Origin: Pseudoalteromonas sp. NC201
GTDB taxonomy: Bacteria; Pseudomonadota; Gammaproteobacteria; Enterobacterales; Alteromonadaceae
Direction: 5' to 3'
Assembly (NCBI RefSeq): GCF_002850255.1
Contig: NZ_CP022522.1
Coordinates: 1,158,501-1,222,500, forward strand
Length of the DNA: 64,000 nt
In this document: positions 1 through 64,000 of the stretch, one piece after another
Layout of the letters: the number at the start of each line of letters is the position of its first letter
Position numbering within the stretch: position 1 is the first letter of the stretch
Program-made: the position numbers and the translations under genes
The notes under the pieces: model-generated
Seen by the model: the letters and a program-made list of their open reading frames with translations, nothing else
What the model was told of the DNA's origin: nothing
The model's database searches: none

Positions 1-1555
1 CGATGACTTGAACAGTCACGCCGCTACTGGACAGCTGATCATTATTGTCGTTGATGGCCGTGGCATAAAGTGTTTTTGTGCCGATTGAGGCCGGTGCATA
101 ACTATATTCGTAGGGTGGCGTTGTGTCTGTATTGAGTAACACGCCATCAGCATAAAACTGTACTTGAGTGATTTGTCCAACAAAAGAGGATGCTTGTGCA
201 ATCAATTGAGTGGAATTACCCAAGGTAATTTGGCTGCCGCTAGTGGGGGCGAGTAAATCAACGGCAATCGGTTTATCTGTAACATTCACTGTAATTGTTT
301 GCTCGCTTTGATTACTTTCGTTATCCACGGCAATGGCTTTTAAACTCACCGGATTGAGGGCTGTCGGTGTCCAGCTGTGACTAAGTGTTCCTTGATTGGC
401 TGTGGCAAGGAGTGTGTTGCCGGCATAGAGTGACAGTGTAGCAATACTGCCGTCTGTATCTTGAGCACTGACAGAGATAGTGGTGGGCGCATTGACCAAA
501 ACAGTACCATTATTGGACGGGCTTTCGAACGTTACGGTTGGCGCGATTGCACAGATCCCTAAATCGCTCCATGCATCGCTCCAATACTGGCCTGCACCTG
601 GCTCATATGCCCATTGCGCGTTTGAGCTACACCAACCTGCAATATCACAGCGATATTTATGATTATTATGAGCGACGAGTTCACCAGCCTGGTAATTTTG
701 TCCAGCGCTATATGCTCTAAGGCCTAGGCAGCCACCTCCCACTTTTGTTAGCACATCGATGGCAAGGTTTGCCTCACTTACCAAGCCTTGATTGTCCATC
801 GCTTTTACATTTAGTTGGTTCACGCCAACTTGCTCCGCTTGGAATTGGAACTCAAAAGGAGAGGTTGTTAGGTTCGCGACAAGCTGATTGTTCAGGCTAA
901 TTTCCACTCTCGCAATAGTACCGTCGCTATCTTCAGCTGTGACGCTGATCCCTACCATATCGCCTTGATAGAACTGCTGGCCGTTGGTTGGCGCTACAAT
1001 GGATACGTTCGGTGGTAAATTTCCTCCGCCCGGTTTTACTGTGATCCGTGCTGATTGCGAACTTCCGGTTAGCCCTTGGGCATCGGTGGCAATTGCACTG
1101 ATATCGTATTCGCCAAGTACTGCGTTCCAAGTGGTTTGAAATGGCGCGGTAGTGTCCGTAGCGATAACTTGCCCATTTACTAAGAATTCGACATAAGCCA
1201 GGTCACCATCGACATCATTGGCATTAGCGGAAAAAACAGCGCTGTCATTTTCGCCCAGCACAGCGCCATTATTTGGGCTGGTGAGTACGACACTCGGTGC
1301 TTGACCTGACCCCGTTGCACAAGTCCCCAATGACCGCCAGACATCATAAGGACCGGAGTGGCCTGCTGGATTGTCGTTCTGACTATACCACTTTGCTTCA
1401 TATGCTTGGTTTTGGGACTGTGTGATATCCCCTTGTCTGTAGACTTGTTGTTCAGACCAAGGGCTTAAATTACTACAGTCGTAGGAGTTTGCTTGGCCTG
1501 CGAGGATGAGAGCACCACTCGTCCAAGCCAATCGTAATATAGAAGTTGGTTTCAT
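1..1555 (-). CDS. Secreted multidomain chitin-binding protein, partial (C-terminus beyond window)
   Basis: The frame is open from an ATG at 1555 to the window edge, giving the first ~518 residues. It starts with a signal peptide (residues 1-24, ending GQANS). Next comes a CBM5/12-type chitin-binding module (about 25-80; YDCSNLSPW, QAYEAKWYS, the closing W-SLGTC). Two Ig-like/Big_9-type domains follow (about 86-260, each with a P-x-V-x-x-x-xP-x-NG start), then a second CBM5/12-like module (about 264-328; NYQAGELV, HKYRC, AWSDLGIC), then two more Ig-like domains. This layout is usual for secreted GH18 or GH19 chitinases and other chitin-active enzymes, where the catalytic domain sits after the binding modules. 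No catalytic domain is visible here, so the enzymatic role is inferred. A surface adhesin is the alternative. Confidence 0.75.
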   Translation of the reverse strand, partial: MKPTSILRLAWTSGALILAGQANSYDCSNLSPWSEQQVYRQGDITQSQNQAYEAKWYSQNDNPAGHSGPYDVWRSLGTCATGSGQAPSVVLTSPNNGAVLGENDSAVFSANANDVDGDLAYVEFLVNGQVIATDTTAPFQTTWNAVLGEYDISAIATDAQGLTGSSQSARITVKPGGGNLPPNVSIVAPTNGQQFYQGDMVGISVTAEDSDGTIARVEISLNNQLVANLTTSPFEFQFQAEQVGVNQLNVKAMDNQGLVSEANLAIDVLTKVGGGCLGLRAYSAGQNYQAGELVAHNNHKYRCDIAGWCSSNAQWAYEPGAGQYWSDAWSDLGICAIAPTVTFESPSNNGTVLVNAPTTISVSAQDTDGSIATLSLYAGNTLLATANQGTLSHSWTPTALNPVSLKAIAVDNESNQSEQTITVNVTDKPIAVDLLAPTSGSQITLGNSTQLIAQASSFVGQITQVQFYADGVLLNTDTTPPYEYSYAPASIGTKTLYATAINDNNDQLSSSGVTVQVI

Positions 1556-1752
1556 ACTGATCCCTTACATGTTGTTGTGTGTTTTATGAACAAAACCAAA
1601 TTAGCATATAGGTAAATAATTCGTTAATCAACACTCGAGTTATGAGTAAATCTCATCGCTGCAATAACCTGAGCATCGCAATTTTAATTCGCATATTTCA
1701 AATAATCGGCTAGGTTTAGAGGGAATTTAACGGACTTTATAGGATCCATATA

Positions 1753-2226
1753 ATGGCGACTTCTTCAATTCCCTCCGGTTATCATTCACTCACGCCTTAC
1801 CTCATTGTGGCTGGTGCAGCAAAAGCTATCGAATTTTACCGAGCTGCTTTTGGCGCGAGCGTAAAGCTTCAGTTACCTATACCAGATGGAGGAATAGCAC
1901 ATGCGGAGCTGCTGATTGGTAACTCTTATGTGATGCTTTCAGATATGTGCCCTGATATGCACTTTAAAGATCCCAGTGAGCTTGGTGGTACGCCCGTTAG
2001 CTTGATGTTGTATGTTGACGATGTGGACACTGTGTTTGCGGGGGCAATTGAATTGGGGGCACAGCAAGTCACGCCCGTTTGTGATCAGTTTTATGGTGAT
2101 AGGGCGGGAACGCTACGAGACCCATTTGGTCATGTCTGGACGATTGGCACGCATAAAGAAGATCTCACAGAAACCGAGTTACTCGCGCGTATGGCTGATT
2201 TTATGGATAAGCAACAAGATGCCTAG
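1753..2226 (+). CDS. VOC-superfamily (PhnB/glyoxalase-like) protein
   Basis: A 157-residue single-gene protein of the vicinal oxygen chelate fold. The N-terminal half carries the typical LTPYLIVAGAAKAIEFY strand-helix with the family's FY-x-x-x-FGA segment, and the C-terminal half ends in YGDRAGTLRDPFGHVW, the recurrent VOC motif. Family members include PhnB-like proteins, glyoxalases, bleomycin-resistance proteins and dioxygenases, so the substrate cannot be read from sequence. An AGGA box at 1741-1744 precedes the ATG. It stands alone, divergent from the chitin-binding gene and followed by an AT-rich spacer. Confidence 0.75.
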   Translation: MATSSIPSGYHSLTPYLIVAGAAKAIEFYRAAFGASVKLQLPIPDGGIAHAELLIGNSYVMLSDMCPDMHFKDPSELGGTPVSLMLYVDDVDTVFAGAIELGAQQVTPVCDQFYGDRAGTLRDPFGHVWTIGTHKEDLTETELLARMADFMDKQQDA

Positions 2227-2423
2227 TTGAGGTAAGCTTATCTCATTAGATTGCAGATTTATTAATTTTTTGTTTGTTTTTGACGGTGCGTTTCTTTGAG
2301 GTGCTTGGTTAGAAGTTATTATTTAACATGTGGTTAAGTGTTGTATTTGTGGTGAGTGAATTTTAAAGTTGATTTTATTGTTAATAATGTTGAATTTTTT
2401 ATTTTTTCATGGCAGCTTAAGAA

Positions 2424-2447
2424 TTAGTGATAAATTTTGATCACTAA
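2424..2447 (+). promoter_or_regulatory. Perfect inverted repeat upstream of the small peptide genes
   Basis: The arms TTAGTGAT and ATCACTAA are perfect 8-base inverted repeats around an 8-base AT-rich spacer. They end 23 bases before the start codon at 2471. The size and symmetry suit an operator for a dimeric regulator or a 5' UTR hairpin. The spacing does not fit CRP, which has six bases between GTGA and TCAC; here there are ten. No regulator is assigned. Confidence 0.45.
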
Positions 2448-2470
2448 ACGACTATTTCAAGGAAATGATA

Positions 2471-2638
2471 ATGAAATTAAAATTAAAAAAATCAGCGTTG
2501 AAGCAACTAGATAAAAACCAAAACCTACCTTTACAGCAAACCCCTCAAGTAGCTGGCGGTGCTGAGCCAAATACCAGAATCCCATGCCGTTTAACGGAAA
2601 CGTTGACTGGTACGGATTATGGTCAGTGCCGTTGTTAG
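2471..2638 (+). CDS. Small peptide with Gly-Gly leader motif, RiPP/bacteriocin-precursor-like (copy 1)
   Basis: A 55-residue ORF with a good ribosome site (AAGGAAA at 2459-2465). Residues 1-30 form a basic leader beginning MKLKLKKSALKQLDK and ending TPQVAGG. Residues 31-55 are a short tail with three Cys and several Thr, ending GQCRC. The next ORF (2750-2908) repeats this layout: the leaders match at most positions and both tails share CR, LTET and a final QC-x-C. Conserved leaders with a double-Gly and variable Cys/Thr-rich tails are typical of ribosomal peptide precursors processed by a peptidase-exporter. No modification or export gene lies nearby, so function is inferred. The duplication argues strongly that the ORF is real. 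Confidence 0.7.
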   Translation: MKLKLKKSALKQLDKNQNLPLQQTPQVAGGAEPNTRIPCRLTETLTGTDYGQCRC

Positions 2639-2749
2639 TATAGTCGAGCAGTGTTTTAGGTTAGCCTGATGAGGTGGAGAATCTACTTGTTGGACTATCA
2701 ACCTTAAACAACATAATTTATAAATTAAGATTAACTCAAGGATAATAAG

Positions 2750-2908
2750 ATGAAATTGAAATTTAAAAAAACAGCATTAAAACAATTAGATAAACAACAA
2801 AGCTTGCCTCAAGAGCAAACACCAAACATCGCTGGTGGTGCGACAGGTATTCGTTGTCGTCCGCCTTTGACGGAAACTGGTAACCAATACTGGCAGTGTG
2901 AGTGTTAA
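2750..2908 (+). CDS. Small peptide with Gly-Gly leader motif, RiPP/bacteriocin-precursor-like (copy 2)
   Basis: A 52-residue paralogue of the peptide at 2471-2638, preceded by an AAGGA ribosome site (2738-2742). The leader MKLKFKKTALKQLDK...QTPNIAGG aligns without gaps to copy 1 over 30 residues. The 22-residue tail has three Cys (one in IRCRPP, then the final QCEC) and keeps LTET. Selection on the leader and on the Cys/LTET positions, with divergence elsewhere, is what a family of processed peptides would show. A rho-independent terminator follows at 2933-2957, so both genes could lie on one transcript of about 500 nt. The maturation enzyme is unknown and not in this window. Confidence 0.72.
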   Translation: MKLKFKKTALKQLDKQQSLPQEQTPNIAGGATGIRCRPPLTETGNQYWQCEC

Positions 2909-2932
2909 GGTTAGTGATAAATTAACTTGCAT

Positions 2933-2957
2933 AAGCTCACAGTAAAGTGAGCTTTTT
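2933..2957 (+). terminator. Rho-independent terminator after the small peptide genes
   Basis: An 8-bp perfect stem (AAGCTCAC / GTGAGCTT) with a six-base loop runs straight into a T tract. It lies 24 bases after the stop of the second peptide gene. Confidence 0.8.
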
Positions 2958-2977
2958 TATTTCCGAAAGTTACCAGT

Positions 2978-3994
2978 TTATTTTATTTTCATATAATTCA
3001 ATGATTTACGTATTTTGTAACGCCTCAATAAGTTAAGCGGTTTACGCTTTAATCCAGCAGCAATTACGGTCTCTGTTGCAGCGAGTATGCGCTCGGCGCT
3101 TTTACCATCGCGGTAAGGGTGCACTTGCTGAATATATTGCTCAATACGTTCACTTTGTGCGTCGGAGAGGTTGAGTGCTTGTTCAACCGCTGCAGATAAT
3201 TGGCCTGCGTCGGTAATATTGATTAAGGCATCTTGAGGTTGGTGATTATTAAAAGTGATAACCGGTTTACCAATTAATAGTGACTCATCAACGGCGCTAG
3301 AGGTATCAGAAATCACCACATCGGCTTGCTGAATGAGTGGAATAAGATTGTCATTTCCGGCGATTTCAAAGTCGCTGATGGTTTCAAGTTCTATGTACAT
3401 CTGTTGCCACTGCTGTTTCGTCTTAGGATGAAACTTAAGTTGGACTTTGTATTTTCCTGATTCTGCGAGCTGTTTGATTTGTGCATGTAATGCTTCAAGC
3501 GACGTGAGATTGGGTGAAAAAGTGGGAGCGTACAGTATGACTGGCTTTTCATTCTCTTGCTTGGTGTAATCAAAATAAGGGTCGAGTTTTGGCCAGCCAG
3601 TTTCAATCACTGAGAAATAACCATGTTTTTGTGCAAGTTGGTTAAATGGCGCAGTGGTAATTGGGCCGTGAGTACAATACAAATCGAAGAAACCGCGGAT
3701 CCCAAAGTGACCTTTCTTTTTATATTCCAATCCGTGAAATACTTGCACTTTGGCGCCTGGAAAAAAGTCAGGAACAACGTTTCCAGGTACAAATACTGCT
3801 CTGGGGTTAAACGCCTTGACGTCCTCTACGCTCAGTAACTCTGATTCGTCTGGTGCAAGTGAACTTGAGTTTACATCTTTACCTTTTAAAAACCATTTCA
3901 CCACATCACCGTTTGCACGGATAGCATTTTGGAGGGGTCTTAGAATGGCAAAGCTATATGGCTGCTCAATGTAGAAAAGATAATGTTTAGGCAT
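2978..3994 (-). CDS. CDP-glycerol:polyglycerol-phosphate glycerophosphotransferase-like protein
   Basis: A 338-residue protein of the Glyphos_transf (TagB/TagF-like, GT-B fold) family. Family landmarks are visible: VFHGLEYKKKGHFG in the N-terminal half, FDLYCTHGP, then ETGWPKLDPYF, VILYAPTFSPN, KFHPKT and the C-terminal nucleotide-binding segment VVISDTSSAVDESLLIGKPVITF. Enzymes of this family move glycerol phosphate or related polyol phosphates onto wall, capsule or lipopolysaccharide glycans. In Gram-negatives the likely target is surface polysaccharide, but no other glycan genes are adjacent. It lacks a signal peptide and is probably cytosolic or peripherally membrane-bound. Confidence 0.72.
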   Translation of the reverse strand: MPKHYLFYIEQPYSFAILRPLQNAIRANGDVVKWFLKGKDVNSSSLAPDESELLSVEDVKAFNPRAVFVPGNVVPDFFPGAKVQVFHGLEYKKKGHFGIRGFFDLYCTHGPITTAPFNQLAQKHGYFSVIETGWPKLDPYFDYTKQENEKPVILYAPTFSPNLTSLEALHAQIKQLAESGKYKVQLKFHPKTKQQWQQMYIELETISDFEIAGNDNLIPLIQQADVVISDTSSAVDESLLIGKPVITFNNHQPQDALINITDAGQLSAAVEQALNLSDAQSERIEQYIQQVHPYRDGKSAERILAATETVIAAGLKRKPLNLLRRYKIRKSLNYMKIK

Positions 3995-4107
3995 TGAAAG
4001 TCACTTATAAAATCAGAGTTTATGGCCAGCACTTGAATGGCGCAGCTAGGGCCAGAGCGATATTAAGCAAATAATACCGCTTTTACCGCATCAATACCAA
4101 ACATCCG

Positions 4108-5148
4108 TTACTTGGCTGTACTGTTGCTGATACGTGAATGCACCTCAGTGGCTTGAGCCATCATGTTATCCATTAAGGTTTGTACTGATTCGATTTCTCG
4201 AATTAAGCCTTGAGATTGACCAATAAATTGCACGCCATGGTCTAAATCTCCGTGGATTGTGGCGGCTTCAAGCTTTTCGGTGGCGGCACCAAAGAGTGAC
4301 AGCATCTTAATTTTATCGAATTGAGATAACAGTCCTAGTAGTAGCTTCCATAAGGGCATGTCGACCATTTTTGCAGCCTTGAATGATTTTATGATGGCCA
4401 TGAAAAAGTTCATCGGGCGGCGCGTTGCCTTTTCAGCCATGGGGGTTTTCATTACTCGAGCATAAAGACCATCGAAGTTTTTGGAATAAATCGTCTGTTC
4501 AACGTCTTTTTCCACAACGGTATTTTTGACATGTTGATGCAAAGGGCTTTCTTTAGATGTTGCAAAACGAGAGCCCATCGCAATGCCCTCTGCGCCAAGC
4601 GCTAGCGCGGCGATAAGTCCTCGACCATCGGCAAATCCCCCTGCGGCAATTACAGGTATATTGACGATATCGACTATGCTCGGCACTAAACACAGTGAAG
4701 TCACTTCACCACCATGGGCTGCGGCCTCATGACCTGTAACTAATAGCGCATCAACGCCAGATTTTTGTGCTGCTAATGCATGCTTTTGCGTCACCACTGT
4801 GGCAATGACTTTTCCGCCGTAGGCTTTAGCTGCTTGTACTAGCCAATCGCCTTTTCCTAAAGAAAAATTGATAACAGGCACTTGCTCTTCTAATGCGACT
4901 TTGGCATTTTCTTTGGCGCCTGGCATCATTAACGTCACACCAATACCAAAAGGTTTATCGGTGAGTGCACGAATTTTTCGTATTGCTTGACGTGTCTCGT
5001 CCTGACTGAGCGGGCCCGTGGCTAAAATACCTAAGCCACCAGCATTGCTCACTGCCGCAACAAGCTCAGGGACAGAAATCCAGCTCATGCCGGGTAATAT
5101 AATGGGTTTTTCGATGCCAAATAATTCGGTGATAGCAGTTTTCATCAT
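4108..5148 (-). CDS. Nitronate monooxygenase / NAD(P)H-dependent flavin oxidoreductase family
   Basis: A 346-residue TIM-barrel FMN enzyme of the 2-nitropropane dioxygenase/NMO family. The sequence shows the N-terminal KPIILPGMSWIS segment, AAVSNAGGLGILATG, the conserved GHEAAAHGGE loop that holds the catalytic His region, and the FMN-phosphate motif AAGGFADGRGLIAALALGAEG followed by MGSRF. Members oxidise alkyl nitronates or act as quinone or enoyl reductases, so the true substrate is uncertain. Two adjacent ATG codons could serve as start (5148 or 5145). It stands alone on the minus strand. Confidence 0.8.
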   Translation of the reverse strand: MMKTAITELFGIEKPIILPGMSWISVPELVAAVSNAGGLGILATGPLSQDETRQAIRKIRALTDKPFGIGVTLMMPGAKENAKVALEEQVPVINFSLGKGDWLVQAAKAYGGKVIATVVTQKHALAAQKSGVDALLVTGHEAAAHGGEVTSLCLVPSIVDIVNIPVIAAGGFADGRGLIAALALGAEGIAMGSRFATSKESPLHQHVKNTVVEKDVEQTIYSKNFDGLYARVMKTPMAEKATRRPMNFFMAIIKSFKAAKMVDMPLWKLLLGLLSQFDKIKMLSLFGAATEKLEAATIHGDLDHGVQFIGQSQGLIREIESVQTLMDNMMAQATEVHSRISNSTAK

Positions 5149-5245
5149 TGTTATTCTACTGGTCAGATGTGTTTATGAGCATAGCTGGAATTTTGCGTGA
5201 AGTGAATACTGGTTGTAAGATACCTGTTTAGAAAGAGGAGCTAAG

Positions 5246-5425
5246 ATGAACGTAGTTATATTATTAGTGAGTTTAGTCATCGCATTGGTTGTCTTGATAC
5301 CGCTGTTGGAAAAGTATCAGCAGCGCTTAGGGCTAGATAAAATGCAAAAGTATGCCAAATATGTACTGCCTTTATTAATGGTGACGCTGATCATTAAACT
5401 TATCTACGTTTTGGTGGCCGGGTAA
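5246..5425 (+). CDS. Small two-helix membrane protein, unknown function
   Basis: A 59-residue ORF with a strong ribosome site (AGAGGAG at 5233-5239). Two hydrophobic helices (about residues 2-19 and 40-57) flank a charged loop rich in Gln, Lys and Tyr (LEKYQQRLGLDKMQKYAKY). I do not recognise the family. The good ribosome site, the clean two-helix layout and its place before a hairpin shared with the convergent operon support a real gene. Confidence 0.55.
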   Translation: MNVVILLVSLVIALVVLIPLLEKYQQRLGLDKMQKYAKYVLPLLMVTLIIKLIYVLVAG

Positions 5426-5426
5426 C

Positions 5427-5454
5427 AAGCGCCGAGCTATTTTTTGCGGCGCTT
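5427..5454. terminator. Hairpin between convergent genes
   Basis: Perfect 8-bp arms AAGCGCCG / CGGCGCTT enclose a 12-base loop containing a T run. It overlaps the last codons of the capB-like gene and lies just after the stop of the small membrane protein. It may end transcription from both sides, though no long T tract follows on either strand. Confidence 0.45.
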
Positions 5455-8400
5455 ACCATTTTGTAACTTCAACCATCCCGGTTTTTGCGAACGATTTAAT
5501 TCACTTAAAATAAGGGTTGCCTTTTCTATTGTGATCCTAAAGTCGGCGATATCTTTGTATACCTGAACTGCTATTTTCTTTCTTTTTACCGCCGCGCCGG
5601 CATCTAAAAATGACTCGACCAATTTATTCAAAAAGCGTGTTAGCGGCGAGCGAGCTCGGGTATTATCTTTACTTCCTAAGCGTTGTATTTGTTGCTCTAG
5701 TTTGCGCTTTATTTGCGTTAATTCGGCTTGGCTAAATTCGCTTTGGGCATTGGGCAACGCTTCGAACAAGTCGAGCTTGTCAGCTAAGTATTGGCATTCA
5801 ATCGCGCTGAGTTCCTCTTGTTGTAAAATTCTACTTAAGCCATTTCTAAACTCAGTTTGTGTCACGTTGCGGTGGCTCAGACGCTCGCAATGCTGATTAA
5901 ACAACTGCCACTTTTGCCACATGTAAACATAGCCCAGTCCCGCGCCTTTGATATTTTGCATGCCGACGATAATTTGGTGTTCATTTGGCAGTGCTTGTTT
6001 TGCAATGATTTGGTTTAAAGCATCAGGCTTGATGTCGCTATCATGCACTAACGTACATTTGAGAGAGGCAAGTTGCTCTGCAAGCGCTGCGGTTTGCGAA
6101 AGCCTAGTGCTCAGGTCTTCAACTTCCAAAAGCGACTGGGCAATTGTCCACGCTTCAAAACGCTTTAGAGTAGGATGATGTGTGTCGTCCTCATTATTAA
6201 GTTGCGACTGCAGCGAGTCGAGGCTTGAAAACGCAGACTCAGGTAGCTTGTCTGTCGTAGTATTTAATGATGCGATCAGCGCATCTCGCGATAATGTGAG
6301 CCTAAGGCGCCTGAGTAAATCGCGCAGTGCGTTGTGGTCGTTATTGCTGAAAATACTGTGTAAGAGATTTTCCAGTGCAACCATAAAGTACTTAAAGAAG
6401 CCATCGATATTGGTGCCGATCACCACAATGGCATCAAAATGCAGATCATTGGCCAGAATGTTCGCAAATACTTGCGAGCGCGCTACACGGTCGTTACGAT
6501 TATTAATTAATGCAACAATTTGCGCCTGCTTTCCCTGTTCGACGATGTTTAAGCGTTTCCAATTTTCTATCGTTGCTAGGCGTTCGTTGGCAGACATGCT
6601 GTTGATAAAGCTTTGACTGATTGCACCAATCTTTGCAGTCGTAAACTGCTGAAGCACGCCAACATCGGGAATAACCCTAGAAGCCGTTTCTTTGAACACA
6701 TAGTCTTTATTGATGCCAATATATTGCGCCATTTTGCAGACTAAGGCGATGTTATCCGGATGCTCAACATAGGGATATTTTGCGAGAATGTCAGGCGTTA
6801 TTTGATACCCATCACCCCAATGAATCTGAATGAGTGACGTGTTTTTTTGCTCCGCCGCCAAGTTGAGTACTGAAGCCATATTCTGCTCGGCGGTGAACAC
6901 TTGGGTGTTGTAACCCAAAAAGGCAGACATCTCTTTTGCTACATCCAAGCCTGTTGGGCCTAAAATATCTTCATGATCTGGGTAGGCATTAGTAATGGTG
7001 GCGAAGTTATCTTTCATCCAGCGCACTAGAATTTTTACATATCTCGGAGTCAGGCCCATACATTCCCACAGGAAAACGTCCGCTTTTACCTGCTTTGCAA
7101 AATGTAGCACATCAGCTTGCTCCCAAATACTCGCTTTGTCGAAAGGCCGAAATAGTGGGATCTCATATTGCTCACCAGAAATTTTTGAATAGATAAGCAT
7201 TGCTTCACAGCCCGTGGTCTTGCTCACGACTCTCAGCGCCAAACTGCTAAATAAGGCCGACTTCAGCCTCTCGGTTCCTGATTTTCCTCGTGTTCCCCAG
7301 CCGCCAATGGACACCGGAATGTGTTTTCGATTTTGTTTTATTCTTTTACTGACATAAATATGCCGAGTCCAAAAGTAGCTAATAAATGCAAGCACAAAGA
7401 AAACCAGCTGCGAAATACTATTTTGATAAATGGCATCGACGTATTCTTTAAAACTGCTCCAAATGGTGAGTAGCGCAGAGGTGACACCAGAGCGAGTATA
7501 AAGTTGCTGAATGTCTTTCGCGACAGGAAAAGGCGTTTTTGCGATGTCGCCATAGGCACTAAAGTGTAGAGAAAACCCCAGCGTGTTAAGTGCATCCAAA
7601 TACTTACCTTGCTCAAGTTCGTTGCCCTTTCGTAAGCGGTCTAGTTCTGCAAACTGCCATGTTATGGTCCAGTACGCCTTAAGGCGTCGCCACAAAGTCG
7701 ATGGCGGAGTAACGGCTAAAATACCATCCGGCGTATAGGTTTTGGCGTCTTCTTTACTGTGGTCATTAGTCAGTACACTTAGCAAAAAGTCGAGTAATGG
7801 TAGATGTGGTCGACTCGTTTGTTCGGCGATATTAAAGAGCAACTCCCCCGGCACTTTTGTTTCGCTAATTTCCGCGGTAGTGCAGCTAGGGACGTGGATC
7901 GATACGCTGGGCTTTTTCGCTTTGGTATGGGAATAGCTTTGACGTTTATCGGTACTTGGTTGTCTTATTTCGTGTATTACTCGCCATAATCTTCTTGCTT
8001 GACGATATCCTTGTTGGATACGCCAGCCAGCTTTTGTTTTTGAGGCATTAAGACTTTGACCGCGCTGTGCAATATAAGAAAGTGAGCGGCCCAGTTCATC
8101 ACGAGACCAAGTTGCCAATGCGTCACTTTGTTCGTTGGCTTCAAGAGAAGCATTGAGCTGCGCGATGATGGCTTGATGATAGAAGCTACCTAGCTGTTCC
8201 CTGGCTCTGGTGATATAACGGCAAACGGCGATGTTTGTTTCGTTCGATAAGCAGTCATTTAAGGTATCAATAAACCGTTTGAAGCAGAGTTCGGCTTGAT
8301 TTGATTCAAGTTGCATATTCAGCATAATACGTGCGCTTTGCTCAAGCGCTAAGCGCTTGAGCTGCATACTAAAGTCGCCTGTTAGCACACGTTGCCACAG

Positions 8401-9504
8401 TAAAAATGCAAAGTCCTGCTGGCAAAAGCGGTCTGCGGATAACTGTTTTATCAAGGTGAAAAGTACGGCATTTTCACTCTCTTGCTCAAACCGTTTGGCG
8501 ATTAACTCTTGTGCAAAGGATGTGGGATAAAACTCGACAAACTCTAGCGTAACCTGGCGCACCCTAGGTAAGGTGTGCTCGCTGAGTGCACAAAGCATAT
8601 TGAGGTCTTTTTCTGTAAGCTTTGGCTGGCTGACAATAATTTTAGGGAAGATACTCAAAATATAGAGCACTTCTGCATCAACTTGCTGACTATTTTCAAT
8701 GTCGTTCGCTTCTTCAAGCAAAGCCCACATGTAGGCACGAATAAAGGTGGGGCGTTGATGTATTAAGATCTCTAGAATATCGACGGTGGCTTGATAGGGC
8801 ATATTGTCAGACTCAAGCAACTCAATAAGTTTGGCGATAAGCTCTGCGTCTAATTCCGAGTCAACCTCATAGTTGTTCAAGGTTGCGACCATATTCACCA
8901 ATGCGCGGATCAAGCCATGACGAATATGTTGATTTTGGCTATGGGCGAGTAAGTTTAAGCAAAATGGCTGCAAATCCAAACGTTGCCAAGCATTTTCTAG
9001 AGTATCGTGATGAGCACGTAAATATCGGTTAGTTAGGGCGCCAAGTTTGGCAATTAAAAACTTAATTTGCTGTTCTATCGTGGCAACTTGATGTTGATAT
9101 CGAGCAACTACAGCGCCTTCGTCAAACCATCGTGAAAATGCTTTTTTATCTTGTTCTAACGCGACTTTAGTGGTGCCAAGTTCTTGAGCATAGGCGATAA
9201 TATGTAGCTCTTTTTCGCTGGCAAATTCAGACTTAGCGATACGCTGTACAAATCCGGTGTGGGATACCTCGAGCAGCAAAATTTGCTCATGTAGGGTCTC
9301 AATTTTATGCCGCAAAAAGGCGATAGATTGAAGTACCAGCCAGTCGGTTTCATCCTCGTTTTCAGGGCGATTGTAAATGAGTTCCCATGCACACAATTCG
9401 TCGATCAACGCACTGTATTTATGTTGATACAAGTTCAGCCAAAACTTTTCAGTTTCGGCAAAAAATAGGGCTTCTAATTGACTCTTTAAGGCTTCAACGC
9501 TCAT
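5437..9504 (-). CDS. capB: Giant CapB/PgsB-like Mur-ligase-fold amide ligase
   Basis: A 1355-residue protein, over three times the usual size of CapB/PgsB (about 390 residues). Residues 1 to about 430 are helical with HEAT/ARM-like repeats. A hydrophobic segment (about 708-724, SQLVFFVLAFISYFW) precedes the ATP-binding loop GWGTRGKSG at 735-743, the signature of the CapB/Mur ligase fold. Further matches are CEAMLIYSK, ITNAYPDHEDILGPTG and, in the ligase C-domain, ALINNRNDRVARSQ. About 300 helical, basic residues follow. CapB/PgsB joins glutamate through its gamma carboxyl using ATP at the inner membrane. The polymer made here could be polyglutamate or another amide polymer. The start overlaps the preceding gene by 11 bases, so it is the last gene of the operon. 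Confidence 0.72.
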   Translation of the reverse strand: MSVEALKSQLEALFFAETEKFWLNLYQHKYSALIDELCAWELIYNRPENEDETDWLVLQSIAFLRHKIETLHEQILLLEVSHTGFVQRIAKSEFASEKELHIIAYAQELGTTKVALEQDKKAFSRWFDEGAVVARYQHQVATIEQQIKFLIAKLGALTNRYLRAHHDTLENAWQRLDLQPFCLNLLAHSQNQHIRHGLIRALVNMVATLNNYEVDSELDAELIAKLIELLESDNMPYQATVDILEILIHQRPTFIRAYMWALLEEANDIENSQQVDAEVLYILSIFPKIIVSQPKLTEKDLNMLCALSEHTLPRVRQVTLEFVEFYPTSFAQELIAKRFEQESENAVLFTLIKQLSADRFCQQDFAFLLWQRVLTGDFSMQLKRLALEQSARIMLNMQLESNQAELCFKRFIDTLNDCLSNETNIAVCRYITRAREQLGSFYHQAIIAQLNASLEANEQSDALATWSRDELGRSLSYIAQRGQSLNASKTKAGWRIQQGYRQARRLWRVIHEIRQPSTDKRQSYSHTKAKKPSVSIHVPSCTTAEISETKVPGELLFNIAEQTSRPHLPLLDFLLSVLTNDHSKEDAKTYTPDGILAVTPPSTLWRRLKAYWTITWQFAELDRLRKGNELEQGKYLDALNTLGFSLHFSAYGDIAKTPFPVAKDIQQLYTRSGVTSALLTIWSSFKEYVDAIYQNSISQLVFFVLAFISYFWTRHIYVSKRIKQNRKHIPVSIGGWGTRGKSGTERLKSALFSSLALRVVSKTTGCEAMLIYSKISGEQYEIPLFRPFDKASIWEQADVLHFAKQVKADVFLWECMGLTPRYVKILVRWMKDNFATITNAYPDHEDILGPTGLDVAKEMSAFLGYNTQVFTAEQNMASVLNLAAEQKNTSLIQIHWGDGYQITPDILAKYPYVEHPDNIALVCKMAQYIGINKDYVFKETASRVIPDVGVLQQFTTAKIGAISQSFINSMSANERLATIENWKRLNIVEQGKQAQIVALINNRNDRVARSQVFANILANDLHFDAIVVIGTNIDGFFKYFMVALENLLHSIFSNNDHNALRDLLRRLRLTLSRDALIASLNTTTDKLPESAFSSLDSLQSQLNNEDDTHHPTLKRFEAWTIAQSLLEVEDLSTRLSQTAALAEQLASLKCTLVHDSDIKPDALNQIIAKQALPNEHQIIVGMQNIKGAGLGYVYMWQKWQLFNQHCERLSHRNVTQTEFRNGLSRILQQEELSAIECQYLADKLDLFEALPNAQSEFSQAELTQIKRKLEQQIQRLGSKDNTRARSPLTRFLNKLVESFLDAGAAVKRKKIAVQVYKDIADFRITIEKATLILSELNRSQKPGWLKLQNGKRRKK

Positions 9505-12500
9505 GTAAATCTTGCTCTAATAAATGACTTAGCTGTAACGATTCAAAAATAATTTCATCGTGAGCATAGGGGGCAAAAGCGGTTTGCTGTAAATTGCCTA
9601 AACGTACTTGTAGCCCAACCTGATGGGTATTGTTAAACCAGTCTTGAGTCCAAGTTACACCTAACCAACCCGCTGTGTTATGACTAAAGTCAAAACCCGT
9701 TTGCCAACCCAATTGAGTTAAGTATTGCCATGTTGGATTAGGACGGTTCTGATCGGCAAATACATAGCTTGATGTTAATCCAGCGTGGAAAATATGGCCT
9801 TGATAAAATTGATACCAATCAAATGAAAACAGTGCATTGTCGAGCGTTTGCCAATCTTGATTTGACGTCAGTGTAACGCCGGAGCTGAAGTAACTATCAA
9901 CCCAAGGCTGATAGCGCAGCCCAGCATGCGCTTGCCAGCCGTGCTTATGATTATTACGGTAAAAGGTGTACATATCAGGGCCAATTTGCTCATCTGCAAT
10001 AAATTCGTCCTTGCTGATACTGGTGTAAGTGTAAAAAGGCTGCCACCACCAAATGCTTCTAAAACCGCTGTTATAACGGTGAATTTGGCCAAACTTTGTC
10101 GAAATACTAGAGCTTAAATGGGTTTCACTGATAGCCGTTGCATCCTGCCAACGATTGCGTACCCTCGCTTCTGCAAACCAGTTCGACTGCTGCGAGAGCC
10201 AATCGTATTGACCATTGATAGAGAAGGTGTCTTGGTGATGATTATCCATCGTGTAGAAAGTATCGATGCGGTACCAGTTATTCTCATCCTTCACTCTCAA
10301 CGATAAACCTAAATCGAGTGTAGTACGGCTAGGGCTAGGCTCCGTTGTTTGCACAATGTCGTCGCTATCAATATTCAAGAATCCTTCGACGCCAGTGCGA
10401 CTTTCATCAGTTTCAATGCGAGCTTGCTGAAATTTGGGCTCAGCATTTGTTGGTGTTAACTGTTGTTTGGCTTTTAAGAACATTGGCACTTCAGGTACTA
10501 GGTTAACGCGATGCAATGTTGGACTTAACGCCCAGATAGACATGCGTGCTAACGTTTGCTGTTGTTGGCCGGTTAGTGAGACTTGTCCTGCCGGGTGAAA
10601 ATAGGTGGCTTCATTTCTAATACCATTGGCAAAGGTTTCAATTTTAATCAGACTATCTCTAGTTAATTTCGCCGTGATTGGGGTTGTTTCATCAGAGCGA
10701 TAAAAAATTTGCCTCGTATCCAATGGGATATCATGCCATTGACCTTGGCCAAAGTATTGCGGACGTACGCTAACGCTTTGCCCCGATAAAGGGTTGAGCC
10801 AACGCAATTGCAATAGTCCTTGTCGCGTCTCAACTTGTTTAATGCCGTAATAGAGCGGTTGCGTTGGCTGCAGCGAGATCACATCACCTTGACTTGGCCC
10901 CACCAGCTCTACATTAGCAGGCGGTGCCACGATTTGCTTGGCAGCAGAGTAGGCAAACTTTACTCTTACTTGAACTTGTTGATACTCAGAAAAATCAATA
11001 GTCAGTATTTCGTTTGCTCTGAGTGGCAGGCCTGACGGCTGATTTTCTGTGAGGTGTGCGGTGATCTGGTCACCAACGCTTTGCGCCGCAAGCGTATCAA
11101 CTTTTACCTTTTGTGTGCCCACATAACTCGTGTATTGTTCCGCAGCAAGCCATTGACCATAGCGCATCAAGCGGGCATATAAATCGGTTAAAACGGCATC
11201 ATCCGATAAACTGGGGTGCAGACGTTGAAGGACCCTGTTGTAGCTTTCGTTAGACAATGTTTGCTGACTCAGTTGATACAAGGCATTTATCGCAATTTCT
11301 TTAGCACTGAGCTCATCTGCTATGTTCGCATCAGTGCTACTAACCAAGTGCGCAGACTTATCTGCAAAAGCCGGAGTGTTAGCGGTTTCTGGTTGCACCC
11401 GGATCTCTACAAACAACTCATTACTACTGAAAAGTGTGAGGCTTTCATTTGCCGCTAATTGAATATATTGCTGCGATGCAACAGATAATCGAGTCGCTTG
11501 TGGCTGCAATTGCAAGTTTGCTGCAATATCACTAAATATGGGTAAAATCCGGGTTTTGGCGTTGTGTTCATATAGCAGCCATTGAGTATTTTTGTATTCT
11601 TGTCCTTGGTACGCAGCACGTGCACTTAGCTTGACCGTCAAAGGCGTTTTAGCAACCAGTTTGATGGGTTTACCTGAACCTAGCGGGTACAGCTCAGTTT
11701 GATTATCCAGTGACTCCACGGCTTGTAGGTCATAGTGATTAAGGCTGTATTGAGGCTGGGTCAGTTCGTTTGTTTGAATTGCCGCGACTTGTTCGGCCTG
11801 TTTTGGTGTTAATGCCATTTGCTGGCTTGTCCACAGCGCTTCTTGCTGAAGCCCGGAATCAAGTAGGTACGTCAACAGGATATCATCGCATTGATATTGC
11901 GTGATATCGGTTTCGTGGGCAGCGCATAATAGGCTAGCTTGGATATATTCATTCTGTGCTAAATATCTCGTGAGTAGTTCATTGGCAGCGTACTCTCTTA
12001 AAGATTGAGCGGTGCTTTTTAGCAGTGATTTTAGTAATACCTCGGCGTTTCCACTGCGTTCTAGCTGAGTCAAAATAGTAATATTCAGTTGCCAAGCCAT
12101 TAACGCAACTTGCTCACTATGCCCACTCAAATACGGCTTCAGTTTCGCAAGTGCCATGAGTGGTTTGGTCTTTGCTACGATTTGCAGCTCCGCAAGCACT
12201 TTGGTGGCGGTAAACTGGCCGTGGCTGTCTGTCTTAACACTTAGTTCCGGTGCACTCAGCCCGCTAAGAGATAAATAGTAAGTGTCCGCTCGATTTTGTT
12301 TGCTTCTCGCCAGCAGACCTTGAACCAATGACCCTTGGCCTAGCGCTTCTTGCGTCATGGTTAAGAAGTCGGGAAATGGTTGTAAGCGGTTTATTGCTAC
12401 AGCGATATCAAGCGCTTGCTTAGCCCCTTCAATCATCACAACTTTGGATGCTGGATTCATGTGTAGGGTAAGTCTTTGAAAATGACTGCTAGGCGCAACA

Positions 12501-13717
12501 AGCAGCGTATGTTGGCCATGCTCGCTGGTGATGGTTAAGCGTTCTGGCGTTCTTGCTCGAACATACAAGGTAATTGCATTATCAATTCTCAGTATGTTCT
12601 CAAGATGATACTTCAGTGGCTGAGGCGATGTAATGTAATTGACTCGCTGAGCGCTTGAAGTGAGCAGCACTTGCCCAGCGGCGCTGCGGCTGCCCAGTGT
12701 TACTCCACTTATCGCAACATGATGAGTGAGCGGTTGAGGGGAGCTTGGCGTTAAAAAATACACCGTAGAGGCAATATCGTTAAGCATTTGCTTACGTTTG
12801 ACCGCTAACGCCGTGTCAGAAGCGTTAAAAGTGAGTGGAGAAGTATCACCATTCATGTAAAGGGCGCTGAGCTGCTCGTTCAGCTGTTTATTCCAATACG
12901 GACTAAATAGCGACTCTTGCTGCTTTATTCCTGCATTATCGTCGTAAATACCACGGTGCATTTGTAGTAAGTTAAGGTAGGCAGGCACCGATGTTGTGAT
13001 AGTGAGATAACTACCTTGCGGGACAGCAATATAATCTTGGTTAGACAAGCCGACTTTAGGCTCAAGGTACTCATCCGCTTGGATGTCTGATATTGCAATG
13101 GTGCTTATAACCTCACCGTTGACTTTAATTGTGACAGTACCATTTTGCGCAATCGCGTGTAGATCTTTTCGAACTTCTAGTTTGAGCTTTTTGGCGTGCT
13201 CAAAGAACAAGCTTGTCATTTGTGTAGGTTGTAGGTGAAACCAGCGCTCTGTATCTTGCGCTAATTGCAGTGTTTGGTCGTCAAGCCCTGGCAGTCTAAG
13301 TGCGCTTCGATACGGATCTCTGTGGCTATGCATGCTGCCTTGCCAAAGCGCGAGAGATTGAGCGTTATCACCGGTGTAAGCAACCTGAATTAAGCGGTTT
13401 TGTGCTATTGCACTCAGTTGGCAGCGGGATTGAATACATAACCAATCGGATGTTGGAATGGCACGTCGTAGTTCTGGGGTTTGCCCCGCAAAAAATTCGA
13501 ATGTGTCGAGGGCACTTGGCGTTGTGACTAACCACGCGTGACTTGGCAAAAACAGCCACGCTTTTTGCTGCGGTGCAAAGTGCTTGTTAGCATTGGCTTG
13601 GATAAATTGCATACGTGACAGATCAATCCATTGGGCAGCCGTTTGTATCCCTACCTCATTGGCTCGGGATATCGTTGCAAACAGCAGTAGTGTCATTATA
13701 AAAGTGATTGCACGCAT
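9494..13717 (-). CDS. Very large envelope protein with C-terminal outer-membrane beta-barrel
   Basis: A 1407-residue exported protein with an N-terminal signal peptide (ITFIMTLLLFATISRANE). A long beta-rich periplasmic part comes first. A helical-repeat stretch follows (about 430-640, with segments such as LAQNEYIQASLLCAAHETD), then more beta-rich sequence. The last ~320 residues (from about 1085) alternate polar and aromatic residues in strands (NNWYRIDTFYTMDN, SNWFAEARVRNRW, GWLGVTWTQDWFNN), as expected for an outer-membrane barrel. The plan resembles polymer exporters such as PgaA and BcsC, which combine periplasmic helical repeats with a barrel, but I see no direct homology. Its place between the hydrolase candidate and the CapB-like ligase suggests an exit pore. 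The start overlaps the previous gene by 22 bases. Confidence 0.6.
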   Translation of the reverse strand: MRAITFIMTLLLFATISRANEVGIQTAAQWIDLSRMQFIQANANKHFAPQQKAWLFLPSHAWLVTTPSALDTFEFFAGQTPELRRAIPTSDWLCIQSRCQLSAIAQNRLIQVAYTGDNAQSLALWQGSMHSHRDPYRSALRLPGLDDQTLQLAQDTERWFHLQPTQMTSLFFEHAKKLKLEVRKDLHAIAQNGTVTIKVNGEVISTIAISDIQADEYLEPKVGLSNQDYIAVPQGSYLTITTSVPAYLNLLQMHRGIYDDNAGIKQQESLFSPYWNKQLNEQLSALYMNGDTSPLTFNASDTALAVKRKQMLNDIASTVYFLTPSSPQPLTHHVAISGVTLGSRSAAGQVLLTSSAQRVNYITSPQPLKYHLENILRIDNAITLYVRARTPERLTITSEHGQHTLLVAPSSHFQRLTLHMNPASKVVMIEGAKQALDIAVAINRLQPFPDFLTMTQEALGQGSLVQGLLARSKQNRADTYYLSLSGLSAPELSVKTDSHGQFTATKVLAELQIVAKTKPLMALAKLKPYLSGHSEQVALMAWQLNITILTQLERSGNAEVLLKSLLKSTAQSLREYAANELLTRYLAQNEYIQASLLCAAHETDITQYQCDDILLTYLLDSGLQQEALWTSQQMALTPKQAEQVAAIQTNELTQPQYSLNHYDLQAVESLDNQTELYPLGSGKPIKLVAKTPLTVKLSARAAYQGQEYKNTQWLLYEHNAKTRILPIFSDIAANLQLQPQATRLSVASQQYIQLAANESLTLFSSNELFVEIRVQPETANTPAFADKSAHLVSSTDANIADELSAKEIAINALYQLSQQTLSNESYNRVLQRLHPSLSDDAVLTDLYARLMRYGQWLAAEQYTSYVGTQKVKVDTLAAQSVGDQITAHLTENQPSGLPLRANEILTIDFSEYQQVQVRVKFAYSAAKQIVAPPANVELVGPSQGDVISLQPTQPLYYGIKQVETRQGLLQLRWLNPLSGQSVSVRPQYFGQGQWHDIPLDTRQIFYRSDETTPITAKLTRDSLIKIETFANGIRNEATYFHPAGQVSLTGQQQQTLARMSIWALSPTLHRVNLVPEVPMFLKAKQQLTPTNAEPKFQQARIETDESRTGVEGFLNIDSDDIVQTTEPSPSRTTLDLGLSLRVKDENNWYRIDTFYTMDNHHQDTFSINGQYDWLSQQSNWFAEARVRNRWQDATAISETHLSSSISTKFGQIHRYNSGFRSIWWWQPFYTYTSISKDEFIADEQIGPDMYTFYRNNHKHGWQAHAGLRYQPWVDSYFSSGVTLTSNQDWQTLDNALFSFDWYQFYQGHIFHAGLTSSYVFADQNRPNPTWQYLTQLGWQTGFDFSHNTAGWLGVTWTQDWFNNTHQVGLQVRLGNLQQTAFAPYAHDEIIFESLQLSHLLEQDLHER

Positions 13718-14448
13718 TTAGTAAACTGCTCTAGTTGTTGATTGTTATTAATTAATTGCTTTCTTGTTTGATAGCTTAGCTCAATATGGATAAAGCTATA
13801 TTCAGGAAGCGCAAGCTGATGCATGATATTTTGCGTCCCGCCAAGTTCTTGCACTTCTTGAGGGTAAATCAGCGCCCGATAACCTTGCTTAACAAGACAA
13901 GACTTCAACTTCCATAGTGTGTCGTCATTTGTTTTGCCTTGGCTTAAAATTATTTCGCTTAGTTTACCGGCGTCGGTTTTTCGCTTCTTCTGACTAAACC
14001 CATGTATTTGGAACACTTTTGCTATTGGGTGTAAAGATGTAAAAGCTATGATAGCTGACGCGTGAATATTGTGAGGTTGCTTGGCGTAATCATAGGTTTT
14101 ACCAGTGTCATTGTTATCGTATCTGTGTTTTGTGTTGTTCAGTAACACTTGGCAACTGTGCTGGAAAATGTGCTCACCAATGGTCAGCGTATGTTTATCA
14201 TGAAAGCGATGTGGAACAGACACCACGCAAGGCCGATGCGTTGGCGCATACGTGACTTCGCCGTGCGCGTCACTTTGAGGCTTTGGCGTCAGTGTAAATT
14301 GCTCTGCTTGGTGCGTAAATTGCCAGCCATCGAGCGCTACAGGTTGGTTAAACCATTGCGCCATCTTGCTGCTGTCGGGAATCGCAGCGTTAACATTCAA
14401 TGACAGGCACAATGTAATGTAAAGTGCGTAGCGACTAAGGTGTCTCAT
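13696..14448 (-). CDS. Periplasmic protein, candidate zinc amidohydrolase (N-formylglutamate amidohydrolase / polyglutamate hydrolase-like)
   Basis: A 250-residue protein with a signal peptide (RHLSRYALYITLCLSLNVNAA). The segment CVVSVPHRFHDKHT and the later strands VFQIHGFSQKKR and FIHIELSYQTRKQL fall in the order seen in N-formylglutamate amidohydrolase and phage polyglutamate hydrolase folds (PH-x-x-x-D/H, HGF/HSF, HIELS-x-x-x-R). The assignment is by eye and tentative. A periplasmic hydrolase that trims or releases polymer would suit the surrounding capA/capC/capB-like genes, and depolymerases such as CapD and PgdS often accompany such loci. It overlaps its neighbours by 14 and 22 bases. 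Confidence 0.45.
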   Translation of the reverse strand: MRHLSRYALYITLCLSLNVNAAIPDSSKMAQWFNQPVALDGWQFTHQAEQFTLTPKPQSDAHGEVTYAPTHRPCVVSVPHRFHDKHTLTIGEHIFQHSCQVLLNNTKHRYDNNDTGKTYDYAKQPHNIHASAIIAFTSLHPIAKVFQIHGFSQKKRKTDAGKLSEIILSQGKTNDDTLWKLKSCLVKQGYRALIYPQEVQELGGTQNIMHQLALPEYSFIHIELSYQTRKQLINNNQQLEQFTKCVQSLL

Positions 14449-16687
14449 CTTGCCACCAGTTTAATGTTGCATCAGGCTGTTCATTTTCCTCTAGTACACT
14501 TATCCAAACATCATGTGAAAAGCGAAGCGTCATGGTTTTAGGCGATGTTAAGTCTTGAAACAGCGGCAAAGTAATACTTGGGTACTCGTACAGCTCCGCG
14601 TGATTAGGGTTAAAAAACATCCTCGTTTGTGCTGGGTTTAGATGTAGTACAAAGTGTTTAGTTAAAATGGTGTATTCATCGCTTGGGGTGATTACCTTAG
14701 TGCTATCCAGAGCGGTTGCTACCGTAATTTCATCTTCAGGGTCGGCACTAAACACTTTGACGACCAAAGCGTTAGGTTGCAAGTTATCCTCGCTAACAGC
14801 AACAGTGAGTGGCGTTGCTTTCGCTACTTTGTACAGGCGGATCTTCCGCACGGTTCTTGGGATCCCTTGATTGATGAAAAGTGCTTGGGTATTAGCTAAC
14901 TCCTCTATTTGTAAGCTGTTTAGCGGAACTTCAAATAGTGTTGGTTTACGCTTTTGCTTCACAATCACACTGCTTGGGTAGCTTGTTGCTTCACCGAGCT
15001 TAAAGAGCGCAGATTTGGCTACCTGACGATATTCAAACTCCATTTGCGGTACTGAGTTATCAAAGTAAGCTTGCTCAATGGGCACCAACGCGATATCCGA
15101 GACAGCTAAAAGCTGCTCTAAGTCTTTGGAGCGGTATTGAGGCAGCAACTCAGGTACTTCTGGTGGTGCTTCAAATAAGCGCACCGATGCTATCTGCTTT
15201 TGTGTGTGAAAGAGGTAATGGTTGTCGGCCTTTTGGCTAAACCATGCGTCAATACCTTGATAAATTGGACTTTCAGGGTCACACACTGGGTAGCAACGAT
15301 GGCTCAGGTAATTAAATGTTGGGCTGCGGGCTTGCAGCTTCACCATCGCATCTTCGGCTTCAATTTTGATTTGATTAACGTTATCTGGTATTGCCAAATA
15401 ACGCTTCTCTGCGGTTGGTAAGGTTTGTCGCTCCGTGGTTTCAGTTATCAGTCTATCGAACAAAGCTTGCTCCGCCGTTGCGGTAAAAACGTAGTCCTTG
15501 ATCCGCTCACTGTTGTTATAGAGGCTCACAGAGAGAGTGCTGCCCATGGGCGCGCGCCACTCTAAAGCGACATCGCTTTTAGGAGAGACTTGATAGTAAA
15601 CCGGCGTTTGCGCGTTGAGCATATAATAATAACTATGCAGCGGGACTATAGGGTCGACGCCATTGCTAAATACCCGAATGCTGGTGGGGGCGTTTGCGCT
15701 AATGGTAACAAGGCCTGTAGGTAAGTTGCTCAGTCTAGATTGGGTAGTGGCTAGCATCTCAGGAGTTAGTCGCTTAGGCGCGCTGAGTTGGCGTAAATCA
15801 TGCCAAACAAAAGTAAGATTTGCATTTTCGGGATGGCTTAATAAATATTCAGTGTGTTCATAGACACGAAAACTGGCGCTTAGCTGCTCCGAAATCAACA
15901 AACTGTCTAAGTCTAGCTGGGTCGAAAAATCATGATTAAGCACATTGTAGGGGAGTGACTCATATAACAAGTCAGCACGAAAGTCGATGTTAGGCACGCC
16001 CTGTGGCGCTAGCTTTTGCCAATCTAACATGACCGAATTGTATTTTTCTTCGTTGGTTAAGGCGTTTTCACCTATGGTGTGGTAATTCGTCATGCGTTCA
16101 CGCCACTCAGTTGGCCTTTTCAGCCATGCTTTGGCAGGGTCGATAATACTGTTACTGGTTTGGGCATGGACGCGTACTACCACGCCTTTAAGCTGAGCAT
16201 TTTCTGGTATTAGCTTTAACGTGATGGTTGCAGCCTGTTGTAACTCTTCACGATTTAAATAAAAGGATTGTCCAGACGCCACGGCCAACGCTTCACGGTT
16301 TTCAATGATCTGTTTTACTTGTTGCTGAAAGTCGTTCGAGGCGGCTTTAGCTGCATGGTGATAAGTACCGCGATAAATAATCGCTCCTTTTGCATCAAGT
16401 AACTGATATTCAATAGCATAGTTGACGGGCTGATCATCCAGTGGTTGCGATTCGAATATCCCATTGGACAACACCCGAACAGACATGGTCCGAGACGGAG
16501 AAAAGGAAAACTTCAGTGCACTGTCGGTTTTTAGCCAATGAACATTGGAGCGAATATTAAACAAGGTCGAGGTATTTGAAGGCTCCGCCGATTTTACCCA
16601 CACAAATAAAGTGACGGCGAACCAAACAAAAAGTAGCAGCAAAGCCGTAAAAATAGCAAATCGTAATACCTGCTTAATCCAGTACAT
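14435..16687 (-). CDS. Inner-membrane-anchored periplasmic protein of the capABC-like operon
   Basis: One N-terminal transmembrane helix (about residues 8-30, FAIFTALLLLFVWFAVTLFVW) is followed by about 710 residues of soluble, beta-rich sequence that should lie in the periplasm. I do not recognise a family. The start is set at the ATG at 16687 because an AGGGG ribosome site (minus strand of 16692-16696) lies just before it. Two upstream in-frame ATGs (16714, 16699) overlap the CapC-like gene further and lack such a site. Its size, bitopic layout and translational coupling suggest a structural partner bridging the inner-membrane synthase and the outer-membrane barrel. Confidence 0.6.
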   Translation of the reverse strand: MYWIKQVLRFAIFTALLLLFVWFAVTLFVWVKSAEPSNTSTLFNIRSNVHWLKTDSALKFSFSPSRTMSVRVLSNGIFESQPLDDQPVNYAIEYQLLDAKGAIIYRGTYHHAAKAASNDFQQQVKQIIENREALAVASGQSFYLNREELQQAATITLKLIPENAQLKGVVVRVHAQTSNSIIDPAKAWLKRPTEWRERMTNYHTIGENALTNEEKYNSVMLDWQKLAPQGVPNIDFRADLLYESLPYNVLNHDFSTQLDLDSLLISEQLSASFRVYEHTEYLLSHPENANLTFVWHDLRQLSAPKRLTPEMLATTQSRLSNLPTGLVTISANAPTSIRVFSNGVDPIVPLHSYYYMLNAQTPVYYQVSPKSDVALEWRAPMGSTLSVSLYNNSERIKDYVFTATAEQALFDRLITETTERQTLPTAEKRYLAIPDNVNQIKIEAEDAMVKLQARSPTFNYLSHRCYPVCDPESPIYQGIDAWFSQKADNHYLFHTQKQIASVRLFEAPPEVPELLPQYRSKDLEQLLAVSDIALVPIEQAYFDNSVPQMEFEYRQVAKSALFKLGEATSYPSSVIVKQKRKPTLFEVPLNSLQIEELANTQALFINQGIPRTVRKIRLYKVAKATPLTVAVSEDNLQPNALVVKVFSADPEDEITVATALDSTKVITPSDEYTILTKHFVLHLNPAQTRMFFNPNHAELYEYPSITLPLFQDLTSPKTMTLRFSHDVWISVLEENEQPDATLNWWQDETP

Positions 16688-19600
16688 AACGCCCCTCATG
16701 AACCGCTTTTGCATAAGTGGCTAAATCAATAATGCGATTTCTTCTTGGTAAGTATAGCGCGAGCAGTGCGTTGTCACGGGTAAACATTAATCCCAGCTCA
16801 CCATTTCTATGCGTGCTAAAGGCGCTTATTTTACATTGGCTTTCAAATTGACAAAGTGCTTGGAGCACCGGTAAATGTTGGGTGGTGGCATAACGCCCAG
16901 TGGCCACATTAAGTGCGTCAATAAATTGTGCACTGGCCTCATGCCAATCATTTGGAGAGAGGGCAAGCAAATCGATTATTTTGAGTTTAGGTGTGTGTGC
17001 AACGGCTAAAAGGCGTTGCAATAAAGCATCGTTGGTAATGGCAAAGTGCGATTTAAAATCTGATGCCAACCACAGTGCTGCTAACTCACTTTTTGGCGCG
17101 AACAGCTGATACCCCGACTGCGGTGTGGTACCGAGTTCTAATCCTCTGGTTGCTTGTTGTCCTGAAACGGTTTGAGTATTAACACCAAGATCAGCTAGCA
17201 CCCTTTGAAGTTTAGCAATAGTGTCATTATGAATAGGGTTAGGCGTTGTGAATTGGTATGCAAGCGCTGAAGGTCTGATGCTTGCTGGCGCGCTATGACT
17301 GCGGATCTGTAAATTAAGTAAGGGGTTATCATAAAAGTAGCGCTGTGCACTTTGATACACCACATTAAATAATGACCGCACGTTGTCGGCTGCCATTACA
17401 TTTGCATCTATGCTGGTATACGGATGAGCACCAGCGATTGCCAGTAACTTTGCATGGGTGGCCGTAAACAACTGCCCAGAGAACTCCAAGGTGTTACTTT
17501 CAAAGAGTGGTCTAGGCACCGCAATGGTGAGGGATGGTTTAGCCAGCAAGGCAATAAAGTACACCCCTTGACCCAAATTATAGGCAGATTTGGTATCTAA
17601 AGGAGAAATTGCAACGAATTGCCCTTGGTTATTTTCAACTAAAGTTAATTGATACTGTAATAGGTTTGCTACGCGATTTATCTGGCTCAACCTTACCTCA
17701 AGCGTTTCCGGCGTTGTTACTATCTCGAGGTTTTGGGTGATGGCAAATAGCGGCCTTAACACTTCATATTCCCACAGTGCAGCACTGGTATCGCTCAGTG
17801 CGCTAAATGCACCGCTACCCTTGGCGCTAATGTGACTAGAAAATGCTTCAATAAGTGCCTGTATGCTCTCATCACTTGTGCTTATTCTATCTATGTCTTT
17901 GTCGATACGTTGCAGGCCATATGCGCTTAGCAACGACGAATAGCTATCCGAGTTTAAATACGCCTCAATCATCTGGCCATGGAACTGGTTGTAAGGTAAA
18001 GGTGCATTTGCCGCGAGACCAAAGTGTGCATCGTTGATGTTAAACAAGGTAGCAAGTTCAGATTGTTGTACTGAGCTTGGCACACTGTTAAATATCCACA
18101 TCTGTGCGTCTTCTTTTAAACTGTGTTGGTGCATCAACTGGCTTACTTGCCGATTAATTTCTCTGAGTTGGACGACCTCTGGAATATCCATCGCCATAAA
18201 AAAGTCACTATAGAACTCGCTTTGTTTACCGTTCTTATCGCCACTTTGGTTAGGTCGCGCATTGCCAAACGCCATTGCCTGGCTTTGCCAATAGGAAAAC
18301 AATATCCCACCCGCCTCACTGGCAAGCCGCTCTGCAGTGGGGTAGGGGACGCTGATGATATGGGCTTTTTGAGCAGTTAAATTAATGATAAACAGACCGC
18401 GCTTGTGATCTTGTTGATTGTCTTTTATTACTAAAAATTGTGTTGTACGTTGCAAAGAAAAGTCGGCTTGACGCAGTAAGGTGGCGGCCTCGACATAGTG
18501 TGACTCACTATCCTGCTTAAGCAACCTAATTGCTTGTTTAAAGTGGCTACGTTGCTGCTCGGTCACATATTGACTGACATTAACGTTAGCCGCATTTTGA
18601 GTATACAGCTGGCTCTTGTAATTACTGATCACTTGGCCGAGCGTTAAATCGCTGGCTGTTTCATTTATCGCTAATGTATTACTTTGTACGAATAGGCTTG
18701 GAATAACCATAATTGCAAAACCGATACAGATGGCGATAAAGCCACCAACAATTGAAGTTTGAAAAGTTGCACGGATCACAAGGCCTAGCGCATTTTTTTG
18801 GTAAATTTTAAGGGCGAGTAAGGTCGATAGCATGTAGCCAAAAGCAAAGGTATCGGTCACTTTTAAGGTTGGGAAGTAACCGACGACGACGTAGTTTAAA
18901 ATCAGTTTGTAGACAAAGCCGATATTAAAAAACAGCAGCATGAGTCGCGCGCCTTCGATATTGGCGTGTTTTAAACGGGTAAAGTTTAAGACTACATATC
19001 CAAAGACCAAAATAATCGCTGTTTCTACGAATGATGTGAGCAGCTTAGTGGGTTGCATCAGTTGTAGTGCTAGCAGCGCTGGCAGCATAATGCCATTGAA
19101 TTCCCAGCCGTACTTTAAATTAGCCCTTGATGCGATAAAAGCGGTGATCACCAAGATAATATAAGCTTTAGGGGCTGCAATAATTGAGGCTGCAACAGCT
19201 TCGTACATGACGGCAAGATTGGCAATGCTAAAGTTGGTAAACGCCATCAATCCAAAACGAATGATGATATAGGTAACAACCAACTGAATAGCGGTGACTT
19301 TTATGCCATATTTAAAGCCACCATTCCACATTACATTGGCGGTCAAGGCGATGATAATCAGCCCGAGGCTATACAGCTGTGCGGCGTAATCAAAAGTGAT
19401 GTCCCATTGTGTTAAGTACGCGGCGACCAGCGGCCAAAACAGCACATCCATGGTAACTCGAACAATAATGCTTAACAAAACGATGGCAAAAAATCGGTCA
19501 CGGCCAAACATTTCTGCATAGCCCAGTCGCTCAACAAGTGTTTTGGCAAAAAACCGCATTAAGCTATAAACAACAATGGCCTCAACAATGATCACCCAAG

Positions 19601-19778
19601 CCGATGTTGGGCTCACGATAAATAAAGGGACTAGGTAACCTGGCACCACTAAACCAGTTAACGGGAAACCAAACCTTAGATTGAAAAATGCGACAACCGC
19701 GATGCCTATCCAAACACACGTGATAACGGATTGCCCAAGTCCGCCCGCGCTTGGGAATAGCGTCAGCGTCCAGTCCAT
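16674..19778 (-). CDS. capC: CapC/PgsC-like membrane protein, duplicated and fused to a periplasmic domain
   Basis: A 1034-residue protein; PgsC/CapC is normally about 150. The first ~150 residues match PgsC closely: GFPLTGLVVPGYLVPLF, then YAEMFGRDRFFAIVLLS and DVLFWPLV. A second, weaker copy follows at about 215-345 (YGWEFNGIMLPALLAL, FGYVVLNFTRLKHANIEGAR, FAFGYMLSTLLALKIYQ). After the last helix (about 360) some 650 residues lie in the periplasm and seem to hold two related units, each with a GLFII/GVYFI strand, an I-x-VP-x-P turn and a GA-P or GNARP end. PgsC partners PgsB in polymer elongation and transfer at the membrane. An AGGA ribosome site precedes the ATG, directly abutting the previous stop codon. 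Confidence 0.7.
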   Translation of the reverse strand: MDWTLTLFPSAGGLGQSVITCVWIGIAVVAFFNLRFGFPLTGLVVPGYLVPLFIVSPTSAWVIIVEAIVVYSLMRFFAKTLVERLGYAEMFGRDRFFAIVLLSIIVRVTMDVLFWPLVAAYLTQWDITFDYAAQLYSLGLIIIALTANVMWNGGFKYGIKVTAIQLVVTYIIIRFGLMAFTNFSIANLAVMYEAVAASIIAAPKAYIILVITAFIASRANLKYGWEFNGIMLPALLALQLMQPTKLLTSFVETAIILVFGYVVLNFTRLKHANIEGARLMLLFFNIGFVYKLILNYVVVGYFPTLKVTDTFAFGYMLSTLLALKIYQKNALGLVIRATFQTSIVGGFIAICIGFAIMVIPSLFVQSNTLAINETASDLTLGQVISNYKSQLYTQNAANVNVSQYVTEQQRSHFKQAIRLLKQDSESHYVEAATLLRQADFSLQRTTQFLVIKDNQQDHKRGLFIINLTAQKAHIISVPYPTAERLASEAGGILFSYWQSQAMAFGNARPNQSGDKNGKQSEFYSDFFMAMDIPEVVQLREINRQVSQLMHQHSLKEDAQMWIFNSVPSSVQQSELATLFNINDAHFGLAANAPLPYNQFHGQMIEAYLNSDSYSSLLSAYGLQRIDKDIDRISTSDESIQALIEAFSSHISAKGSGAFSALSDTSAALWEYEVLRPLFAITQNLEIVTTPETLEVRLSQINRVANLLQYQLTLVENNQGQFVAISPLDTKSAYNLGQGVYFIALLAKPSLTIAVPRPLFESNTLEFSGQLFTATHAKLLAIAGAHPYTSIDANVMAADNVRSLFNVVYQSAQRYFYDNPLLNLQIRSHSAPASIRPSALAYQFTTPNPIHNDTIAKLQRVLADLGVNTQTVSGQQATRGLELGTTPQSGYQLFAPKSELAALWLASDFKSHFAITNDALLQRLLAVAHTPKLKIIDLLALSPNDWHEASAQFIDALNVATGRYATTQHLPVLQALCQFESQCKISAFSTHRNGELGLMFTRDNALLALYLPRRNRIIDLATYAKAVHEGRYVLD

Positions 19779-21752
19779 CTATTCCTCATCCCACTCTTCA
19801 GGCAAAAGTTGCTCGTTAACCGCAAGCTGCTCTGACAAGTGTGTTAAAAAGGCTTCTTTATCATCTAGCTGAGATAACTGCTCGCCAAGGTCAATAAATT
19901 CAAACAACACCCCGCTGGTTTCAAATGGGGTGCTGGCGTTAAGGCTGGTTGATTGTTTGAGTAAGGCGCGAATGCTCAGTAAATAAGTTCGATTGTCTAA
20001 ATATACGGGTAATACGATTTTGCCACGTTTTAAGGTTAAATAGCGCAGCTTTCCTTTAGCTTGTTCACTATCCATCTCGGTACAGCGACAAAGTAAGTCT
20101 AAGGCGGACATGTCGAAAATAGACAGCTTATGTTCTCTAGCAAAGCGTTCAAGAGATTCATTTACCTGCACAATTTGGCCAAATAAGTTATATAAAATAC
20201 TGGCACTGTGAAGCTGGTTGAAGACATGCTCCAGTGAGGTGAGTTTTTGATCCATCTCATTAATTGCATTTTTGATTTTATGACTTAGTGGCTCTTTCAG
20301 AGAAAAGGTCAGCGCCCGAGTCAGTGTGCTTTTGAGGTTTTTTTGCTCAGCAGAAAACACTTTATAGTGGAATAATAATTCACCGATTTGATGTGCAAAG
20401 AGATTTACATTTTTAATAAATGCTTGCTCATCAAAGTTGTCTTGAGGAGTGACGGTTAGCGCCCAAAAACCCCGAACATCACCTGCGTACATCAAAGGCG
20501 CGATATACTGCTGCTCATCTTCCGCTAGATGTTGGAAGAAAGGGCGGGTAATTTTGATAGCACCAAACGCTTTGATTGCATCGGAATAAGGTACTCGCTC
20601 GTAGTCTCGTCGCATCTCTAAGATATCACTGAGCTGACAGTGTATTGCGCGTATTTCAGTTACTCTGTGGTCACCCTCTAAGCGAGTGAGAAAGATACTT
20701 CTTCTCAGATTAAGCTGCTGATTAACCAGTTGGATGATTGCATCCCAAGGTTCATTATGCTCAAGAAAGTGCCGTGGTAGATATCGACCCATCATACGTT
20801 GTTGGATCAGGGCTATGAGAGATTTTAAGTTTTCTTCTTCTGACCATTTCAAAGAGATAAACACCCAAAGTAGCGTCAGCCATATCAAAGATAGCAGCTC
20901 ACCAAGCGGCAATAACACGGAGTACCAATGATGCGCAGCAAGGCCACTTATGATCAGTAATATGCTGGTGGATATCGCAATGATGACATTGGTCTTGGTC
21001 GCATTTCTTTGGTACCACACTAAGAAAAATATTGATGCTAGTACCATGAGTGCGACTATCGTCACTTTATTTAAAGGCTGAATAAAGCTGTCGGATGCAA
21101 AGCTATTGGCAATAAATGCTTGTAGGTAAACAGGCGGAAGTTCTTGCGCACCAAAATAAGCATTACTATTCAAGCGTGAAAATTTTGAGTGCTGAGCAAC
21201 TAAGATGACCTTTTCGCTAAGTTGTGCGGTGAATAAGTCACCATCAAGCACTCTCTGCGCACTGAATTTTGGTAGTGAATAATAAGGCAGCGAGTAGTCT
21301 ATGATTTTGTTGAGGTATTCACCATGCTGCGGAAATATTTTATCCCACAATATGTCACACGCGCCTGCTGGTGGTGCGAGGCTGATTGCACTGCCGTACC
21401 AATTTTCTGTTTCCAACAGACAAACCGATTGCGTATTGAATGGATAGTAAATTGAGTCATTGTTTTGTTGTGGTGAAAGTTCGGTATTTGCAAAGAACAC
21501 AATGGCTTTTGGTTGATAGCCAGAGAGTATTTTTGCTAACTGCTGATGTTGTTGCTGTAAGTTTTCCGCTTCAATCACGACTACTTGCGTTGCTTGCGTG
21601 GTGTTGAGCTTGGAAAACCATTGTAACCCAATTAGGTTTACCTGTTTATATAAGCCTGATGCTGACGCGATCAACAAAATAGCGAATAAACTCATAAATA
21701 GCCAAAACTCATGTTGGCGTTTTATAAAGTTTAATTGACTAAAAATCGACAT
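19779..21752 (-). CDS. CHASE2-like membrane sensor with GAF/PAS-like modules and no output domain
   Basis: About 657 residues from the ATG at 21752; a GTG at 21761 is an alternative. An N-terminal helix is followed by a ~180-residue periplasmic segment. Three closely spaced transmembrane helices (IVALMVLASIFFLVWY, IIAISTSILLIISGLA, LLSLIWLTLLWVFISL) complete the usual CHASE2 layout. The cytoplasmic part has a GAF-like region (about 335-480) and a PAS-like region (about 510-640, NLFGQIVQVNESLERFA). No kinase, cyclase, GGDEF or phosphatase motif follows. CHASE2 normally feeds such outputs, so this protein probably regulates its operon partners by contact. It sits between the capA-like and capC-like genes, 13 bases from the former and abutting the latter. 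Confidence 0.55.
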   Translation of the reverse strand: MSIFSQLNFIKRQHEFWLFMSLFAILLIASASGLYKQVNLIGLQWFSKLNTTQATQVVVIEAENLQQQHQQLAKILSGYQPKAIVFFANTELSPQQNNDSIYYPFNTQSVCLLETENWYGSAISLAPPAGACDILWDKIFPQHGEYLNKIIDYSLPYYSLPKFSAQRVLDGDLFTAQLSEKVILVAQHSKFSRLNSNAYFGAQELPPVYLQAFIANSFASDSFIQPLNKVTIVALMVLASIFFLVWYQRNATKTNVIIAISTSILLIISGLAAHHWYSVLLPLGELLSLIWLTLLWVFISLKWSEEENLKSLIALIQQRMMGRYLPRHFLEHNEPWDAIIQLVNQQLNLRRSIFLTRLEGDHRVTEIRAIHCQLSDILEMRRDYERVPYSDAIKAFGAIKITRPFFQHLAEDEQQYIAPLMYAGDVRGFWALTVTPQDNFDEQAFIKNVNLFAHQIGELLFHYKVFSAEQKNLKSTLTRALTFSLKEPLSHKIKNAINEMDQKLTSLEHVFNQLHSASILYNLFGQIVQVNESLERFAREHKLSIFDMSALDLLCRCTEMDSEQAKGKLRYLTLKRGKIVLPVYLDNRTYLLSIRALLKQSTSLNASTPFETSGVLFEFIDLGEQLSQLDDKEAFLTHLSEQLAVNEQLLPEEWDEE

Positions 21753-21765
21753 GCTTTTCACTCTC

Positions 21766-23970
21766 TTATTGCTGGCTGAAAGTGAGAGTCAGCTCAGTCG
21801 TCTTCGTTGCTTTTACTTTAATAAATTCTAAGCCATGAATTTGCTCGCTTTGCCACTGACCGCTCTGAAGTTGCACTGGACGCTGCCACGAAATCATCGC
21901 AATATCATCTAAAAATAAGGCACTTTCACCGCTGCTTGGTGGCGACATGGAGAGGCCAAACTGGACGCCACGAGCAGGCAGCCCTTCATCGCCAAGCACA
22001 ACGGAATCGTCAGGTAAGGTAATATCTTGTCTAAACGTTTGCCACTCATAACTACCCGCAGGCTTTAATTGGGGCGTTGACTCAGAAAAGATAAGGCTAT
22101 CTTCTGATGTTAAGATACGAATATCAGCCTTAAACTCACCAGCGTTCTCTCCTTTGGCATAACCAAAGAGCGAGAGCTCATGGTAAGCCTGTGCCGTGCT
22201 CGGCGCTGGCGTAATAGGCATGGTACGAATTGTGTGTTTGAACGGCACACGCGTTGGTGTTTCGTTAAATTGCGTTCGTTGTAGACAAAGTCCTTGTACG
22301 CCACGATATTTACCGACTAAACATGGCGCGATATCGTCGGCCTCAATTAACCAACGAGAGACTTCCCCTTTTTCGTTATCGCTATCCCAGTCTTCAAAAT
22401 CCCCAAAGAACAATAAGTCTCGACCAAGCACAATCTCTGCTTGAGCATCACTAGCCGTGAGTTTGCTAAGGAACTCAGCACTGCTTGAATATTGGCGTAA
22501 ATCGACAATATGCTCACCGGCTTCTAAGGTAATAACTTGTTGCTCGGTTGCTTTTGCTTGAACCGGTTTATCAAAGGTGACTTCTGCAAATCCCGGGCGC
22601 AATGAGATACCAACTTCGGGTGAAGAAAATTCAGCGATACGTTTTAGTAGGGCATTGGCAAGATCGCCACTTACAAACTTAGGAACATAGTCTTCTAGAT
22701 AAACGGGATAGGCTTTTAGTGCACTGATTTTAGGTGAGCCTGCAGTTTCTAACTCTACCACAGCTATCAGTCCCAAAAAGGTTTCAAGACGATTTTGCTC
22801 AAACACAAAGTTGCCTAGTCCAAGTATGCTTGGTACGCCATTGTATAAGCCAAACCCTTGCGCAACGTGAGGATGATGCGCAATCATCAAGTTAGCGCCA
22901 TTTTTGGAAAGTAAATCAAAGCGGTTTGAAATATACGCCGTTGGTGCGTATGAATACTCATCACCGCCGTGAAGCTGAGCCACAACAAAGTGGCCGTTGT
23001 TACTGGCTTGCATCACCGTTTCTTTCATGCCATTGGTATCTGTTAGATCGGCAGCTCCCCCTTTAGCGTCTGATGCCACATAAGTGACGGTATGTTGATC
23101 GCCTGTAATGGAAGTCGCAGACACAAAATCTATCGGTGTTTCACCAAGGCTTAGGCTGTAGGGCTTAAATGCCTCTGCCGCACTTGTACCCGCGCCACTG
23201 TATTTAAACCCTGCCTGCTCGACATACTTCAAGGTATCGTTCAGTCCAGGTGCTCGATAGTCATAGACGTGGTTATTGCCAAGTGCTACATAGTCAATAC
23301 CCAAATCATTGAGGGCAATTAATGACTCCGGCAGACTAAAAAATGCGAACTCTTTGCTTGGGTGGACCGTGGTTGGGTTTTTTAGGATTGGAGATTCCAA
23401 GTTAACCGAAGCGAAATCGACATGTTTAAATAAAGGATGCATAAACTGCACTAGGGCTTGGGCATCAGGTCCTGCGCTTTGGGGCTGGATAAGTCCGTCA
23501 GGGGTGCTGGGCAATGAATTCCCCATAGTAATGAGAGCAGGGTTGAAATAACGACGCCCAAACATGGTATCACCGGCAAAAAGTAAGGTTTTTAGCGTGC
23601 TCGACTTAGCTTTTAGTTCAAGCGTGAGCTGCTGCTCATTGTTATTTTGATTCGCTAAGGTAAAAACCAAGGGCAAATAATCTGGGTGGGATATTTCTGC
23701 GACATAAGCGCCGTATGCTAAAGCCGACAGGTCAAAGATACCATTGTTATTTGAGGTAAATAACTGATCATTTATCGTGAGGCTAGCATTGGCAATGGGG
23801 GTTGCATTTGCGTCGTGCAAACGTATGCTTAAATTGGGCGTCTCGCTATCCCTATCTTGTTGGCTTTTATCTTCATCCTTATCTATTTGTGAAGGACCTG
23901 TTTCATTTGGGTCCTCGACTGAGCAGGCTGTGAGTGCAAATAGCAATACTACATTTAAGATTTTTTTCAT
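21766..23970 (-). CDS. capA: CapA/PgsA-family lipoprotein with extra N- and C-terminal domains
   Basis: A 734-residue lipoprotein: lipobox FALTAC puts the acylated Cys at position 16. Residues ~46-115 look like a carboxypeptidase-regulatory-like beta domain (PIANASLTINDQLFTSNNNG). Residues ~125-430 are the PGA_cap (CapA) domain with metallophosphatase-like motifs: FAGDTMFGRRYF, LGNNHVYDYR, AQLHGGDEY, IAHHPHVAQG and ILGLGNFVFEQ. The C-terminal ~220 residues resemble a jelly-roll carbohydrate-binding module (GDFEDWDSD, ALFLDDIAMISW). CapA/PgsA is the outer-face component of the polyglutamate synthase complex. It is the first gene of the seven-gene minus-strand operon, with tyrR diverging upstream. 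Confidence 0.8.
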   Translation of the reverse strand: MKKILNVVLLFALTACSVEDPNETGPSQIDKDEDKSQQDRDSETPNLSIRLHDANATPIANASLTINDQLFTSNNNGIFDLSALAYGAYVAEISHPDYLPLVFTLANQNNNEQQLTLELKAKSSTLKTLLFAGDTMFGRRYFNPALITMGNSLPSTPDGLIQPQSAGPDAQALVQFMHPLFKHVDFASVNLESPILKNPTTVHPSKEFAFFSLPESLIALNDLGIDYVALGNNHVYDYRAPGLNDTLKYVEQAGFKYSGAGTSAAEAFKPYSLSLGETPIDFVSATSITGDQHTVTYVASDAKGGAADLTDTNGMKETVMQASNNGHFVVAQLHGGDEYSYAPTAYISNRFDLLSKNGANLMIAHHPHVAQGFGLYNGVPSILGLGNFVFEQNRLETFLGLIAVVELETAGSPKISALKAYPVYLEDYVPKFVSGDLANALLKRIAEFSSPEVGISLRPGFAEVTFDKPVQAKATEQQVITLEAGEHIVDLRQYSSSAEFLSKLTASDAQAEIVLGRDLLFFGDFEDWDSDNEKGEVSRWLIEADDIAPCLVGKYRGVQGLCLQRTQFNETPTRVPFKHTIRTMPITPAPSTAQAYHELSLFGYAKGENAGEFKADIRILTSEDSLIFSESTPQLKPAGSYEWQTFRQDITLPDDSVVLGDEGLPARGVQFGLSMSPPSSGESALFLDDIAMISWQRPVQLQSGQWQSEQIHGLEFIKVKATKTTELTLTFSQQ

Positions 23971-24260
23971 TGTGGCCAGCCTGCTTTCAAAAAAGATACA
24001 TTATTTAATTCTTTAGTATTATATCTGTAACTCTTTATGTGTTGCAATCCTTTGAAATGGAATGTAAGTTTCCAAATCAAAAACTTAACAAGCGCTGAAA
24101 AATGCCTTGAAAAACAACTTTTTTCAGTTCTTCATTAGTATAGGACAAGAATTTACGAAGATAGCTAAAATTCTGTTCAATATTCTTTACGTTTTTCTAG
24201 TCGGACAGCTATTCTTAGAGTATGATCTCGTCAATTGTGAAAACCCGCTTTGAGGAACAA

Positions 24261-25817
24261 ATGCGTCTAGAGATACATTGCGCTGACCGTATTGGTATTG
24301 CCCAAGAAATTCTCAATATCTTGGTGAGTTACCGTGTCGACTTGAAAGGTATAGAAGTCGATTCAGTAAATTGTCGAATGTACGTGAGCTTTCCACCCAT
24401 CGAATTTGAACAGTTTCAGAAAATTATGCCTGAGATCCGCTTAATCGATGGCGTTGAAGATGTTCGTACTACAGCGTTTTTACCGTCAGAACGTGAACAT
24501 AATGAGCTGAATACTTTGCTCAGTGCGTTGCCTGATGGTGTAATTTCTATCGACGCTAAAGGCTGGGTACGTCATTGCAATGACGCAGCTTGTCGCGACC
24601 TTAACATGGTTGAAAAGGAAGTGATCGGTGCCAACATTAACAACCTTTTGAAAGGGTTTAACTTTACTCGTTGGTTAGAAGGTAAAGAGGTGTTAGGCCA
24701 GACAACCCGTGTCGAAGTGGGCGGGGAAGATTTTATTGCTGATATTTTGCCAATTTCGGTGCCCCAAGGGATTGAAGGCGATGTATTAGCCGGTGCGGTG
24801 ATTAACATTAAATCGCAGTCGCGATTAGGACAGCAAGTCAGCGCATTTCGTCGTTATGGACAAGAAAGTTTTGCGACCATCCATAATCACAGCACTGCCA
24901 TGCGTAGAGTCGTGCGTGAAGCCAGAAAAATGGCGCAGTTAGAAGCGCCAATTCTGATCACAGGTGAAACAGGTACTGGTAAGGAACTGCTTGCCAGAGC
25001 ATGTCATTATGCTTCCAACCGGTCATTAAAGCCTTTTATCGCACTTTCTTGTGCTTCGCTGCCTGATGACGTTGCTGAGTCCGAGTTGTTTGGGTATGCA
25101 GGATATGAAGAAAATGCAGCGCCAAAACGCGGTGTATTAGAGCAAGCGGATGGCGGCACGGTATTCCTCGACGAAGTGGGTGAAATGTCAACCCAGTTAC
25201 AGACTAAGTTACTGCGTTTCTTACAAGACGGTACTTTCCGAAAAGTCGGTGATGAGAATGAAGTTAAGGTCAATGTTCGCATCATAGCTGCAACGCAAAA
25301 AGACTTGCCAGCAATGGTTCAAGAAGGTGTATTTAGAGAAGATCTCTACTATCGTATTAACGTGCTAACGCTCGAAATTTCACCGCTGAGAGATAGAAAA
25401 GCGGATATCGGTCCTTTGGCTGAACACTTTGTGCAAAAATATGCCCAGCAAAATGGTCATCCAGCGCCAACATTTGCCAGAGAATGCATTGAATTTTTAG
25501 AGAATTACCCGTGGCCTGGTAATGTGAGGCAGTTAGAAAACGCTATTTATCGTGCGGTTTCGTTGCTTGATGATAAAGAGCTTCGTACTGAGCATCTAAA
25601 CCTACCGACCTTTACCCATGACTTAGGTTATTTGGAGTCTGATTTTGAAGGGACGTTAGATCAAGCCGTGAAGAGATTTGAAGCAACCTTGTTGCGCAAG
25701 CTTTACCCCGCTTATCCGAGCTCAAGGCAACTGGCTAAACGTTTGGGATTAAGCCACACAGCCGTTGCCAACAAGCTGCGTGAGTATGGGATAAATAGAA
25801 AAACAGTCAAAGTATGA
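24261..25817 (+). CDS. tyrR: Transcriptional regulator TyrR
   Basis: TyrR controls aromatic amino-acid biosynthesis and transport with Tyr, Phe or Trp as effectors. The protein has an N-terminal ACT domain (MRLEIHCADRIGIAQEIL), a PAS domain (ALPDGVISIDAKGWVRHCND), an AAA+ core with Walker A GETGTGKE (about 234-241) and Walker B VFLDEVGEM, and a C-terminal Fis-type helix-turn-helix (SSRQLAKRLGLSHTAVANKLREYGI). The sigma-54 contact motif GAFTGA is replaced (GYAGYEEN), as in other TyrR proteins that act on sigma-70 promoters. The start at 24261 matches the known TyrR N-terminus and has a GAGGA ribosome site; an upstream ATG at 24222 is less likely. Length (518) suits the family. Confidence 0.93.
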   Translation: MRLEIHCADRIGIAQEILNILVSYRVDLKGIEVDSVNCRMYVSFPPIEFEQFQKIMPEIRLIDGVEDVRTTAFLPSEREHNELNTLLSALPDGVISIDAKGWVRHCNDAACRDLNMVEKEVIGANINNLLKGFNFTRWLEGKEVLGQTTRVEVGGEDFIADILPISVPQGIEGDVLAGAVINIKSQSRLGQQVSAFRRYGQESFATIHNHSTAMRRVVREARKMAQLEAPILITGETGTGKELLARACHYASNRSLKPFIALSCASLPDDVAESELFGYAGYEENAAPKRGVLEQADGGTVFLDEVGEMSTQLQTKLLRFLQDGTFRKVGDENEVKVNVRIIAATQKDLPAMVQEGVFREDLYYRINVLTLEISPLRDRKADIGPLAEHFVQKYAQQNGHPAPTFARECIEFLENYPWPGNVRQLENAIYRAVSLLDDKELRTEHLNLPTFTHDLGYLESDFEGTLDQAVKRFEATLLRKLYPAYPSSRQLAKRLGLSHTAVANKLREYGINRKTVKV

Positions 25818-25822
25818 TATAT

Positions 25823-25847
25823 AAGGCTACGCAATGAGTGTGGCCTT
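25823..25847. terminator. Weak hairpin between tyrR and a convergent gene
   Basis: An 8-bp stem with one G-T pair (AAGGCTAC / GTGGCCTT) lies between two convergent genes, with only a short T-rich tail. Its arms are nearly the same as those of the hairpin at 27153-27172. Confidence 0.4.
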
Positions 25848-26338
25848 TATGATTTAGTTCCCATGTCTTTTGTCACGCCATCTACCTTAATATTCTTAAC
25901 GCCATCTTCTTCAAAAGAGAGTGTGATACTCACGTTATCTCGCGCAAAGAAGTAATCTATCCCATTTACCGTCAAGACGTAATTACCCTTTACAGAGTCG
26001 CTAAATTCTTTTTTCACAAGAGAGATTTGATGATCTGCAATTTGCCACTTAAATTCAGAAATAAAACCTTGATTGAATTCTTGGATCCACACGCGGGTAT
26101 CGTCTTTACTCAGTGTAATGGCAACTGAGTAAGACTCTGGTAGTTCAGACATGTCATAATGATTTGCACCGATGCGAAACTGTTCAGTCTGTTTGTTCCA
26201 AGCAAAACCAAACTCAAACGCTTTCTCTACACCGGTTGGGTAGGTTAGCGTGCCTTCTCCTTTAAAGTCGAAGTCTGCGTAGCACATACTGGAAAAGACA
26301 AATAAGGTGGAACAGGTAACAAGGGATAATTTTTTCAT
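25847..26338 (-). CDS. Exported protein of unknown function
   Basis: About 163 residues from the ATG at 26338, chosen because it places a clear signal peptide at the N-terminus (MKKLSLVTCSTLFVFSSMCYA). The longer in-frame extension to 26434 has no such logic. The mature part is beta-rich with many charged residues (DFDFKGEGTLTYPTG, FRIGANHYDMSELPESY, NYVLTVNGIDYFFARDN). I do not recognise the family. It converges on tyrR and stands alone. Confidence 0.6.
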   Translation of the reverse strand: MKKLSLVTCSTLFVFSSMCYADFDFKGEGTLTYPTGVEKAFEFGFAWNKQTEQFRIGANHYDMSELPESYSVAITLSKDDTRVWIQEFNQGFISEFKWQIADHQISLVKKEFSDSVKGNYVLTVNGIDYFFARDNVSITLSFEEDGVKNIKVDGVTKDMGTKS

Positions 26339-26612
26339 TGACTTCACTTCAGCTATTTTACTTAATTTGAGGTTCGCGTATGTAGTAACCGAACTCATTG
26401 TTTTTAAGCTCATTTTATGGTCTTTTCTTGTCATGCTAGAAAGGCGTTCATTTTTTGAAGCTCAGGTTATTAATCTAGTTTACTGACAGCATTACCGCAA
26501 CTAAGGGCAAAGTAATGTATCAGTTATAGACGTAAGCGTAGCAAAATAATCACTTTAGAATATGAATTGCTATGCTAGAATCGAAAAATTATAAACTGGT
26601 AAGACCATTGTT

Positions 26613-27146
26613 ATGAATTTATATTTTCGTTTACTGCTGCTGTTTTGGAGAATAAGACAAAATAAACAAATCGCAGATTCCATTTTGTCTCCGATAGATA
26701 TCGAGTACCGCGCCCTGCCAAGTGATTGCGATATCAATATGCACTTGACCAATTCACGATACTTAGCATTTATGGATTTGGCGCGCACTTGGATGACAGA
26801 GCGAGTTGGGTTATTTGCAGCTGTGATGAAACGCCGCTGGTTTCCAATTGTTAACGCGACGGCAATTACTTATATTCGCGATATCAAACCACTGCAAAAA
26901 TTTACTATTACCACTAAAGTTGTTGGGTGGGATCACAAATATTTTTACATTGAACAGCGCTTTCATTCTAAGCGTGGGCTGCATGCAATTGCCTATGTTC
27001 GTGGGGTATTCAAGCGTAAGGGTGGTGTAGTTTCTGTTGAGGAAATGCTAGAAGTGGCTGGGTTTAACGGTGAAGCACCTATTTTATCTCCTGAGATTAT
27101 GCATTGGAAAGCTATGTTAGAAGCAAAGAAAAACAGTAATCTATAA
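26613..27146 (+). CDS. Hotdog-fold acyl-CoA thioesterase family protein
   Basis: A 177-residue thioesterase-like protein. After a short basic, hydrophobic N-terminus the hotdog signature appears: IDIEYRALPSDCDINMHLTNSRYLAFMDLAR, where the D-x-N-x-H-x-x-N core matches 4HBT/THEM6-type thioesterases. The FTITTKVVGWDHKYFYIEQRF strand pair and the central helix fit the fold. Such enzymes hydrolyse acyl-CoA or similar thioesters, and the chain preference is not readable here. It has its own intergenic region upstream and a hairpin (27153-27172) right after. Confidence 0.72.
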   Translation: MNLYFRLLLLFWRIRQNKQIADSILSPIDIEYRALPSDCDINMHLTNSRYLAFMDLARTWMTERVGLFAAVMKRRWFPIVNATAITYIRDIKPLQKFTITTKVVGWDHKYFYIEQRFHSKRGLHAIAYVRGVFKRKGGVVSVEEMLEVAGFNGEAPILSPEIMHWKAMLEAKKNSNL

Positions 27147-27152
27147 ACTATA

Positions 27153-27172
27153 AAGGCCACATCAGTGGCCTT
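27153..27172. terminator. Hairpin between convergent thioesterase and ompW genes
   Basis: A perfect 8-bp stem AAGGCCAC / GTGGCCTT with a four-base loop. No strong T tract follows on the plus strand; on the minus strand a broken T-rich stretch follows. It may end both genes. Confidence 0.5.
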
Positions 27173-27220
27173 GGGGATTGAGAAAGTAACAGTAAATCTG
27201 TGATTTAAACCATTTAGGTG

Positions 27221-27871
27221 TTAGAACTTATATTTCACACCGAACATGGCCACAATTGGGTCAAGCTCTACGTCTGAAGTTAATGCTTTTACGCCATTTG
27301 CGTATACAGTTGCATCGGTATTGATATCCATTTTAGAGATCATACCGTGTAGACCCCATTTTTCATTTAAGTCGTAGTTAAAGCCGATTTGTAATGCGAT
27401 ACCAAAAGAACTATCCAAATCAACTTCGACATCGTTAGTCTTTAGTGTTGCTTTTAGTGCTGCACTTGGCTCTTCATCGAAGAATACTGTGTAGTTTAGA
27501 CCAGCACCGATAAATGGGCGGAACTTAGCACTCGCATCAAAGAAGTGATACTGCGCAAGTAGCGTTGGTGGCAAGTGTTTGATGTCAGCGATTTCCGCCC
27601 CTGCTAAGCCACCAGCACCGTCTACGGTGTGAGAAAATGGTGTTGCCGCAACTAGCTCAAATACGATGTTATCGCTGTAGTGGTAATCAAGAGTGATACC
27701 AAGCTGGGTGTTTGAATCAGCGACTAAGCCTAGCGAGTTATCTTGATCAATGGCAGAAGCCGTGTTGTCAGGGTTTACATTAATAGCACCAACATTAACA
27801 CTGAAATTTGCGTGTGCGAAGGGAGCAGCAACTAGCAGAGTAGATAAAAGTGCAGCGCTTAAAGTTTTCAT
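27221..27871 (-). CDS. ompW: Outer membrane protein OmpW
   Basis: A 216-residue OmpW-family eight-stranded barrel that lets small hydrophobic molecules cross the outer membrane. It has a signal peptide (MKTLSAALLSTLLVAAPFAHA), the N-terminal VNVGAINVNPDN strand, HLPPTLLAQYHFFD, FRPFIGAGLNYTVFFDE and the closing strand DPIVAMFGVKYKF ending in aromatic Phe. A strong ribosome site (AGGAGAA) precedes the ATG. Two FNR-box-like palindromes lie 95-160 bases upstream, in line with known oxygen control of ompW in other gammaproteobacteria. Confidence 0.88.
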   Translation of the reverse strand: MKTLSAALLSTLLVAAPFAHANFSVNVGAINVNPDNTASAIDQDNSLGLVADSNTQLGITLDYHYSDNIVFELVAATPFSHTVDGAGGLAGAEIADIKHLPPTLLAQYHFFDASAKFRPFIGAGLNYTVFFDEEPSAALKATLKTNDVEVDLDSSFGIALQIGFNYDLNEKWGLHGMISKMDINTDATVYANGVKALTSDVELDPIVAMFGVKYKF

Positions 27872-27966
27872 TTTCTTCTCCTAACCCTATGTGAGGACAT
27901 TTTTAAACTGTGAAACAGTGTGTGTTTTCAATGAAGCCATCTTAAAAGGGTTCAAAAAATGAAAAA

Positions 27967-27980
27967 CTGTTCTAGATCAA
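27967..27980. promoter_or_regulatory. FNR/CRP-family box-like site 1 upstream of ompW
   Basis: CTGTTCTAGATCAA matches the FNR consensus TTGAT-N4-ATCAA at eight of ten positions. It lies about 100 bases upstream of ompW and 150 upstream of dapE. FNR-dependent ompW expression is known in other enteric and marine bacteria; assignment here is by pattern only. Confidence 0.35.
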
Positions 27981-28016
27981 TTTTTAAATTGTAAGATTTC
28001 AGAAATTTTTGAAAGT

Positions 28017-28030
28017 TTGATTTAGATTAA
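28017..28030. promoter_or_regulatory. FNR/CRP-family box-like site 2 between ompW and dapE
   Basis: TTGATTTAGATTAA matches TTGAT-N4-ATCAA at nine of ten positions. It lies about 150 bases upstream of ompW and 100 upstream of dapE, so either gene could be the target. Confidence 0.4.
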
Positions 28031-28130
28031 GTTTTCTCGATGTCATTAATTTGCATTAAAACTGCAATGCTGTGGTCAAAGTTTCATCTTTAAATAATTG
28101 CTAGATTTCACCTACAAGTCATTCTCAGTT

Positions 28131-29312
28131 ATGTCATTAGCAACACAGAATCAAAATCTTAGCGCGTCTCACGCAACCGAGATATTAACGCATTTGATCC
28201 AAGCGCCTTCGGTTACACCGTGTGATGCAGGCACTATCGCTTTTATGTCAGAGCAACTCGCCGCGCTGGGTTTTACTATTGAGCAGTTTGAGGTGCAGGG
28301 AGTAAAAAACTTGATTGCAAGTTATCGTTTCTCTTTGGGACCAACTTTTGCTTTTTCTGGTCATGTGGATGTCGTGCCTGCAAACAATAAAGGCTGGATT
28401 GTGCCGCCATTTAGTGCGCAGATTATTGATGGCGTGATGTATGGACGTGGTGCTGCTGATATGAAAGGTGGCGTTGCGGCAATGCTTGCTGCAACCAAAA
28501 CATTACTACAGCATCGTGAAAAATTACGAGGAAGCTTTTACTGGTTACTCACTTCTGACGAGGAAGGTGAAGCGGAGTTTGGTTCCAAATTGATTGCAGA
28601 GCGACTAGCTGAAAATGGCATCGAGCTAGATGCTTGTTTGGTAGGTGAACCGACTTCACATCAAGTAGTGGGAGATACGGTTAAAAATGGTCGTCGCGGT
28701 GCGATTTCTGGGCGTATTCAGGTTAAAGGAAGAACGGGGCATGTGGCTTATCCAGAACAAACGGTTAATGCAGCTCACATCGCAGGCCAGTTGGTTAGTC
28801 AACTCGCGCTTTTACCTTGGTGGAAAGATGAAGCGGGATCGCAAACCACGCTGCAAGTTACTGGGATCACAGTTCCAAATATCGTGGATAATTTAGTACC
28901 AGCAGAGTGTGAAATCACCTTTAATATTCGTTACAGCCATGCCTATAAGAGCCAAGAAGTTGTGCACTATATTCAAGAGTCGCTGGCTAAATCCGGTGCT
29001 ATGTTAGCGATCAGTTGGGAGCGGCCTTGTGAGTCGTTTTATACCGGCGCGAGGCAAGAAAACTGTTTCTTAACGCTGGTAGAGCAAGCAATCCAGGAAA
29101 CAACGGGGCAGTATCCGAGTTTAAGTACTGCAGGCGGCACCTCCGATGGTCGCTTCTTTGCGACCGGAAAAACGCAAGTGATCGAATGTGGGGTAAAGAA
29201 TGATTCAATTCATCAAGTGAATGAACATCTATCCCTCAGCGATCTACATGCGATAGAAAAAATATACTTATCTGTTTTAAATAGGTTTTTTAAAAAAGTT
29301 GAAAATTTTTAA
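28131..29312 (+). CDS. dapE: Succinyl-diaminopimelate desuccinylase
   Basis: DapE removes succinate from N-succinyl-LL-diaminopimelate in lysine and peptidoglycan precursor synthesis, using two zinc ions. M20-family metal motifs are present in order: FSGHVDVVPANN, GRGAADMKGG, TSDEEGEAEFGS (catalytic Glu), LVGEPTS, NGRRGAISG with the dimer-domain HVAYPE, and GGTSDGRF near the C-terminus, then IHQVNE. The ATG at 28131 gives 393 residues, slightly longer than the E. coli enzyme (375). An upstream TTG at 28098 is possible but not supported. It is monocistronic, next to a heat-shock gene. Confidence 0.9.
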   Translation: MSLATQNQNLSASHATEILTHLIQAPSVTPCDAGTIAFMSEQLAALGFTIEQFEVQGVKNLIASYRFSLGPTFAFSGHVDVVPANNKGWIVPPFSAQIIDGVMYGRGAADMKGGVAAMLAATKTLLQHREKLRGSFYWLLTSDEEGEAEFGSKLIAERLAENGIELDACLVGEPTSHQVVGDTVKNGRRGAISGRIQVKGRTGHVAYPEQTVNAAHIAGQLVSQLALLPWWKDEAGSQTTLQVTGITVPNIVDNLVPAECEITFNIRYSHAYKSQEVVHYIQESLAKSGAMLAISWERPCESFYTGARQENCFLTLVEQAIQETTGQYPSLSTAGGTSDGRFFATGKTQVIECGVKNDSIHQVNEHLSLSDLHAIEKIYLSVLNRFFKKVENF

Positions 29313-29321
29313 AAGAATTTT

Positions 29322-29349
29322 CTTGAAAATAAATTTGCTGACCATAAAT
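29322..29349 (+). promoter_or_regulatory. Sigma-32 (heat-shock) promoter candidate for ibpA
   Basis: CTTGAAA at 29322-29328 matches the sigma-32 -35 element. Thirteen bases later CCATAAAT (29342-29349) partly matches the -10 element CCCCATNT. The target would be the small heat-shock gene at 29469. Confidence 0.55.
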
Positions 29350-29468
29350 AGCTTTATGAGGACGCCGACAGGGCCTCATGAATTAAATAACTATTTGTTT
29401 TAAAAGTGCTTATTGGTTCTTTTTTGAAGAGTGAGCACCTATGTATAGCTTTAAGAGGATACAAAATT
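29350..29468 (+). promoter_or_regulatory. Long structured 5' UTR of ibpA, possible RNA thermometer
   Basis: If transcription starts just after the sigma-32-like promoter, ibpA has a leader of about 110 nt. It contains a 6-bp hairpin (ATGAGG / CCTCAT, 29356-29379) and a ribosome site AGAGGA near the start codon. ROSE-type thermometers are common in leaders of this gene family, but I could not identify a convincing helix that masks this ribosome site. Confidence 0.3.
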
Positions 29469-29915
29469 ATGCGTACAGTAGATTTATCACCATTATATCG
29501 TTCATTTATCGGTTTTGATCATTTAGCTTCTATGATGGATGCTGCTGCAAGAACAGATAAACAACCTAGCTATCCACCATACAACATCGAAGCGCTAGGT
29601 AAAGACAAGTACCAAATTACCATGGCTGTTGCAGGGTTTACCGAGCAAGAGCTAACGCTGGAATCAGAAAACAATACGTTGACCGTAAAGGGACAAAAGC
29701 AAGCAACTGAAGAAGCCAACGAGCGTAAATTTATTCATCAAGGGATCGCCGAGCGCGGGTTCGAGCGCAAATTCCAACTTGGCGATCACGTCAAAGTATT
29801 AGGTGCAGACTTAGCGCACGGCTTACTGGTTATTGACCTTGAACGCGAGATCCCAGAAGCACTGAAGCCAAGAAAAATAGAAATTGGCTCGGGCAACTTG
29901 CTTGAAAGCAAGTAA
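29469..29915 (+). CDS. ibpA: Small heat-shock protein IbpA/Hsp20
   Basis: A 148-residue alpha-crystallin-domain chaperone that binds unfolding proteins and aggregates for later rescue by DnaK/ClpB. The N-terminus MRTVDLSPLYRSFIGFDHL is that of the IbpA class. The core has YPPYNIEALGKDKYQITMAVAGF, TLTVKGQK, FIHQGIAERGFERKFQLGD and DLEREIPE, and the chain ends with a short Lys-rich tail. The ATG at 29469 has an AGAGGA ribosome site; the in-frame extension to 29406 lies inside the leader and is not used. A terminator follows. Confidence 0.9.
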   Translation: MRTVDLSPLYRSFIGFDHLASMMDAAARTDKQPSYPPYNIEALGKDKYQITMAVAGFTEQELTLESENNTLTVKGQKQATEEANERKFIHQGIAERGFERKFQLGDHVKVLGADLAHGLLVIDLEREIPEALKPRKIEIGSGNLLESK

Positions 29916-29944
29916 TATCAATCTAATTTATTGATTTCCAACCC

Positions 29945-29968
29945 GCCGCCGTCAGGCGGCTTTTTTTT
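29945..29968 (+). terminator. Rho-independent terminator of ibpA
   Basis: A perfect GC-only 6-bp stem (GCCGCC / GGCGGC) with a GTCA loop is followed by eight T, 30 bases after the ibpA stop. Confidence 0.93.
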
Positions 29969-30028
29969 GCCTAAATACAAAGCATTTGTTATTAGTAAAG
30001 TTATGCTTCAGTCGTTATCCCCCAGAAA

Positions 30029-30475
30029 ATGAAACTTGGACTAAGACAATACGTAAAAAGACGAAATGGTGTACCACTGGGTCATAGTCAGTCACTAGGA
30101 AACATGTTTCGGCGGGCTTTCGGCGCTCGGTCTTTCGATGGTTTCTGGGTGTATTGGAATCCTATCTGGAGTTATTACTTGGCGCGCTTCGTATTTCGTC
30201 CATGCGCAGCGAAAGTGGGGGAAAAACTTGGCTATTGGTTTACTTTCATAGTGAGTGGCGCATTGCATGACGTCATTGTTGGATTAGTGGTGGGAGAAGC
30301 GATTTTTACATTTACCCCATTCTTTGCTGTACTTGGGGCTACTGCGCTTGGATTTAAAGTGACGGGCTATCGTTATTCGAGTCAGCACTTTCTCATTGCA
30401 CCTTTGTTTAACGGTTCGATCATTGTGTTTAGTTTTTATCTAAGTAGTGTTTTTAGCGAGTTACTTGTATGGTAG
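30029..30475 (+). CDS. Small membrane protein resembling the core of wax-synthase-type MBOAT_2 acyltransferases
   Basis: A 148-residue membrane protein. RSFDGFWVYWNPIWSYYLA (FW-x-x-WN at 39-44) and FTFIVSGALHDVIVG (His80) match, in the right order, the two motifs of MBOAT_2 proteins such as plant wax synthases (FWGRRWN and FFVSGLMHE). In that family the His is catalytic and the WN region contacts acyl-CoA. Normal MBOATs exceed 300 residues; this one keeps only the motif-bearing core with about three or four helices. Either it is a minimal enzyme, perhaps oligomeric, or a former enzyme with another role. It is 27 bases upstream of the next gene and probably cotranscribed. Confidence 0.5.
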   Translation: MKLGLRQYVKRRNGVPLGHSQSLGNMFRRAFGARSFDGFWVYWNPIWSYYLARFVFRPCAAKVGEKLGYWFTFIVSGALHDVIVGLVVGEAIFTFTPFFAVLGATALGFKVTGYRYSSQHFLIAPLFNGSIIVFSFYLSSVFSELLVW

Positions 30476-30502
30476 AAGAAAAATATTGCGTTGAGATGAA
30501 GA

Positions 30503-31171
30503 ATGGAATTAAAAGATAAGCTGATATTGTTGTTGAAATCAGGTGGGTTATCGTTACTCATCGCGGGTGGATTTTATACTTTGTTGTTTTACATGTCTGC
30601 ACAATTTCATCACCAAGTGCAATTTTCGCCCTTCTCGCAGGATATTGGCGTAAACGCGATGCTAATTTATAGCTTCTTGGTTTTTCTATTTAGTGCCATT
30701 TTTAGCTATTTCTTTTTGAAAATGCATGCTGCCCGTCATGATATGCATGTCGATGGCTTAGTTCTGAGCATAAAATATACACACTTAGTACTTTGGGGAG
30801 GTGTTGTCAACATTGCGATTTATATCTTATTACACATGAATCAACATGTTTTGGTGTTAAAACAAGCCAAAGACAGCCACACTTCAGCTCAGCAACTTGA
30901 AGCGTTGGTTTCTTATCTGCCTGAAAGTGGTGATGTGATAGATCTTGCTGTTGCACAAAATCCCGCGACGGCACCAAACACGCTAACTTACTTGAGTCTA
31001 AAACGAGACTTTGCTACGCACTTAGCACTTGCCATGAATCCAAGTACTCCCAAAAAAGTGCTAGAAGAAATTATTGGCTATTATCACGGAGGACAACAAG
31101 ATGTAGTCCTCAATGCGGTGATGAAAAACCCTAATGTGGCTAGCGGCAAGGTTCAGCTGCAGGTACGTTAA
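30503..31171 (+). CDS. Membrane protein with C-terminal leucine-rich-variant-like repeats
   Basis: A 222-residue protein. Three transmembrane helices fill the first half (about 17-33, 51-73 and 95-113). The C-terminal ~75 residues hold repeated units such as LAVAQNPATAPNTLTYLS and LALAMNPSTPKKVLEEI, with a third weaker one, like the variant leucine-rich repeats (NP-x-T-P-x-x-x-L) found in some bacterial proteins. These would form a small helical solenoid for protein contacts. Function unknown. It probably shares a transcript with the MBOAT_2-like gene. Confidence 0.6.
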   Translation: MELKDKLILLLKSGGLSLLIAGGFYTLLFYMSAQFHHQVQFSPFSQDIGVNAMLIYSFLVFLFSAIFSYFFLKMHAARHDMHVDGLVLSIKYTHLVLWGGVVNIAIYILLHMNQHVLVLKQAKDSHTSAQQLEALVSYLPESGDVIDLAVAQNPATAPNTLTYLSLKRDFATHLALAMNPSTPKKVLEEIIGYYHGGQQDVVLNAVMKNPNVASGKVQLQVR

Positions 31172-31227
31172 TCGTTTTGTTCTATGACTGAGCGTATGGG
31201 AGACGCGAGAGGAGCCACTGCCTAACT

Positions 31228-31749
31228 TTATTTGTTATCACGTTCGCTCAATTCAGTACGTAGTTTACTTTGCATGTCTTTAAGTGCTGTGATTTTATCT
31301 CTTGCTTCTTGTAACTGTTGCTGTGGTAATCCCTCTTTAATCCCACGTGCTAGCAGCGTTTCTATTTGTTCTACTTTGCCATCAACAGCCGCAATATACT
31401 GTTGTTTTAGCTTGGTGTCTTTTTGATCCAAATATGCTTGGTAAGCTTCGGTATCCGACAAATCGCCCTGAAAATCATCTATTTGCTTTTCGGCTTGGCT
31501 TATTGGCGGCAGATATTCAGGTTTCGTGATTGGCTTAACGGCTTTGCGTGAGGTCTCGGCATTTGGTTTGATAGCAGTATAAGTATTGATAGGGGGACTT
31601 AATGCTACAACTTTTTCCTCTTGCTCAAGCTCAGCCTGCGAGGGGGCGTTATATGTGGGGTTTTGCCAACCTATGTTGGCAAAACGCAGTGTGAATACCG
31701 CGATCACTGCTCCAAGGAGTATGACAATCAATGCTTGCCAGTACTTCAT
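31228..31749 (-). CDS. Bitopic coiled-coil protein in the phospholipase operon
   Basis: A 173-residue protein: one N-terminal transmembrane helix (ALIVILLGAVIAVFTL), a Pro-rich linker, then a charged helical/coiled-coil C-terminal half (DTKLKQQYIAAVDGKV, QQQLQEARDKITALKDMQSK). The start is set at 31749 because it forms an ATGA overlap with the stop of the preceding gene; ten more residues upstream are possible. The layout (single helix, linker, helical domain) recalls membrane-anchored steric chaperones such as lipase foldases, and its partner genes encode a secreted enzyme and a parvulin-like protein. This role is only a suggestion. Confidence 0.55.
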   Translation of the reverse strand: MKYWQALIVILLGAVIAVFTLRFANIGWQNPTYNAPSQAELEQEEKVVALSPPINTYTAIKPNAETSRKAVKPITKPEYLPPISQAEKQIDDFQGDLSDTEAYQAYLDQKDTKLKQQYIAAVDGKVEQIETLLARGIKEGLPQQQLQEARDKITALKDMQSKLRTELSERDNK

Positions 31750-32924
31750 ATCACCGCTCCGTTGTTTGCCGCTTTCCAAGCCATATAATCTCGCTCGAAT
31801 TTGTGCTGAGCAAACTCTTGGGTCAGTGCTCGCAGCGCTTGGTAGCGTACTGTCTCACTTTTCACATCGTAGTAATCATATACCGCTGACTGGCTATACA
31901 ATACTAGCCACTCGCCATTTGGCGTGCGAATACTAGGCGTGATCTTGCCCTGTTTACTACTAAATGCCAGTTGTGTTTCCCATTTCGGCGTGCTTTGGCG
32001 TGTCAGCGGAATTAATTCAGTCTGCCATATTAATGTAGGGGTATATTTAGCGACGGCTTGTTGCCATGAGTGTGCATTTGCATATTCGTTAAATTGCTGT
32101 GCGGTTTTTTGTTCGGGAAATTTCGCTGCGCTCGCACTCACTTGCTTGACGTATTTAAACCTCTTCTTATGACGCTCATAATACTTCGCGATGGCACTAT
32201 CAGGAATTTCACTTTTTAGGGTATCGACATACTGGCTCGTTGCACCATGCATCTCTTCCTTAACACCAAGAAATGCCAGCATGCTTGGCCTCAATAGTTC
32301 TGCGGTTACCACTTGTCGTAACTGTTCTATTGTCAGACCTTGCTTTGCCACATAAGGTTTTGCGGCGGTAAATAGCGCCTGTTGATTGAGATGTTGATTG
32401 ACAATAGCTTGAAATAACGAGAGTTCTCCTTGGTGAAGTTTAAAGCGGTTTTGCATTGATTGGCTATGTAATACTTGAGCAAGTGTCAGTGGCGCTGATT
32501 TTGTTAGTTGCAGCTGTTGCCATTTGAGTAATTGCTCAGCAGTGTATTGCCCGTCAGCGGGGTACTGTCCTAGTAAAGACAGCATCTGATCCTTATCAAA
32601 TACCAAAGGGTAGTGCTTCTTTTCAAGCTGAGTAAGTGCAGGAAACCAGTGAAGGAGTGAACTGGCGAGAAACTTATCGACATGATATTGGGTGCTGAAA
32701 CCGACTCTGGATTGGCGCTCTAAAATACTTGGATTAAGTTGCTTTGCTTGGAATAGCAAGAATTGATTTTCAAGCAATTGCGCAGTAGTTTGCTTTTTTG
32801 ATAACTCTCGGCCTTGCTCAAGATAGAGTTGATGAACTAAATGCGTCAGAGATTTAGGTATGCTCGGTGAGGCAAAACTTGGTAAGCAAAAGCTACTTAC
32901 CAAGAAAAATAGAACTAGACGCAT
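31746..32924 (-). CDS. Periplasmic parvulin/SurA-like peptidyl-prolyl isomerase homologue
   Basis: A 392-residue exported protein (signal peptide MRLVLFFLVSSFCLPSFA). Most of the chain is helical, as in the chaperone domain of SurA/PpiD. The C-terminal part shows a parvulin-like outline: IAKYYERHKKRFKYVKQVSASAAKF, a WQQAVAKYTP helix, QLAFSSKQGKITPSIRTPNGEWLVLY and a final long helix. Several usual parvulin active-site residues are not obvious, so it may act as a chaperone rather than an isomerase. Its start overlaps the upstream phospholipase-like gene by one base (TAATG), which suggests a dedicated folding helper. Confidence 0.55.
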   Translation of the reverse strand: MRLVLFFLVSSFCLPSFASPSIPKSLTHLVHQLYLEQGRELSKKQTTAQLLENQFLLFQAKQLNPSILERQSRVGFSTQYHVDKFLASSLLHWFPALTQLEKKHYPLVFDKDQMLSLLGQYPADGQYTAEQLLKWQQLQLTKSAPLTLAQVLHSQSMQNRFKLHQGELSLFQAIVNQHLNQQALFTAAKPYVAKQGLTIEQLRQVVTAELLRPSMLAFLGVKEEMHGATSQYVDTLKSEIPDSAIAKYYERHKKRFKYVKQVSASAAKFPEQKTAQQFNEYANAHSWQQAVAKYTPTLIWQTELIPLTRQSTPKWETQLAFSSKQGKITPSIRTPNGEWLVLYSQSAVYDYYDVKSETVRYQALRALTQEFAQHKFERDYMAWKAANNGAVI

Positions 32925-33934
32925 TACCTAACGTCCATCGCATGATTTATCAAATGAACGACCATGGCTATTGCGTGAGGGATCACTTGCTTACCTGTAT
33001 TTACACGATCGTAATGATCCTCTGAATTTAACACGATACCACCTTGTGAATAAGAGAAAGAACCGCCTTGTGTTAGTAATGGGCGAATATCTGTTGAGTT
33101 GCTATCAACAGCGCTGAAACTATTCATCGCTTGCTTTACTAAGGTAAAATCGTTCAATGATTCTTGGTCATAGTAGTCTTTCACCCAAGACTCCCAACCT
33201 GCATGATTCAAATCTGATGTTGTCCAAGTATGATGCGGTTGAAGTAAATCTGTAGTGTGAAAAACAAAGCCTAGTACCTGTGGGTTACCGCTCTGTACAT
33301 AGCTTTGATACCAGTACTGGCCTAAGTTATCAATTGGCTGAAAAGGCATTTCTTCAAAATCATCGTACATGCTATACGTTGAGTGGCTATCGATACGATA
33401 GTGTTTTTCTGTGATCCCATAACTATCATATTCAGTATCATCAGCGCTAAACCAACCTGTTTCGCCGCCATGACCATCGTCTAAATAATCGCCTTTCAGC
33501 CAAGTGGCAGCCATTGAATCAACAGAGCCTGATACGGTAAGTTTCTGATAATTATAACCACCGAAGTCATTGCCGTGAGTATCAGCACCTTGAGTATGGT
33601 TTTGGAAGTGCCAGTAACTGGTGTATTTCACGATGCTTTCAGCTGCACCCCAAAGCGGTGCTTGTACACAGTCACCCGTAATGGCGCCACAGAAGAATGT
33701 ATCCTCAAAATCATCAACATCATACGCAGCTTGGCCCAGCAAATTGGCTAGTTGAGAAACTGACATGCCGTTAGCTTGAGCATATGCTTGTAACTTTGCG
33801 TACTGTGTTGTAGTTGGATTCTGTGCCATGTAATTTACGGCGTCGATGACGATGCGCTTATGTGTCTCTTGACTAAACGCGTGGCTTTGCCCTGCTGCGA
33901 CTAAAAGGGCTATAGGAAGTAAATAATTTTTCAT
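32924..33934 (-). CDS. Secreted zinc-dependent phospholipase C / P1-nuclease-like protein
   Basis: A 336-residue secreted protein (signal peptide ending QSHA). The mature N-terminus FSQETHKRIVIDAVNYM, the TSYWHFQNH segment, HTTDLLQPHHTW and the final VVHLINHAMD place His and Asp residues as in the trinuclear-zinc phospholipase C/S1-P1 fold, whose signature is HY-x-GD-x-x-QP-x-H. The first His sits one residue nearer the Asp than usual, so the metal site may differ. Such enzymes cleave phospholipid head groups or nucleic acids outside the cell. First gene of a three-gene operon. Confidence 0.62.
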   Translation of the reverse strand: MKNYLLPIALLVAAGQSHAFSQETHKRIVIDAVNYMAQNPTTTQYAKLQAYAQANGMSVSQLANLLGQAAYDVDDFEDTFFCGAITGDCVQAPLWGAAESIVKYTSYWHFQNHTQGADTHGNDFGGYNYQKLTVSGSVDSMAATWLKGDYLDDGHGGETGWFSADDTEYDSYGITEKHYRIDSHSTYSMYDDFEEMPFQPIDNLGQYWYQSYVQSGNPQVLGFVFHTTDLLQPHHTWTTSDLNHAGWESWVKDYYDQESLNDFTLVKQAMNSFSAVDSNSTDIRPLLTQGGSFSYSQGGIVLNSEDHYDRVNTGKQVIPHAIAMVVHLINHAMDVR

Positions 33935-34146
33935 GAGTTGCCTCTATAAATTTTAATTTGTGTGAACGCAATTTTTCTACTTAAAAAACGAAGTGCGCTA
34001 TTTAAAATAATTTATGTGAATTTTTGATTAAAATAAAGTTAAATTTTGATTGTGTTAAAATTCAAAGAAGATGCTTGTTGGTCACAAATGGGTCAGGTAT
34101 GATCTCGGGGAGAATTTAGGCACACCTGCGCTAAACGAATGGAACT

Positions 34147-34962
34147 ATGAAAAAACTACTTATAATAATCAGTTTATTGTTACCGTTTTATGGAATTTGC
34201 GAAGAACAAAGTGACGAACTTGATGACGAGTTTGCTTGGCAGCTGAGTGTCGGTGCCTTTTACGTTGATATGACAATGCCTGCTTTAATTGGCACGGACT
34301 CGACATTCAAACATGGCACTTTTTTAGTCGATGCAAAGATAGAGTATAAAAGCTTTTACTTGAATACCCATTCAGGTGATTTTTTTGGTGGCTCGGATAT
34401 AGGTTACCAAATTATCAATAATGGAGAATGGGGTATAGATGCTATCTATGGCAGTTATATGTTGCCTTTTTCTGAACGTGGTTACTATGACACTGATGAT
34501 GTCGTGCCTGAACTGAGAGGAATACGCAAACGCGATCAAGATAATTCATTGGGCTTTTCCTATTACCGTCATGTTGGTGAATTTCTTGCTGTTGCTGAGA
34601 TTGTTTACGATGTCTTTGGGGAAACAAACGGTTGGGTTTTTCACCTCGAAGCGACACGTAATTTTGAACTGAGAAACTGGGATTTATGGCTTAATTTTGG
34701 CGCTAACTATTACTCTAGTAATTTTCATAATTACTTTTATGGTGTTTTAGAATCCGAAGTCAATGATTATTTAACCCCCTATAAACCTGGTGCTTCAGCT
34801 TCTGCGTTTATGCAAATGCAACTTAATTACCCAATTGCAGAGGATTGGGTGTTTAGCGCAGGTGCATCGTGGTTAGTTGGTTCTCAAGATACGTTAGATA
34901 GCCCCTTAGTTCGCTCTCGTCACGCCAGAGTATTCTTTACTGGGGTGAAATATGTTTTCTAA
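34147..34962 (+). CDS. MipA/OmpV-family outer membrane protein
   Basis: A 271-residue barrel protein with a signal peptide (KKLLIIISLLLPFYGICEE). The mature part has the family pattern: an N-terminal QLSVGAFYVDMTMPALIG strand, SFYLNTHSGDFFG, the middle RGIRKRDQDNSLGFSYYRH, and a C-terminal strand ARVFFTGVKYVF ending in Phe. Members are outer-membrane scaffolds or porins. It overlaps the next gene by 11 bases, a pairing of MipA/OmpV with DUF3019 also seen near two-component systems in related bacteria. Confidence 0.72.
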   Translation: MKKLLIIISLLLPFYGICEEQSDELDDEFAWQLSVGAFYVDMTMPALIGTDSTFKHGTFLVDAKIEYKSFYLNTHSGDFFGGSDIGYQIINNGEWGIDAIYGSYMLPFSERGYYDTDDVVPELRGIRKRDQDNSLGFSYYRHVGEFLAVAEIVYDVFGETNGWVFHLEATRNFELRNWDLWLNFGANYYSSNFHNYFYGVLESEVNDYLTPYKPGASASAFMQMQLNYPIAEDWVFSAGASWLVGSQDTLDSPLVRSRHARVFFTGVKYVF

Positions 34963-35350
34963 ATTAATCACATGGACAGTGCTGTTTTGGAGTATTTCAC
35001 TGAGCCAACAACTCCGTGCTGCTGAAACTAATCCAGTGGGAATACTTCATGCCGTGCCGAGCAAGTGTGTAGCCCTGAACCAAGGGCGAACTTGCTATGC
35101 GGATGTCAAAGTAACGGTGAATGCGCCTTCTGAAGGGGATTACTGCATTCGAGAAAGTTTATCGAAGAAGATCCTGCAGTGTTGGGCCAAAGCGGATACC
35201 TTTAAATATGAGCTAGACTTTAGTTCGGATGAAAGTTTGAGCTATGAGCTTATCTCAAAGCAGTCTCGAGATGTGCTAGCTGTGACCACTATTGAGGTGA
35301 ATTGGGTTCACAAAGTAAAAACAAAAAAAAGGCGTTGGCGCCTCTTTTGA
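34952..35350 (+). CDS. DUF3019-family exported protein
   Basis: A 132-residue exported protein with a signal peptide (LFWSISLSQQLRAAE). The mature part shows the DUF3019 pattern of paired Cys: SKCVALNQGRTCYADVKV, DYCIRESLSKKILQCWA, then a beta-rich segment and a very basic tail (KTKKRRWRLF). Function is unknown. The 11-base overlap with the MipA/OmpV gene indicates coupled expression, probably in an envelope or signalling role. The last codons overlap the terminator of the convergent photolyase operon. Confidence 0.75.
   Translation: MFSKLITWTVLFWSISLSQQLRAAETNPVGILHAVPSKCVALNQGRTCYADVKVTVNAPSEGDYCIRESLSKKILQCWAKADTFKYELDFSSDESLSYELISKQSRDVLAVTTIEVNWVHKVKTKKRRWRLF
35323..35343 (-). terminator. 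Rho-independent terminator of the photolyase operon
   Basis: Read on the minus strand, the hairpin AGGCG / CGCCT with a CCAA loop is followed by eight T. It lies about 33 bases after the photolyase stop and inside the 3' end of the DUF3019 gene. Confidence 0.65.
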
Positions 35351-35375
35351 TCCGAAGGCTGCGTGCGAGCGTAGC

Positions 35376-36935
35376 CTAAAGTTGCTCGATGTTATCTAAA
35401 CACCACTGAGCCCTTGCAAGCACCTCTTGCCGTGTTTTCTCATCTTGTTTTTGCCAATTTCGATAGATCATACCAATACGGTGGTTATTGGCAAACTTAT
35501 CCTCATGGCGGTGCATAAAATGCCAATATAGGCTGTTAAGGGGACATGCATCATTGCTTGATTTTTGCTTGACGTCGTAGTGGCAGTGCTGACAATAATC
35601 ACTCATTTTTTGTATGTAGTTACCACTTGCGGAGTAGGGTTTGGTTGCCACTATGCCGTGGTCTGCAAATTGTGTCATGCCTCTGGTGTTTGGCATTTCG
35701 ACCCATTCAATGGCGTCGATGTATATACCTAAATACCATTCATCCACTTGATCAGGGTGTATTCCGGTTAGCAGACAAAAGTTTCCCGTGACCATTAATC
35801 TTTGAATGTGGTGAGCGTAGGCATAATCAAGGCTTTGATTGATAGCTTCACTTAAACAGCGCATCTTCGTTTTTCCATGCCAAAAATAGCCTGGCAAATT
35901 GCGCTGAGCAAGCAAGTAATTTTTATGACGGTAGTCCGGCATATTGAGCCAATAGACGGCTCGGATATACTCTCGCCAGCCCAATATTTGCCTAACAAAT
36001 CCCTCAATCTGTGCAATATCAATTTGTGAGTTGTCTTGGTAAGCCGCTATCGCGCTATCGATAACGTGTTTGGGGTGAAGCATTTTTGTATTCAACGCAA
36101 AAGAGAGTCGTGAGTGATACAGTGTCCATTTATCGACACTTTTACAGGTCATTGCATCTTGAAATTGACCGAATAAAGGCAATAGGTGTTCACAGAAAAA
36201 GGCCAAAAGATCGTGAGCTTGCGCACGGTTAGCCGGCCACAGCAATGATTCTTCGCTGTTACCAATGGTCTTCACTTTATGCCGTTTTATCCGCTTTAAA
36301 ATGTCACTAACATCGTTGGCAAAACAAAGCGGCTGTGGGATAGCGTCGATGTCTTTTGACTTGAGCTTATTACGGTTTTTACTGTCGAAATTCCATTGCT
36401 TGCCAAGCGGTTCACCGTCGTCCATTAATACATTAAAACGGCGCCTGAGCTTGCGATAAAAAAACTCCATTGTGGTGTGTTTTCCTGGCGTTAAATAATC
36501 ATCCAACTCTTCGTAAGGGACTAGAAAATGCTCAGTGTCATAGCAACGAACCTGTAACTGGTCGAGTGTTAATTCCATCATTTGCTTCAGTAAGCGATAT
36601 TCATCAGGTCGTTGATAGTCAAAGCTCGACACTTGATATTTATCACATAAATGAGCAATTAAAGCGGGGAGATCAGAATAGTCCTGAGTCTCATCGAGGG
36701 TGAGATGTAGCACATGAAAGCCTACCTTATTCAGTGCGATGGCGAAATTTTCCATGGCTTTGAAGAATGCGCATACTTTTTGTATATGATGTTTGGTGTA
36801 GTCGGCCTCTTGTTTGAGTTCTGCAATCAGATAAAGGTACTCAGCTTTATCGTCAGCAAACCAACTATGCTTGGCGTTGAGTTGGTCGCCAAGAATTAAT
36901 CTGAGGCCTTTATATTGAGGCTTTTGTTGTGTCAT
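35376..36935 (-). CDS. phrB: Iron-sulfur (6-4) photolyase / FeS-type bacterial cryptochrome (PhrB-like)
   Basis: A 519-residue protein of the DPRP/FeS-BCP class that repairs (6-4) photoproducts using FAD, a lumazine antenna and a [4Fe-4S] cluster. The N-terminus RLILGDQLNAKHSWF is diagnostic. Four Cys at 360, 448, 451 and 464 have exactly the 88-3-13 spacing of the cluster ligands in Agrobacterium PhrB (350, 438, 441, 454). QILGWREYIRAVYW and MVTGNFCLLTGI form the FAD pocket. It overlaps the upstream cryptochrome gene by one base (TAATG) with a GGAGG ribosome site, so the two form a light-repair operon. Confidence 0.88.
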   Translation of the reverse strand: MTQQKPQYKGLRLILGDQLNAKHSWFADDKAEYLYLIAELKQEADYTKHHIQKVCAFFKAMENFAIALNKVGFHVLHLTLDETQDYSDLPALIAHLCDKYQVSSFDYQRPDEYRLLKQMMELTLDQLQVRCYDTEHFLVPYEELDDYLTPGKHTTMEFFYRKLRRRFNVLMDDGEPLGKQWNFDSKNRNKLKSKDIDAIPQPLCFANDVSDILKRIKRHKVKTIGNSEESLLWPANRAQAHDLLAFFCEHLLPLFGQFQDAMTCKSVDKWTLYHSRLSFALNTKMLHPKHVIDSAIAAYQDNSQIDIAQIEGFVRQILGWREYIRAVYWLNMPDYRHKNYLLAQRNLPGYFWHGKTKMRCLSEAINQSLDYAYAHHIQRLMVTGNFCLLTGIHPDQVDEWYLGIYIDAIEWVEMPNTRGMTQFADHGIVATKPYSASGNYIQKMSDYCQHCHYDVKQKSSNDACPLNSLYWHFMHRHEDKFANNHRIGMIYRNWQKQDEKTRQEVLARAQWCLDNIEQL

Positions 36936-38239
36936 TAGTTATCCTCCAAAGGCCAACCAACATGATCTTGGCTGTCGAGTTGTAGAGTGGCTTCTCCTTG
37001 CCATAATTTTATATATTCACCATCTGGGTCAAATAGTGCTTGTTGCTTTGTGATATTGAAATGGCGACCGCCACGAGGATCAGCTCCAACACCAGCGATA
37101 TACTGCCAATTTCCCCAATTTGCCGCGACGTCATAATCGATCAGATGTTGCTCGAAAAAAGCGGCGCCGTAGCGCCAATCTAGCTGTAGCTCATTAACAC
37201 AGTAGCTCGCAGCTATTTGTCTCGCTCTGTTGGAAATCCAGCCAGTTTTAGTCAATTCGTGCATAATGGCATTGACCAGTGCGCTGGGTGTTCGGCCTTG
37301 GCACCACTTTAAAAAGCGCTCTGGATAGAAACTGGTTTTTGGTGTTTTGGCTTTGACGCCTGAAAAGCAAAATAGCGTGTGTTGATGTTTGAGGGCATAC
37401 CAATAAAAATACTCACGCCACAACAGTTCAAACCAAATCCAATAGGTTGATTCATTTGCGCCTCTTTGTAGCTCAAATTGAGTAAGAGATTGCTTGATCT
37501 GTCTAGGACTGATAGCGCCAGAAGCAAGTATTGGACTAAACCGAGTGGAAAAATGCTCACCGAACAAGGCATTTCGAGTTTCTTTGTATTTGAGAGCCGC
37601 ATCCGTTTGGAAGTATTGTTGTAGCTGTTGCTGGGCTTGCGCTTCGCCTGCGGCTACTTTGATATTGTATGAAGAGTTTGCTTTAAATTCAGCTAAATCT
37701 AAAACCCGCTTCGGTCTTGGTGGAAGCGTAGCGGTTGCAATAGGTGATTTAGGTTCAATTTCCTCTACAGCTTTGCGAAATGGCGTAAAGCTCGGTGGCA
37801 GCTCACTGATTTTGAGTGGTAGTGTATCTGGTTCAAACAGCGTACTAGAATAAGCGCTAACGTATTGAATGTAAGGAAAGTTATCTTGTAATTTTAACCA
37901 AAGCTTTTGTTCATCGAATCCTGGATGAGCTGCGCGGCCAATATGAGTTACCTGCTGTGTATGAATAATCTCAGTCAGTGCTTTGAGCTGAGCTGTGTTA
38001 CGTAGCATATACAGCTTCTGTTGTTGTGGCGTTAGTGACTGATGCAAGGCGTTGAGCGTCTGATTGCGATAACATTCGACAGCAAAAGAAGTTGAGCACT
38101 GCGCTTTGCGAGCCGTCCAAAGGTTTACAGTGGGTAGATAAATGCAGATAAGTGTATCAACTAGAGACGCCAGCTTTGTAAGTGCGGGGTTATCACTAAG
38201 GCGGCAGTCGTTTGCAAATAAATAGAGTCCTACTTTCAC
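36935..38239 (-). CDS. DASH-family cryptochrome / photolyase
   Basis: A 434-residue DASH cryptochrome. The N-terminal Rossmann-like antenna domain starts VGLYLFANDCRLSDNPAL. The FAD domain includes FSTRFSPILASGAISPRQI, YWIWFELLWREYFYWYAL and the C-terminal NRARQIAASYCVNELQLDWRYGAAFFEQHLIDYDVAANWGNWQYIAGVGADPRGGR, quoted here as a region rather than a motif: its key residues are WRYGA, DYDVAANWGNWQ and DPRGGR. DASH proteins repair cyclobutane dimers in single-stranded or looped DNA and may sense blue light. Cotranscribed with the FeS photolyase. Confidence 0.88.
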   Translation of the reverse strand: MKVGLYLFANDCRLSDNPALTKLASLVDTLICIYLPTVNLWTARKAQCSTSFAVECYRNQTLNALHQSLTPQQQKLYMLRNTAQLKALTEIIHTQQVTHIGRAAHPGFDEQKLWLKLQDNFPYIQYVSAYSSTLFEPDTLPLKISELPPSFTPFRKAVEEIEPKSPIATATLPPRPKRVLDLAEFKANSSYNIKVAAGEAQAQQQLQQYFQTDAALKYKETRNALFGEHFSTRFSPILASGAISPRQIKQSLTQFELQRGANESTYWIWFELLWREYFYWYALKHQHTLFCFSGVKAKTPKTSFYPERFLKWCQGRTPSALVNAIMHELTKTGWISNRARQIAASYCVNELQLDWRYGAAFFEQHLIDYDVAANWGNWQYIAGVGADPRGGRHFNITKQQALFDPDGEYIKLWQGEATLQLDSQDHVGWPLEDN

Positions 38240-38298
38240 GTTTATTCTTAACAGTCATGAACGAATAAGACTCTATACGTAACGATCAACTAAATTGC

Positions 38299-38811
38299 TC
38301 AGTTAGTTTGGCAAGATTCTATAAGTGTACGCAAGTGAGCACCAACGTCTTGTGTTTTGGTTTGGCCTTGCTCAAGTAAGTGGCTCGCTTGCTGTTTTAG
38401 TTCCGCCAAATCATACTGCTCGAGCAAAGTTCTTAAATATCTAACTGTATCAGCACCTTGCTGAAGCAAATCAGGAAATTGTTCGATGGAAATTTCCTGT
38501 TGGCTTAGGCGAGAAATAGAGTTGAGTAGGTCGCTTAAATTTGCACTGTCTTGCAATGCGCCTTCAACCGCAATAAGCGCGCCCATCGGATCGGCATCTA
38601 GATTATTTGCAACGCAAGCTGCAACACTGCCAGCCTCTGCTGATGCTTGCACTGACTCAATTCCTTTATCACGGATCTGCTCAACCACTTGTTGTAGTTC
38701 TTGATGTTCAGATAAATATTGTGCCTCGATTTGGGCTTTAGAGTCTTCCAGCATATCGCATGCGGTAAGTGAAACGACCATAGTAGACGCAAAGGCAATC
38801 GCTCTTAGCAT
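38299..38811 (-). CDS. Lipoprotein of unknown function
   Basis: A 170-residue lipoprotein. The start at 38811 is chosen because it has an AGGAAG ribosome site and gives a signal peptide ending VSLTAC, with Cys18 as the lipid-bearing residue. The rest is almost all helix (QAQYLSEHQELQQVVEQIR-type heptads, LLEQYDLAELKQQASHLLEQ) with two further Cys (AACVANN and ESCQTN) that could form a disulfide. The family is not recognised. It reads in the same direction as the cryptochrome operon, 60 bases before it. Confidence 0.65.
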   Translation of the reverse strand: MLRAIAFASTMVVSLTACDMLEDSKAQIEAQYLSEHQELQQVVEQIRDKGIESVQASAEAGSVAACVANNLDADPMGALIAVEGALQDSANLSDLLNSISRLSQQEISIEQFPDLLQQGADTVRYLRTLLEQYDLAELKQQASHLLEQGQTKTQDVGAHLRTLIESCQTN

Positions 38812-38959
38812 TTTATCACTTCCTATATAAAGATTTTGTGAAAGTCTAAAGAGCTGAGAGCCAGAAGTCACGCAGAGTTTGGTTTTGTAAGCTCTGCATG
38901 ACTTTGATCTTAGAGTAATGTTTAGTGGCTACCGTTGTCTCTTCGTTTAGCAGCTCAAG

Positions 38960-39430
38960 TTAGTTTGCTTGTTGCTGCGCTCTTTTGAACTCTTGTAGAC
39001 CAACAATATTGGTTTTTTTGAATAATTCAAAGCGCAGCATATTTTCGATGAGTAACAGTGCTTTGTTCCAAGCGTTTTTTGCTGCTGTGGTAAAATGCCT
39101 GCCAAGATGACTTTTCAGCGTTGCTGTAAAGGTAAACAACAAGACACTGATATCTTTTTCTGACGTTCCCATAAATAACAGCGTACAGCGTTGTTTTTGC
39201 AGATAATGTAATAAGTTTGACTGCTGTGGGATACGCATCACACAATTTTGAACAAAATCAAATATTTGATGCTCCCAGATTATGAGTTGTCCCACATTTG
39301 TTGGAATTTGCATGCGCAAATCGTAATGTTGAATTTGGTTGTACCAAGAAGTGCAAAAGCCATGGAAATTCGGACGAATACTCGCAAGCGTTTGAGTTAA
39401 AAGTTGATATTGATAGGGAGTAATGCTCAT
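38960..39430 (-). CDS. Globin-like protein without an obvious proximal histidine
   Basis: A 156-residue helical protein from the ATG at 39430 (AGAGG ribosome site). By eye it aligns with bacterial globins: an A-B helix pair QTLASIRPNFHGFCTSWY, a central helix pair, and a G-H pair TATLKSHLGRHFTTAAKNAW, in which the LG-x-x-FT-x-x-x-x-x-AW pattern is typical of flavohemoglobin/Vitreoscilla-type globins. At the F helix, where these have KH, the sequence is LQKQRCTLL, so the heme-binding His appears to be Arg. Heme-free globin folds occur in sensor proteins such as RsbR. Function unknown; the fold call is tentative. Confidence 0.45.
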   Translation of the reverse strand: MSITPYQYQLLTQTLASIRPNFHGFCTSWYNQIQHYDLRMQIPTNVGQLIIWEHQIFDFVQNCVMRIPQQSNLLHYLQKQRCTLLFMGTSEKDISVLLFTFTATLKSHLGRHFTTAAKNAWNKALLLIENMLRFELFKKTNIVGLQEFKRAQQQAN

Positions 39431-39639
39431 AGACGCCTCTTCAAACTGATGAAGAGCGGATCCTTTGCTCAAAAACAAATAGCCTAAGTCTGAGTATAGC
39501 TGTTTTTTTAAAATGCGAGACTTTTTAATATTTTTTTGTGAGCTTTTTCTTACGTTGCAATAATCAATTGAATTTCAATATGCTGGACCTAGCTATAGTA
39601 GGCCGAGATTGAGTAACGGCCCACATTGATTTAAAAATA

Positions 39640-40419
39640 TTAGTGCTTAATTGGTGAAAGCAACTGTGGATCTGTCACGAGTTTACGAATGCCATGCGCA
39701 TGGTCCTCTTCAAAAGCATTGTCTTTACACCAACGCGCGAGACTATTTATATCAACTTTGGCACAGCTTGGGCGTACACTCCAACTTACCTGTAAAGGTG
39801 AGCACTGTTGGTTGTTATAGCTAGGTCCAGTCGTCGAACCTAAAAACTCAACTGGTGTGCCTGTATCACTTGGTAAAACACCTGCTTGATGGTAACCGCC
39901 AACTTGGCCTTGATAATCAAGCTCAGTGAAGTCTTGCGCATTTTCATCATTAACCACTAAAAACACCTGAGTTTCGACGCGTAGATCGGGGTTGGCGCAG
40001 CTGTCATTTAAGCAAGCACCGAGGGTCGGGCCCGGTTTTACATCACAAGAGCTATGAACCCAGTGTACTTCAATCGTATCGCCGGGCTTTACGTTGTTAC
40101 ATACTTTATCTTCTACAGGAGCAAGCTCTGCTGGGGTGAGGCTTGCAGTTGCATTACATTGGAATCCGCCGTACTTTGGGTCATTGGAAACGACAGAGAA
40201 GTCTTTGGCTTTATGTTCTGCATTTTTATGAAAGTGGATGTTACATAGGTTGAGTTTTTCTTTTGGTGGAGCCATAGCAAAAACCCGTTTGTTGTGACCC
40301 TGCAAACTATCAATATCTCTCGGTGTTTGTGGTCCTGCTGATTCACATTGCGCTGCAAACGCTTCAAAACTAAATATAGACAGCGCTGTCAATTTGCTTG
40401 ATTTTATAACCGTTCTCAT
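39640..40419 (-). CDS. Delta-class carbonic anhydrase-like secreted protein
   Basis: A 259-residue exported protein (signal peptide ending EAFAA) with an AGGAAAA ribosome site. NLCNIHFHKNAEHK places His62, His64, Glu68 and His69 as in the zinc site of alpha- and delta-type carbonic anhydrases, and TIEVHWVHSSCDV provides the further conserved HWVH segment. Paired Cys (NLC, CNATA, VCNN, SSC, ACLNDSC) suggest disulfides in the periplasm. Delta carbonic anhydrases were defined in diatoms, with bacterial relatives in marine gammaproteobacteria. The enzyme would interconvert CO2 and bicarbonate in the periplasm. It stands alone. Confidence 0.7.
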   Translation of the reverse strand: MRTVIKSSKLTALSIFSFEAFAAQCESAGPQTPRDIDSLQGHNKRVFAMAPPKEKLNLCNIHFHKNAEHKAKDFSVVSNDPKYGGFQCNATASLTPAELAPVEDKVCNNVKPGDTIEVHWVHSSCDVKPGPTLGACLNDSCANPDLRVETQVFLVVNDENAQDFTELDYQGQVGGYHQAGVLPSDTGTPVEFLGSTTGPSYNNQQCSPLQVSWSVRPSCAKVDINSLARWCKDNAFEEDHAHGIRKLVTDPQLLSPIKH

Positions 40420-40785
40420 TTGGTTTTCCTTTCTTTCGTGATTTTCTTGTCCCCAATTATGGATTAAATATTTCTTTTTTGTTACAAAAAAATGAAAGGA
40501 GACGAAACTGGACCGATGAGTTGGGCATCACGGTGTTGTATGTGAAAAGTAAAATACCTGATTACATCTCAGCAACGAGCTGAAACGTCAGAAGATAGTT
40601 CTAAATCAAGGTTGCTATCTAGGCATACTGTCTTTATAATACGCAGCATATTTAGTCAATCGAACTGAAACTTTCGTTTTTCAGTATAATTGGCTTTAAG
40701 CATGGGCAATACATTGCCCATTAAAATGGCATTTTTTAGATGCCACTTCTTTGAAAAGTAGAAGTAAAACAATTTTATGTGTTGG
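40420..40785. other. Intergenic region before the initiator tRNA
   Basis: No ORF is supported here. A weak hairpin (TGGCAT / ATGCCA, about 40724-40744) is visible. A possible sigma-70 promoter for the tRNA (TTGAAA at 40751-40756, TTTTAT at 40773-40778, 16-base spacer) lies just before the tRNA 5' end. Nothing else stands out. Confidence 0.4.
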
Positions 40786-40862
<77 letters not shown>

Positions 40863-40887
40863 AGTTAAAGATTGAGTTCTTTGATTT

Positions 40888-40913
40888 CGCGCATTCCTTG
40901 TAATGCGCGTTTT
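40888..40913 (+). terminator. Terminator after the initiator tRNA
   Basis: A perfect 8-bp stem CGCGCATT / AATGCGCG is followed by TTTT, 26 bases after the tRNA. It is the first of three hairpins between metY and rimP. Confidence 0.65.
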
Positions 40914-41015
40914 GCGTTTAAGCATCGGCTTTTTTGTTTAAGTTGATGATTAATTTGGCTGAGATAGCTCGCAAACCAAGCACGGCCTTTGGCCACACAG
41001 TTTGTTATTCGTGTG

Positions 41016-41043
41016 ACGCCCCGCTTGGTTCGGGGCGTTGTTG
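41016..41043 (+). terminator. Second hairpin between metY and rimP (terminator/attenuator)
   Basis: A 7-bp stem ACGCCCC / GGGGCGT with a nine-base loop is followed by the T-rich TGTTGT. Leaky termination here would link tRNA and nusA expression. Confidence 0.55.
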
Positions 41044-41092
41044 TATCTGGCGCAAGGTGTATTCTGAGCCCAAGATCAAGCAGCTATGATTT

Positions 41093-41113
41093 GGGGCTTT
41101 AGGCCCTTTTTTT
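41093..41113 (+). terminator. Hairpin with T tract just before the rimP ribosome site
   Basis: The stem GGGC / GCCC, extendable by G-T pairs, is followed by seven T. It ends about 20 bases before the rimP GTG start. The position suggests an attenuator of the nusA operon, whose product NusA affects such terminators. Confidence 0.6.
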
Positions 41114-41132
41114 GTTTGTATGGAGGAGTTCT

Positions 41133-41588
41133 GTGTCAAAACTCGAGCAAGATTTGACTGAAATGTTGGAGCCTGCAGTTGCTGCGTGTGGCTTTGAATT
41201 ACTCGGTCTTGAGTTTGTGCAAGCTGGTCGTCATTCTACACTTCGTGTATATATCGATCATGAAAACGGCATTAATGTAGATGACTGTGCGGAAGTGAGT
41301 CGTCAAGTTAGTGCAATTTTAGATGTCGAAGACCCGATTACGAACGAATATAGTTTGGAAGTATCTTCTCCTGGTGTTGACAGACCATTATTCAAACAAG
41401 CTCACTATGAAGCAGCAGTGGGAGAGGAAGTACGTTTGCGTACTAAACTTCCGCAAGAAGGTCGCCGTAATTTTAAAGGCGACTTAGTAGCAGTTAATGG
41501 CGATATGATCACGTTAAAAGTTGACGCTCAGGACTTTATCCTGATGTTAAGCAACATTGAGCGTGCCAATATCATCGCAAAATTCTAA
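41133..41588 (+). CDS. rimP: Ribosome maturation factor RimP
   Basis: A 151-residue factor needed for 30S subunit maturation. The sequence follows E. coli RimP closely (LEQDLTEMLEPAVAACGFEL, IDHENGINVDDCAEVSRQV, LDVEDPI, YSLEVSSPGVDRPLF). A GTG start at 41133 is chosen because it gives the family N-terminus MSKLEQ and has a strong GGAGGAG site; a TTG at 41112 lies within the attenuator's T tract. First protein gene of the nusA-infB operon, 39 bases before nusA. Confidence 0.95.
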   Translation: MSKLEQDLTEMLEPAVAACGFELLGLEFVQAGRHSTLRVYIDHENGINVDDCAEVSRQVSAILDVEDPITNEYSLEVSSPGVDRPLFKQAHYEAAVGEEVRLRTKLPQEGRRNFKGDLVAVNGDMITLKVDAQDFILMLSNIERANIIAKF

Positions 41589-41627
41589 CTTTGAGTGCGA
41601 AGGACAAGGGCAAGCGAGGCATTACCT

Positions 41628-43127
41628 ATGGCAAAAGAAATATTGTTGGTGGCAGAAGCTGTTTCCAATGAAAAAGCGGTCCCAAGAGAAAAGATTTTTG
41701 AAGCATTAGAGTTCGCACTAGCGACAGCAACAAAAAAGAAGCACGGCGGTGAGATCGAAGTACGCGTTACTATCGACCGTAAAACGGGCGAGTACGATAC
41801 TTTTCGTCGTTGGAAAGCGGTTGAACCACAAGAAGACGGTTCACTAGAAAATCCATATGCGGAAATCACTATTGAAGCGGCGCAAGTTGATGAGCCTGAC
41901 GTTCAATTAGGTGATTACGTTGAAGAGCAGATCGAATCAATTAAATTTGACCGTATCACCACACAGATGGCGAAACAGGTAATCGTACAAAAAGTACGTG
42001 AAGCTGAGCGCGCATTAGTTGTTGATGCATATAAAGATCAAAAAGGCGAGCTAGTGACAGGTGTTGTTAAAAAAGCAACGCGTGACGCTATCGTTATCGA
42101 CCTTGGTAACAATGCTGAAGCGGTAATTTACCGTGAAGACATGCTACCACGTGAAAGCTTCCGTCCGGGTGACCGTGTACGTGGTCTACTTTACGAAGTG
42201 AAGCCTGAAGCGCGTGGTGCTCAGCTATTTGTTACGCGTTCTAAGCCTGAAATGTTGATGGAACTATTCCGTATTGAAGTTCCGGAAATCGGCGAAGAAA
42301 TGATTGAACTTAGAGGTGCTGCACGCGACCCTGGTTCTCGTGCTAAAATCGCTGTAAAATCAAACGACAAGCGTATCGACCCTGTAGGTGCATGTGTTGG
42401 TATGCGTGGCGCACGTGTACAAGCTGTGTCTTCAGAACTTGGCGGTGAGCGTGTTGACATTGTACTTTACGATGATAATCCAGCACAGTTCGTAATCAAC
42501 GCAATGGCACCGGCTGAAGTAGCTTCAATCGTAATGGATGAAGATACGCGCACGATGGAAATTGCAGTTGAAGCTGACAACCTAGCGCAAGCGATTGGTC
42601 GTAATGGTCAAAACGTACGTTTAGCTAGCCAACTTACTGGTTGGGAACTAAATGTAATGACAGTGGAAGAGATGGAGCGTAAGAGCTCGGAAGAATCAGA
42701 TAAATTGGTTAATCTATTCACTGAAAATCTAGACATCGACGATGATTTTGCAACACTACTGATTAACGAAGGTTTCTCTTCACTTGAAGAGGTGGCTTAT
42801 GTACCAGTAGCTGAATTTTTAGAAATCGACGGTCTAGACGAAGAAACCGTTGAAGAGCTACGTAACCGTGCGAAAGATGCACTGACTACGAAAGCACTTC
42901 GCGATGAAGAAAGTCTTGAAAATGCAGAACCTGCAGAAGACCTACTAGCACTTGAAGGACTTGAGCGTCATACCGCTTTTGTTTTTGCTAGCAAAGGTAT
43001 CGTTACACTTGAAGACCTTGCAGAGCAAGGTATTGATGACTTAGTTGAAATTTCTGAGTTATCAGAAGAGCAAGCTGGTGAGTTAATCATGGCTGCACGT
43101 AACATTTGCTGGTTCAGCGAAGAGTAA
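41628..43127 (+). CDS. nusA: Transcription termination/antitermination factor NusA
   Basis: A 499-residue RNA polymerase-binding factor. Domains in order: N-terminal polymerase-binding domain ([18 protein letters not shown]), S1 domain (~135-200), KH1 and KH2 (~200-345, with [17 protein letters not shown] and [13 protein letters not shown]), and two acidic C-terminal repeats (~364-425 and ~435-495) as in enterobacteria. The start MAKEIL at 41628 matches the family N-terminus and has a GAGG ribosome site. A 33-base upstream extension is not used. Confidence 0.96.
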
Positions 43128-43152
43128 TTTATTAACGGAGGTAACATCACAT

Positions 43153-45840
43153 ATGGCAGAAGTGAGCATTAACAAACTAGCCGAGAGTATTGGTACAACT
43201 GTTGATAAATTACTACAACAGTTAAAAGATGCAGGGATCACCAAAGCCGAGGGCGACCAAGTTACTGAATCCGAAAAGGCGACGTTGCTTGATCACCTAA
43301 GCAAGCAACACGGTGGCACTGGTTCAACCGGCCCTGAGCGTATGACTCTACAGCGTAAGAGTAAAAGCACGTTAAGTGTTAACTCATCTGGTAAAGCAAA
43401 GTCTGTATCTGTAGAAGTCCGTAAGAAGCGCACTTACGTTAAAAAGAGCGCAATCGAGCAGCAGAGAGAGGAAGAACGCTTAGCTGCAGAGGAAGCTGCG
43501 CGCAAAGAAGCAGAGTTAATGGCTCAGCAACAAGCAGAGCAACAGGCCAAAGTAGAAGCTGAGCGCAATGCGCGCGAAGAAGCGGAACGCAAGGCCGATG
43601 AGGAAGCCGAGCGCAAAGCTAAAGAAGAGGCGAAGCGACAAGCGGATGCTGAACGTCAAGCCAAAGATAAGCAGAGTAAAGAAGTGGATAGCGCGCAACA
43701 AATTAAAGAACGTCAAGAAGCTGAGCGTCTGCGTCAAGAAGCAGAAGCAGCAGCCCTGAAAAAGGCAGAAGAAGAAGCGAAACGTCAAGCGGAAGAAGCT
43801 CGCCGTCTAGCGGAAGAAAACGAAGCACGTTGGAAGGCGGAAGAAGAAGAGCGTCTTCGTCGAGAAGAAAGTGCTGATCACCACCTAACAACTTCTACTT
43901 ACGCTCGTGAAGCGGAAGATGAGTCTGACGCACGTGAAGAGAAAAGCGCACGTCGTAAGAAGAAGAAAAAGCCAAGTGCGAAAGAAGAAGCAGCAGAAGC
44001 GAATGCGAAGAGGCTGAAAGGCAAAAAAGGTCGCTTAAAAGCGCCAACTTCATTACAGCATGGTTTCCAAAAGCCAGCGGCAGAAGTTAAACAAGAAGTA
44101 CGTATCAGTGAAACTATCACTGTTGCAGAACTTGCTTCTCGTATGGCAGTTAAAGGCGCTGAAGTTGTTAAGACAATGATGAAGATGGGTGACATGGTTA
44201 CCATTAACCAAGTTATCGATCAAGAAACTGCGCAGCTAGTGGCAGAAGAAATGGGTCACAAAGTTATTCTAGTGAAAGAAAACGAGCTGGAAGAAAAAGT
44301 ACTAAGTGACCGCAGTGAAGAAGGTTCTCTTGAGCCACGAGCGCCGGTAGTAACGGTAATGGGTCACGTTGACCACGGTAAAACGTCAACGCTTGACTAC
44401 ATTCGTAAAGCAAAAGTTGCTGACGGCGAGGCCGGTGGTATTACTCAGCATATCGGTGCTTACCATGTTGAGACGGACAGTGGCATGGTCACTTTCCTAG
44501 ATACTCCTGGACACGCGGCGTTTACGTCGATGCGTGCTCGTGGTGCGAAAGCAACCGACATCGTTGTACTTGTTGTTGCAGCGGACGATGGTGTAATGCC
44601 TCAGACGAAAGAAGCGGTACAACACGCGAAAGCGGCCGAAGTACCACTTATCGTTGCTGTGAACAAAATGGATAAAGAGGGTATTGACCCTGACCGCGTT
44701 AAGAATGAGCTTGCTCAACTAGATGTAATCCCAGAAGACTGGGGTGGTGAAACGCAGTTTGTTCATATCTCAGCGAAGACTGGTCTTGGTATTGATGAGC
44801 TACTAGAAGCTATCTTAATGCAATCTGAGCTATTAGAATTACAAGCTTCTAAAGAAGGCATGGCGTCTGGTGTGGTAATCGAATCTCGCCTTGATAAAGG
44901 TCGTGGTCCAATCGCTTCTGTACTTGTTCAATCAGGTACCCTAAACCAAGGTGATATCGTACTTTGCGGTCTTGAATATGGTCGTGTTCGCGCGATGAAA
45001 GACGAAAACGGTAAAGACATTAAATCAGCGGGTCCTTCAATTCCAGTAGAGATCTTAGGTCTTTCTGGCGTACCAGCTGCTGGTGACGAAGCGACAGTAG
45101 TTCGTGATGAGCGTAAAGCACGTGAAGTGGCACTATACCGTCAAGGTAAGTTCCGCGAAGTGAAGCTTGCTCGTCAGCAGAAAGCGAAGCTTGAGAACAT
45201 GTTCTCTAACATGACTGAGGGCGACGTATCTGAAGTGAACATCGTACTTAAAGCAGACGTTCAAGGTTCTATCGAAGCAATCGCTGATTCATTGACTAAA
45301 CTGTCTACAGATGAAGTTAAAGTGAAGATCGTAGGCTCTGGTGTTGGTGGTATTACTGAAACGGATGCAACACTTGCAGCGGCTTCTAACGCTATTATGG
45401 TTGGCTTTAACGTACGTGCGGACGCTTCGGCACGTAAAGTTATTGATACTGAGAACCTAGACTTACGTTACTACAGCGTTATCTACAACCTAATCGAAGA
45501 AGTAAAACAAGCAATGACAGGTATGCTTGCACCAGAATTTAAGCAAGAGATCATTGGTCTTGCTGAAGTTCGTGACGTGTTCAAGTCGCCTAAGATCGGT
45601 GCTGTTGCAGGTTGTATGGTAACTGAAGGTGTGGTTAAACGTAGTGCGCCAATCCGTGTACTTCGTGATAATGTTGTTATTTACGAAGGTGAGCTTGAGT
45701 CACTACGTCGCTTTAAAGATGACGTTGCTGAAGTTCGTAGCGGTATGGAATGTGGTATCGGCGTTAAGAACTACAACGACGTTAAAGTCGGTGACCAAAT
45801 CGAAGTATTTGAAACTGTACAGGTAGAGCGTACGCTTTAA
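43153..45840 (+). CDS. infB: Translation initiation factor IF-2
   Basis: An 895-residue GTPase that places fMet-tRNA in the ribosomal P site. An N-terminal IF2_N domain (1-52) is followed by a long charged Glu/Ala/Lys/Arg-rich helix (about 100-290) and a second IF2_N-like domain (~316-365). The G domain begins with GHVDHGKT at 404-411 and has DTPGHAAF and NKMD. The C-terminal domains bind the initiator tRNA. A GGAGG site precedes the ATG. The tRNA it recognises is encoded at the head of the same region. Confidence 0.97.
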
Positions 45841-45864
45841 TTGTAAGTTATTAAAATACTTGAG

Positions 45865-45886
45865 ATGGGGGCACTAGCCCCCATTT
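45865..45886 (+). terminator. Hairpin between infB and rbfA
   Basis: A perfect 8-bp stem ATGGGGGC / GCCCCCAT with an ACTA loop is followed by only three T. It probably reduces transcription into rbfA or protects the infB mRNA end rather than ending the operon. Confidence 0.5.
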
Positions 45887-45922
45887 GTGATCTCATAGAT
45901 TTTGAAATTTTAAGTGGTGAAA

Positions 45923-46327
45923 ATGAGAGAATTTTCTCGTACAGATCGCGTAGCACAGCAAATTCAAAAAGAAATTGCGGTGATCCTACAGCGCGAAATT
46001 AAAGATCCAAGATTGGGTATGGTAACAGTGTCAGCTGTTGAGGTATCACGCGATCTTTCTTATGCAAAAGTATTCATTACTGTGTTGAATACGAGTGATG
46101 AAGACAAAACTAAGCAAAGTGCGGCTATTCTGAATGAAGCAACCGGTTATATCCGCTCGCTTCTTGGCAAGCGTATCCGTGCGCGTATCATGCCTGAGCT
46201 TAAATTTGTTATTGATAACTCCCTAATGGAAGGTATGCGTATTTCTAACTTGGTTGACTCTGTGATCAGAGAAGACAACGCAAAGCGTGGTCCTGAGTCT
46301 GGAGATAAAGACCAAGAGGAAGAGTAA
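45923..46327 (+). CDS. rbfA: 30S ribosome-binding factor RbfA
   Basis: A 134-residue KH-fold factor for late 16S rRNA maturation and cold adaptation. [39 protein letters not shown] and LRFV-like [15 protein letters not shown] are conserved. The ATG at 45923 gives the family N-terminus (REFSRTDRV); an in-frame GTG at 45914 is also open. Its stop overlaps the truB start by one base (TAATG). Confidence 0.95.
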
Positions 46328-47274
46328 TGGCGCGTCGCACCAAAGGCCGTGCGATCGACGGCATTCTGTTATTAAATAAACCGCAAGGTATTTCTTCTAA
46401 CAAAGCACTACAGCAAGCAAAGGGCATTTATTTCGCTCAAAAAGCGGGCCACACCGGTGCTTTGGATCCGCTGGCAACAGGTATGTTGCCAATTTGCTTT
46501 GGAGAAGCGACTAAGTTTACCCAGTTTTTGCTTGATACTGACAAAACCTACGTGGTGAGAGCGCAGCTGGGTGAGCGCACGACGACATCAGATTCTGATG
46601 GTGAAATTGTTGAAACGCGACCAGTAAATGTAACACTTGAGCAGTTAGAGCAAGAAATTGCCAGCTTCTTGGGGGTATCTGATCAGTACCCTTCGATGTA
46701 TTCGGCGCTCAAATATCAGGGCCAACCGCTATACAAATATGCCCGCGAAGGCATCGAAGTACCGCGAAAATGTCGCAAGATTAATGTTTATCGTATTACG
46801 TTAGATGAATATGACGAGCAAACTCAACAAATTCAAATGACGGTGCATGTGTCTAAAGGCACTTATATTCGTACGATAGTCGATGATTTGGGGGAAAAGC
46901 TTGGCTGTGGTGCGCATGTCATTATGTTACACCGTAGTGAAGTTGGTCATTACCCTAGCGACAAAATGATTACCTTAGTCGAGTTAGAAGCGTTACTTGA
47001 GAAAGCAAAAGCGGAAGAAGTTGCGCCTTCGACTTATCTCGATGAATTATTGTTGCCGATGGATACCGCTTTGGTCGATTTGAGCGTTGTTGATATTAGT
47101 GCTGAGCAAGGCGTTGCTTTTGGTCATGGGCAAACCGTTGCTGTCGAAAATTTACCAGACGGTATTGTTAAAGTGGTTGCTGATGGTAAGTTTGTTGGGA
47201 TTGGCGAGCGTAATCCACAAGGATTATTGAAAGCAAAACGCGCGCTATCTTCCGCTCAGCCGGAATCACAATAA
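46327..47274 (+). CDS. truB: tRNA pseudouridine(55) synthase TruB
   Basis: A 315-residue enzyme that makes pseudouridine 55 in the T loop of tRNAs. The catalytic motif [20 protein letters not shown] carries the nucleophile Asp, and [38 protein letters not shown] and [17 protein letters not shown] are family landmarks; the C-terminal ~60 residues form the PUA-like domain. Translationally coupled to rbfA. The rpsO promoter lies just after its end. Confidence 0.96.
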
Positions 47275-47303
47275 AATCTTCCTATGCAAGGGGAGTTTAT
47301 GCT

Positions 47304-47311
47304 GGTATAAT
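47304..47311 (+). promoter_or_regulatory. Extended -10 promoter for rpsO
   Basis: TG one base before TATAAT (47306-47311) forms an extended -10 element, with no good -35 at the right distance (TATGCA). It lies 30 bases after truB and about 70 before rpsO, matching the separate rpsO promoter found in this operon in E. coli. Confidence 0.6.
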
Positions 47312-47317
47312 CCGCCA

Positions 47318-47379
47318 GCTTCCGCTTTGGCTGAATTAGTGATCGGCTGAAGCATTACTAAACTTATTTTGGAGTTATT
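47318..47379 (+). promoter_or_regulatory. rpsO leader, possible S15 autoregulatory structure
   Basis: The leader has overlapping pairing options (CAGC / GGCTG and GCTTC / GAAGC) next to the TTTTGGAG ribosome site. S15 represses its own translation through leader structures in gammaproteobacteria; the exact fold here is not determined. Confidence 0.35.
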
Positions 47380-47649
47380 ATGTCACTAAGCAATCAAGAA
47401 AAAGCAGAAATCGTAGCAAAGTTCGCACGCGCAGAAGGTGATACAGGTTCACCAGAAGTACAAGTTGCACTTCTAACTGCTGACATCAACAAGCTACAAG
47501 GTCACTTCGCTAACCACAAGCAAGATTTCCACTCACGTCGTGGTCTTCTACGTAAAGTTAGCCAACGTCGTAACCTTCTTGACTACCTAAAAGGCAAGAG
47601 CGTTGACCGTTATGCTGCACTAATCAAAGAGCTTGGCCTACGTCGCTAA
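47380..47649 (+). CDS. rpsO: 30S ribosomal protein S15
   Basis: An 89-residue primary 16S rRNA-binding protein with the usual length. [49 protein letters not shown] and [14 protein letters not shown] are conserved helices and rRNA contacts. It has a TTGGAG ribosome site, its own promoter and a strong terminator after it. Confidence 0.98.
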
Positions 47650-47687
47650 TATTTTTGATTTCTTGTTGGAAATTTATCCAACAGTAA

Positions 47688-47714
47688 AAAAGGGGCTAAT
47701 TAGCCCCTTTTTTT
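47688..47714 (+). terminator. Rho-independent terminator after rpsO
   Basis: An 8-bp stem (AGGGGCTA / TAGCCCCT) is flanked by A and T runs, with seven T after it. In E. coli the equivalent rpsO terminator lets part of the transcription continue into pnp. Confidence 0.92.
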
Positions 47715-47766
47715 GTGGCTGTTCTATCAGTATACTTACAGCCGTTTAAAAATACTTTTAAACAAG

Positions 47767-47845
47767 CGTCAATCGGATTTCCAATTGTAGTGCTTAAGTA
47801 AATTATGGTGAGTTTATTTAAGACTGTGATTGGTCCCCGTTGACG
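47767..47845 (+). promoter_or_regulatory. Long stem-loop in the pnp leader (RNase III-type autoregulatory site)
   Basis: CGTCAA (47767-47772) pairs with TTGACG (47840-47845). Further inward the arms continue as CCAAT/ATTGG, AGT/ACT and CTTAA-x-TAAA / TTTA-x-TTAAG, giving an interrupted duplex of about 30 bp. In E. coli RNase III cuts such a stem in the pnp leader and PNPase then degrades the remainder, which controls its own synthesis. Sequence supports the stem; control is inferred. Confidence 0.7.
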
Positions 47846-47873
47846 TTGAAAACAATTTAGTAAGGAAAATATT

Positions 47874-50000
47874 GTGCAAGCAATTATTAAAGAATTTCAA
47901 CTAGGTCAACACACGGTGACTCTAGAGACAGGTGCTATCGCACGTCAAGCTGACGGCGCAGTACTTGCAAGCATTGGTGATACTTCGGTACTTGTTACTG
48001 TTGTAGGAAGAAGAGAAGCGGCTCCTGGCCAAGACTTTTTCCCACTAACGGTTAACTACCAAGAAAAAATGTACGCTGCGGGTCGTATCCCTGGTGGTTT
48101 CTTGAAGCGTGAAGGTCGTCCTTCAGACGGTGAAACACTAACCGCTCGTCTAATCGACCGTCCAATTCGTCCTCTATTCCCAGACGGCTTTGTAAACGAA
48201 GTTCAGGTTATCGCGACAGTGGTTTCTGTAAACCCTGAGATCCAACCAGATATCGTTGCTTTGATTGGTACTTCAGCAGCGCTAGCTATCTCTGGCATTC
48301 CATTCAATGGCCCTCTAGGTGCCGCGCGCGTTGGTTTCATCGATGGTCAATACGTACTTAACCCTACGTTAAAAGAGCTAGAGACAAGTAAGCTTGACCT
48401 AGTTGTTGCTGGTACTGAAAACGCAGTACTAATGGTTGAATCAGAAGCTGAAGTGTTAACTGAAGAAGAAATGCTTGGCGCTGTTGTATATGGTCACGAG
48501 CAATCACAAGCTATCATCAAAGCAATCGAAGAATTCCGCGCTGAAGCTGGTAAAGCTGCATGGGATTGGACAGCACCTGAAAAAGATTTAACACTAGCTG
48601 AAAAAGTCGCTGCAATTGCAGAGCAAAAAGTAGGTGATGCTTACCGTATTACCGACAAAGTTGCACGTAAAGAAGCACTTTCTGAAGCAAAAGCAGAAGT
48701 CATTGAAAAGCTAGGCGCTGAAGTTGCTGAAGGCGAGTCACTAGACGAGCAAGTGGTAGGTAAAACATTCAGCTCACTTGAGAAGAAAATTGTACGTAGC
48801 CGTATCATTGCTGGCGAAAAACGTATCGACGGTCGTGAACCAGATATGGTTCGTGCGCTAGACGTGATGACGGGTGTACTGCCACGTACTCACGGTTCTG
48901 CAATCTTTACTCGTGGTGAAACTCAGGCACTTGTAACAGCAACCCTTGGTACTGAACGTGACGCGCAGATGCTAGATGACCTAACTGGTACTCACAAGCA
49001 TCACTTTATGCTTCACTATAACTTCCCTCCATTCTGTGTAGGTGAAACGGGTTTTGTAGGGTCTCCTAAGCGTCGTGAAATCGGCCACGGTAACCTAGCT
49101 AAGCGTGGTATTGCGGCAGTAATGCCAACACTGGCTGAATTCCCATATTCAGTACGTGTAGTATCTGAAATCACTGAATCAAACGGTTCATCTTCAATGG
49201 CATCAGTATGTGGTACTTCACTTGCGCTAATGAACGCTGGTGTTCCAGTTAAAGCGTCAGTTGCTGGTATCGCGATGGGTCTAGTGAAAGAAGGCGAAGA
49301 TTTCGTTGTACTTTCTGACATCCTTGGTGATGAAGATCACTTAGGTGATATGGACTTTAAAGTAGCGGGTACAGCAAACGGTGTAACTGCACTACAAATG
49401 GATATCAAGATTGAAGGTATCACCAAAGAAATCATGCAGATCGCGCTTCGCCAAGCGAAAGCAGCGCGTCTACACATCCTAGGTGTGATGGACCAAGCGA
49501 TTTCTGCACCTTCTGAAGAGCTATCTGAGTTCGCTCCACGTATCTACACTATGAAGATCCCTGCGAAGAAGATTGCTGAAGTTATCGGTAAAGGTGGTGC
49601 AACAATTCGCCAGCTTACTGAAGAAACAGATACAACGATTGAAATTGAAGACGACGGTACTATCAAGATCGCTGCAACGAATGGTAATAGCGCACAAGCT
49701 GCTATTTCACGTATCGAAGCGCTTACAGCAGAACTTGAAGTTGGTACGCTTTACACTGGTAAAGTTATCCGTATCGTAGACTTCGGTGCGTTTGTAAACG
49801 TACTTCCTGGTAAAGATGGCCTAGTGCACATCTCACAAATCAGTGAAGAGCGCGTAAATAACGTTTCAGATCACTTAACTGTTGGTCAAGAAGTTAAAGT
49901 TAAAGTACTTGAAGTTGACCGCCAAGGCCGTGTTCGCTTAAGTATCAAAGAAGCACAAGAGAAAAAAGCTGAGCAGCCTAAAGAAGAAGGCGCTGAGTAA
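47874..50000 (+). CDS. pnp: Polynucleotide phosphorylase
   Basis: A 708-residue 3'-5' exoribonuclease of the RNA degradosome that phosphorolyses RNA. It has two RNase PH domains ([27 protein letters not shown] region and KRIDGRE...[17 protein letters not shown] region), the helical linker, and C-terminal KH ([11 protein letters not shown]) and S1 ([26 protein letters not shown]) domains. It starts with GTG at 47874 behind an AAGGAAAA site. Length fits E. coli PNPase (711). Confidence 0.97.
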
Positions 50001-50033
50001 TCTCTGCAAAGCTTTGCATAGAATAGAAGTGTA

Positions 50034-50057
50034 AAGGGGCTGAATAGCCCCTTTTTT
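50034..50057 (+). terminator. Rho-independent terminator after pnp
   Basis: An 8-bp stem AAGGGGCT / AGCCCCTT with a GAAT loop is followed by a T tract, ending the operon. Confidence 0.92.
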
Positions 50058-50138
50058 TATGCTTTAATGCTGTTTGACTCAAAATGATGAAACAAAACTG
50101 AGTTTATCTGGTCAATAGAGAACTAGGCAAAGTTATAG

Positions 50139-50345
50139 TACATAACCTGAGCTGCGGATAATTAATGCCTTTCTAGCAGAAAGTTTTAGCGCTAACTGCG
50201 TTGAATTCACTTCCAATAGCCAGCTATTGGTGCGTAAATTCGCCTTGTTTTCCCTAAAGCTCTCTGGCTAGACAAGGAGAAAACTAAGTTGTGCTTTAGC
50301 AACAATGAGTTGGAACATTCCTTATCCAAACCTCAGGTTACATAA
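50139..50345. mobile_element. MITE-like noncoding element with terminal inverted repeats
   Basis: About 207 bp with no ORF, filling most of the pnp-nlpI gap (50001-50409). The ends are imperfect inverted repeats: ATAACCTGAGCTGCGGATAA at the left and, on the other strand at the right, GTAACCTGAGGTTTGGATAA. Inside is a perfect 7-bp palindrome CCAATAG-CCAG-CTATTGG whose flanks also pair partly (GAATT/AAATTC). This is the form of a nonautonomous miniature transposable element or a dispersed palindromic repeat. Only one copy is in this window, so mobility is inferred. Confidence 0.55.
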
Positions 50346-50409
50346 TCAGATTGTTGGTATACCTGTGCAAAGACTCTAAACGGGCAAATGCCATTGAATG
50401 AGGAAGGAA

Positions 50410-51297
50410 ATGAAGTTAGCGAAAATAGTTGTGCCATTAGTGCTAATGGGGCTGGTAGGATGTAAAAGCACGCAGCCAGAGGCCACTAAAAACATTGTAA
50501 ATGTTCCGCTTGCAGTACCACTTCAAGCCAATTTCCGTAATGAAATTGCCATTGCTCGATTTAACGAGTTACTCTTGCAGCCGGATATGGCAAATGAGCA
50601 ACGCGCGCAGCTACTATACAATCGCGGTATGCTGTACGATAGCATTGGTTTGCAAACCCTTGCTCGTATTGACTTCAATCGCGCCGTAAAAATTAAGCCA
50701 GATCTCGCTGAAGTATATAACTTCCTAGGTATTCACCAAACGCTAGAGCAAAATTATGGCCGGGCATATGAAATGTTTGATGCTGTGCTAGAGCTCGACG
50801 AGCAACATGAATATGCCTATTTAAATCGTGGTATCGCATTGTATTACGGTGAAAGAGCCGATTTAGCTGTAAAAGATTTTGAAGCCTTTTTGGCGCGTGC
50901 TCCAAAAGATGCGTACCGTGCTATGTGGCTGTATATTGCTCAGCAGCAAGTAGACGATGCGCTTGCTAAGCAGACATTGGCGGCAAATAGCCAAGCATTA
51001 GATCCTGACGAGTGGTCGTCTCAGTTAGTTGCATTGTATTTGGGGACTTTATCTGAAGAAGCATTTCTTGCGCAGATCTCTGAGGGCGTGAGCACCCAAG
51101 AAGAGTATGCGCAGCGTCTCTGTGAGGCCTATTTTTATCTGGCTAAGCAATATCAGACGCAAGGGGACTTAGCCTCTGCGATTAGCTATTTTAAGCTCGC
51201 ATTGGCAACCAATGTATATGAGTTTGTAGAACATAAATACGCCCGTCTTGAGCTTGATTTACTTGCCCAGTTGAATGACGAACAAGACGCGAGCTAA
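50410..51297 (+). CDS. nlpI: Lipoprotein NlpI
   Basis: A 295-residue outer-membrane lipoprotein with TPR helices. In E. coli NlpI brings the protease Prc and peptidoglycan hydrolases together. The lipobox LMGLVGC gives the lipidated Cys at 18. TPR-like units follow (AQLLYNRGMLYDSIGL, AEVYNFLGIHQTLEQNYG, YAYLNRGIALYYGERA) and the chain ends with another helical pair. The ATG at 50410 has an AGGAAGG site; an ATG at 50398 is possible. The pnp-nlpI order is the same as in E. coli. Its end overlaps the next gene by 23 bases. Confidence 0.9.
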   Translation: MKLAKIVVPLVLMGLVGCKSTQPEATKNIVNVPLAVPLQANFRNEIAIARFNELLLQPDMANEQRAQLLYNRGMLYDSIGLQTLARIDFNRAVKIKPDLAEVYNFLGIHQTLEQNYGRAYEMFDAVLELDEQHEYAYLNRGIALYYGERADLAVKDFEAFLARAPKDAYRAMWLYIAQQQVDDALAKQTLAANSQALDPDEWSSQLVALYLGTLSEEAFLAQISEGVSTQEEYAQRLCEAYFYLAKQYQTQGDLASAISYFKLALATNVYEFVEHKYARLELDLLAQLNDEQDAS

Positions 51298-52402
51298 ACA
51301 CCTTTTTATTTTTATGCTTATAGGGCTGCTGTTTTCAAGCAGCCCTAATTATGCACACCTCTCTATCGCGCAAAAATCAGCACTTGTCGTCGCCAATCCA
51401 AATAGCTATTTTGCCATTGCACCGGCGCTTGAGGTGTTACCCTCACAAGCAAGTGCACAATTAGTAAAAGCCATTGCAGGCCTAAAGCAACCAAGTTGGG
51501 AGTTTGAACGGTTACAGCGCGATTTGAGTGCTCAACAGAAAAATAGCACTAAGCTGCTTTTACTCGATACTTGGTCTCGTTTGAATCGTCAGCAGCGTCA
51601 GCAAGTGTCCGAGCAGTTAGTATCACTTGGCCGATATCACTTGCTTTATGCGCTTTCAAAACGCTACGCGTTAAACCCAGAACTCACTTCGTTGCTCGCG
51701 GTGTGGCAAGGAAAGCCTGTTACGACATTTTTGAATAATCCCTATTTAAGACTGTTTCAGACTCTCTCAGAGCGTCAGCATTCAAGTGCGTCTTGTCAGT
51801 TTAATCTTGCATTAATCGCCAGTAATTTAGATGGTTTGCAGCGTTTACAAGTGCTTAAACATGCTTATGAGCAACAACCAGAGCCAGCCAAAGGCGTATA
51901 TTGTTTATCTAAACCGATATATGCGGCGAACAAACTTAGTTGTAAGAGGCAAAGGGGATTTGCAATGTGCGACTTACGATACGAGCAGGGCTTGTCAAAA
52001 TACGATCACTTGGTGTTTATGGCAACGGAGGGGCTTGCTAATGTCAGCGGTAAGCACATGACTTTGAGCGCCACCAGCACTTACAACACGCTGGTACACG
52101 AGCTTATGCACTTTAGTGGTTTTGAAGATGAATACCCAGTACCAGCTAAAAAAGCAAAATGGCTTTGCGCGACTTCAGGGCAAAAGGCACCAAATCTTTA
52201 CGTTGGTGACCACGCACCGAACAATTGGGTGCCAAGTCGCACCTGCGAGTTAGGTAAATTTTCCTCATATAAACCCTCGAATAGTCACTCTTTGCTCGAA
52301 TATCAATCAATTAAGTTAGATGCAAATTACCGTCAAAGGTGGTTAGCAGTACTGAATTCAATACGTTTAGAAGATAAAATAGCGGTTAATTCGGCTGAAT
52401 AG
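51275..52402 (+). CDS. Exported zinc metallopeptidase-like protein coupled to nlpI
   Basis: A 375-residue exported protein (signal peptide LFIFMLIGLLFSSSPNYA). Its C-terminal part has the zincin motif HELMH at 275-279, followed by FSGFEDEY with Glu284 and Glu286 as possible third ligand or nearby acid. Five or more Cys around the active-site region (SCQ, VYCLS, LSCKR, AMCDL, LCATS, RTCEL) suggest disulfides. The N-terminal ~200 residues are helical. The family is not recognised. The 23-base overlap with nlpI suggests joint production, and since NlpI is a protease adaptor elsewhere, an envelope protease working with NlpI is plausible but unproven. Confidence 0.6.
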   Translation: MTNKTRAKHLFIFMLIGLLFSSSPNYAHLSIAQKSALVVANPNSYFAIAPALEVLPSQASAQLVKAIAGLKQPSWEFERLQRDLSAQQKNSTKLLLLDTWSRLNRQQRQQVSEQLVSLGRYHLLYALSKRYALNPELTSLLAVWQGKPVTTFLNNPYLRLFQTLSERQHSSASCQFNLALIASNLDGLQRLQVLKHAYEQQPEPAKGVYCLSKPIYAANKLSCKRQRGFAMCDLRYEQGLSKYDHLVFMATEGLANVSGKHMTLSATSTYNTLVHELMHFSGFEDEYPVPAKKAKWLCATSGQKAPNLYVGDHAPNNWVPSRTCELGKFSSYKPSNSHSLLEYQSIKLDANYRQRWLAVLNSIRLEDKIAVNSAE

Positions 52403-52515
52403 TTTTGAACTTATTCTGAATAGTTTGTTAAGGTTGGCTAAAATAGCATCAGCTAGAAAGTGAAACTCTAGACAACTCAAACACTAATCAAGTATAACAG
52501 GGTTCATGTACGTGT

Positions 52516-52567
52516 GGTTAATGTGTACCGATCGCTCCAACTTGGAAGGGGGAATGTCACATTAATC
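52516..52567 (+). promoter_or_regulatory. Structured element upstream of the mrp operon
   Basis: GGTTAATGTG (52516-52525) pairs with CACATTAATC (52558-52567), nine of ten bases. The 32-base interior has a TCCAA/TTGGA hairpin and a G-rich strand (GGAAGGGGG). No T tract follows. It lies about 40 bases before mrpA and could be a cis-acting RNA or operator for the antiporter genes. I could not match it to a known riboswitch. Confidence 0.4.
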
Positions 52568-52605
52568 TAAACGAGCCATAACGACGCAAATAAAAGGTTT
52601 CATCT

Positions 52606-55398
52606 ATGACTTTATTTTGGATACCCTTGCTATCCTTAATTGGCAGTTTTATCTCTGCATTTACGGGAAAGCTTTCTCGTAATCAGTCGACTGCTATAAC
52701 CTTAGTAGCGCCAGCAGTGGCAATTTTACTTGCTGTTGATCTCGCTCCTGCCGTTTTCGCAGGAGAGACTATTCGGTACACATTTGAATGGGTTCCGCTT
52801 CTAGATATTAACATCGCGTTTAGACTGGATGGTCTTGCGTTGCTGTTTGTTTTCATGATCTTGGGCATCGGTATGCTGGTTATCTTCTATGCCAGATACT
52901 ACCTTAGCAGCAATGATTCCATGCCTAAACTTTATGCTTACTTAATGCTCTTTATGACCGCCATGCTTGGTATCGTTATGTCTAATAACGTATTACAGCT
53001 TTGGTTATTCTGGGAGCTTACCAGTATTAGTTCATTTTTACTTATTAGCTATTGGTGGCATAAGTCAGAGGCCCGCAAAGGGGCGAAAATGGCACTTGCG
53101 ATCACTGGCGGTGGCGGTTTAGCACTGCTTGCCGGCTTGATGTTGATAGGAGATATTGTAGGTAGTTATAACCTGGATGTGATTTTATCTAGTCGTGAGC
53201 TTATTCAATCCCATGCATTATATGAAGTGGCGTTAATCCTTGTGCTACTGGGCGCATTTACCAAGTCCGCGCAATTTCCATTCCATTTCTGGCTACCGCA
53301 CGCGATGGCTGCACCAACACCTGTAAGTGCGTACTTACACTCTGCGACTATGGTGAAAGCTGGGATATTCTTACTGGCGCGCTTTTATCCTGCGCTGGCG
53401 GGTACAGAGCTGTGGTTTATTCTCGTTGGCCTAACTGGCTTAGCGACGCTGCTCGTTGGTGCCTATATCGCGTTATTTAAACATGATCTAAAAGGTCTTT
53501 TGGCGTTTTCGACGATCAGTCATTTAGGCCTTATTACTTTATTACTTGGTCTGGATACTGAGCTTGCGACTGTTGCGGCGGTTTTCCATATTATTAACCA
53601 CGCAACGTTTAAGGCCTCTTTATTCATGGCGACGGGGATCATCGACCATGAAACGGGCACTCGTGATATGCGTAAACTCAACGGTATGTGGCGATTTATG
53701 CCCTATACCGCAACGCTTGCGATGGTTGCCGCTTCTGCGATGGCTGGGGTGCCGCTACTTAATGGTTTCTTGTCAAAAGAAATGTTCTTTGCCGAGACGC
53801 TACACCAGCAACTTCTGGGCTCTATGTCGTGGTTGATTCCAATTTTGGCGACAATCGCCGGTGCATTCTCTGTTGCGTATTCGGCGCGATTTATTCATGA
53901 CGTATTCTTCAACGGAGATCCAATTGATTTACCCAAGGAGCCGCATGAAGCGCCACGCTATATGCGTTTTCCAATCGAAATCTTGGTCGCTTTATGTTTG
54001 ATAGTCGGCATGTTCCCTAACTTTATCGTTGATGGCATGTTAAAGACAGCATCAAGTGCGGTATTAGGGGAGGCTGCGCCAACCTTTGAGGTTGCTATTT
54101 GGCATGGCTTTAACTTACCACTGCTCATGAGTGGCCTTGCGGTATGTGGTGGCTTATTAATTTATACTCAGCGCAAATATCTATTCCAATTCCAAGCTTC
54201 ATTACCGCCGATGAACGCTAAGAAAACGTTTGAACGCACTATGTACAACATAGTGTCTTGGAGTCGCGCGCGTGTAAACGCAATAGAAAATGGTTCGTTA
54301 CAGCGTTATCTGATGCTGATGTTTATCGTTGTGCTGGTGAGTGCAGGCTGGCCATTGTTTGAAATGTCACAGTTAGTGGGTAATTTAGAGCCGACGCCAA
54401 TTGACGTACATAACGGTATTGGTGCTGGTTTATTAATGATTGGAGCGATTGGCACGGTTATCTGGCATCGTACTCGTATGGTTGCACTGTTGATGATTTC
54501 GGTTGTTGGTCTCATGGTGTCGGTTGCCTTTACGCGCTTCTCAGCACCGGATCTGGCGCTTACTCAGTTAACGGTAGAAGTAGTGACCATTATTCTGTTG
54601 ATGCTTGCGTTATTCTTCTTACCGCAAAGAACGCCGAAGGAGTCTAGTTCTATTCGCGTACTCCGTGATATGGGTATTGCTTCAGCAATTGGTGTGATCA
54701 TCGGAAGTATCAGTTACGCCTTGATCACAAGGCCATTGGATAGTATTTCTGAGTTCTTTATTGCAAACGCCAAAGTTGGCGGTGGCGGGACGAATGTCGT
54801 TAACGTTATCTTAGTGGATTTCCGTGGTTTTGATACGCTAGGTGAAATTACTGTACTGGGTATTGCGGCACTGGGGATTTATAAGTTACTGATTAATTTG
54901 CCATTATTTATGCCTGGCAGTGACAGTGAAGGCAGACCTTGGGCGAAAGAAAGATATCCGCTACTGCTGGCAAGTATTTCACAAAGCTTATTGCCTTTGG
55001 CATTGCTGGTCTCGGTTTATATTTTCTTGCGCGGCCACAATCTACCGGGTGGTGGATTTATCGCGGGCCTAATCACGGCGATAGCCTTTATTTTACAATA
55101 CATTGCTCATGGTTCGAATTGGATTGCAGAGCGCTTTGATGTCAATTACCGCAAGATTATCGCAACGGGTATCGCTATTTCTCTAGCAACCGGTGTGGGA
55201 AGTTGGTTCTTTGGCAAACCATTCTTAACCTCATGGTTTGATTATTTTGATATCCCATTGGTAGGTAAAACTGAGCTGGCAAGTGCCATCGCATTCGACC
55301 TTGGTGTTTATATCACCGTGGTAGGTGCAACGCTGATGATTTTGGCGAGCCTAGGTAAAGTAACGGCAAATGCGCCCAAAGAAGAGGTGAATATTTAA
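52606..55398 (+). CDS. mrpA: Mrp Na+/H+ antiporter subunit A fused to subunit B (MrpAB)
   Basis: A 930-residue membrane protein. The first ~480 residues are the ND5/NuoL-like proton channel ([32 protein letters not shown], in which FWELT and [35 protein letters not shown] are hallmarks). Residues ~640-765 carry the MbhD/MbhE-like part, and residues ~785-925 are an MrpB domain ([16 protein letters not shown]). In Bacillus MrpB is separate; a fused A-B subunit (PhaAB type) is usual in proteobacteria. The complex exports Na+ in exchange for H+ and supports life in salt and at alkaline pH. Its stop overlaps mrpC (TAATG). Confidence 0.92.
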
Positions 55399-55739
55399 TG
55401 GAATTGCTTTATGCATCGTGCGTGGGCTTGCTAGTAGCCTGTGGCGTATTTTTGATTCTACGAGCAAGAACATTCCCTGTTGTTCTTGGTTTAACTATGT
55501 TGTCTTATGCGGTCAACTTGTTTTTGTTCGCATCGGGTAGATTGACCTTAAACAAAGCTGCAGTGCTTGGTTATAGCAGTGAGTATGCAGATCCACTGCC
55601 GCAAGCCTTGGTATTGACGGCAATTGTTATCGGGTTTGCGATGACGGCATTTGTCGTGATCTTAGCTATTCGCGGTCGTTCTGATTTGGGTAATGACCAT
55701 GTAAATGGCATTGTTCCTGACAAAAAGGGTAAAGCATGA
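55398..55739 (+). CDS. mrpC: Mrp antiporter subunit C (NuoK-like)
   Basis: A 113-residue, three-helix subunit related to NuoK. LLVACGVFLILRARTFPVVLGLTMLSYAVNLFLFASGR and DPLPQALVLTAIVIGFAMTAFVVILAIRGR are the family segments, including the acidic residue in the last pair of helices. It overlaps mrpA by one base and mrpD by four (ATGA). Confidence 0.93.
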   Translation: MELLYASCVGLLVACGVFLILRARTFPVVLGLTMLSYAVNLFLFASGRLTLNKAAVLGYSSEYADPLPQALVLTAIVIGFAMTAFVVILAIRGRSDLGNDHVNGIVPDKKGKA

Positions 55740-57250
55740 TCCAACATTTGACTTCTTTACCTATTTTATTACCTATGTTGGCAGGGGTGATCCTGCTGAT
55801 GCCACCGTGTGGTAAGAACTTAGCGATTAGGCGTAAAGTTTCAGTACTCATGTCGCTAATTACGTTTGCAGTTTGTGCCTCACTTTTACTACATGTTCAG
55901 CAGTCTGGCATTCAGGTTTATGCGATTGGTAACTGGCAAGCACCGTTTGGTATTGTGTTAGTTGCTGATCAACTTTCGACTCTGTTAGTCAGCTTAACCG
56001 CTTTGTTGTGTTTTGTGTGTTCGCTGTATAGCTGTGCCGGAGACGACGAACGAGGAAGTTTCTTCCATCCGTTACTGCACTTTTTGGTGATGGGGGTAAA
56101 TGGCGCCTTCTTAACTGGTGACGCGTTCAACTTATTTGTATTCTTTGAGATTTTGTTGATAGCGTCTTATGCGCTGTTAATGCATGGTGGTGATAAGCAC
56201 AATACCCGTGCTTCACTGCAATACGTGATCCTAAATCTAGTAGGTTCGTCGGTATTTTTGATTGCATTAGGTATCTTGTACGGTGTGCTTGGTACCCTAA
56301 ACATGGCGGATATGGCATATAAGATCACCTTCTTACAAGGAGATGATGTTTATCTTGCTAAAATTGGCGGCTTGTTATTATTGGTTGTATTTGCGCTAAA
56401 AGGTGCCTTGCTACCGCTTCATCTATGGCTGCCAAACACCTATGCAACCGCGTTACCTGTTGTAGCTGCTTTATTTGCAATTATGACTAAAGTGGGTGTG
56501 TATTCTATGATGCGTGTGTATACACTGATTTTTGGCGATCAAGCTGGTGAATTAAGTCATATGGCACAAGAGTGGCTATGGTGGCTCGCTCTGGCGACTA
56601 TCGTCATGGGTGGGATTGGCGTACTTGCTAGTCAAGATTTGCGTAAGCTGTCTGCAAATTTAGTGGTGGTGTCAGTTGGCACTCTAGTGGCATTAGTCGC
56701 CGTACAAACGGTAAATAGCAGCGCTGCAGCCATTTACTATTTAGTGCATTCGACATTAGTGTCTGCTGCTTTGTTCTTACTTGCTGATTTAGTGGGGAAA
56801 CAAAGGGGGAAAGTCGCTGATAGGATCACCGCGGGTCGCCCAGTAGTTCAACCTATGTTACTTGGCATCATGTTTGCAATTGCGGCAATCACTGTGATTG
56901 GTATGCCGCCGTTATCAGGCTTTATTGGCAAAGTATGGATCTTAAAGTCGACCATCGAGTCGAGTCACACGTATTGGTTTTGGGCGGTGTATTTGTTAGT
57001 AAGCTTAGCGGTATTAGTAAGTGTCTCAAAAGCTGGTAGCACAGTGTTTTGGCATCATACAGGTAAGGTCGATACACAATCGGCAGAAAAAGCGCACCCA
57101 GCCCAAATTATCGCAATTCTTACCTTGATAACTTGTGCGCCGTTAATGGTGATTTTTGCCGGTCCATTGACTGATTACGCATTGTCGGCAGCCGACTCTT
57201 TACACGACTTTTCTAGCATGACGAATGCTGTGTTAAAAGGAGCGAAATAG
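55736..57250 (+). CDS. mrpD: Mrp antiporter subunit D (NuoM/N-like)
   Basis: A 504-residue antiporter-like channel subunit related to NuoM/NuoL. Landmarks: LFVFFEILLIASYALL (channel Glu), LLVVFALKGALLPLHLWLPNTYATALPVVAALFAIMTKVGVYS with the conserved Lys in helix 7-8, and MPPLSGFIGKVWIL near the C-terminus. It directly abuts mrpE. Confidence 0.94.
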   Translation: MIQHLTSLPILLPMLAGVILLMPPCGKNLAIRRKVSVLMSLITFAVCASLLLHVQQSGIQVYAIGNWQAPFGIVLVADQLSTLLVSLTALLCFVCSLYSCAGDDERGSFFHPLLHFLVMGVNGAFLTGDAFNLFVFFEILLIASYALLMHGGDKHNTRASLQYVILNLVGSSVFLIALGILYGVLGTLNMADMAYKITFLQGDDVYLAKIGGLLLLVVFALKGALLPLHLWLPNTYATALPVVAALFAIMTKVGVYSMMRVYTLIFGDQAGELSHMAQEWLWWLALATIVMGGIGVLASQDLRKLSANLVVVSVGTLVALVAVQTVNSSAAAIYYLVHSTLVSAALFLLADLVGKQRGKVADRITAGRPVVQPMLLGIMFAIAAITVIGMPPLSGFIGKVWILKSTIESSHTYWFWAVYLLVSLAVLVSVSKAGSTVFWHHTGKVDTQSAEKAHPAQIIAILTLITCAPLMVIFAGPLTDYALSAADSLHDFSSMTNAVLKGAK

Positions 57251-57787
57251 ATGCGTTTAGAAGCAAGGTTTAAATGGCTACCAACTCCATTTCGCAGCTT
57301 ACTGCTATTTACTGTGTGGTTATTGATGAATAATAGTGTGTCAGCTGGGCATATTATTCTCGCGACTATTCTAGCGATTGTGATCCCGCTTATTACCTAT
57401 CGGTTTAGAACTAAGCAGCCACTGATCATTAAGCCATGGCGTGCGTTTACTCATTTGCTTTTGGTACTTTACGATATCATTACCGCCAACGTTGAGGTTG
57501 CGATAAAGATCTTAGGACCAACGAAGAAATTGCGCCCCGGTTTCGTGTTGGTGCCGCTCGATATAGATCAAGCTATGCCAATCACTATTTTAGCCAGCAC
57601 GGTATCTTTAACTCCTGGCACCGTAAGTGCTGAGGTATACCCTTGGCCTGAGTCTGAAAAAAGCGGCGAAAAACCAGAACGTAAATACTTATTGATCCAC
57701 GTGTTAGATCTTACGGATGAGCAAGCGTTGATTGATACTATTAAATCTCGTTATGAAGCGCCATTGAAGGAGATTTTTGAATGCTAG
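57251..57787 (+). CDS. mrpE: Mrp antiporter subunit E
   Basis: A 178-residue subunit with two or three N-terminal helices (LLLFTVWLLMNNSVSAGHIILATILAIVIPLI region) and a soluble C-terminal part. VAIKILGPTKKLRPGFVLVPLD and TILASTVSLTPGTVSAEV are the family's conserved stretches. It starts right after the mrpD stop and overlaps mrpF by seven bases. Confidence 0.92.
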   Translation: MRLEARFKWLPTPFRSLLLFTVWLLMNNSVSAGHIILATILAIVIPLITYRFRTKQPLIIKPWRAFTHLLLVLYDIITANVEVAIKILGPTKKLRPGFVLVPLDIDQAMPITILASTVSLTPGTVSAEVYPWPESEKSGEKPERKYLLIHVLDLTDEQALIDTIKSRYEAPLKEIFEC

Positions 57788-58050
57788 AAACTGTAATTCT
57801 TATTGTCTTTGCGATGATAGGTGTATCACTTTTGCTAAATCTTTGGCGTTTGGTTGTTGGACCTTCAATTCCAGATAGAATTTTAGCGCTCGATACCATG
57901 TACATAAATACCATTGCGCTTATTATTCTTTACGGAATGAGTATGGGAACTGCATTGTACTTTGAAGCCGCATTATTAATAGCAATGCTTGGTTTTGTAA
58001 GTACGGTTGCGGTATGTAAGTATTTGCTACGCGGCGACATCATAGAATAG
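57781..58050 (+). CDS. mrpF: Mrp antiporter subunit F
   Basis: An 89-residue, three-helix subunit. VVGPSIPDRILALDTMYINTIALIILYG, with the conserved GP-x-x-x-DR-x-x-A-x-D motif, identifies MrpF, which helps form the sodium pathway at the subunit interface. Confidence 0.93.
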   Translation: MLETVILIVFAMIGVSLLLNLWRLVVGPSIPDRILALDTMYINTIALIILYGMSMGTALYFEAALLIAMLGFVSTVAVCKYLLRGDIIE

Positions 58051-58059
58051 GAGAGCGAT

Positions 58060-58386
58060 ATGTCGGAATGGATAATTTCCATTTTATTACTGTTAGGTGG
58101 TGCGTTTGTATTGATAGGCTCTATTGGTCTTGTGAAAATGCCTGACTTTTTTATGCGTCTCCACGGTCCTACAAAGGCCACAACGCTTGGAATGGCGTGC
58201 TTATTGACCTCGGCAATGGTGTATTTTAGTACCACGACTGATGGTGTGAGTGTAAAGGAAATCTTGATTTCAATATTTTTGCTGCTCACTGCCCCTATTT
58301 CTGGATATATGCTGATTAAGTCAGCAATACATCACCGCTTGCCGAGTAATGAAAAGACGACAGGCAAAGACAAGATAAAAAAATAG
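58060..58386 (+). CDS. mrpG: Mrp antiporter subunit G
   Basis: A 108-residue, three-helix subunit. GAFVLIGSIGLVKMPDFFMRLHGPTKATTLG contains the family's MPDFF-x-RLH-x-x-TKA-x-TLG signature. A GAGAG ribosome site precedes the ATG. The stop codon lies inside the terminator hairpin that closes the operon. Confidence 0.93.
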   Translation: MSEWIISILLLLGGAFVLIGSIGLVKMPDFFMRLHGPTKATTLGMACLLTSAMVYFSTTTDGVSVKEILISIFLLLTAPISGYMLIKSAIHHRLPSNEKTTGKDKIKK

Positions 58387-58407
58387 TGCTTCGGCGCTAT
58401 TTTTTTA
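58381..58407 (+). terminator. Rho-independent terminator of the mrp operon
   Basis: A stem AAATAGTGC / GCGCTATTT (one G-T pair) closed by a stable TTCG tetraloop runs into a T tract. Confidence 0.9.
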
Positions 58408-58602
58408 CCCATCACTTTATAATTTATTCCCTAAATAATCCCACTCAAGCATCATAAATTTCAGTACGTTATTAAATTTTTTGCTACAGTTAAAAAAGAC
58501 TTCATAGTCGCCGATAAAAATAGGGGTCACTCGTTTTATCAAGTTGATGATGAACGTGCAGTGCAATTTGTTTGCATACTAAGTCTAAAAACTGGGAATG
58601 TT

Positions 58603-60717
58603 ATGAAACAAGCTTCGATTAAAAACAAACTCTTATTCTTTGTAACAGCATTAGTAACGAGTTTGGTTGTTATATTAGTGACAACAATGTGGTTTCACCT
58701 TGCAGCAGAAAATACCAAGCAAAGTGAAGGGGTCCAACAAGCGATTTATGATGAAATATCCCAAGGTCTTATCGCTAAAGGCAATCAATATGGGCAACGT
58801 GTGGCTGGCTTTATCAATGAAGCCTATCGTGTTCCTTATACTTTGGCGGGTGTACTATCTCATACCGCCGAGCAGGATCCTCTGAGCCGTGAACAAGTGC
58901 AAGAAATTGTCAATGGTGCGCTAAAGCAAAATCGCTTTGTGTCTTCTATGTATGCACAGTTTGAACCGAATGGTTACGATGGCAATGATGCCAGTAATCA
59001 AGGTGGTTCGAGTCACTCTGTGCCGGGCGCTGGTACCTTAGAGCTCTACTTTACTCAAGAAGCCAATGGTCCGATGCAACAAAAAGTTGAGTCGGCAGAA
59101 GAAAAATATGCCGATGCAATCAATGAGTTTGGCCTACGAGAAGCCGAGTGGTATCTGTGCGCAAAAGATAAAGTAGCGCCGTGTATCATGGAGCCCTATT
59201 TATATGAAATTTCTCCGGGCAACAAAATGCTGATGACCTCATTGACCACACCAGTCGTGGTCAATCGTCAATTTAGAGGCTTAGTGGGCGTGGATGTAAA
59301 TTTGCCGATTTTCCAAACCATGGTCGACGAGCTCTCAAACTCGCTTTACTCAGGAGCCGCTAAGGTAACCTTGTTAAGTGAGTTGGGTCTTGTTGTGGGT
59401 TCTAGTCACTACAAGAATTTAGCCCGCCCACTTGCTGAGTCGACAAAGTCAGATAGGGCTGAGGTGTTAAAATCGCTGCACACAGGTTCTGGGATTAAAG
59501 AGCTTGGTGAAGACTTAGTCGTAGCGGTACCGATTAAAATTGCGTTACCAAACACCACTTGGTCTCTAGTAATCGAACTACCTAAGGCAATTGCACTTAG
59601 TTCTGCCACAACGCTGCAAAGTCAGCTGGAGGAGTCGACAAACTCCGTTGGTCGCTGGATGCTCATTATCGGTATTGTTATTGCTGTTATTGGCATTGCC
59701 ATTGCGGTGGTATTAGTGAACACAATTATCGGCCCGCTTACGCATATTCAGGAGCGGGTAGAGAACTTAGCTTCTAGCGAAGGCGATTTAACGCATGAAC
59801 TAGAAGTGAGTCATCATGCTGAGTTGATTGCCTTGGCACATGGCTTTAACCGCTTTACTGATAAACTACGAAAGATGATTGATGACCTCAAAGGTCTTGC
59901 TGAATCTTCCTACGAGCAGTCGCATCGAACAACAGAAGCCGCGATAAACATCAAAAACAAAGTCGCTAATCAGCACTTAGAAATAGATAGCGTAGTTACT
60001 GCAATTAACGAACTCAGTGCAACTGCTTCAGAGGTGGCTCGGGCATCGGAAAAAGCGGCTGCAAGTACGAATCAGGCCGCAGATCAAGTTCAGCAAAGCG
60101 AACAAAGCATCATTAAAACGACCGAAACGGTGCAATCAATGGCGGATCAAGTTATTGATGCGAAACAAGCGGTCGTGAAGGTATCTGAGCGCAGTGATGA
60201 TATTTCCAAAATACTAGAAGTGATCAGAGCCATTGCAGAACAAACTAATTTACTGGCCTTAAACGCAGCAATTGAAGCGGCAAGGGCGGGGGAGCAAGGG
60301 CGCGGCTTTGCGGTTGTTGCCGACGAAGTTCGAGCTTTGGCGTCAAAAACACAAGCATCGACGGACGACATTAGTAAACTAATAGATAACCTACAGAGTG
60401 AAGTCGCGAACTCAGGCCGGATCATTGAGAGCTCTGTGCAGCTAGGTGAAGACGCAGTGAGTTATTGCCAAGAATCGGCTAGGTTAATGAGTACGCTAGT
60501 TGCTGAGCTGACAAGCATTTCTAACGAAGTAACACAAATTGCTACGGCTGCGGAAGAGCAAAGTATGGTTACCGAAGAAATTAATACGAATACGACGGGC
60601 ATTTCAGATGCCGCTGCTGAGCTTTCGAAGTTCGCAGATGAAGTAGAGCAAGCAGCCAGTTCAATGACGCTGATAGTCGAACAAAAACACAAGCAACTTA
60701 ATTTATTAAGAACGTAA
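58603..60717 (+). CDS. Methyl-accepting chemotaxis protein with periplasmic sensor domain
   Basis: A 704-residue transducer. A first helix (about 10-32) leads to a ~310-residue periplasmic dCache-like sensor ([13 protein letters not shown] is the recurrent end of the distal lobe), followed by a second helix (about 350-372), a HAMP domain ([19 protein letters not shown]) and the cytoplasmic coiled coil. The signalling tip [37 protein letters not shown] is fully conserved. The start at 58603 gives a normal N-terminus ([12 protein letters not shown]); a GTG at 58561 is an upstream alternative. The ligand is not predictable. Monocistronic. Confidence 0.9.
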
Positions 60718-60729
60718 GTTTGTTGGTTT

Positions 60730-60757
60730 GCAAAGAGACTGGAGACAGTCTCTTTGC
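60730..60757 (+). terminator. Perfect 12-bp hairpin after the chemotaxis gene
   Basis: GCAAAGAGACTG pairs perfectly with CAGTCTCTTTGC across a GAGA (GNRA) tetraloop. The T tract (GTGTTTTT) begins only about nine bases later. It is probably a terminator or an mRNA 3' end stabiliser. Confidence 0.6.
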
Positions 60758-60820
60758 AGCTATGGTGTTTTTCGTCAAAATTCACTATGATAACTGTATC
60801 TATATACAGTTAAGCTAATC

Positions 60821-62743
60821 ATGAAACTCTATATCGCAGAAAAACCCTCTTTAGGCCGAGCAATCGCCGATGTCTTACCAAAACCACATAAAAAACAAGA
60901 TGGTTATATAGAAGTCGCGAATGGTGATGTGGTTTCTTGGTGTATAGGTCACCTGTTGGAACAAGCAGAACCTGAAGACTACGACGTCAAATACAAAAAA
61001 TGGCAGTTTCATGATCTACCAATCGTGCCGACTCAATGGCAGTTCAAAGCAAAGCCAAAAACAAAAAAGCAGCTTAGCACTTTAAAAAAGTTACTCACAA
61101 AAGCCGATGAAATCTACCATGCTGGAGATCCTGATAGAGAAGGGCAATTGCTCGTGGACGAAGTATTTCAATTTGTAAACTTGCCTGAACGGAAAAGAGC
61201 AACGATCCGACGCTTGTTGATCAGTGATTTAAACCCACAAGCTGTGAAAAAGGCATTGGCTTCGACACGTTCTAATCAAGAATTTGTTCCTTTAAGTGTA
61301 TCTGCACTTGCAAGAGCTAGAGCGGATTGGCTATTTGGGATGAATTTAACCAGAGCATTTACGTTGGCCGGGCAAAAAGCGGGAGTGAATACTGTTTTGT
61401 CGGTTGGCAGAGTGCAAACTCCGGTACTTGGTTTGGTTGTTAGAAGAGATCTAGAAATAGAGAACTTTGTATCTAAACCATTTTATGAGGTGATTGCACA
61501 CATCAATAAACCAAATTGGGGTGTTTTTGAAGCTAAGTGGGTACCAAGTGAAGCATGTAAGCCCTATATGGACGAAGATGGGCGTGTTCTGGTTAAGGCC
61601 TTAGCCGAAAACGTTGCGGATCGGATCAGTCAAAAGCAAGCAACAATAAATAAGGTTGAAACAAAACCAAAAAAGATAAACCCGCCGTTACCCTATAACC
61701 TTTCTTCTTTGCAGATTGACGCAAATAAGCGCTACGGTTTATCGGCTCAGCAAGTGTTGGATATTTGTCAGGCACTTTATGAGAATCATAAATTGATCAC
61801 TTACCCTAGATCAGATAACCGTTATCTACCACAAGAACATTTTGTTGAAAGAGAGCAAGTCATTGCGGCTGCCGAGCACAATCAGGGAATAGAAAGTAAG
61901 TTTATTAAGTTAGCTGACATGAATCTAAAAGGAGCGTGTTGGAATGATAAAAAGGTAGAAGCGCATCACGCTATCATTCCAACCACTAAAAAGCTCCGCA
62001 GTGCTCAGCTTGGGCATAGAGAGTTACAGGTCTATCAACTCATCTCTGTACAGTATCTTGCGCAATTCTTTCACCCCTACCGCTACAACGAAACTAAAGT
62101 GGAGTTGGAGATTAGTGGTGGTCAATTCAAAGCACAAGCGAAGCAAATAACAGATCAAGGATTCAAGATACTGTTTAAAGGTCATGAGGTAGAGAAAGAA
62201 AGCCTATTGCCGGAGTTACAGGTGGGAGAGCAACTTTTATGCGAGAAAGGTGAAGTTAAAGAAAAACAAACTCAGCCGCCAAAGCATTACACTGAAGCTA
62301 CCTTATTAGGTGCAATGACAGGTATTGCACGGTTTGTTTCCGATCAATCTATCAAAAAGGTATTGAAAGACACTGATGGGCTTGGTACTGAGGCGACGCG
62401 GGCCGGAATTATTGAGCTTTTGTTTAGACGGCAGTTTCTTAGACGAGAAGGTAAGACGATATATTCTACGGCGCTGGGAAAGGCATTTATTCAAACCCTA
62501 CCTGAGTCACTTTCATTACCAGATAGAACTGCGCTCTGGGAGTCATTGCTCGGAAAGATCGCCAATAAGGAAACGTCGTATAATCAATTTATGCAACCGC
62601 TTTGTGATGAGTTAGGTGGATTTATTGACGGCGCTCAGTCTATCAATACGAATGCACTGAAAGGTGTTCCTGTACCTGCATTTAAAAAGCGTGGTGCAAG
62701 AAAGGGGAAATTTACCCGAAAGAGAAAGCCAAGCTCTGCATAA
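60821..62743 (+). CDS. topB: DNA topoisomerase III
   Basis: A 640-residue type IA topoisomerase that decatenates single-strand-linked DNA. The Toprim domain at the N-terminus (LYIAEKPSLGRAIADVL and GDPDREGQLLVDE, with the DPD-x-E metal triad) is followed by the catalytic region with Tyr328 in LITYPRSDNRYLP, and TEATRAGIIELLF and ALWESLLGKI segments. The basic C-terminal tail (RGARKGKFTRKRK) lacks zinc fingers, as in other TopB. Length fits E. coli TopB (653). Confidence 0.95.
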   Translation: MKLYIAEKPSLGRAIADVLPKPHKKQDGYIEVANGDVVSWCIGHLLEQAEPEDYDVKYKKWQFHDLPIVPTQWQFKAKPKTKKQLSTLKKLLTKADEIYHAGDPDREGQLLVDEVFQFVNLPERKRATIRRLLISDLNPQAVKKALASTRSNQEFVPLSVSALARARADWLFGMNLTRAFTLAGQKAGVNTVLSVGRVQTPVLGLVVRRDLEIENFVSKPFYEVIAHINKPNWGVFEAKWVPSEACKPYMDEDGRVLVKALAENVADRISQKQATINKVETKPKKINPPLPYNLSSLQIDANKRYGLSAQQVLDICQALYENHKLITYPRSDNRYLPQEHFVEREQVIAAAEHNQGIESKFIKLADMNLKGACWNDKKVEAHHAIIPTTKKLRSAQLGHRELQVYQLISVQYLAQFFHPYRYNETKVELEISGGQFKAQAKQITDQGFKILFKGHEVEKESLLPELQVGEQLLCEKGEVKEKQTQPPKHYTEATLLGAMTGIARFVSDQSIKKVLKDTDGLGTEATRAGIIELLFRRQFLRREGKTIYSTALGKAFIQTLPESLSLPDRTALWESLLGKIANKETSYNQFMQPLCDELGGFIDGAQSINTNALKGVPVPAFKKRGARKGKFTRKRKPSSA

Positions 62744-62821
62744 TTGTTTTCTTGGCTTGGTTGTAAATTCAGATAGTGTCACTATATCAACCATATTAAT
62801 TACTCAGACAGAAAATAGAAT

Positions 62822-63679
62822 ATGAGCAATAAAATCCAACTAACCCCTGAAAACATTCAGCAAGTAATAACCGATCCAAATCCAGAGAAAGTGTTATTGC
62901 TGACCTTTTATAGCAATCAAAATCCTGAATGTGTTCAGCAAGACCAAATATTGGAGAGGATAGCGGCAGCTTATAGTGAGCATATAACCGTAGGCGTTAT
63001 TGATTGTGATGTCCAACAAGCGCTGGCATCTCAACTCGCTCAGCAAATTGGTTTACAAGCTTTGCCAACGATTGTGATTTTAAAAGGTGGTGCGCCAGTA
63101 GATATGCTGGCAGGGGCAAAAACAGAAGAAGAAATAAAAGAAGCTTTGTCTGAGCATTTACCATCACCTGAAGTTATTTTACTTGATCAAGCGAAGCAGT
63201 TCCTCGCAAGCGGTGACCTAAATAATGCCTTTGGTTATGCGAAGAAGGCATACGACATTGACAGTAGTAACACTCGGGTTAAGTTGGTGTTTGCGGATAT
63301 CTGCATGCAAATTCAAAAATTTGATGAAGCTCAAGCGTTATTAGATTCTATAAATGAAGAACAGCGAGACCCATATTACTACAATTTAGTCGCTAAATTG
63401 GCGCAAGCTGCGGCTGCACAAGATTCACCAGAGGTAAAGCGTCTAGAGCAAGCGGTGGAAGCTGAACCTGATTCATTAGACTTACGTTGTCAGTTAGCTC
63501 AAGCTCAGTTAGATGTGGGTAAAAAAGAAGAAGCATTGGCAAGCCTACTTATGGTGCTTAAGAAAGATATGAACTACGGTGAAGCCAAAAAGGGATTTTT
63601 AGATATTATCGCTTCGCTTCCTGATGGCGATAGTGTTGCTTCAGCATATCGACGAAAGCTATATAGTCTTCTTTACTAA
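62822..63679 (+). CDS. cnoX: Chaperedoxin CnoX (YbbN), thioredoxin-TPR protein
   Basis: A 285-residue holdase that protects oxidation-prone proteins under chlorine stress and hands them to GroEL. The N-terminal ~110 residues are a thioredoxin fold whose active site is changed from WCGPC to NPECVQQ, with Cys37 and Cys62 at the same places as Cys38 and Cys63 in E. coli CnoX. ALPTIVILKGG is the cis-Pro loop. The rest is TPR-like helices (DQAKQFLASGDLNNAFGYAKKAYDI, CQLAQAQLDVGKKEEALASL). Length equals E. coli (284). Confidence 0.9.
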   Translation: MSNKIQLTPENIQQVITDPNPEKVLLLTFYSNQNPECVQQDQILERIAAAYSEHITVGVIDCDVQQALASQLAQQIGLQALPTIVILKGGAPVDMLAGAKTEEEIKEALSEHLPSPEVILLDQAKQFLASGDLNNAFGYAKKAYDIDSSNTRVKLVFADICMQIQKFDEAQALLDSINEEQRDPYYYNLVAKLAQAAAAQDSPEVKRLEQAVEAEPDSLDLRCQLAQAQLDVGKKEEALASLLMVLKKDMNYGEAKKGFLDIIASLPDGDSVASAYRRKLYSLLY

Positions 63680-63700
63680 AAGAATAGATAGTTGAATACC

Positions 63701-63734
63701 AAGATACAGGTGGAAATTTCTTCAACTGTATCTT
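63701..63734 (+). terminator. Inverted repeat after cnoX
   Basis: Perfect 9-base arms AAGATACAG / CTGTATCTT flank a 16-base loop. No T tract follows, so it may be an mRNA 3' hairpin or a site for a protein. The stretch 63680-63880 holds nothing else I can name. Confidence 0.4.
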
Positions 63735-63887
63735 GCATCCTCCCAAATTTGATCAATACTTATGATCCCTTCGCGAAAACTGGTGACAGTTTTATGAAGA
63801 AAATGTTGCATTAATGTGGTTTCTAAGTGGTTTTGTGTATTTTCTGTTCGAATGAACCTTTTTTATAAGTTTTAATGAAAAAAGGGG

Positions 63888-63915
63888 TTGCACTAAAATC
63901 GGATCTCCCTATAAT
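63888..63915 (+). promoter_or_regulatory. Ribosomal RNA operon promoter
   Basis: TTGCAC (63888-63893), a 16-base spacer and a perfect TATAAT (63910-63915) are followed by a GC-rich discriminator (GCGACCCC), with an A/T-rich UP-like region upstream. This set is typical of strong, growth-rate-controlled rRNA promoters in gammaproteobacteria. Confidence 0.75.
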
Positions 63916-63921
63916 GCGACC

Positions 63922-64000
63922 CCACTGACACGGGGCGCTACGCTGAAAAGCAATAAGCCAACGAGTTGGTAGTCGAGTAAAACTTAGCTTTGAAATCTTA
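63922..64000 (+). other. Start of an rRNA operon leader (gene body beyond the window)
   Basis: From the expected start site (about 63922) to the window edge there is no ORF. The sequence is leader-like, and the 16S gene would begin outside this window. The call rests on the promoter, not on any rRNA sequence seen. Confidence 0.55.

Follow-up and report, generated by a model that had tools for sequence, protein, structure and literature searches.

Synthase-dependent exopolysaccharide exporters, such as those for Pga, Pel and cellulose, combine an inner-membrane synthase, a periplasmic hydrolase and an outer-membrane barrel that carries an extended periplasmic arm. The PgsBCA/CapBCA machinery of Bacillus instead relies on a PgsB-type ligase, a CapC-type membrane protein and CapA. 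In a model of PGA capsule loci, as far as its accessible text goes, CapB and CapC are mandatory, CapA and CapE are accessory, and PgsS, a polymer-releasing enzyme, is absent from the locus (PMC5542703). CapB, CapC and CapA homologues also occur in the Gram-negatives Francisella and Cloacimonadota as a three-gene capBCA, and the accessible parts of these reports mention no barrel, hydrolase or CHASE2 gene (PMC4688374, PMC13082233). The hydrolases PghP and PghL come from phages, according to the available excerpts of PMC4497714 and PMC6506827. Here, we describe an operon of Pseudoalteromonas sp. NC201, with counterparts in marine Pseudoalteromonas and here and there in other Gram-negatives. It looks like the capsule machinery of Bacillus in a variant for which we found no description: among the matches listed in the open-licence PMC literature, no title or abstract opening described a comparable system. 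We conclude that the operon probably serves these diderm bacteria as a system for making and exporting a polyamide, resembling PgsBCA combined with a synthase-dependent exporter.

The window, a stretch of 64,000 nucleotides, contains seven ORFs on the minus strand between positions 5437 and 23970, which together encode 6199 residues (Table 1). This agrees with the first-pass annotation, which had read seven minus-strand genes totaling over 6000 residues from the sequence. That annotation had also described coupling by overlaps or gaps of 0-13 bases. Using longest-ORF starts, both gaps (4 and 0 bases) fell within this range, but three of the four overlaps (41, 14, 22 and 11 bases) exceeded it. 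The candidate promoter upstream of capA is weak because the region holds fewer promoter-like sites than its shuffles do (25 versus a mean of 33.5), and no sigma-54 type patterns were found upstream of capA.

Table 1 Features of the operon in the window (all on the minus strand).
Feature	Position	Strand	Details
Candidate sigma-70 promoter, upstream of capA	24018..24047	-	TTGCAA-18-TATAAT, 10/12 match
CapA-like putative lipoprotein, accessory	21766..23970	-	734 aa; PF09587 match
CHASE2-like membrane protein, putative sensor	19779..21761	-	660 aa; hhalign, TM-like segments
CapC fusion	16674..19778	-	1034 aa; PF14102, hhalign to hydrolase family
CapC membrane part, two CapC repeats	18699..19778	-	residues 1-360
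First pseudo-hydrolase domain of CapC	18126..18467	-	residues about 438-551
Second pseudo-hydrolase domain of CapC	17028..17585	-	residues about 732-917
Bitopic protein	14435..16714	-	759 aa; TM-like segment
Periplasmic zinc amidohydrolase, predicted	13696..14448	-	250 aa; fold model, residue conservation
Outer-membrane barrel protein, predicted	9494..13717	-	1407 aa; structure model
14-strand beta-barrel of barrel protein	9593..10396	-	residues about 1108-1375; predicted model
CapB-like ligase	5437..9504	-	1355 aa; TIGR04012
PgsB-type ligase domain of CapB	6385..7392	-	residues 705-1040; P-loop GGWGTRGKSGTERLK

Profile tests for the proteins proposed to be CapA-, CapB- and CapC-like were all significant. 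CapA matched PF09587 (PGA_cap; E 6.6e-48) over residues 128-392, at about 22795-23589, with 163.9 bits against a cut-off of 27; it also contains a carboxypeptidase-regulatory-like domain and, as read by eye, a lipobox-like LTAC close to its N terminus. CapC, whose database label is PgsC/CapC, matched PF14102 in two stretches (E 2.3e-29; 102.7 bits, cut-off 27) and fell below the cut-off of the PgsC equivalog TIGR04011 (45.3 versus 96.45 bits). CapB consists of a long N-terminal part, an amide ligase domain and a C-terminal extension, and is about 1355 aa long, as opposed to 405-414 aa in two classical-length matches. It matched the PgsB equivalog TIGR04012 (E 2.6e-66) over profile positions 4-329 of 380 only. 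Because this match passed the cut-off by just 1.2 bits (223.9 versus 222.7), and because 4 of the 21 genomes that matched strongly passed it, the window genome included, the substrate of CapB is not assignable from the profile. The P-loop stretch GGWGTRGKSGTERLK was identical in 24/24 CapB sequences, and HEAT_2 was found in 8/16 family members and not in the window CapB. Sequence profiles of CapB, CapC and the small hydrolase gave no match of weight in the PDB.

The small gene product, first read as a candidate zinc amidohydrolase, is by predicted fold a zinc amidohydrolase of the PghP / N-formylglutamate amidohydrolase group. Its model (mean pLDDT 92.2) best matched 3a9l, 2odf, 2q7s, 5onj and 21dc; it fits PghP/PghL and also N-formylglutamate amidohydrolases, and carboxypeptidases less well. 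The proposed zinc residues (H80, D84 and H149) and catalytic residues (E223 and R229) were identical in 120/120 sequences (proteins of 230-345 aa, 119 of the 120 kept in the alignment). Their order agrees with that of PghL, as does an arginine six residues after the catalytic glutamate that is kept in all 120, while an aspartate replaces the zinc glutamate. The specificity residues of PghL are given as His77, Thr79 and Ser80 in the available part of its description. Although the predicted fold and the order of the proposed zinc and catalytic residues resemble those of PghP/PghL, the operon hydrolase forms a separate family: its only Pfam match, PF05908, was below cut-off (15.7 versus 22 bits), and PF05908 matched 1/8 family members. 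It further differs from PghP/PghL in having a signal-like N terminus (by eye) and in lying inside a synthesis operon. Named homologues are labeled "hypothetical protein" in the database. The operon holds a hydrolase of predicted PghP fold; the accessible text of PMC5542703 excludes PgsS from its model.

As judged by sequence comparison, CapC differs from its Bacillus counterpart: its membrane domain is duplicated and is followed, in the same protein, by two degenerate copies of this hydrolase, a fusion absent from the first-pass annotation. The membrane repeats (residues 1-178 and 179-362) aligned over 118 columns (hhalign, E 1.8e-5, probability 78%), and the first and second pseudo-hydrolases aligned with the hydrolase family at 97.0% (E 8.3e-11) and 97.7% (E 1.6e-12), respectively. 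In the first copy, Y479 and R539 align to two zinc-histidine positions; R539 was kept in 96/120 sequences (best 120 of 895) and in 41/45 of a locus-based set (proteins of 1000-1130 aa). In the second, R756, E760, R826, W903 and K909 align to hydrolase H80, D84, H149, E223 and R229. Both R756 and R826, which stand at zinc-histidine positions, were present in 119/119 readable sequences of the best 120 of 895 proteins; the pair was less clean in the locus-based set (40/45 and 44/45). Exceptions at the R756 site in that set were serine in three Pseudidiomarina, methionine in an Alteromonadaceae MAG and glycine in a verrucomicrobial MAG, the last of which has histidine at the second zinc site. Exchange of zinc histidines for arginine thus appears to be the rule in the second copy without being universal. 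No prior report of such a fusion was found among the matches listed in the open-licence PMC literature (titles and abstract openings).

A machine of the same build could make a different polymer, with CapB joining some other amino acid or building a mixed amide polymer and the hydrolase specific for that bond. This would fit a CapB near or below the PgsB cut-off and a hydrolase that is a family apart from PF05908 and equally near the N-formylglutamate amidohydrolases. However, glutamyl chemistry is indicated by the ligase, by CapC and by the hydrolase fold alike, and the PghL-like arginine is invariant in the hydrolases, so we consider another polymer unlikely.

In our model, the largest protein forms a 14-strand porin preceded by a periplasmic arm, in line with the outer-membrane barrel read from its sequence. 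A signal-like N terminus (by eye) precedes a predicted periplasmic part with helical repeats and beta-rich stretches and a C-terminal barrel. The protein resembles PgaA, PelB and BcsC because of the periplasmic arm. The nearest folds to the barrel model were CymA and OmpG, which are uptake or general porins, with further matches to PelBC, 4y25 and BcsC. By sequence, no Pfam or PDB match of weight linked it to the PgaA, PelB or BcsC families, and the window protein had no Pfam match at E 0.1. The best PDB profile match, a PPR protein (E 0.001), was set aside as generic helical-repeat similarity. Most barrel homologues carry the label "hypothetical protein". The bitopic protein has a single TM-like segment (12-44) and a large, presumably periplasmic part. 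It had no Pfam match at E 0.1 and belongs to no known family; no Pfam family was common to more than one of 22 members (E 0.05), and its profile gave no PDB match of weight, with one at E 0.24. It weakly matched the barrel protein (49.6%, E 1.7e-4). The predicted layout of the operon products is that of the Pga, Pel and cellulose exporters, with the difference that an amide ligase stands where those systems have a glycosyltransferase.

The polymer might, however, be retained in the periplasm or linked to peptidoglycan or to the outer membrane, with the barrel serving as an anchor or release valve rather than an export route. No barrel match was obtained in three alphaproteobacterial genomes, whether inside or outside the operon, and export through the barrel is therefore not universal. 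In addition, 1/22 barrel proteins contains a SPOR domain, which binds peptidoglycan. On the other hand, the barrel gene adjoins capB in 17 of the 20 non-Pseudoalteromonas loci where CapB was seen, and the predicted fold is that of a porin with matches among the exporters, which makes a periplasmic polymer unlikely, slightly more so than a different one.

The CHASE2-like protein has one N-terminal TM-like segment, a presumably periplasmic CHASE2-like domain, a TM-like stretch (226-307) and a presumably cytoplasmic part. Its proposed kinship held, as the operon family matched a set of five CHASE2-type proteins, one of them Pfam-verified (hhalign 96.9%, E 1.3e-10). The window protein had no Pfam match at E 0.1, PF05226 included, and no kinase domain was detected in it, while PF05226 was found in 13/22 and HATPase_c in 10/22 family members (E 0.1). 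Outside Pseudoalteromonas, the gene is often histidine-kinase-like and often has a receiver gene next to it, a feature absent from the first-pass annotation. By profile, 20 of the 32 non-Pseudoalteromonas loci have a receiver gene; a text-pattern count of 10/32 was discarded as an undercount.

Co-occurrence in other genomes, a test named beforehand, was assessed in the best 80 of 123 relatives (48 Pseudoalteromonas loci and 32 others) and, like the profile tests, did not refute the proposed system. The conserved unit is six genes in the order CHASE2 - CapC - bitopic - hydrolase - barrel - CapB, found in 48/48 Pseudoalteromonas and 17/32 other loci; the remaining 15 are mostly cut short by contig ends. 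Since the gene profiles were trained on part of the loci later counted, these numbers show order and not independent sensitivity; loci L099 and L102, with capC in two frames, were scored as present. The order recurs in 18/18 further Pseudoalteromonas loci, two of them from close relatives with 91-97% identity and the remaining 16 with 29-57%. It also recurs outside the genus, in other families, classes and phyla, which places the gene set beyond chance. Departures include planctomycete locus L109, where CapC and the bitopic protein are followed by unrelated genes, and Campylobacteraceae locus L083, where other genes lie between those two. CapA did not follow the rest: it was present in 43/48 Pseudoalteromonas loci, missing from 5, and found in 0/32 others. 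The unit is therefore not "CapABC plus four", as had been claimed, and CapA is an add-on, accessory rather than core. Furthermore, PF09587 matched nothing above cut-off in the whole of four system-bearing genomes, with a sub-threshold match in one of them; two are Pseudoalteromonas whose operon lacks CapA, and two belong to other families and are 85% and 91% complete. A tblastn search of CapC against a plasmid collection gave no match. We rejected G198, G180, G226 and G256 as system members because they are solo hydrolases, which occur away from the operon, and G332 because it matches CapC residues 705-794 only.

An ordinary PGA capsule locus, in which CapB and CapC keep their known role, the remaining genes are helpers in loose association and no new mechanism is involved, is improbable. 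It draws on the mandatory CapB and CapC and accessory CapA of the PMC5542703 model, as far as its text is accessible, the two mandatory components being present here by Pfam and NCBIfam homology rather than by the authors' own profiles. It also draws on reports, available in part, of PGA systems from most phyla. Against it stand the conserved six-gene order, CapC itself bearing hydrolase copies, and gene-tree distances that correlate among the operon genes (r 0.64-0.92, with no housekeeping-gene control). Finally, scavenging or remodeling, in which external polyglutamate is taken in and cut and CapB has another role, is very improbable: a hydrolase with an outer-membrane porin can be read as uptake, as can the closeness to CymA and OmpG and the solo hydrolases, but a conserved ATP-dependent ligase with CapC would be out of place there, and the seven proteins matched no transporter family for cut products (Pfam, NCBIfam).

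In the synthesis-and-export system that we favor, CapB would act as an ATP-dependent amide ligase on a large N-terminal scaffold, adding amino acids, most likely gamma-linked glutamate, to a chain that would be held, and would cross the inner membrane, at the duplicated membrane domain of CapC. The two catalytically dead CapC hydrolase copies may grip the chain on the periplasmic side, with the arginines at the former zinc sites being well suited to binding a polyanion. The active zinc amidohydrolase would cut stalled or misplaced chains or set their length, the bitopic protein would bridge the periplasm, and the chain would leave through the 14-strand porin. The CHASE2 protein, which in many other taxa appears to be still histidine-kinase-like with an adjoining receiver, may sense an envelope or extracellular cue, and CapA would be an optional addition. 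The computation establishes which genes belong together, their order and co-occurrence, their homologies, the predicted folds and the conservation of residues; from these we infer the identity of the polymer, the topology, the transport direction, the binding of polymer by the dead domains, trimming and sensing.

To our knowledge, the route of a polyglutamate-like chain across the two membranes of Gram-negative cells is an open question. Surveys, in the portions available, count CapB and CapC homologues without giving a route outside. The operon offers candidate parts for every step, including a porin, a live hydrolase and the putative conversion of an enzyme to a binding domain with a conserved arginine pair, and database labels (PgsC/CapC, "hypothetical protein") conceal this six-gene system. 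It is possible, although we hold this more tentatively than export itself, that the operon represents a separate class of trans-envelope polyamide secretion, in which dead PghP-type CapC domains, now arginine-bearing grips, take over the nascent chain and hand it, by way of the bitopic protein, to a 14-strand porin of its own, with the live paralogue proofreading or cutting it. If so, this class would be for polyglutamate what the Pga, Pel and cellulose machines are for polysaccharides.

The operon described by the first-pass annotation is real and unusual. Its source genome measures 5.38 Mb in two contigs, and its seven ORFs, ordered capA, CHASE2-like, capC, bitopic, hydrolase, barrel and capB, are separated by gaps of 4 and 0 bases or overlap by 41, 14, 22 and 11 bases. 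The CapA-, CapB- and CapC-like proteins claimed by that annotation proved genuine, each with a profile match: CapA to PF09587 (6.6e-48), CapB to TIGR04012 (2.6e-66, only slightly above its cut-off) and CapC to PF14102 (2.3e-29, under the stricter PgsC cut-off). The named proteins closest to the window CapC come from Pseudoalteromonas, including P. flavipulchra (95-99% identity). Across 24 CapB sequences, the ligase part is conserved far above the other parts (28% invariant positions, vs 5% in the N-terminal 700 residues and 3-4% in the remainder), and the P-loop GGWGTRGKSGTERLK is identical throughout the alignment. HEAT_2 repeats were found in 8/16 CapB proteins and were not detected in the window CapB itself.

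Features of the window and of loci from other genomes (L-numbers, with coordinates within the locus)
Feature	Location	Strand	Remarks
Seven-gene operon	23970-5437	minus	
TyrR-type regulator gene	24222-25817	plus	upstream of operon
Candidate promoter	24047-24018	minus	upstream of operon; promoter-like sites in region no more frequent than in shuffles
UDP-GlcNAc 2-epimerase / CDP-glycerol glycerophosphotransferase-type gene	2978-3994		downstream of operon; matches 1.5e-12, 2.3e-12
Nitronate monooxygenase-like gene	4108-5148		adjoins 2978-3994 gene
CapB linker, residues 500-560	7825-8007		precedes ligase domain; strongly conserved, KRQ, H526 and VPGE invariant in 16/16; no named domain
Stand-alone receiver genes outside Pseudoalteromonas	L024:3036-3410; L090:9606-9998		response-regulator type, between CHASE2 gene and capC
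CHASE2-GGDEF-EAL protein, Thiodiazotropha	L080:859-3429		separate, about 4 kb upstream of operon; similar protein in L087, by profile only
Solo hydrolase-family genes, other Gammaproteobacteria	L114:9574-10575; L115:9141-10463; L116:9563-10639; L117:9362-10435		no operon
Loci of Qipengyuania and Sphingomonas MAG	L111:7055-18376; L112; L113		CHASE2, shorter CapC (846-863 aa), bitopic protein (266-270 aa), hydrolase, long CapB; barrel unmatched anywhere in genome
Planctomycete MAG locus	L109:265-8122		receiver, capC and bitopic genes, then unrelated opposite-strand genes; hydrolase, barrel and capB not found within its 10.3-kb contig
Campylobacteraceae MAG locus	L083:4372-6722		three unrelated-looking ORFs between capC and bitopic gene
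Verrucomicrobial CapC	L110:864-3944		His at 826, second zinc position of second pseudo-hydrolase domain; may reflect misalignment or a copy that has degenerated less

The annotation had also proposed looking for the gene set in other genomes, and there the part that is conserved comprises six genes, CapA not being one of them. In an initial comparison of 20 loci around CapB hits in relatives (tblastn, window proteins as queries), all six core genes were present in 18/18 same-genus loci, and CapA was not found in two of these. The two other-family loci matched four or five core genes at 22-33% identity, with the barrel or bitopic protein under or close to the tblastn detection limit. Scanning a genome collection with the CapC alignment yielded 123 relatives, of which 80 were retained. 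The six genes were complete and identically ordered in 48/48 Pseudoalteromonas loci and identically ordered in 17/32 others. All 32 non-Pseudoalteromonas loci belong to Gammaproteobacteria (including Pseudidiomarina, Zhongshania, Thiodiazotropha and Colwellia), Alphaproteobacteria, Zetaproteobacteria, or MAGs of deltaproteobacterial, Campylobacteraceae, planctomycete and verrucomicrobial origin. Among these 32, three lacked only CapB, missing where the available DNA stops; three alphaproteobacterial loci lacked the barrel; and the remaining nine had shorter gene sets, seven of them interrupted by contig ends and the other two being L109 and L083. CapA was present in 43/48 Pseudoalteromonas loci, the five without it forming a single clade in the CapC tree (support 1.0), and in 0/32 others, some of which stop near the CHASE2 gene. 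PF09587 exceeded its cut-off nowhere in four genomes (two Pseudoalteromonas without operon CapA, two other-family), one of which carries a sub-threshold match.

In genomes sampled without reference to the operon, the hydrolase went with long CapB. In a class-level sample of 274 genomes that included the window's own, the hydrolase profile matched eight at 1e-5, including five at 1.5e-49 or better, and the PgsB profile matched six at 1e-20. Four of these six had open frames >1350 aa, and each of the four encodes a hydrolase on the contig that carries CapB, about 6-7.5 kb from it; the two with classical-length CapB (405 and 414 aa) gave no match to the hydrolase profile. One further strong hydrolase, the fifth, was solitary (genome G256). 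In a phylum-level sample of 398 genomes, the CapC fusion was matched strongly in six, each of which also encoded long CapB; they comprise the genome of the window plus five from a single family, and are therefore not independent. The contig of a seventh long-CapB genome (G501; 9.3 kb) also has the barrel end, then terminates. Distances of five operon gene trees correlate across 20 non-Pseudoalteromonas loci (r 0.64-0.92, a comparison among operon genes only), as would be expected for joint inheritance of the unit.

CapC is fused to relatives of the adjacent hydrolase. The first CapC profile repeatedly picked up hydrolase ORFs, and separate alignments were then built. By hhalign, two stretches of CapC matched the hydrolase family, one at residues about 438-551 (97.0%, E 8.3e-11), the other at about 732-917 (97.7%, E 1.6e-12), and these stretches matched each other (99.3%, E 1.5e-20). 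Because the E-values are single-pair, it is the controls that carry the weight: the CapC membrane part, which is internally repeated (E 1.8e-5, 78%), and the bitopic and barrel proteins each gave 0.1% against the hydrolase family. Hydrolase H80, D84, H149, E223 and R229 align with R756, E760, R826, W903 and K909 of the second CapC domain, and the first three with Y479, E483 and R539 of the first. Among the best 120 of 895 CapC proteins, R756, R826 and W903 each occurred in 119, the 120th being truncated at those sites; R539 occurred in 96, and none had both histidines in the first domain. A more diverse locus-derived set (n = 45) retained R756 in 40, R826 in 44, W903 in 45 and R539 in 41, the exceptions at 756 being Ser in three Pseudidiomarina, Met in an Alteromonadaceae MAG and Gly in a verrucomicrobial MAG. 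Judged from these alignments, the CapC family carries copies of its neighbouring hydrolase in which the active site is lost, with the replacements mostly fixed. The CapC arginines would hold a polyanion.

The operon CHASE2 family matched CHASE2-type proteins (hhalign, 96.9%, E 1.3e-10), and among 22 members PF05226 was found in 13, HATPase_c in 10 and HisKA in 3 (E 0.1). The window protein has 660 aa vs mostly 840-930 in other members, and no kinase end was detectable in it. A receiver gene lies immediately ahead of capC in 20/32 non-Pseudoalteromonas loci (PF00072, 7.7e-24 in L024) and in 0/48 Pseudoalteromonas loci.

As excerpted, earlier papers count 250 species in 58 genera with PgsB plus PgsC homologues (PMC4497714), model a PGA capsule for which both CapB and CapC are mandatory and find that capsule in most phyla (PMC5542703), and describe three-gene sets in Gram-negatives (PMC13082233, PMC4688374); the excerpts mention neither the hydrolase, barrel, bitopic and CHASE2 genes as one unit nor a CapC-hydrolase fusion. 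No announcement of such a system was among the matches listed from the open-access literature. This search covered open-access papers, so the CapB/CapC pair of Pseudoalteromonas may well figure in survey tables. Together, the evidence favours a system for diderm polyamide synthesis, trimming and export, for which we infer the identity of the polymer, the direction of its transport and how it would be gripped. Strongest among the new findings are the six-gene unit, its PghP-fold hydrolase, the two dead hydrolase copies on CapC and a predicted 14-strand porin.
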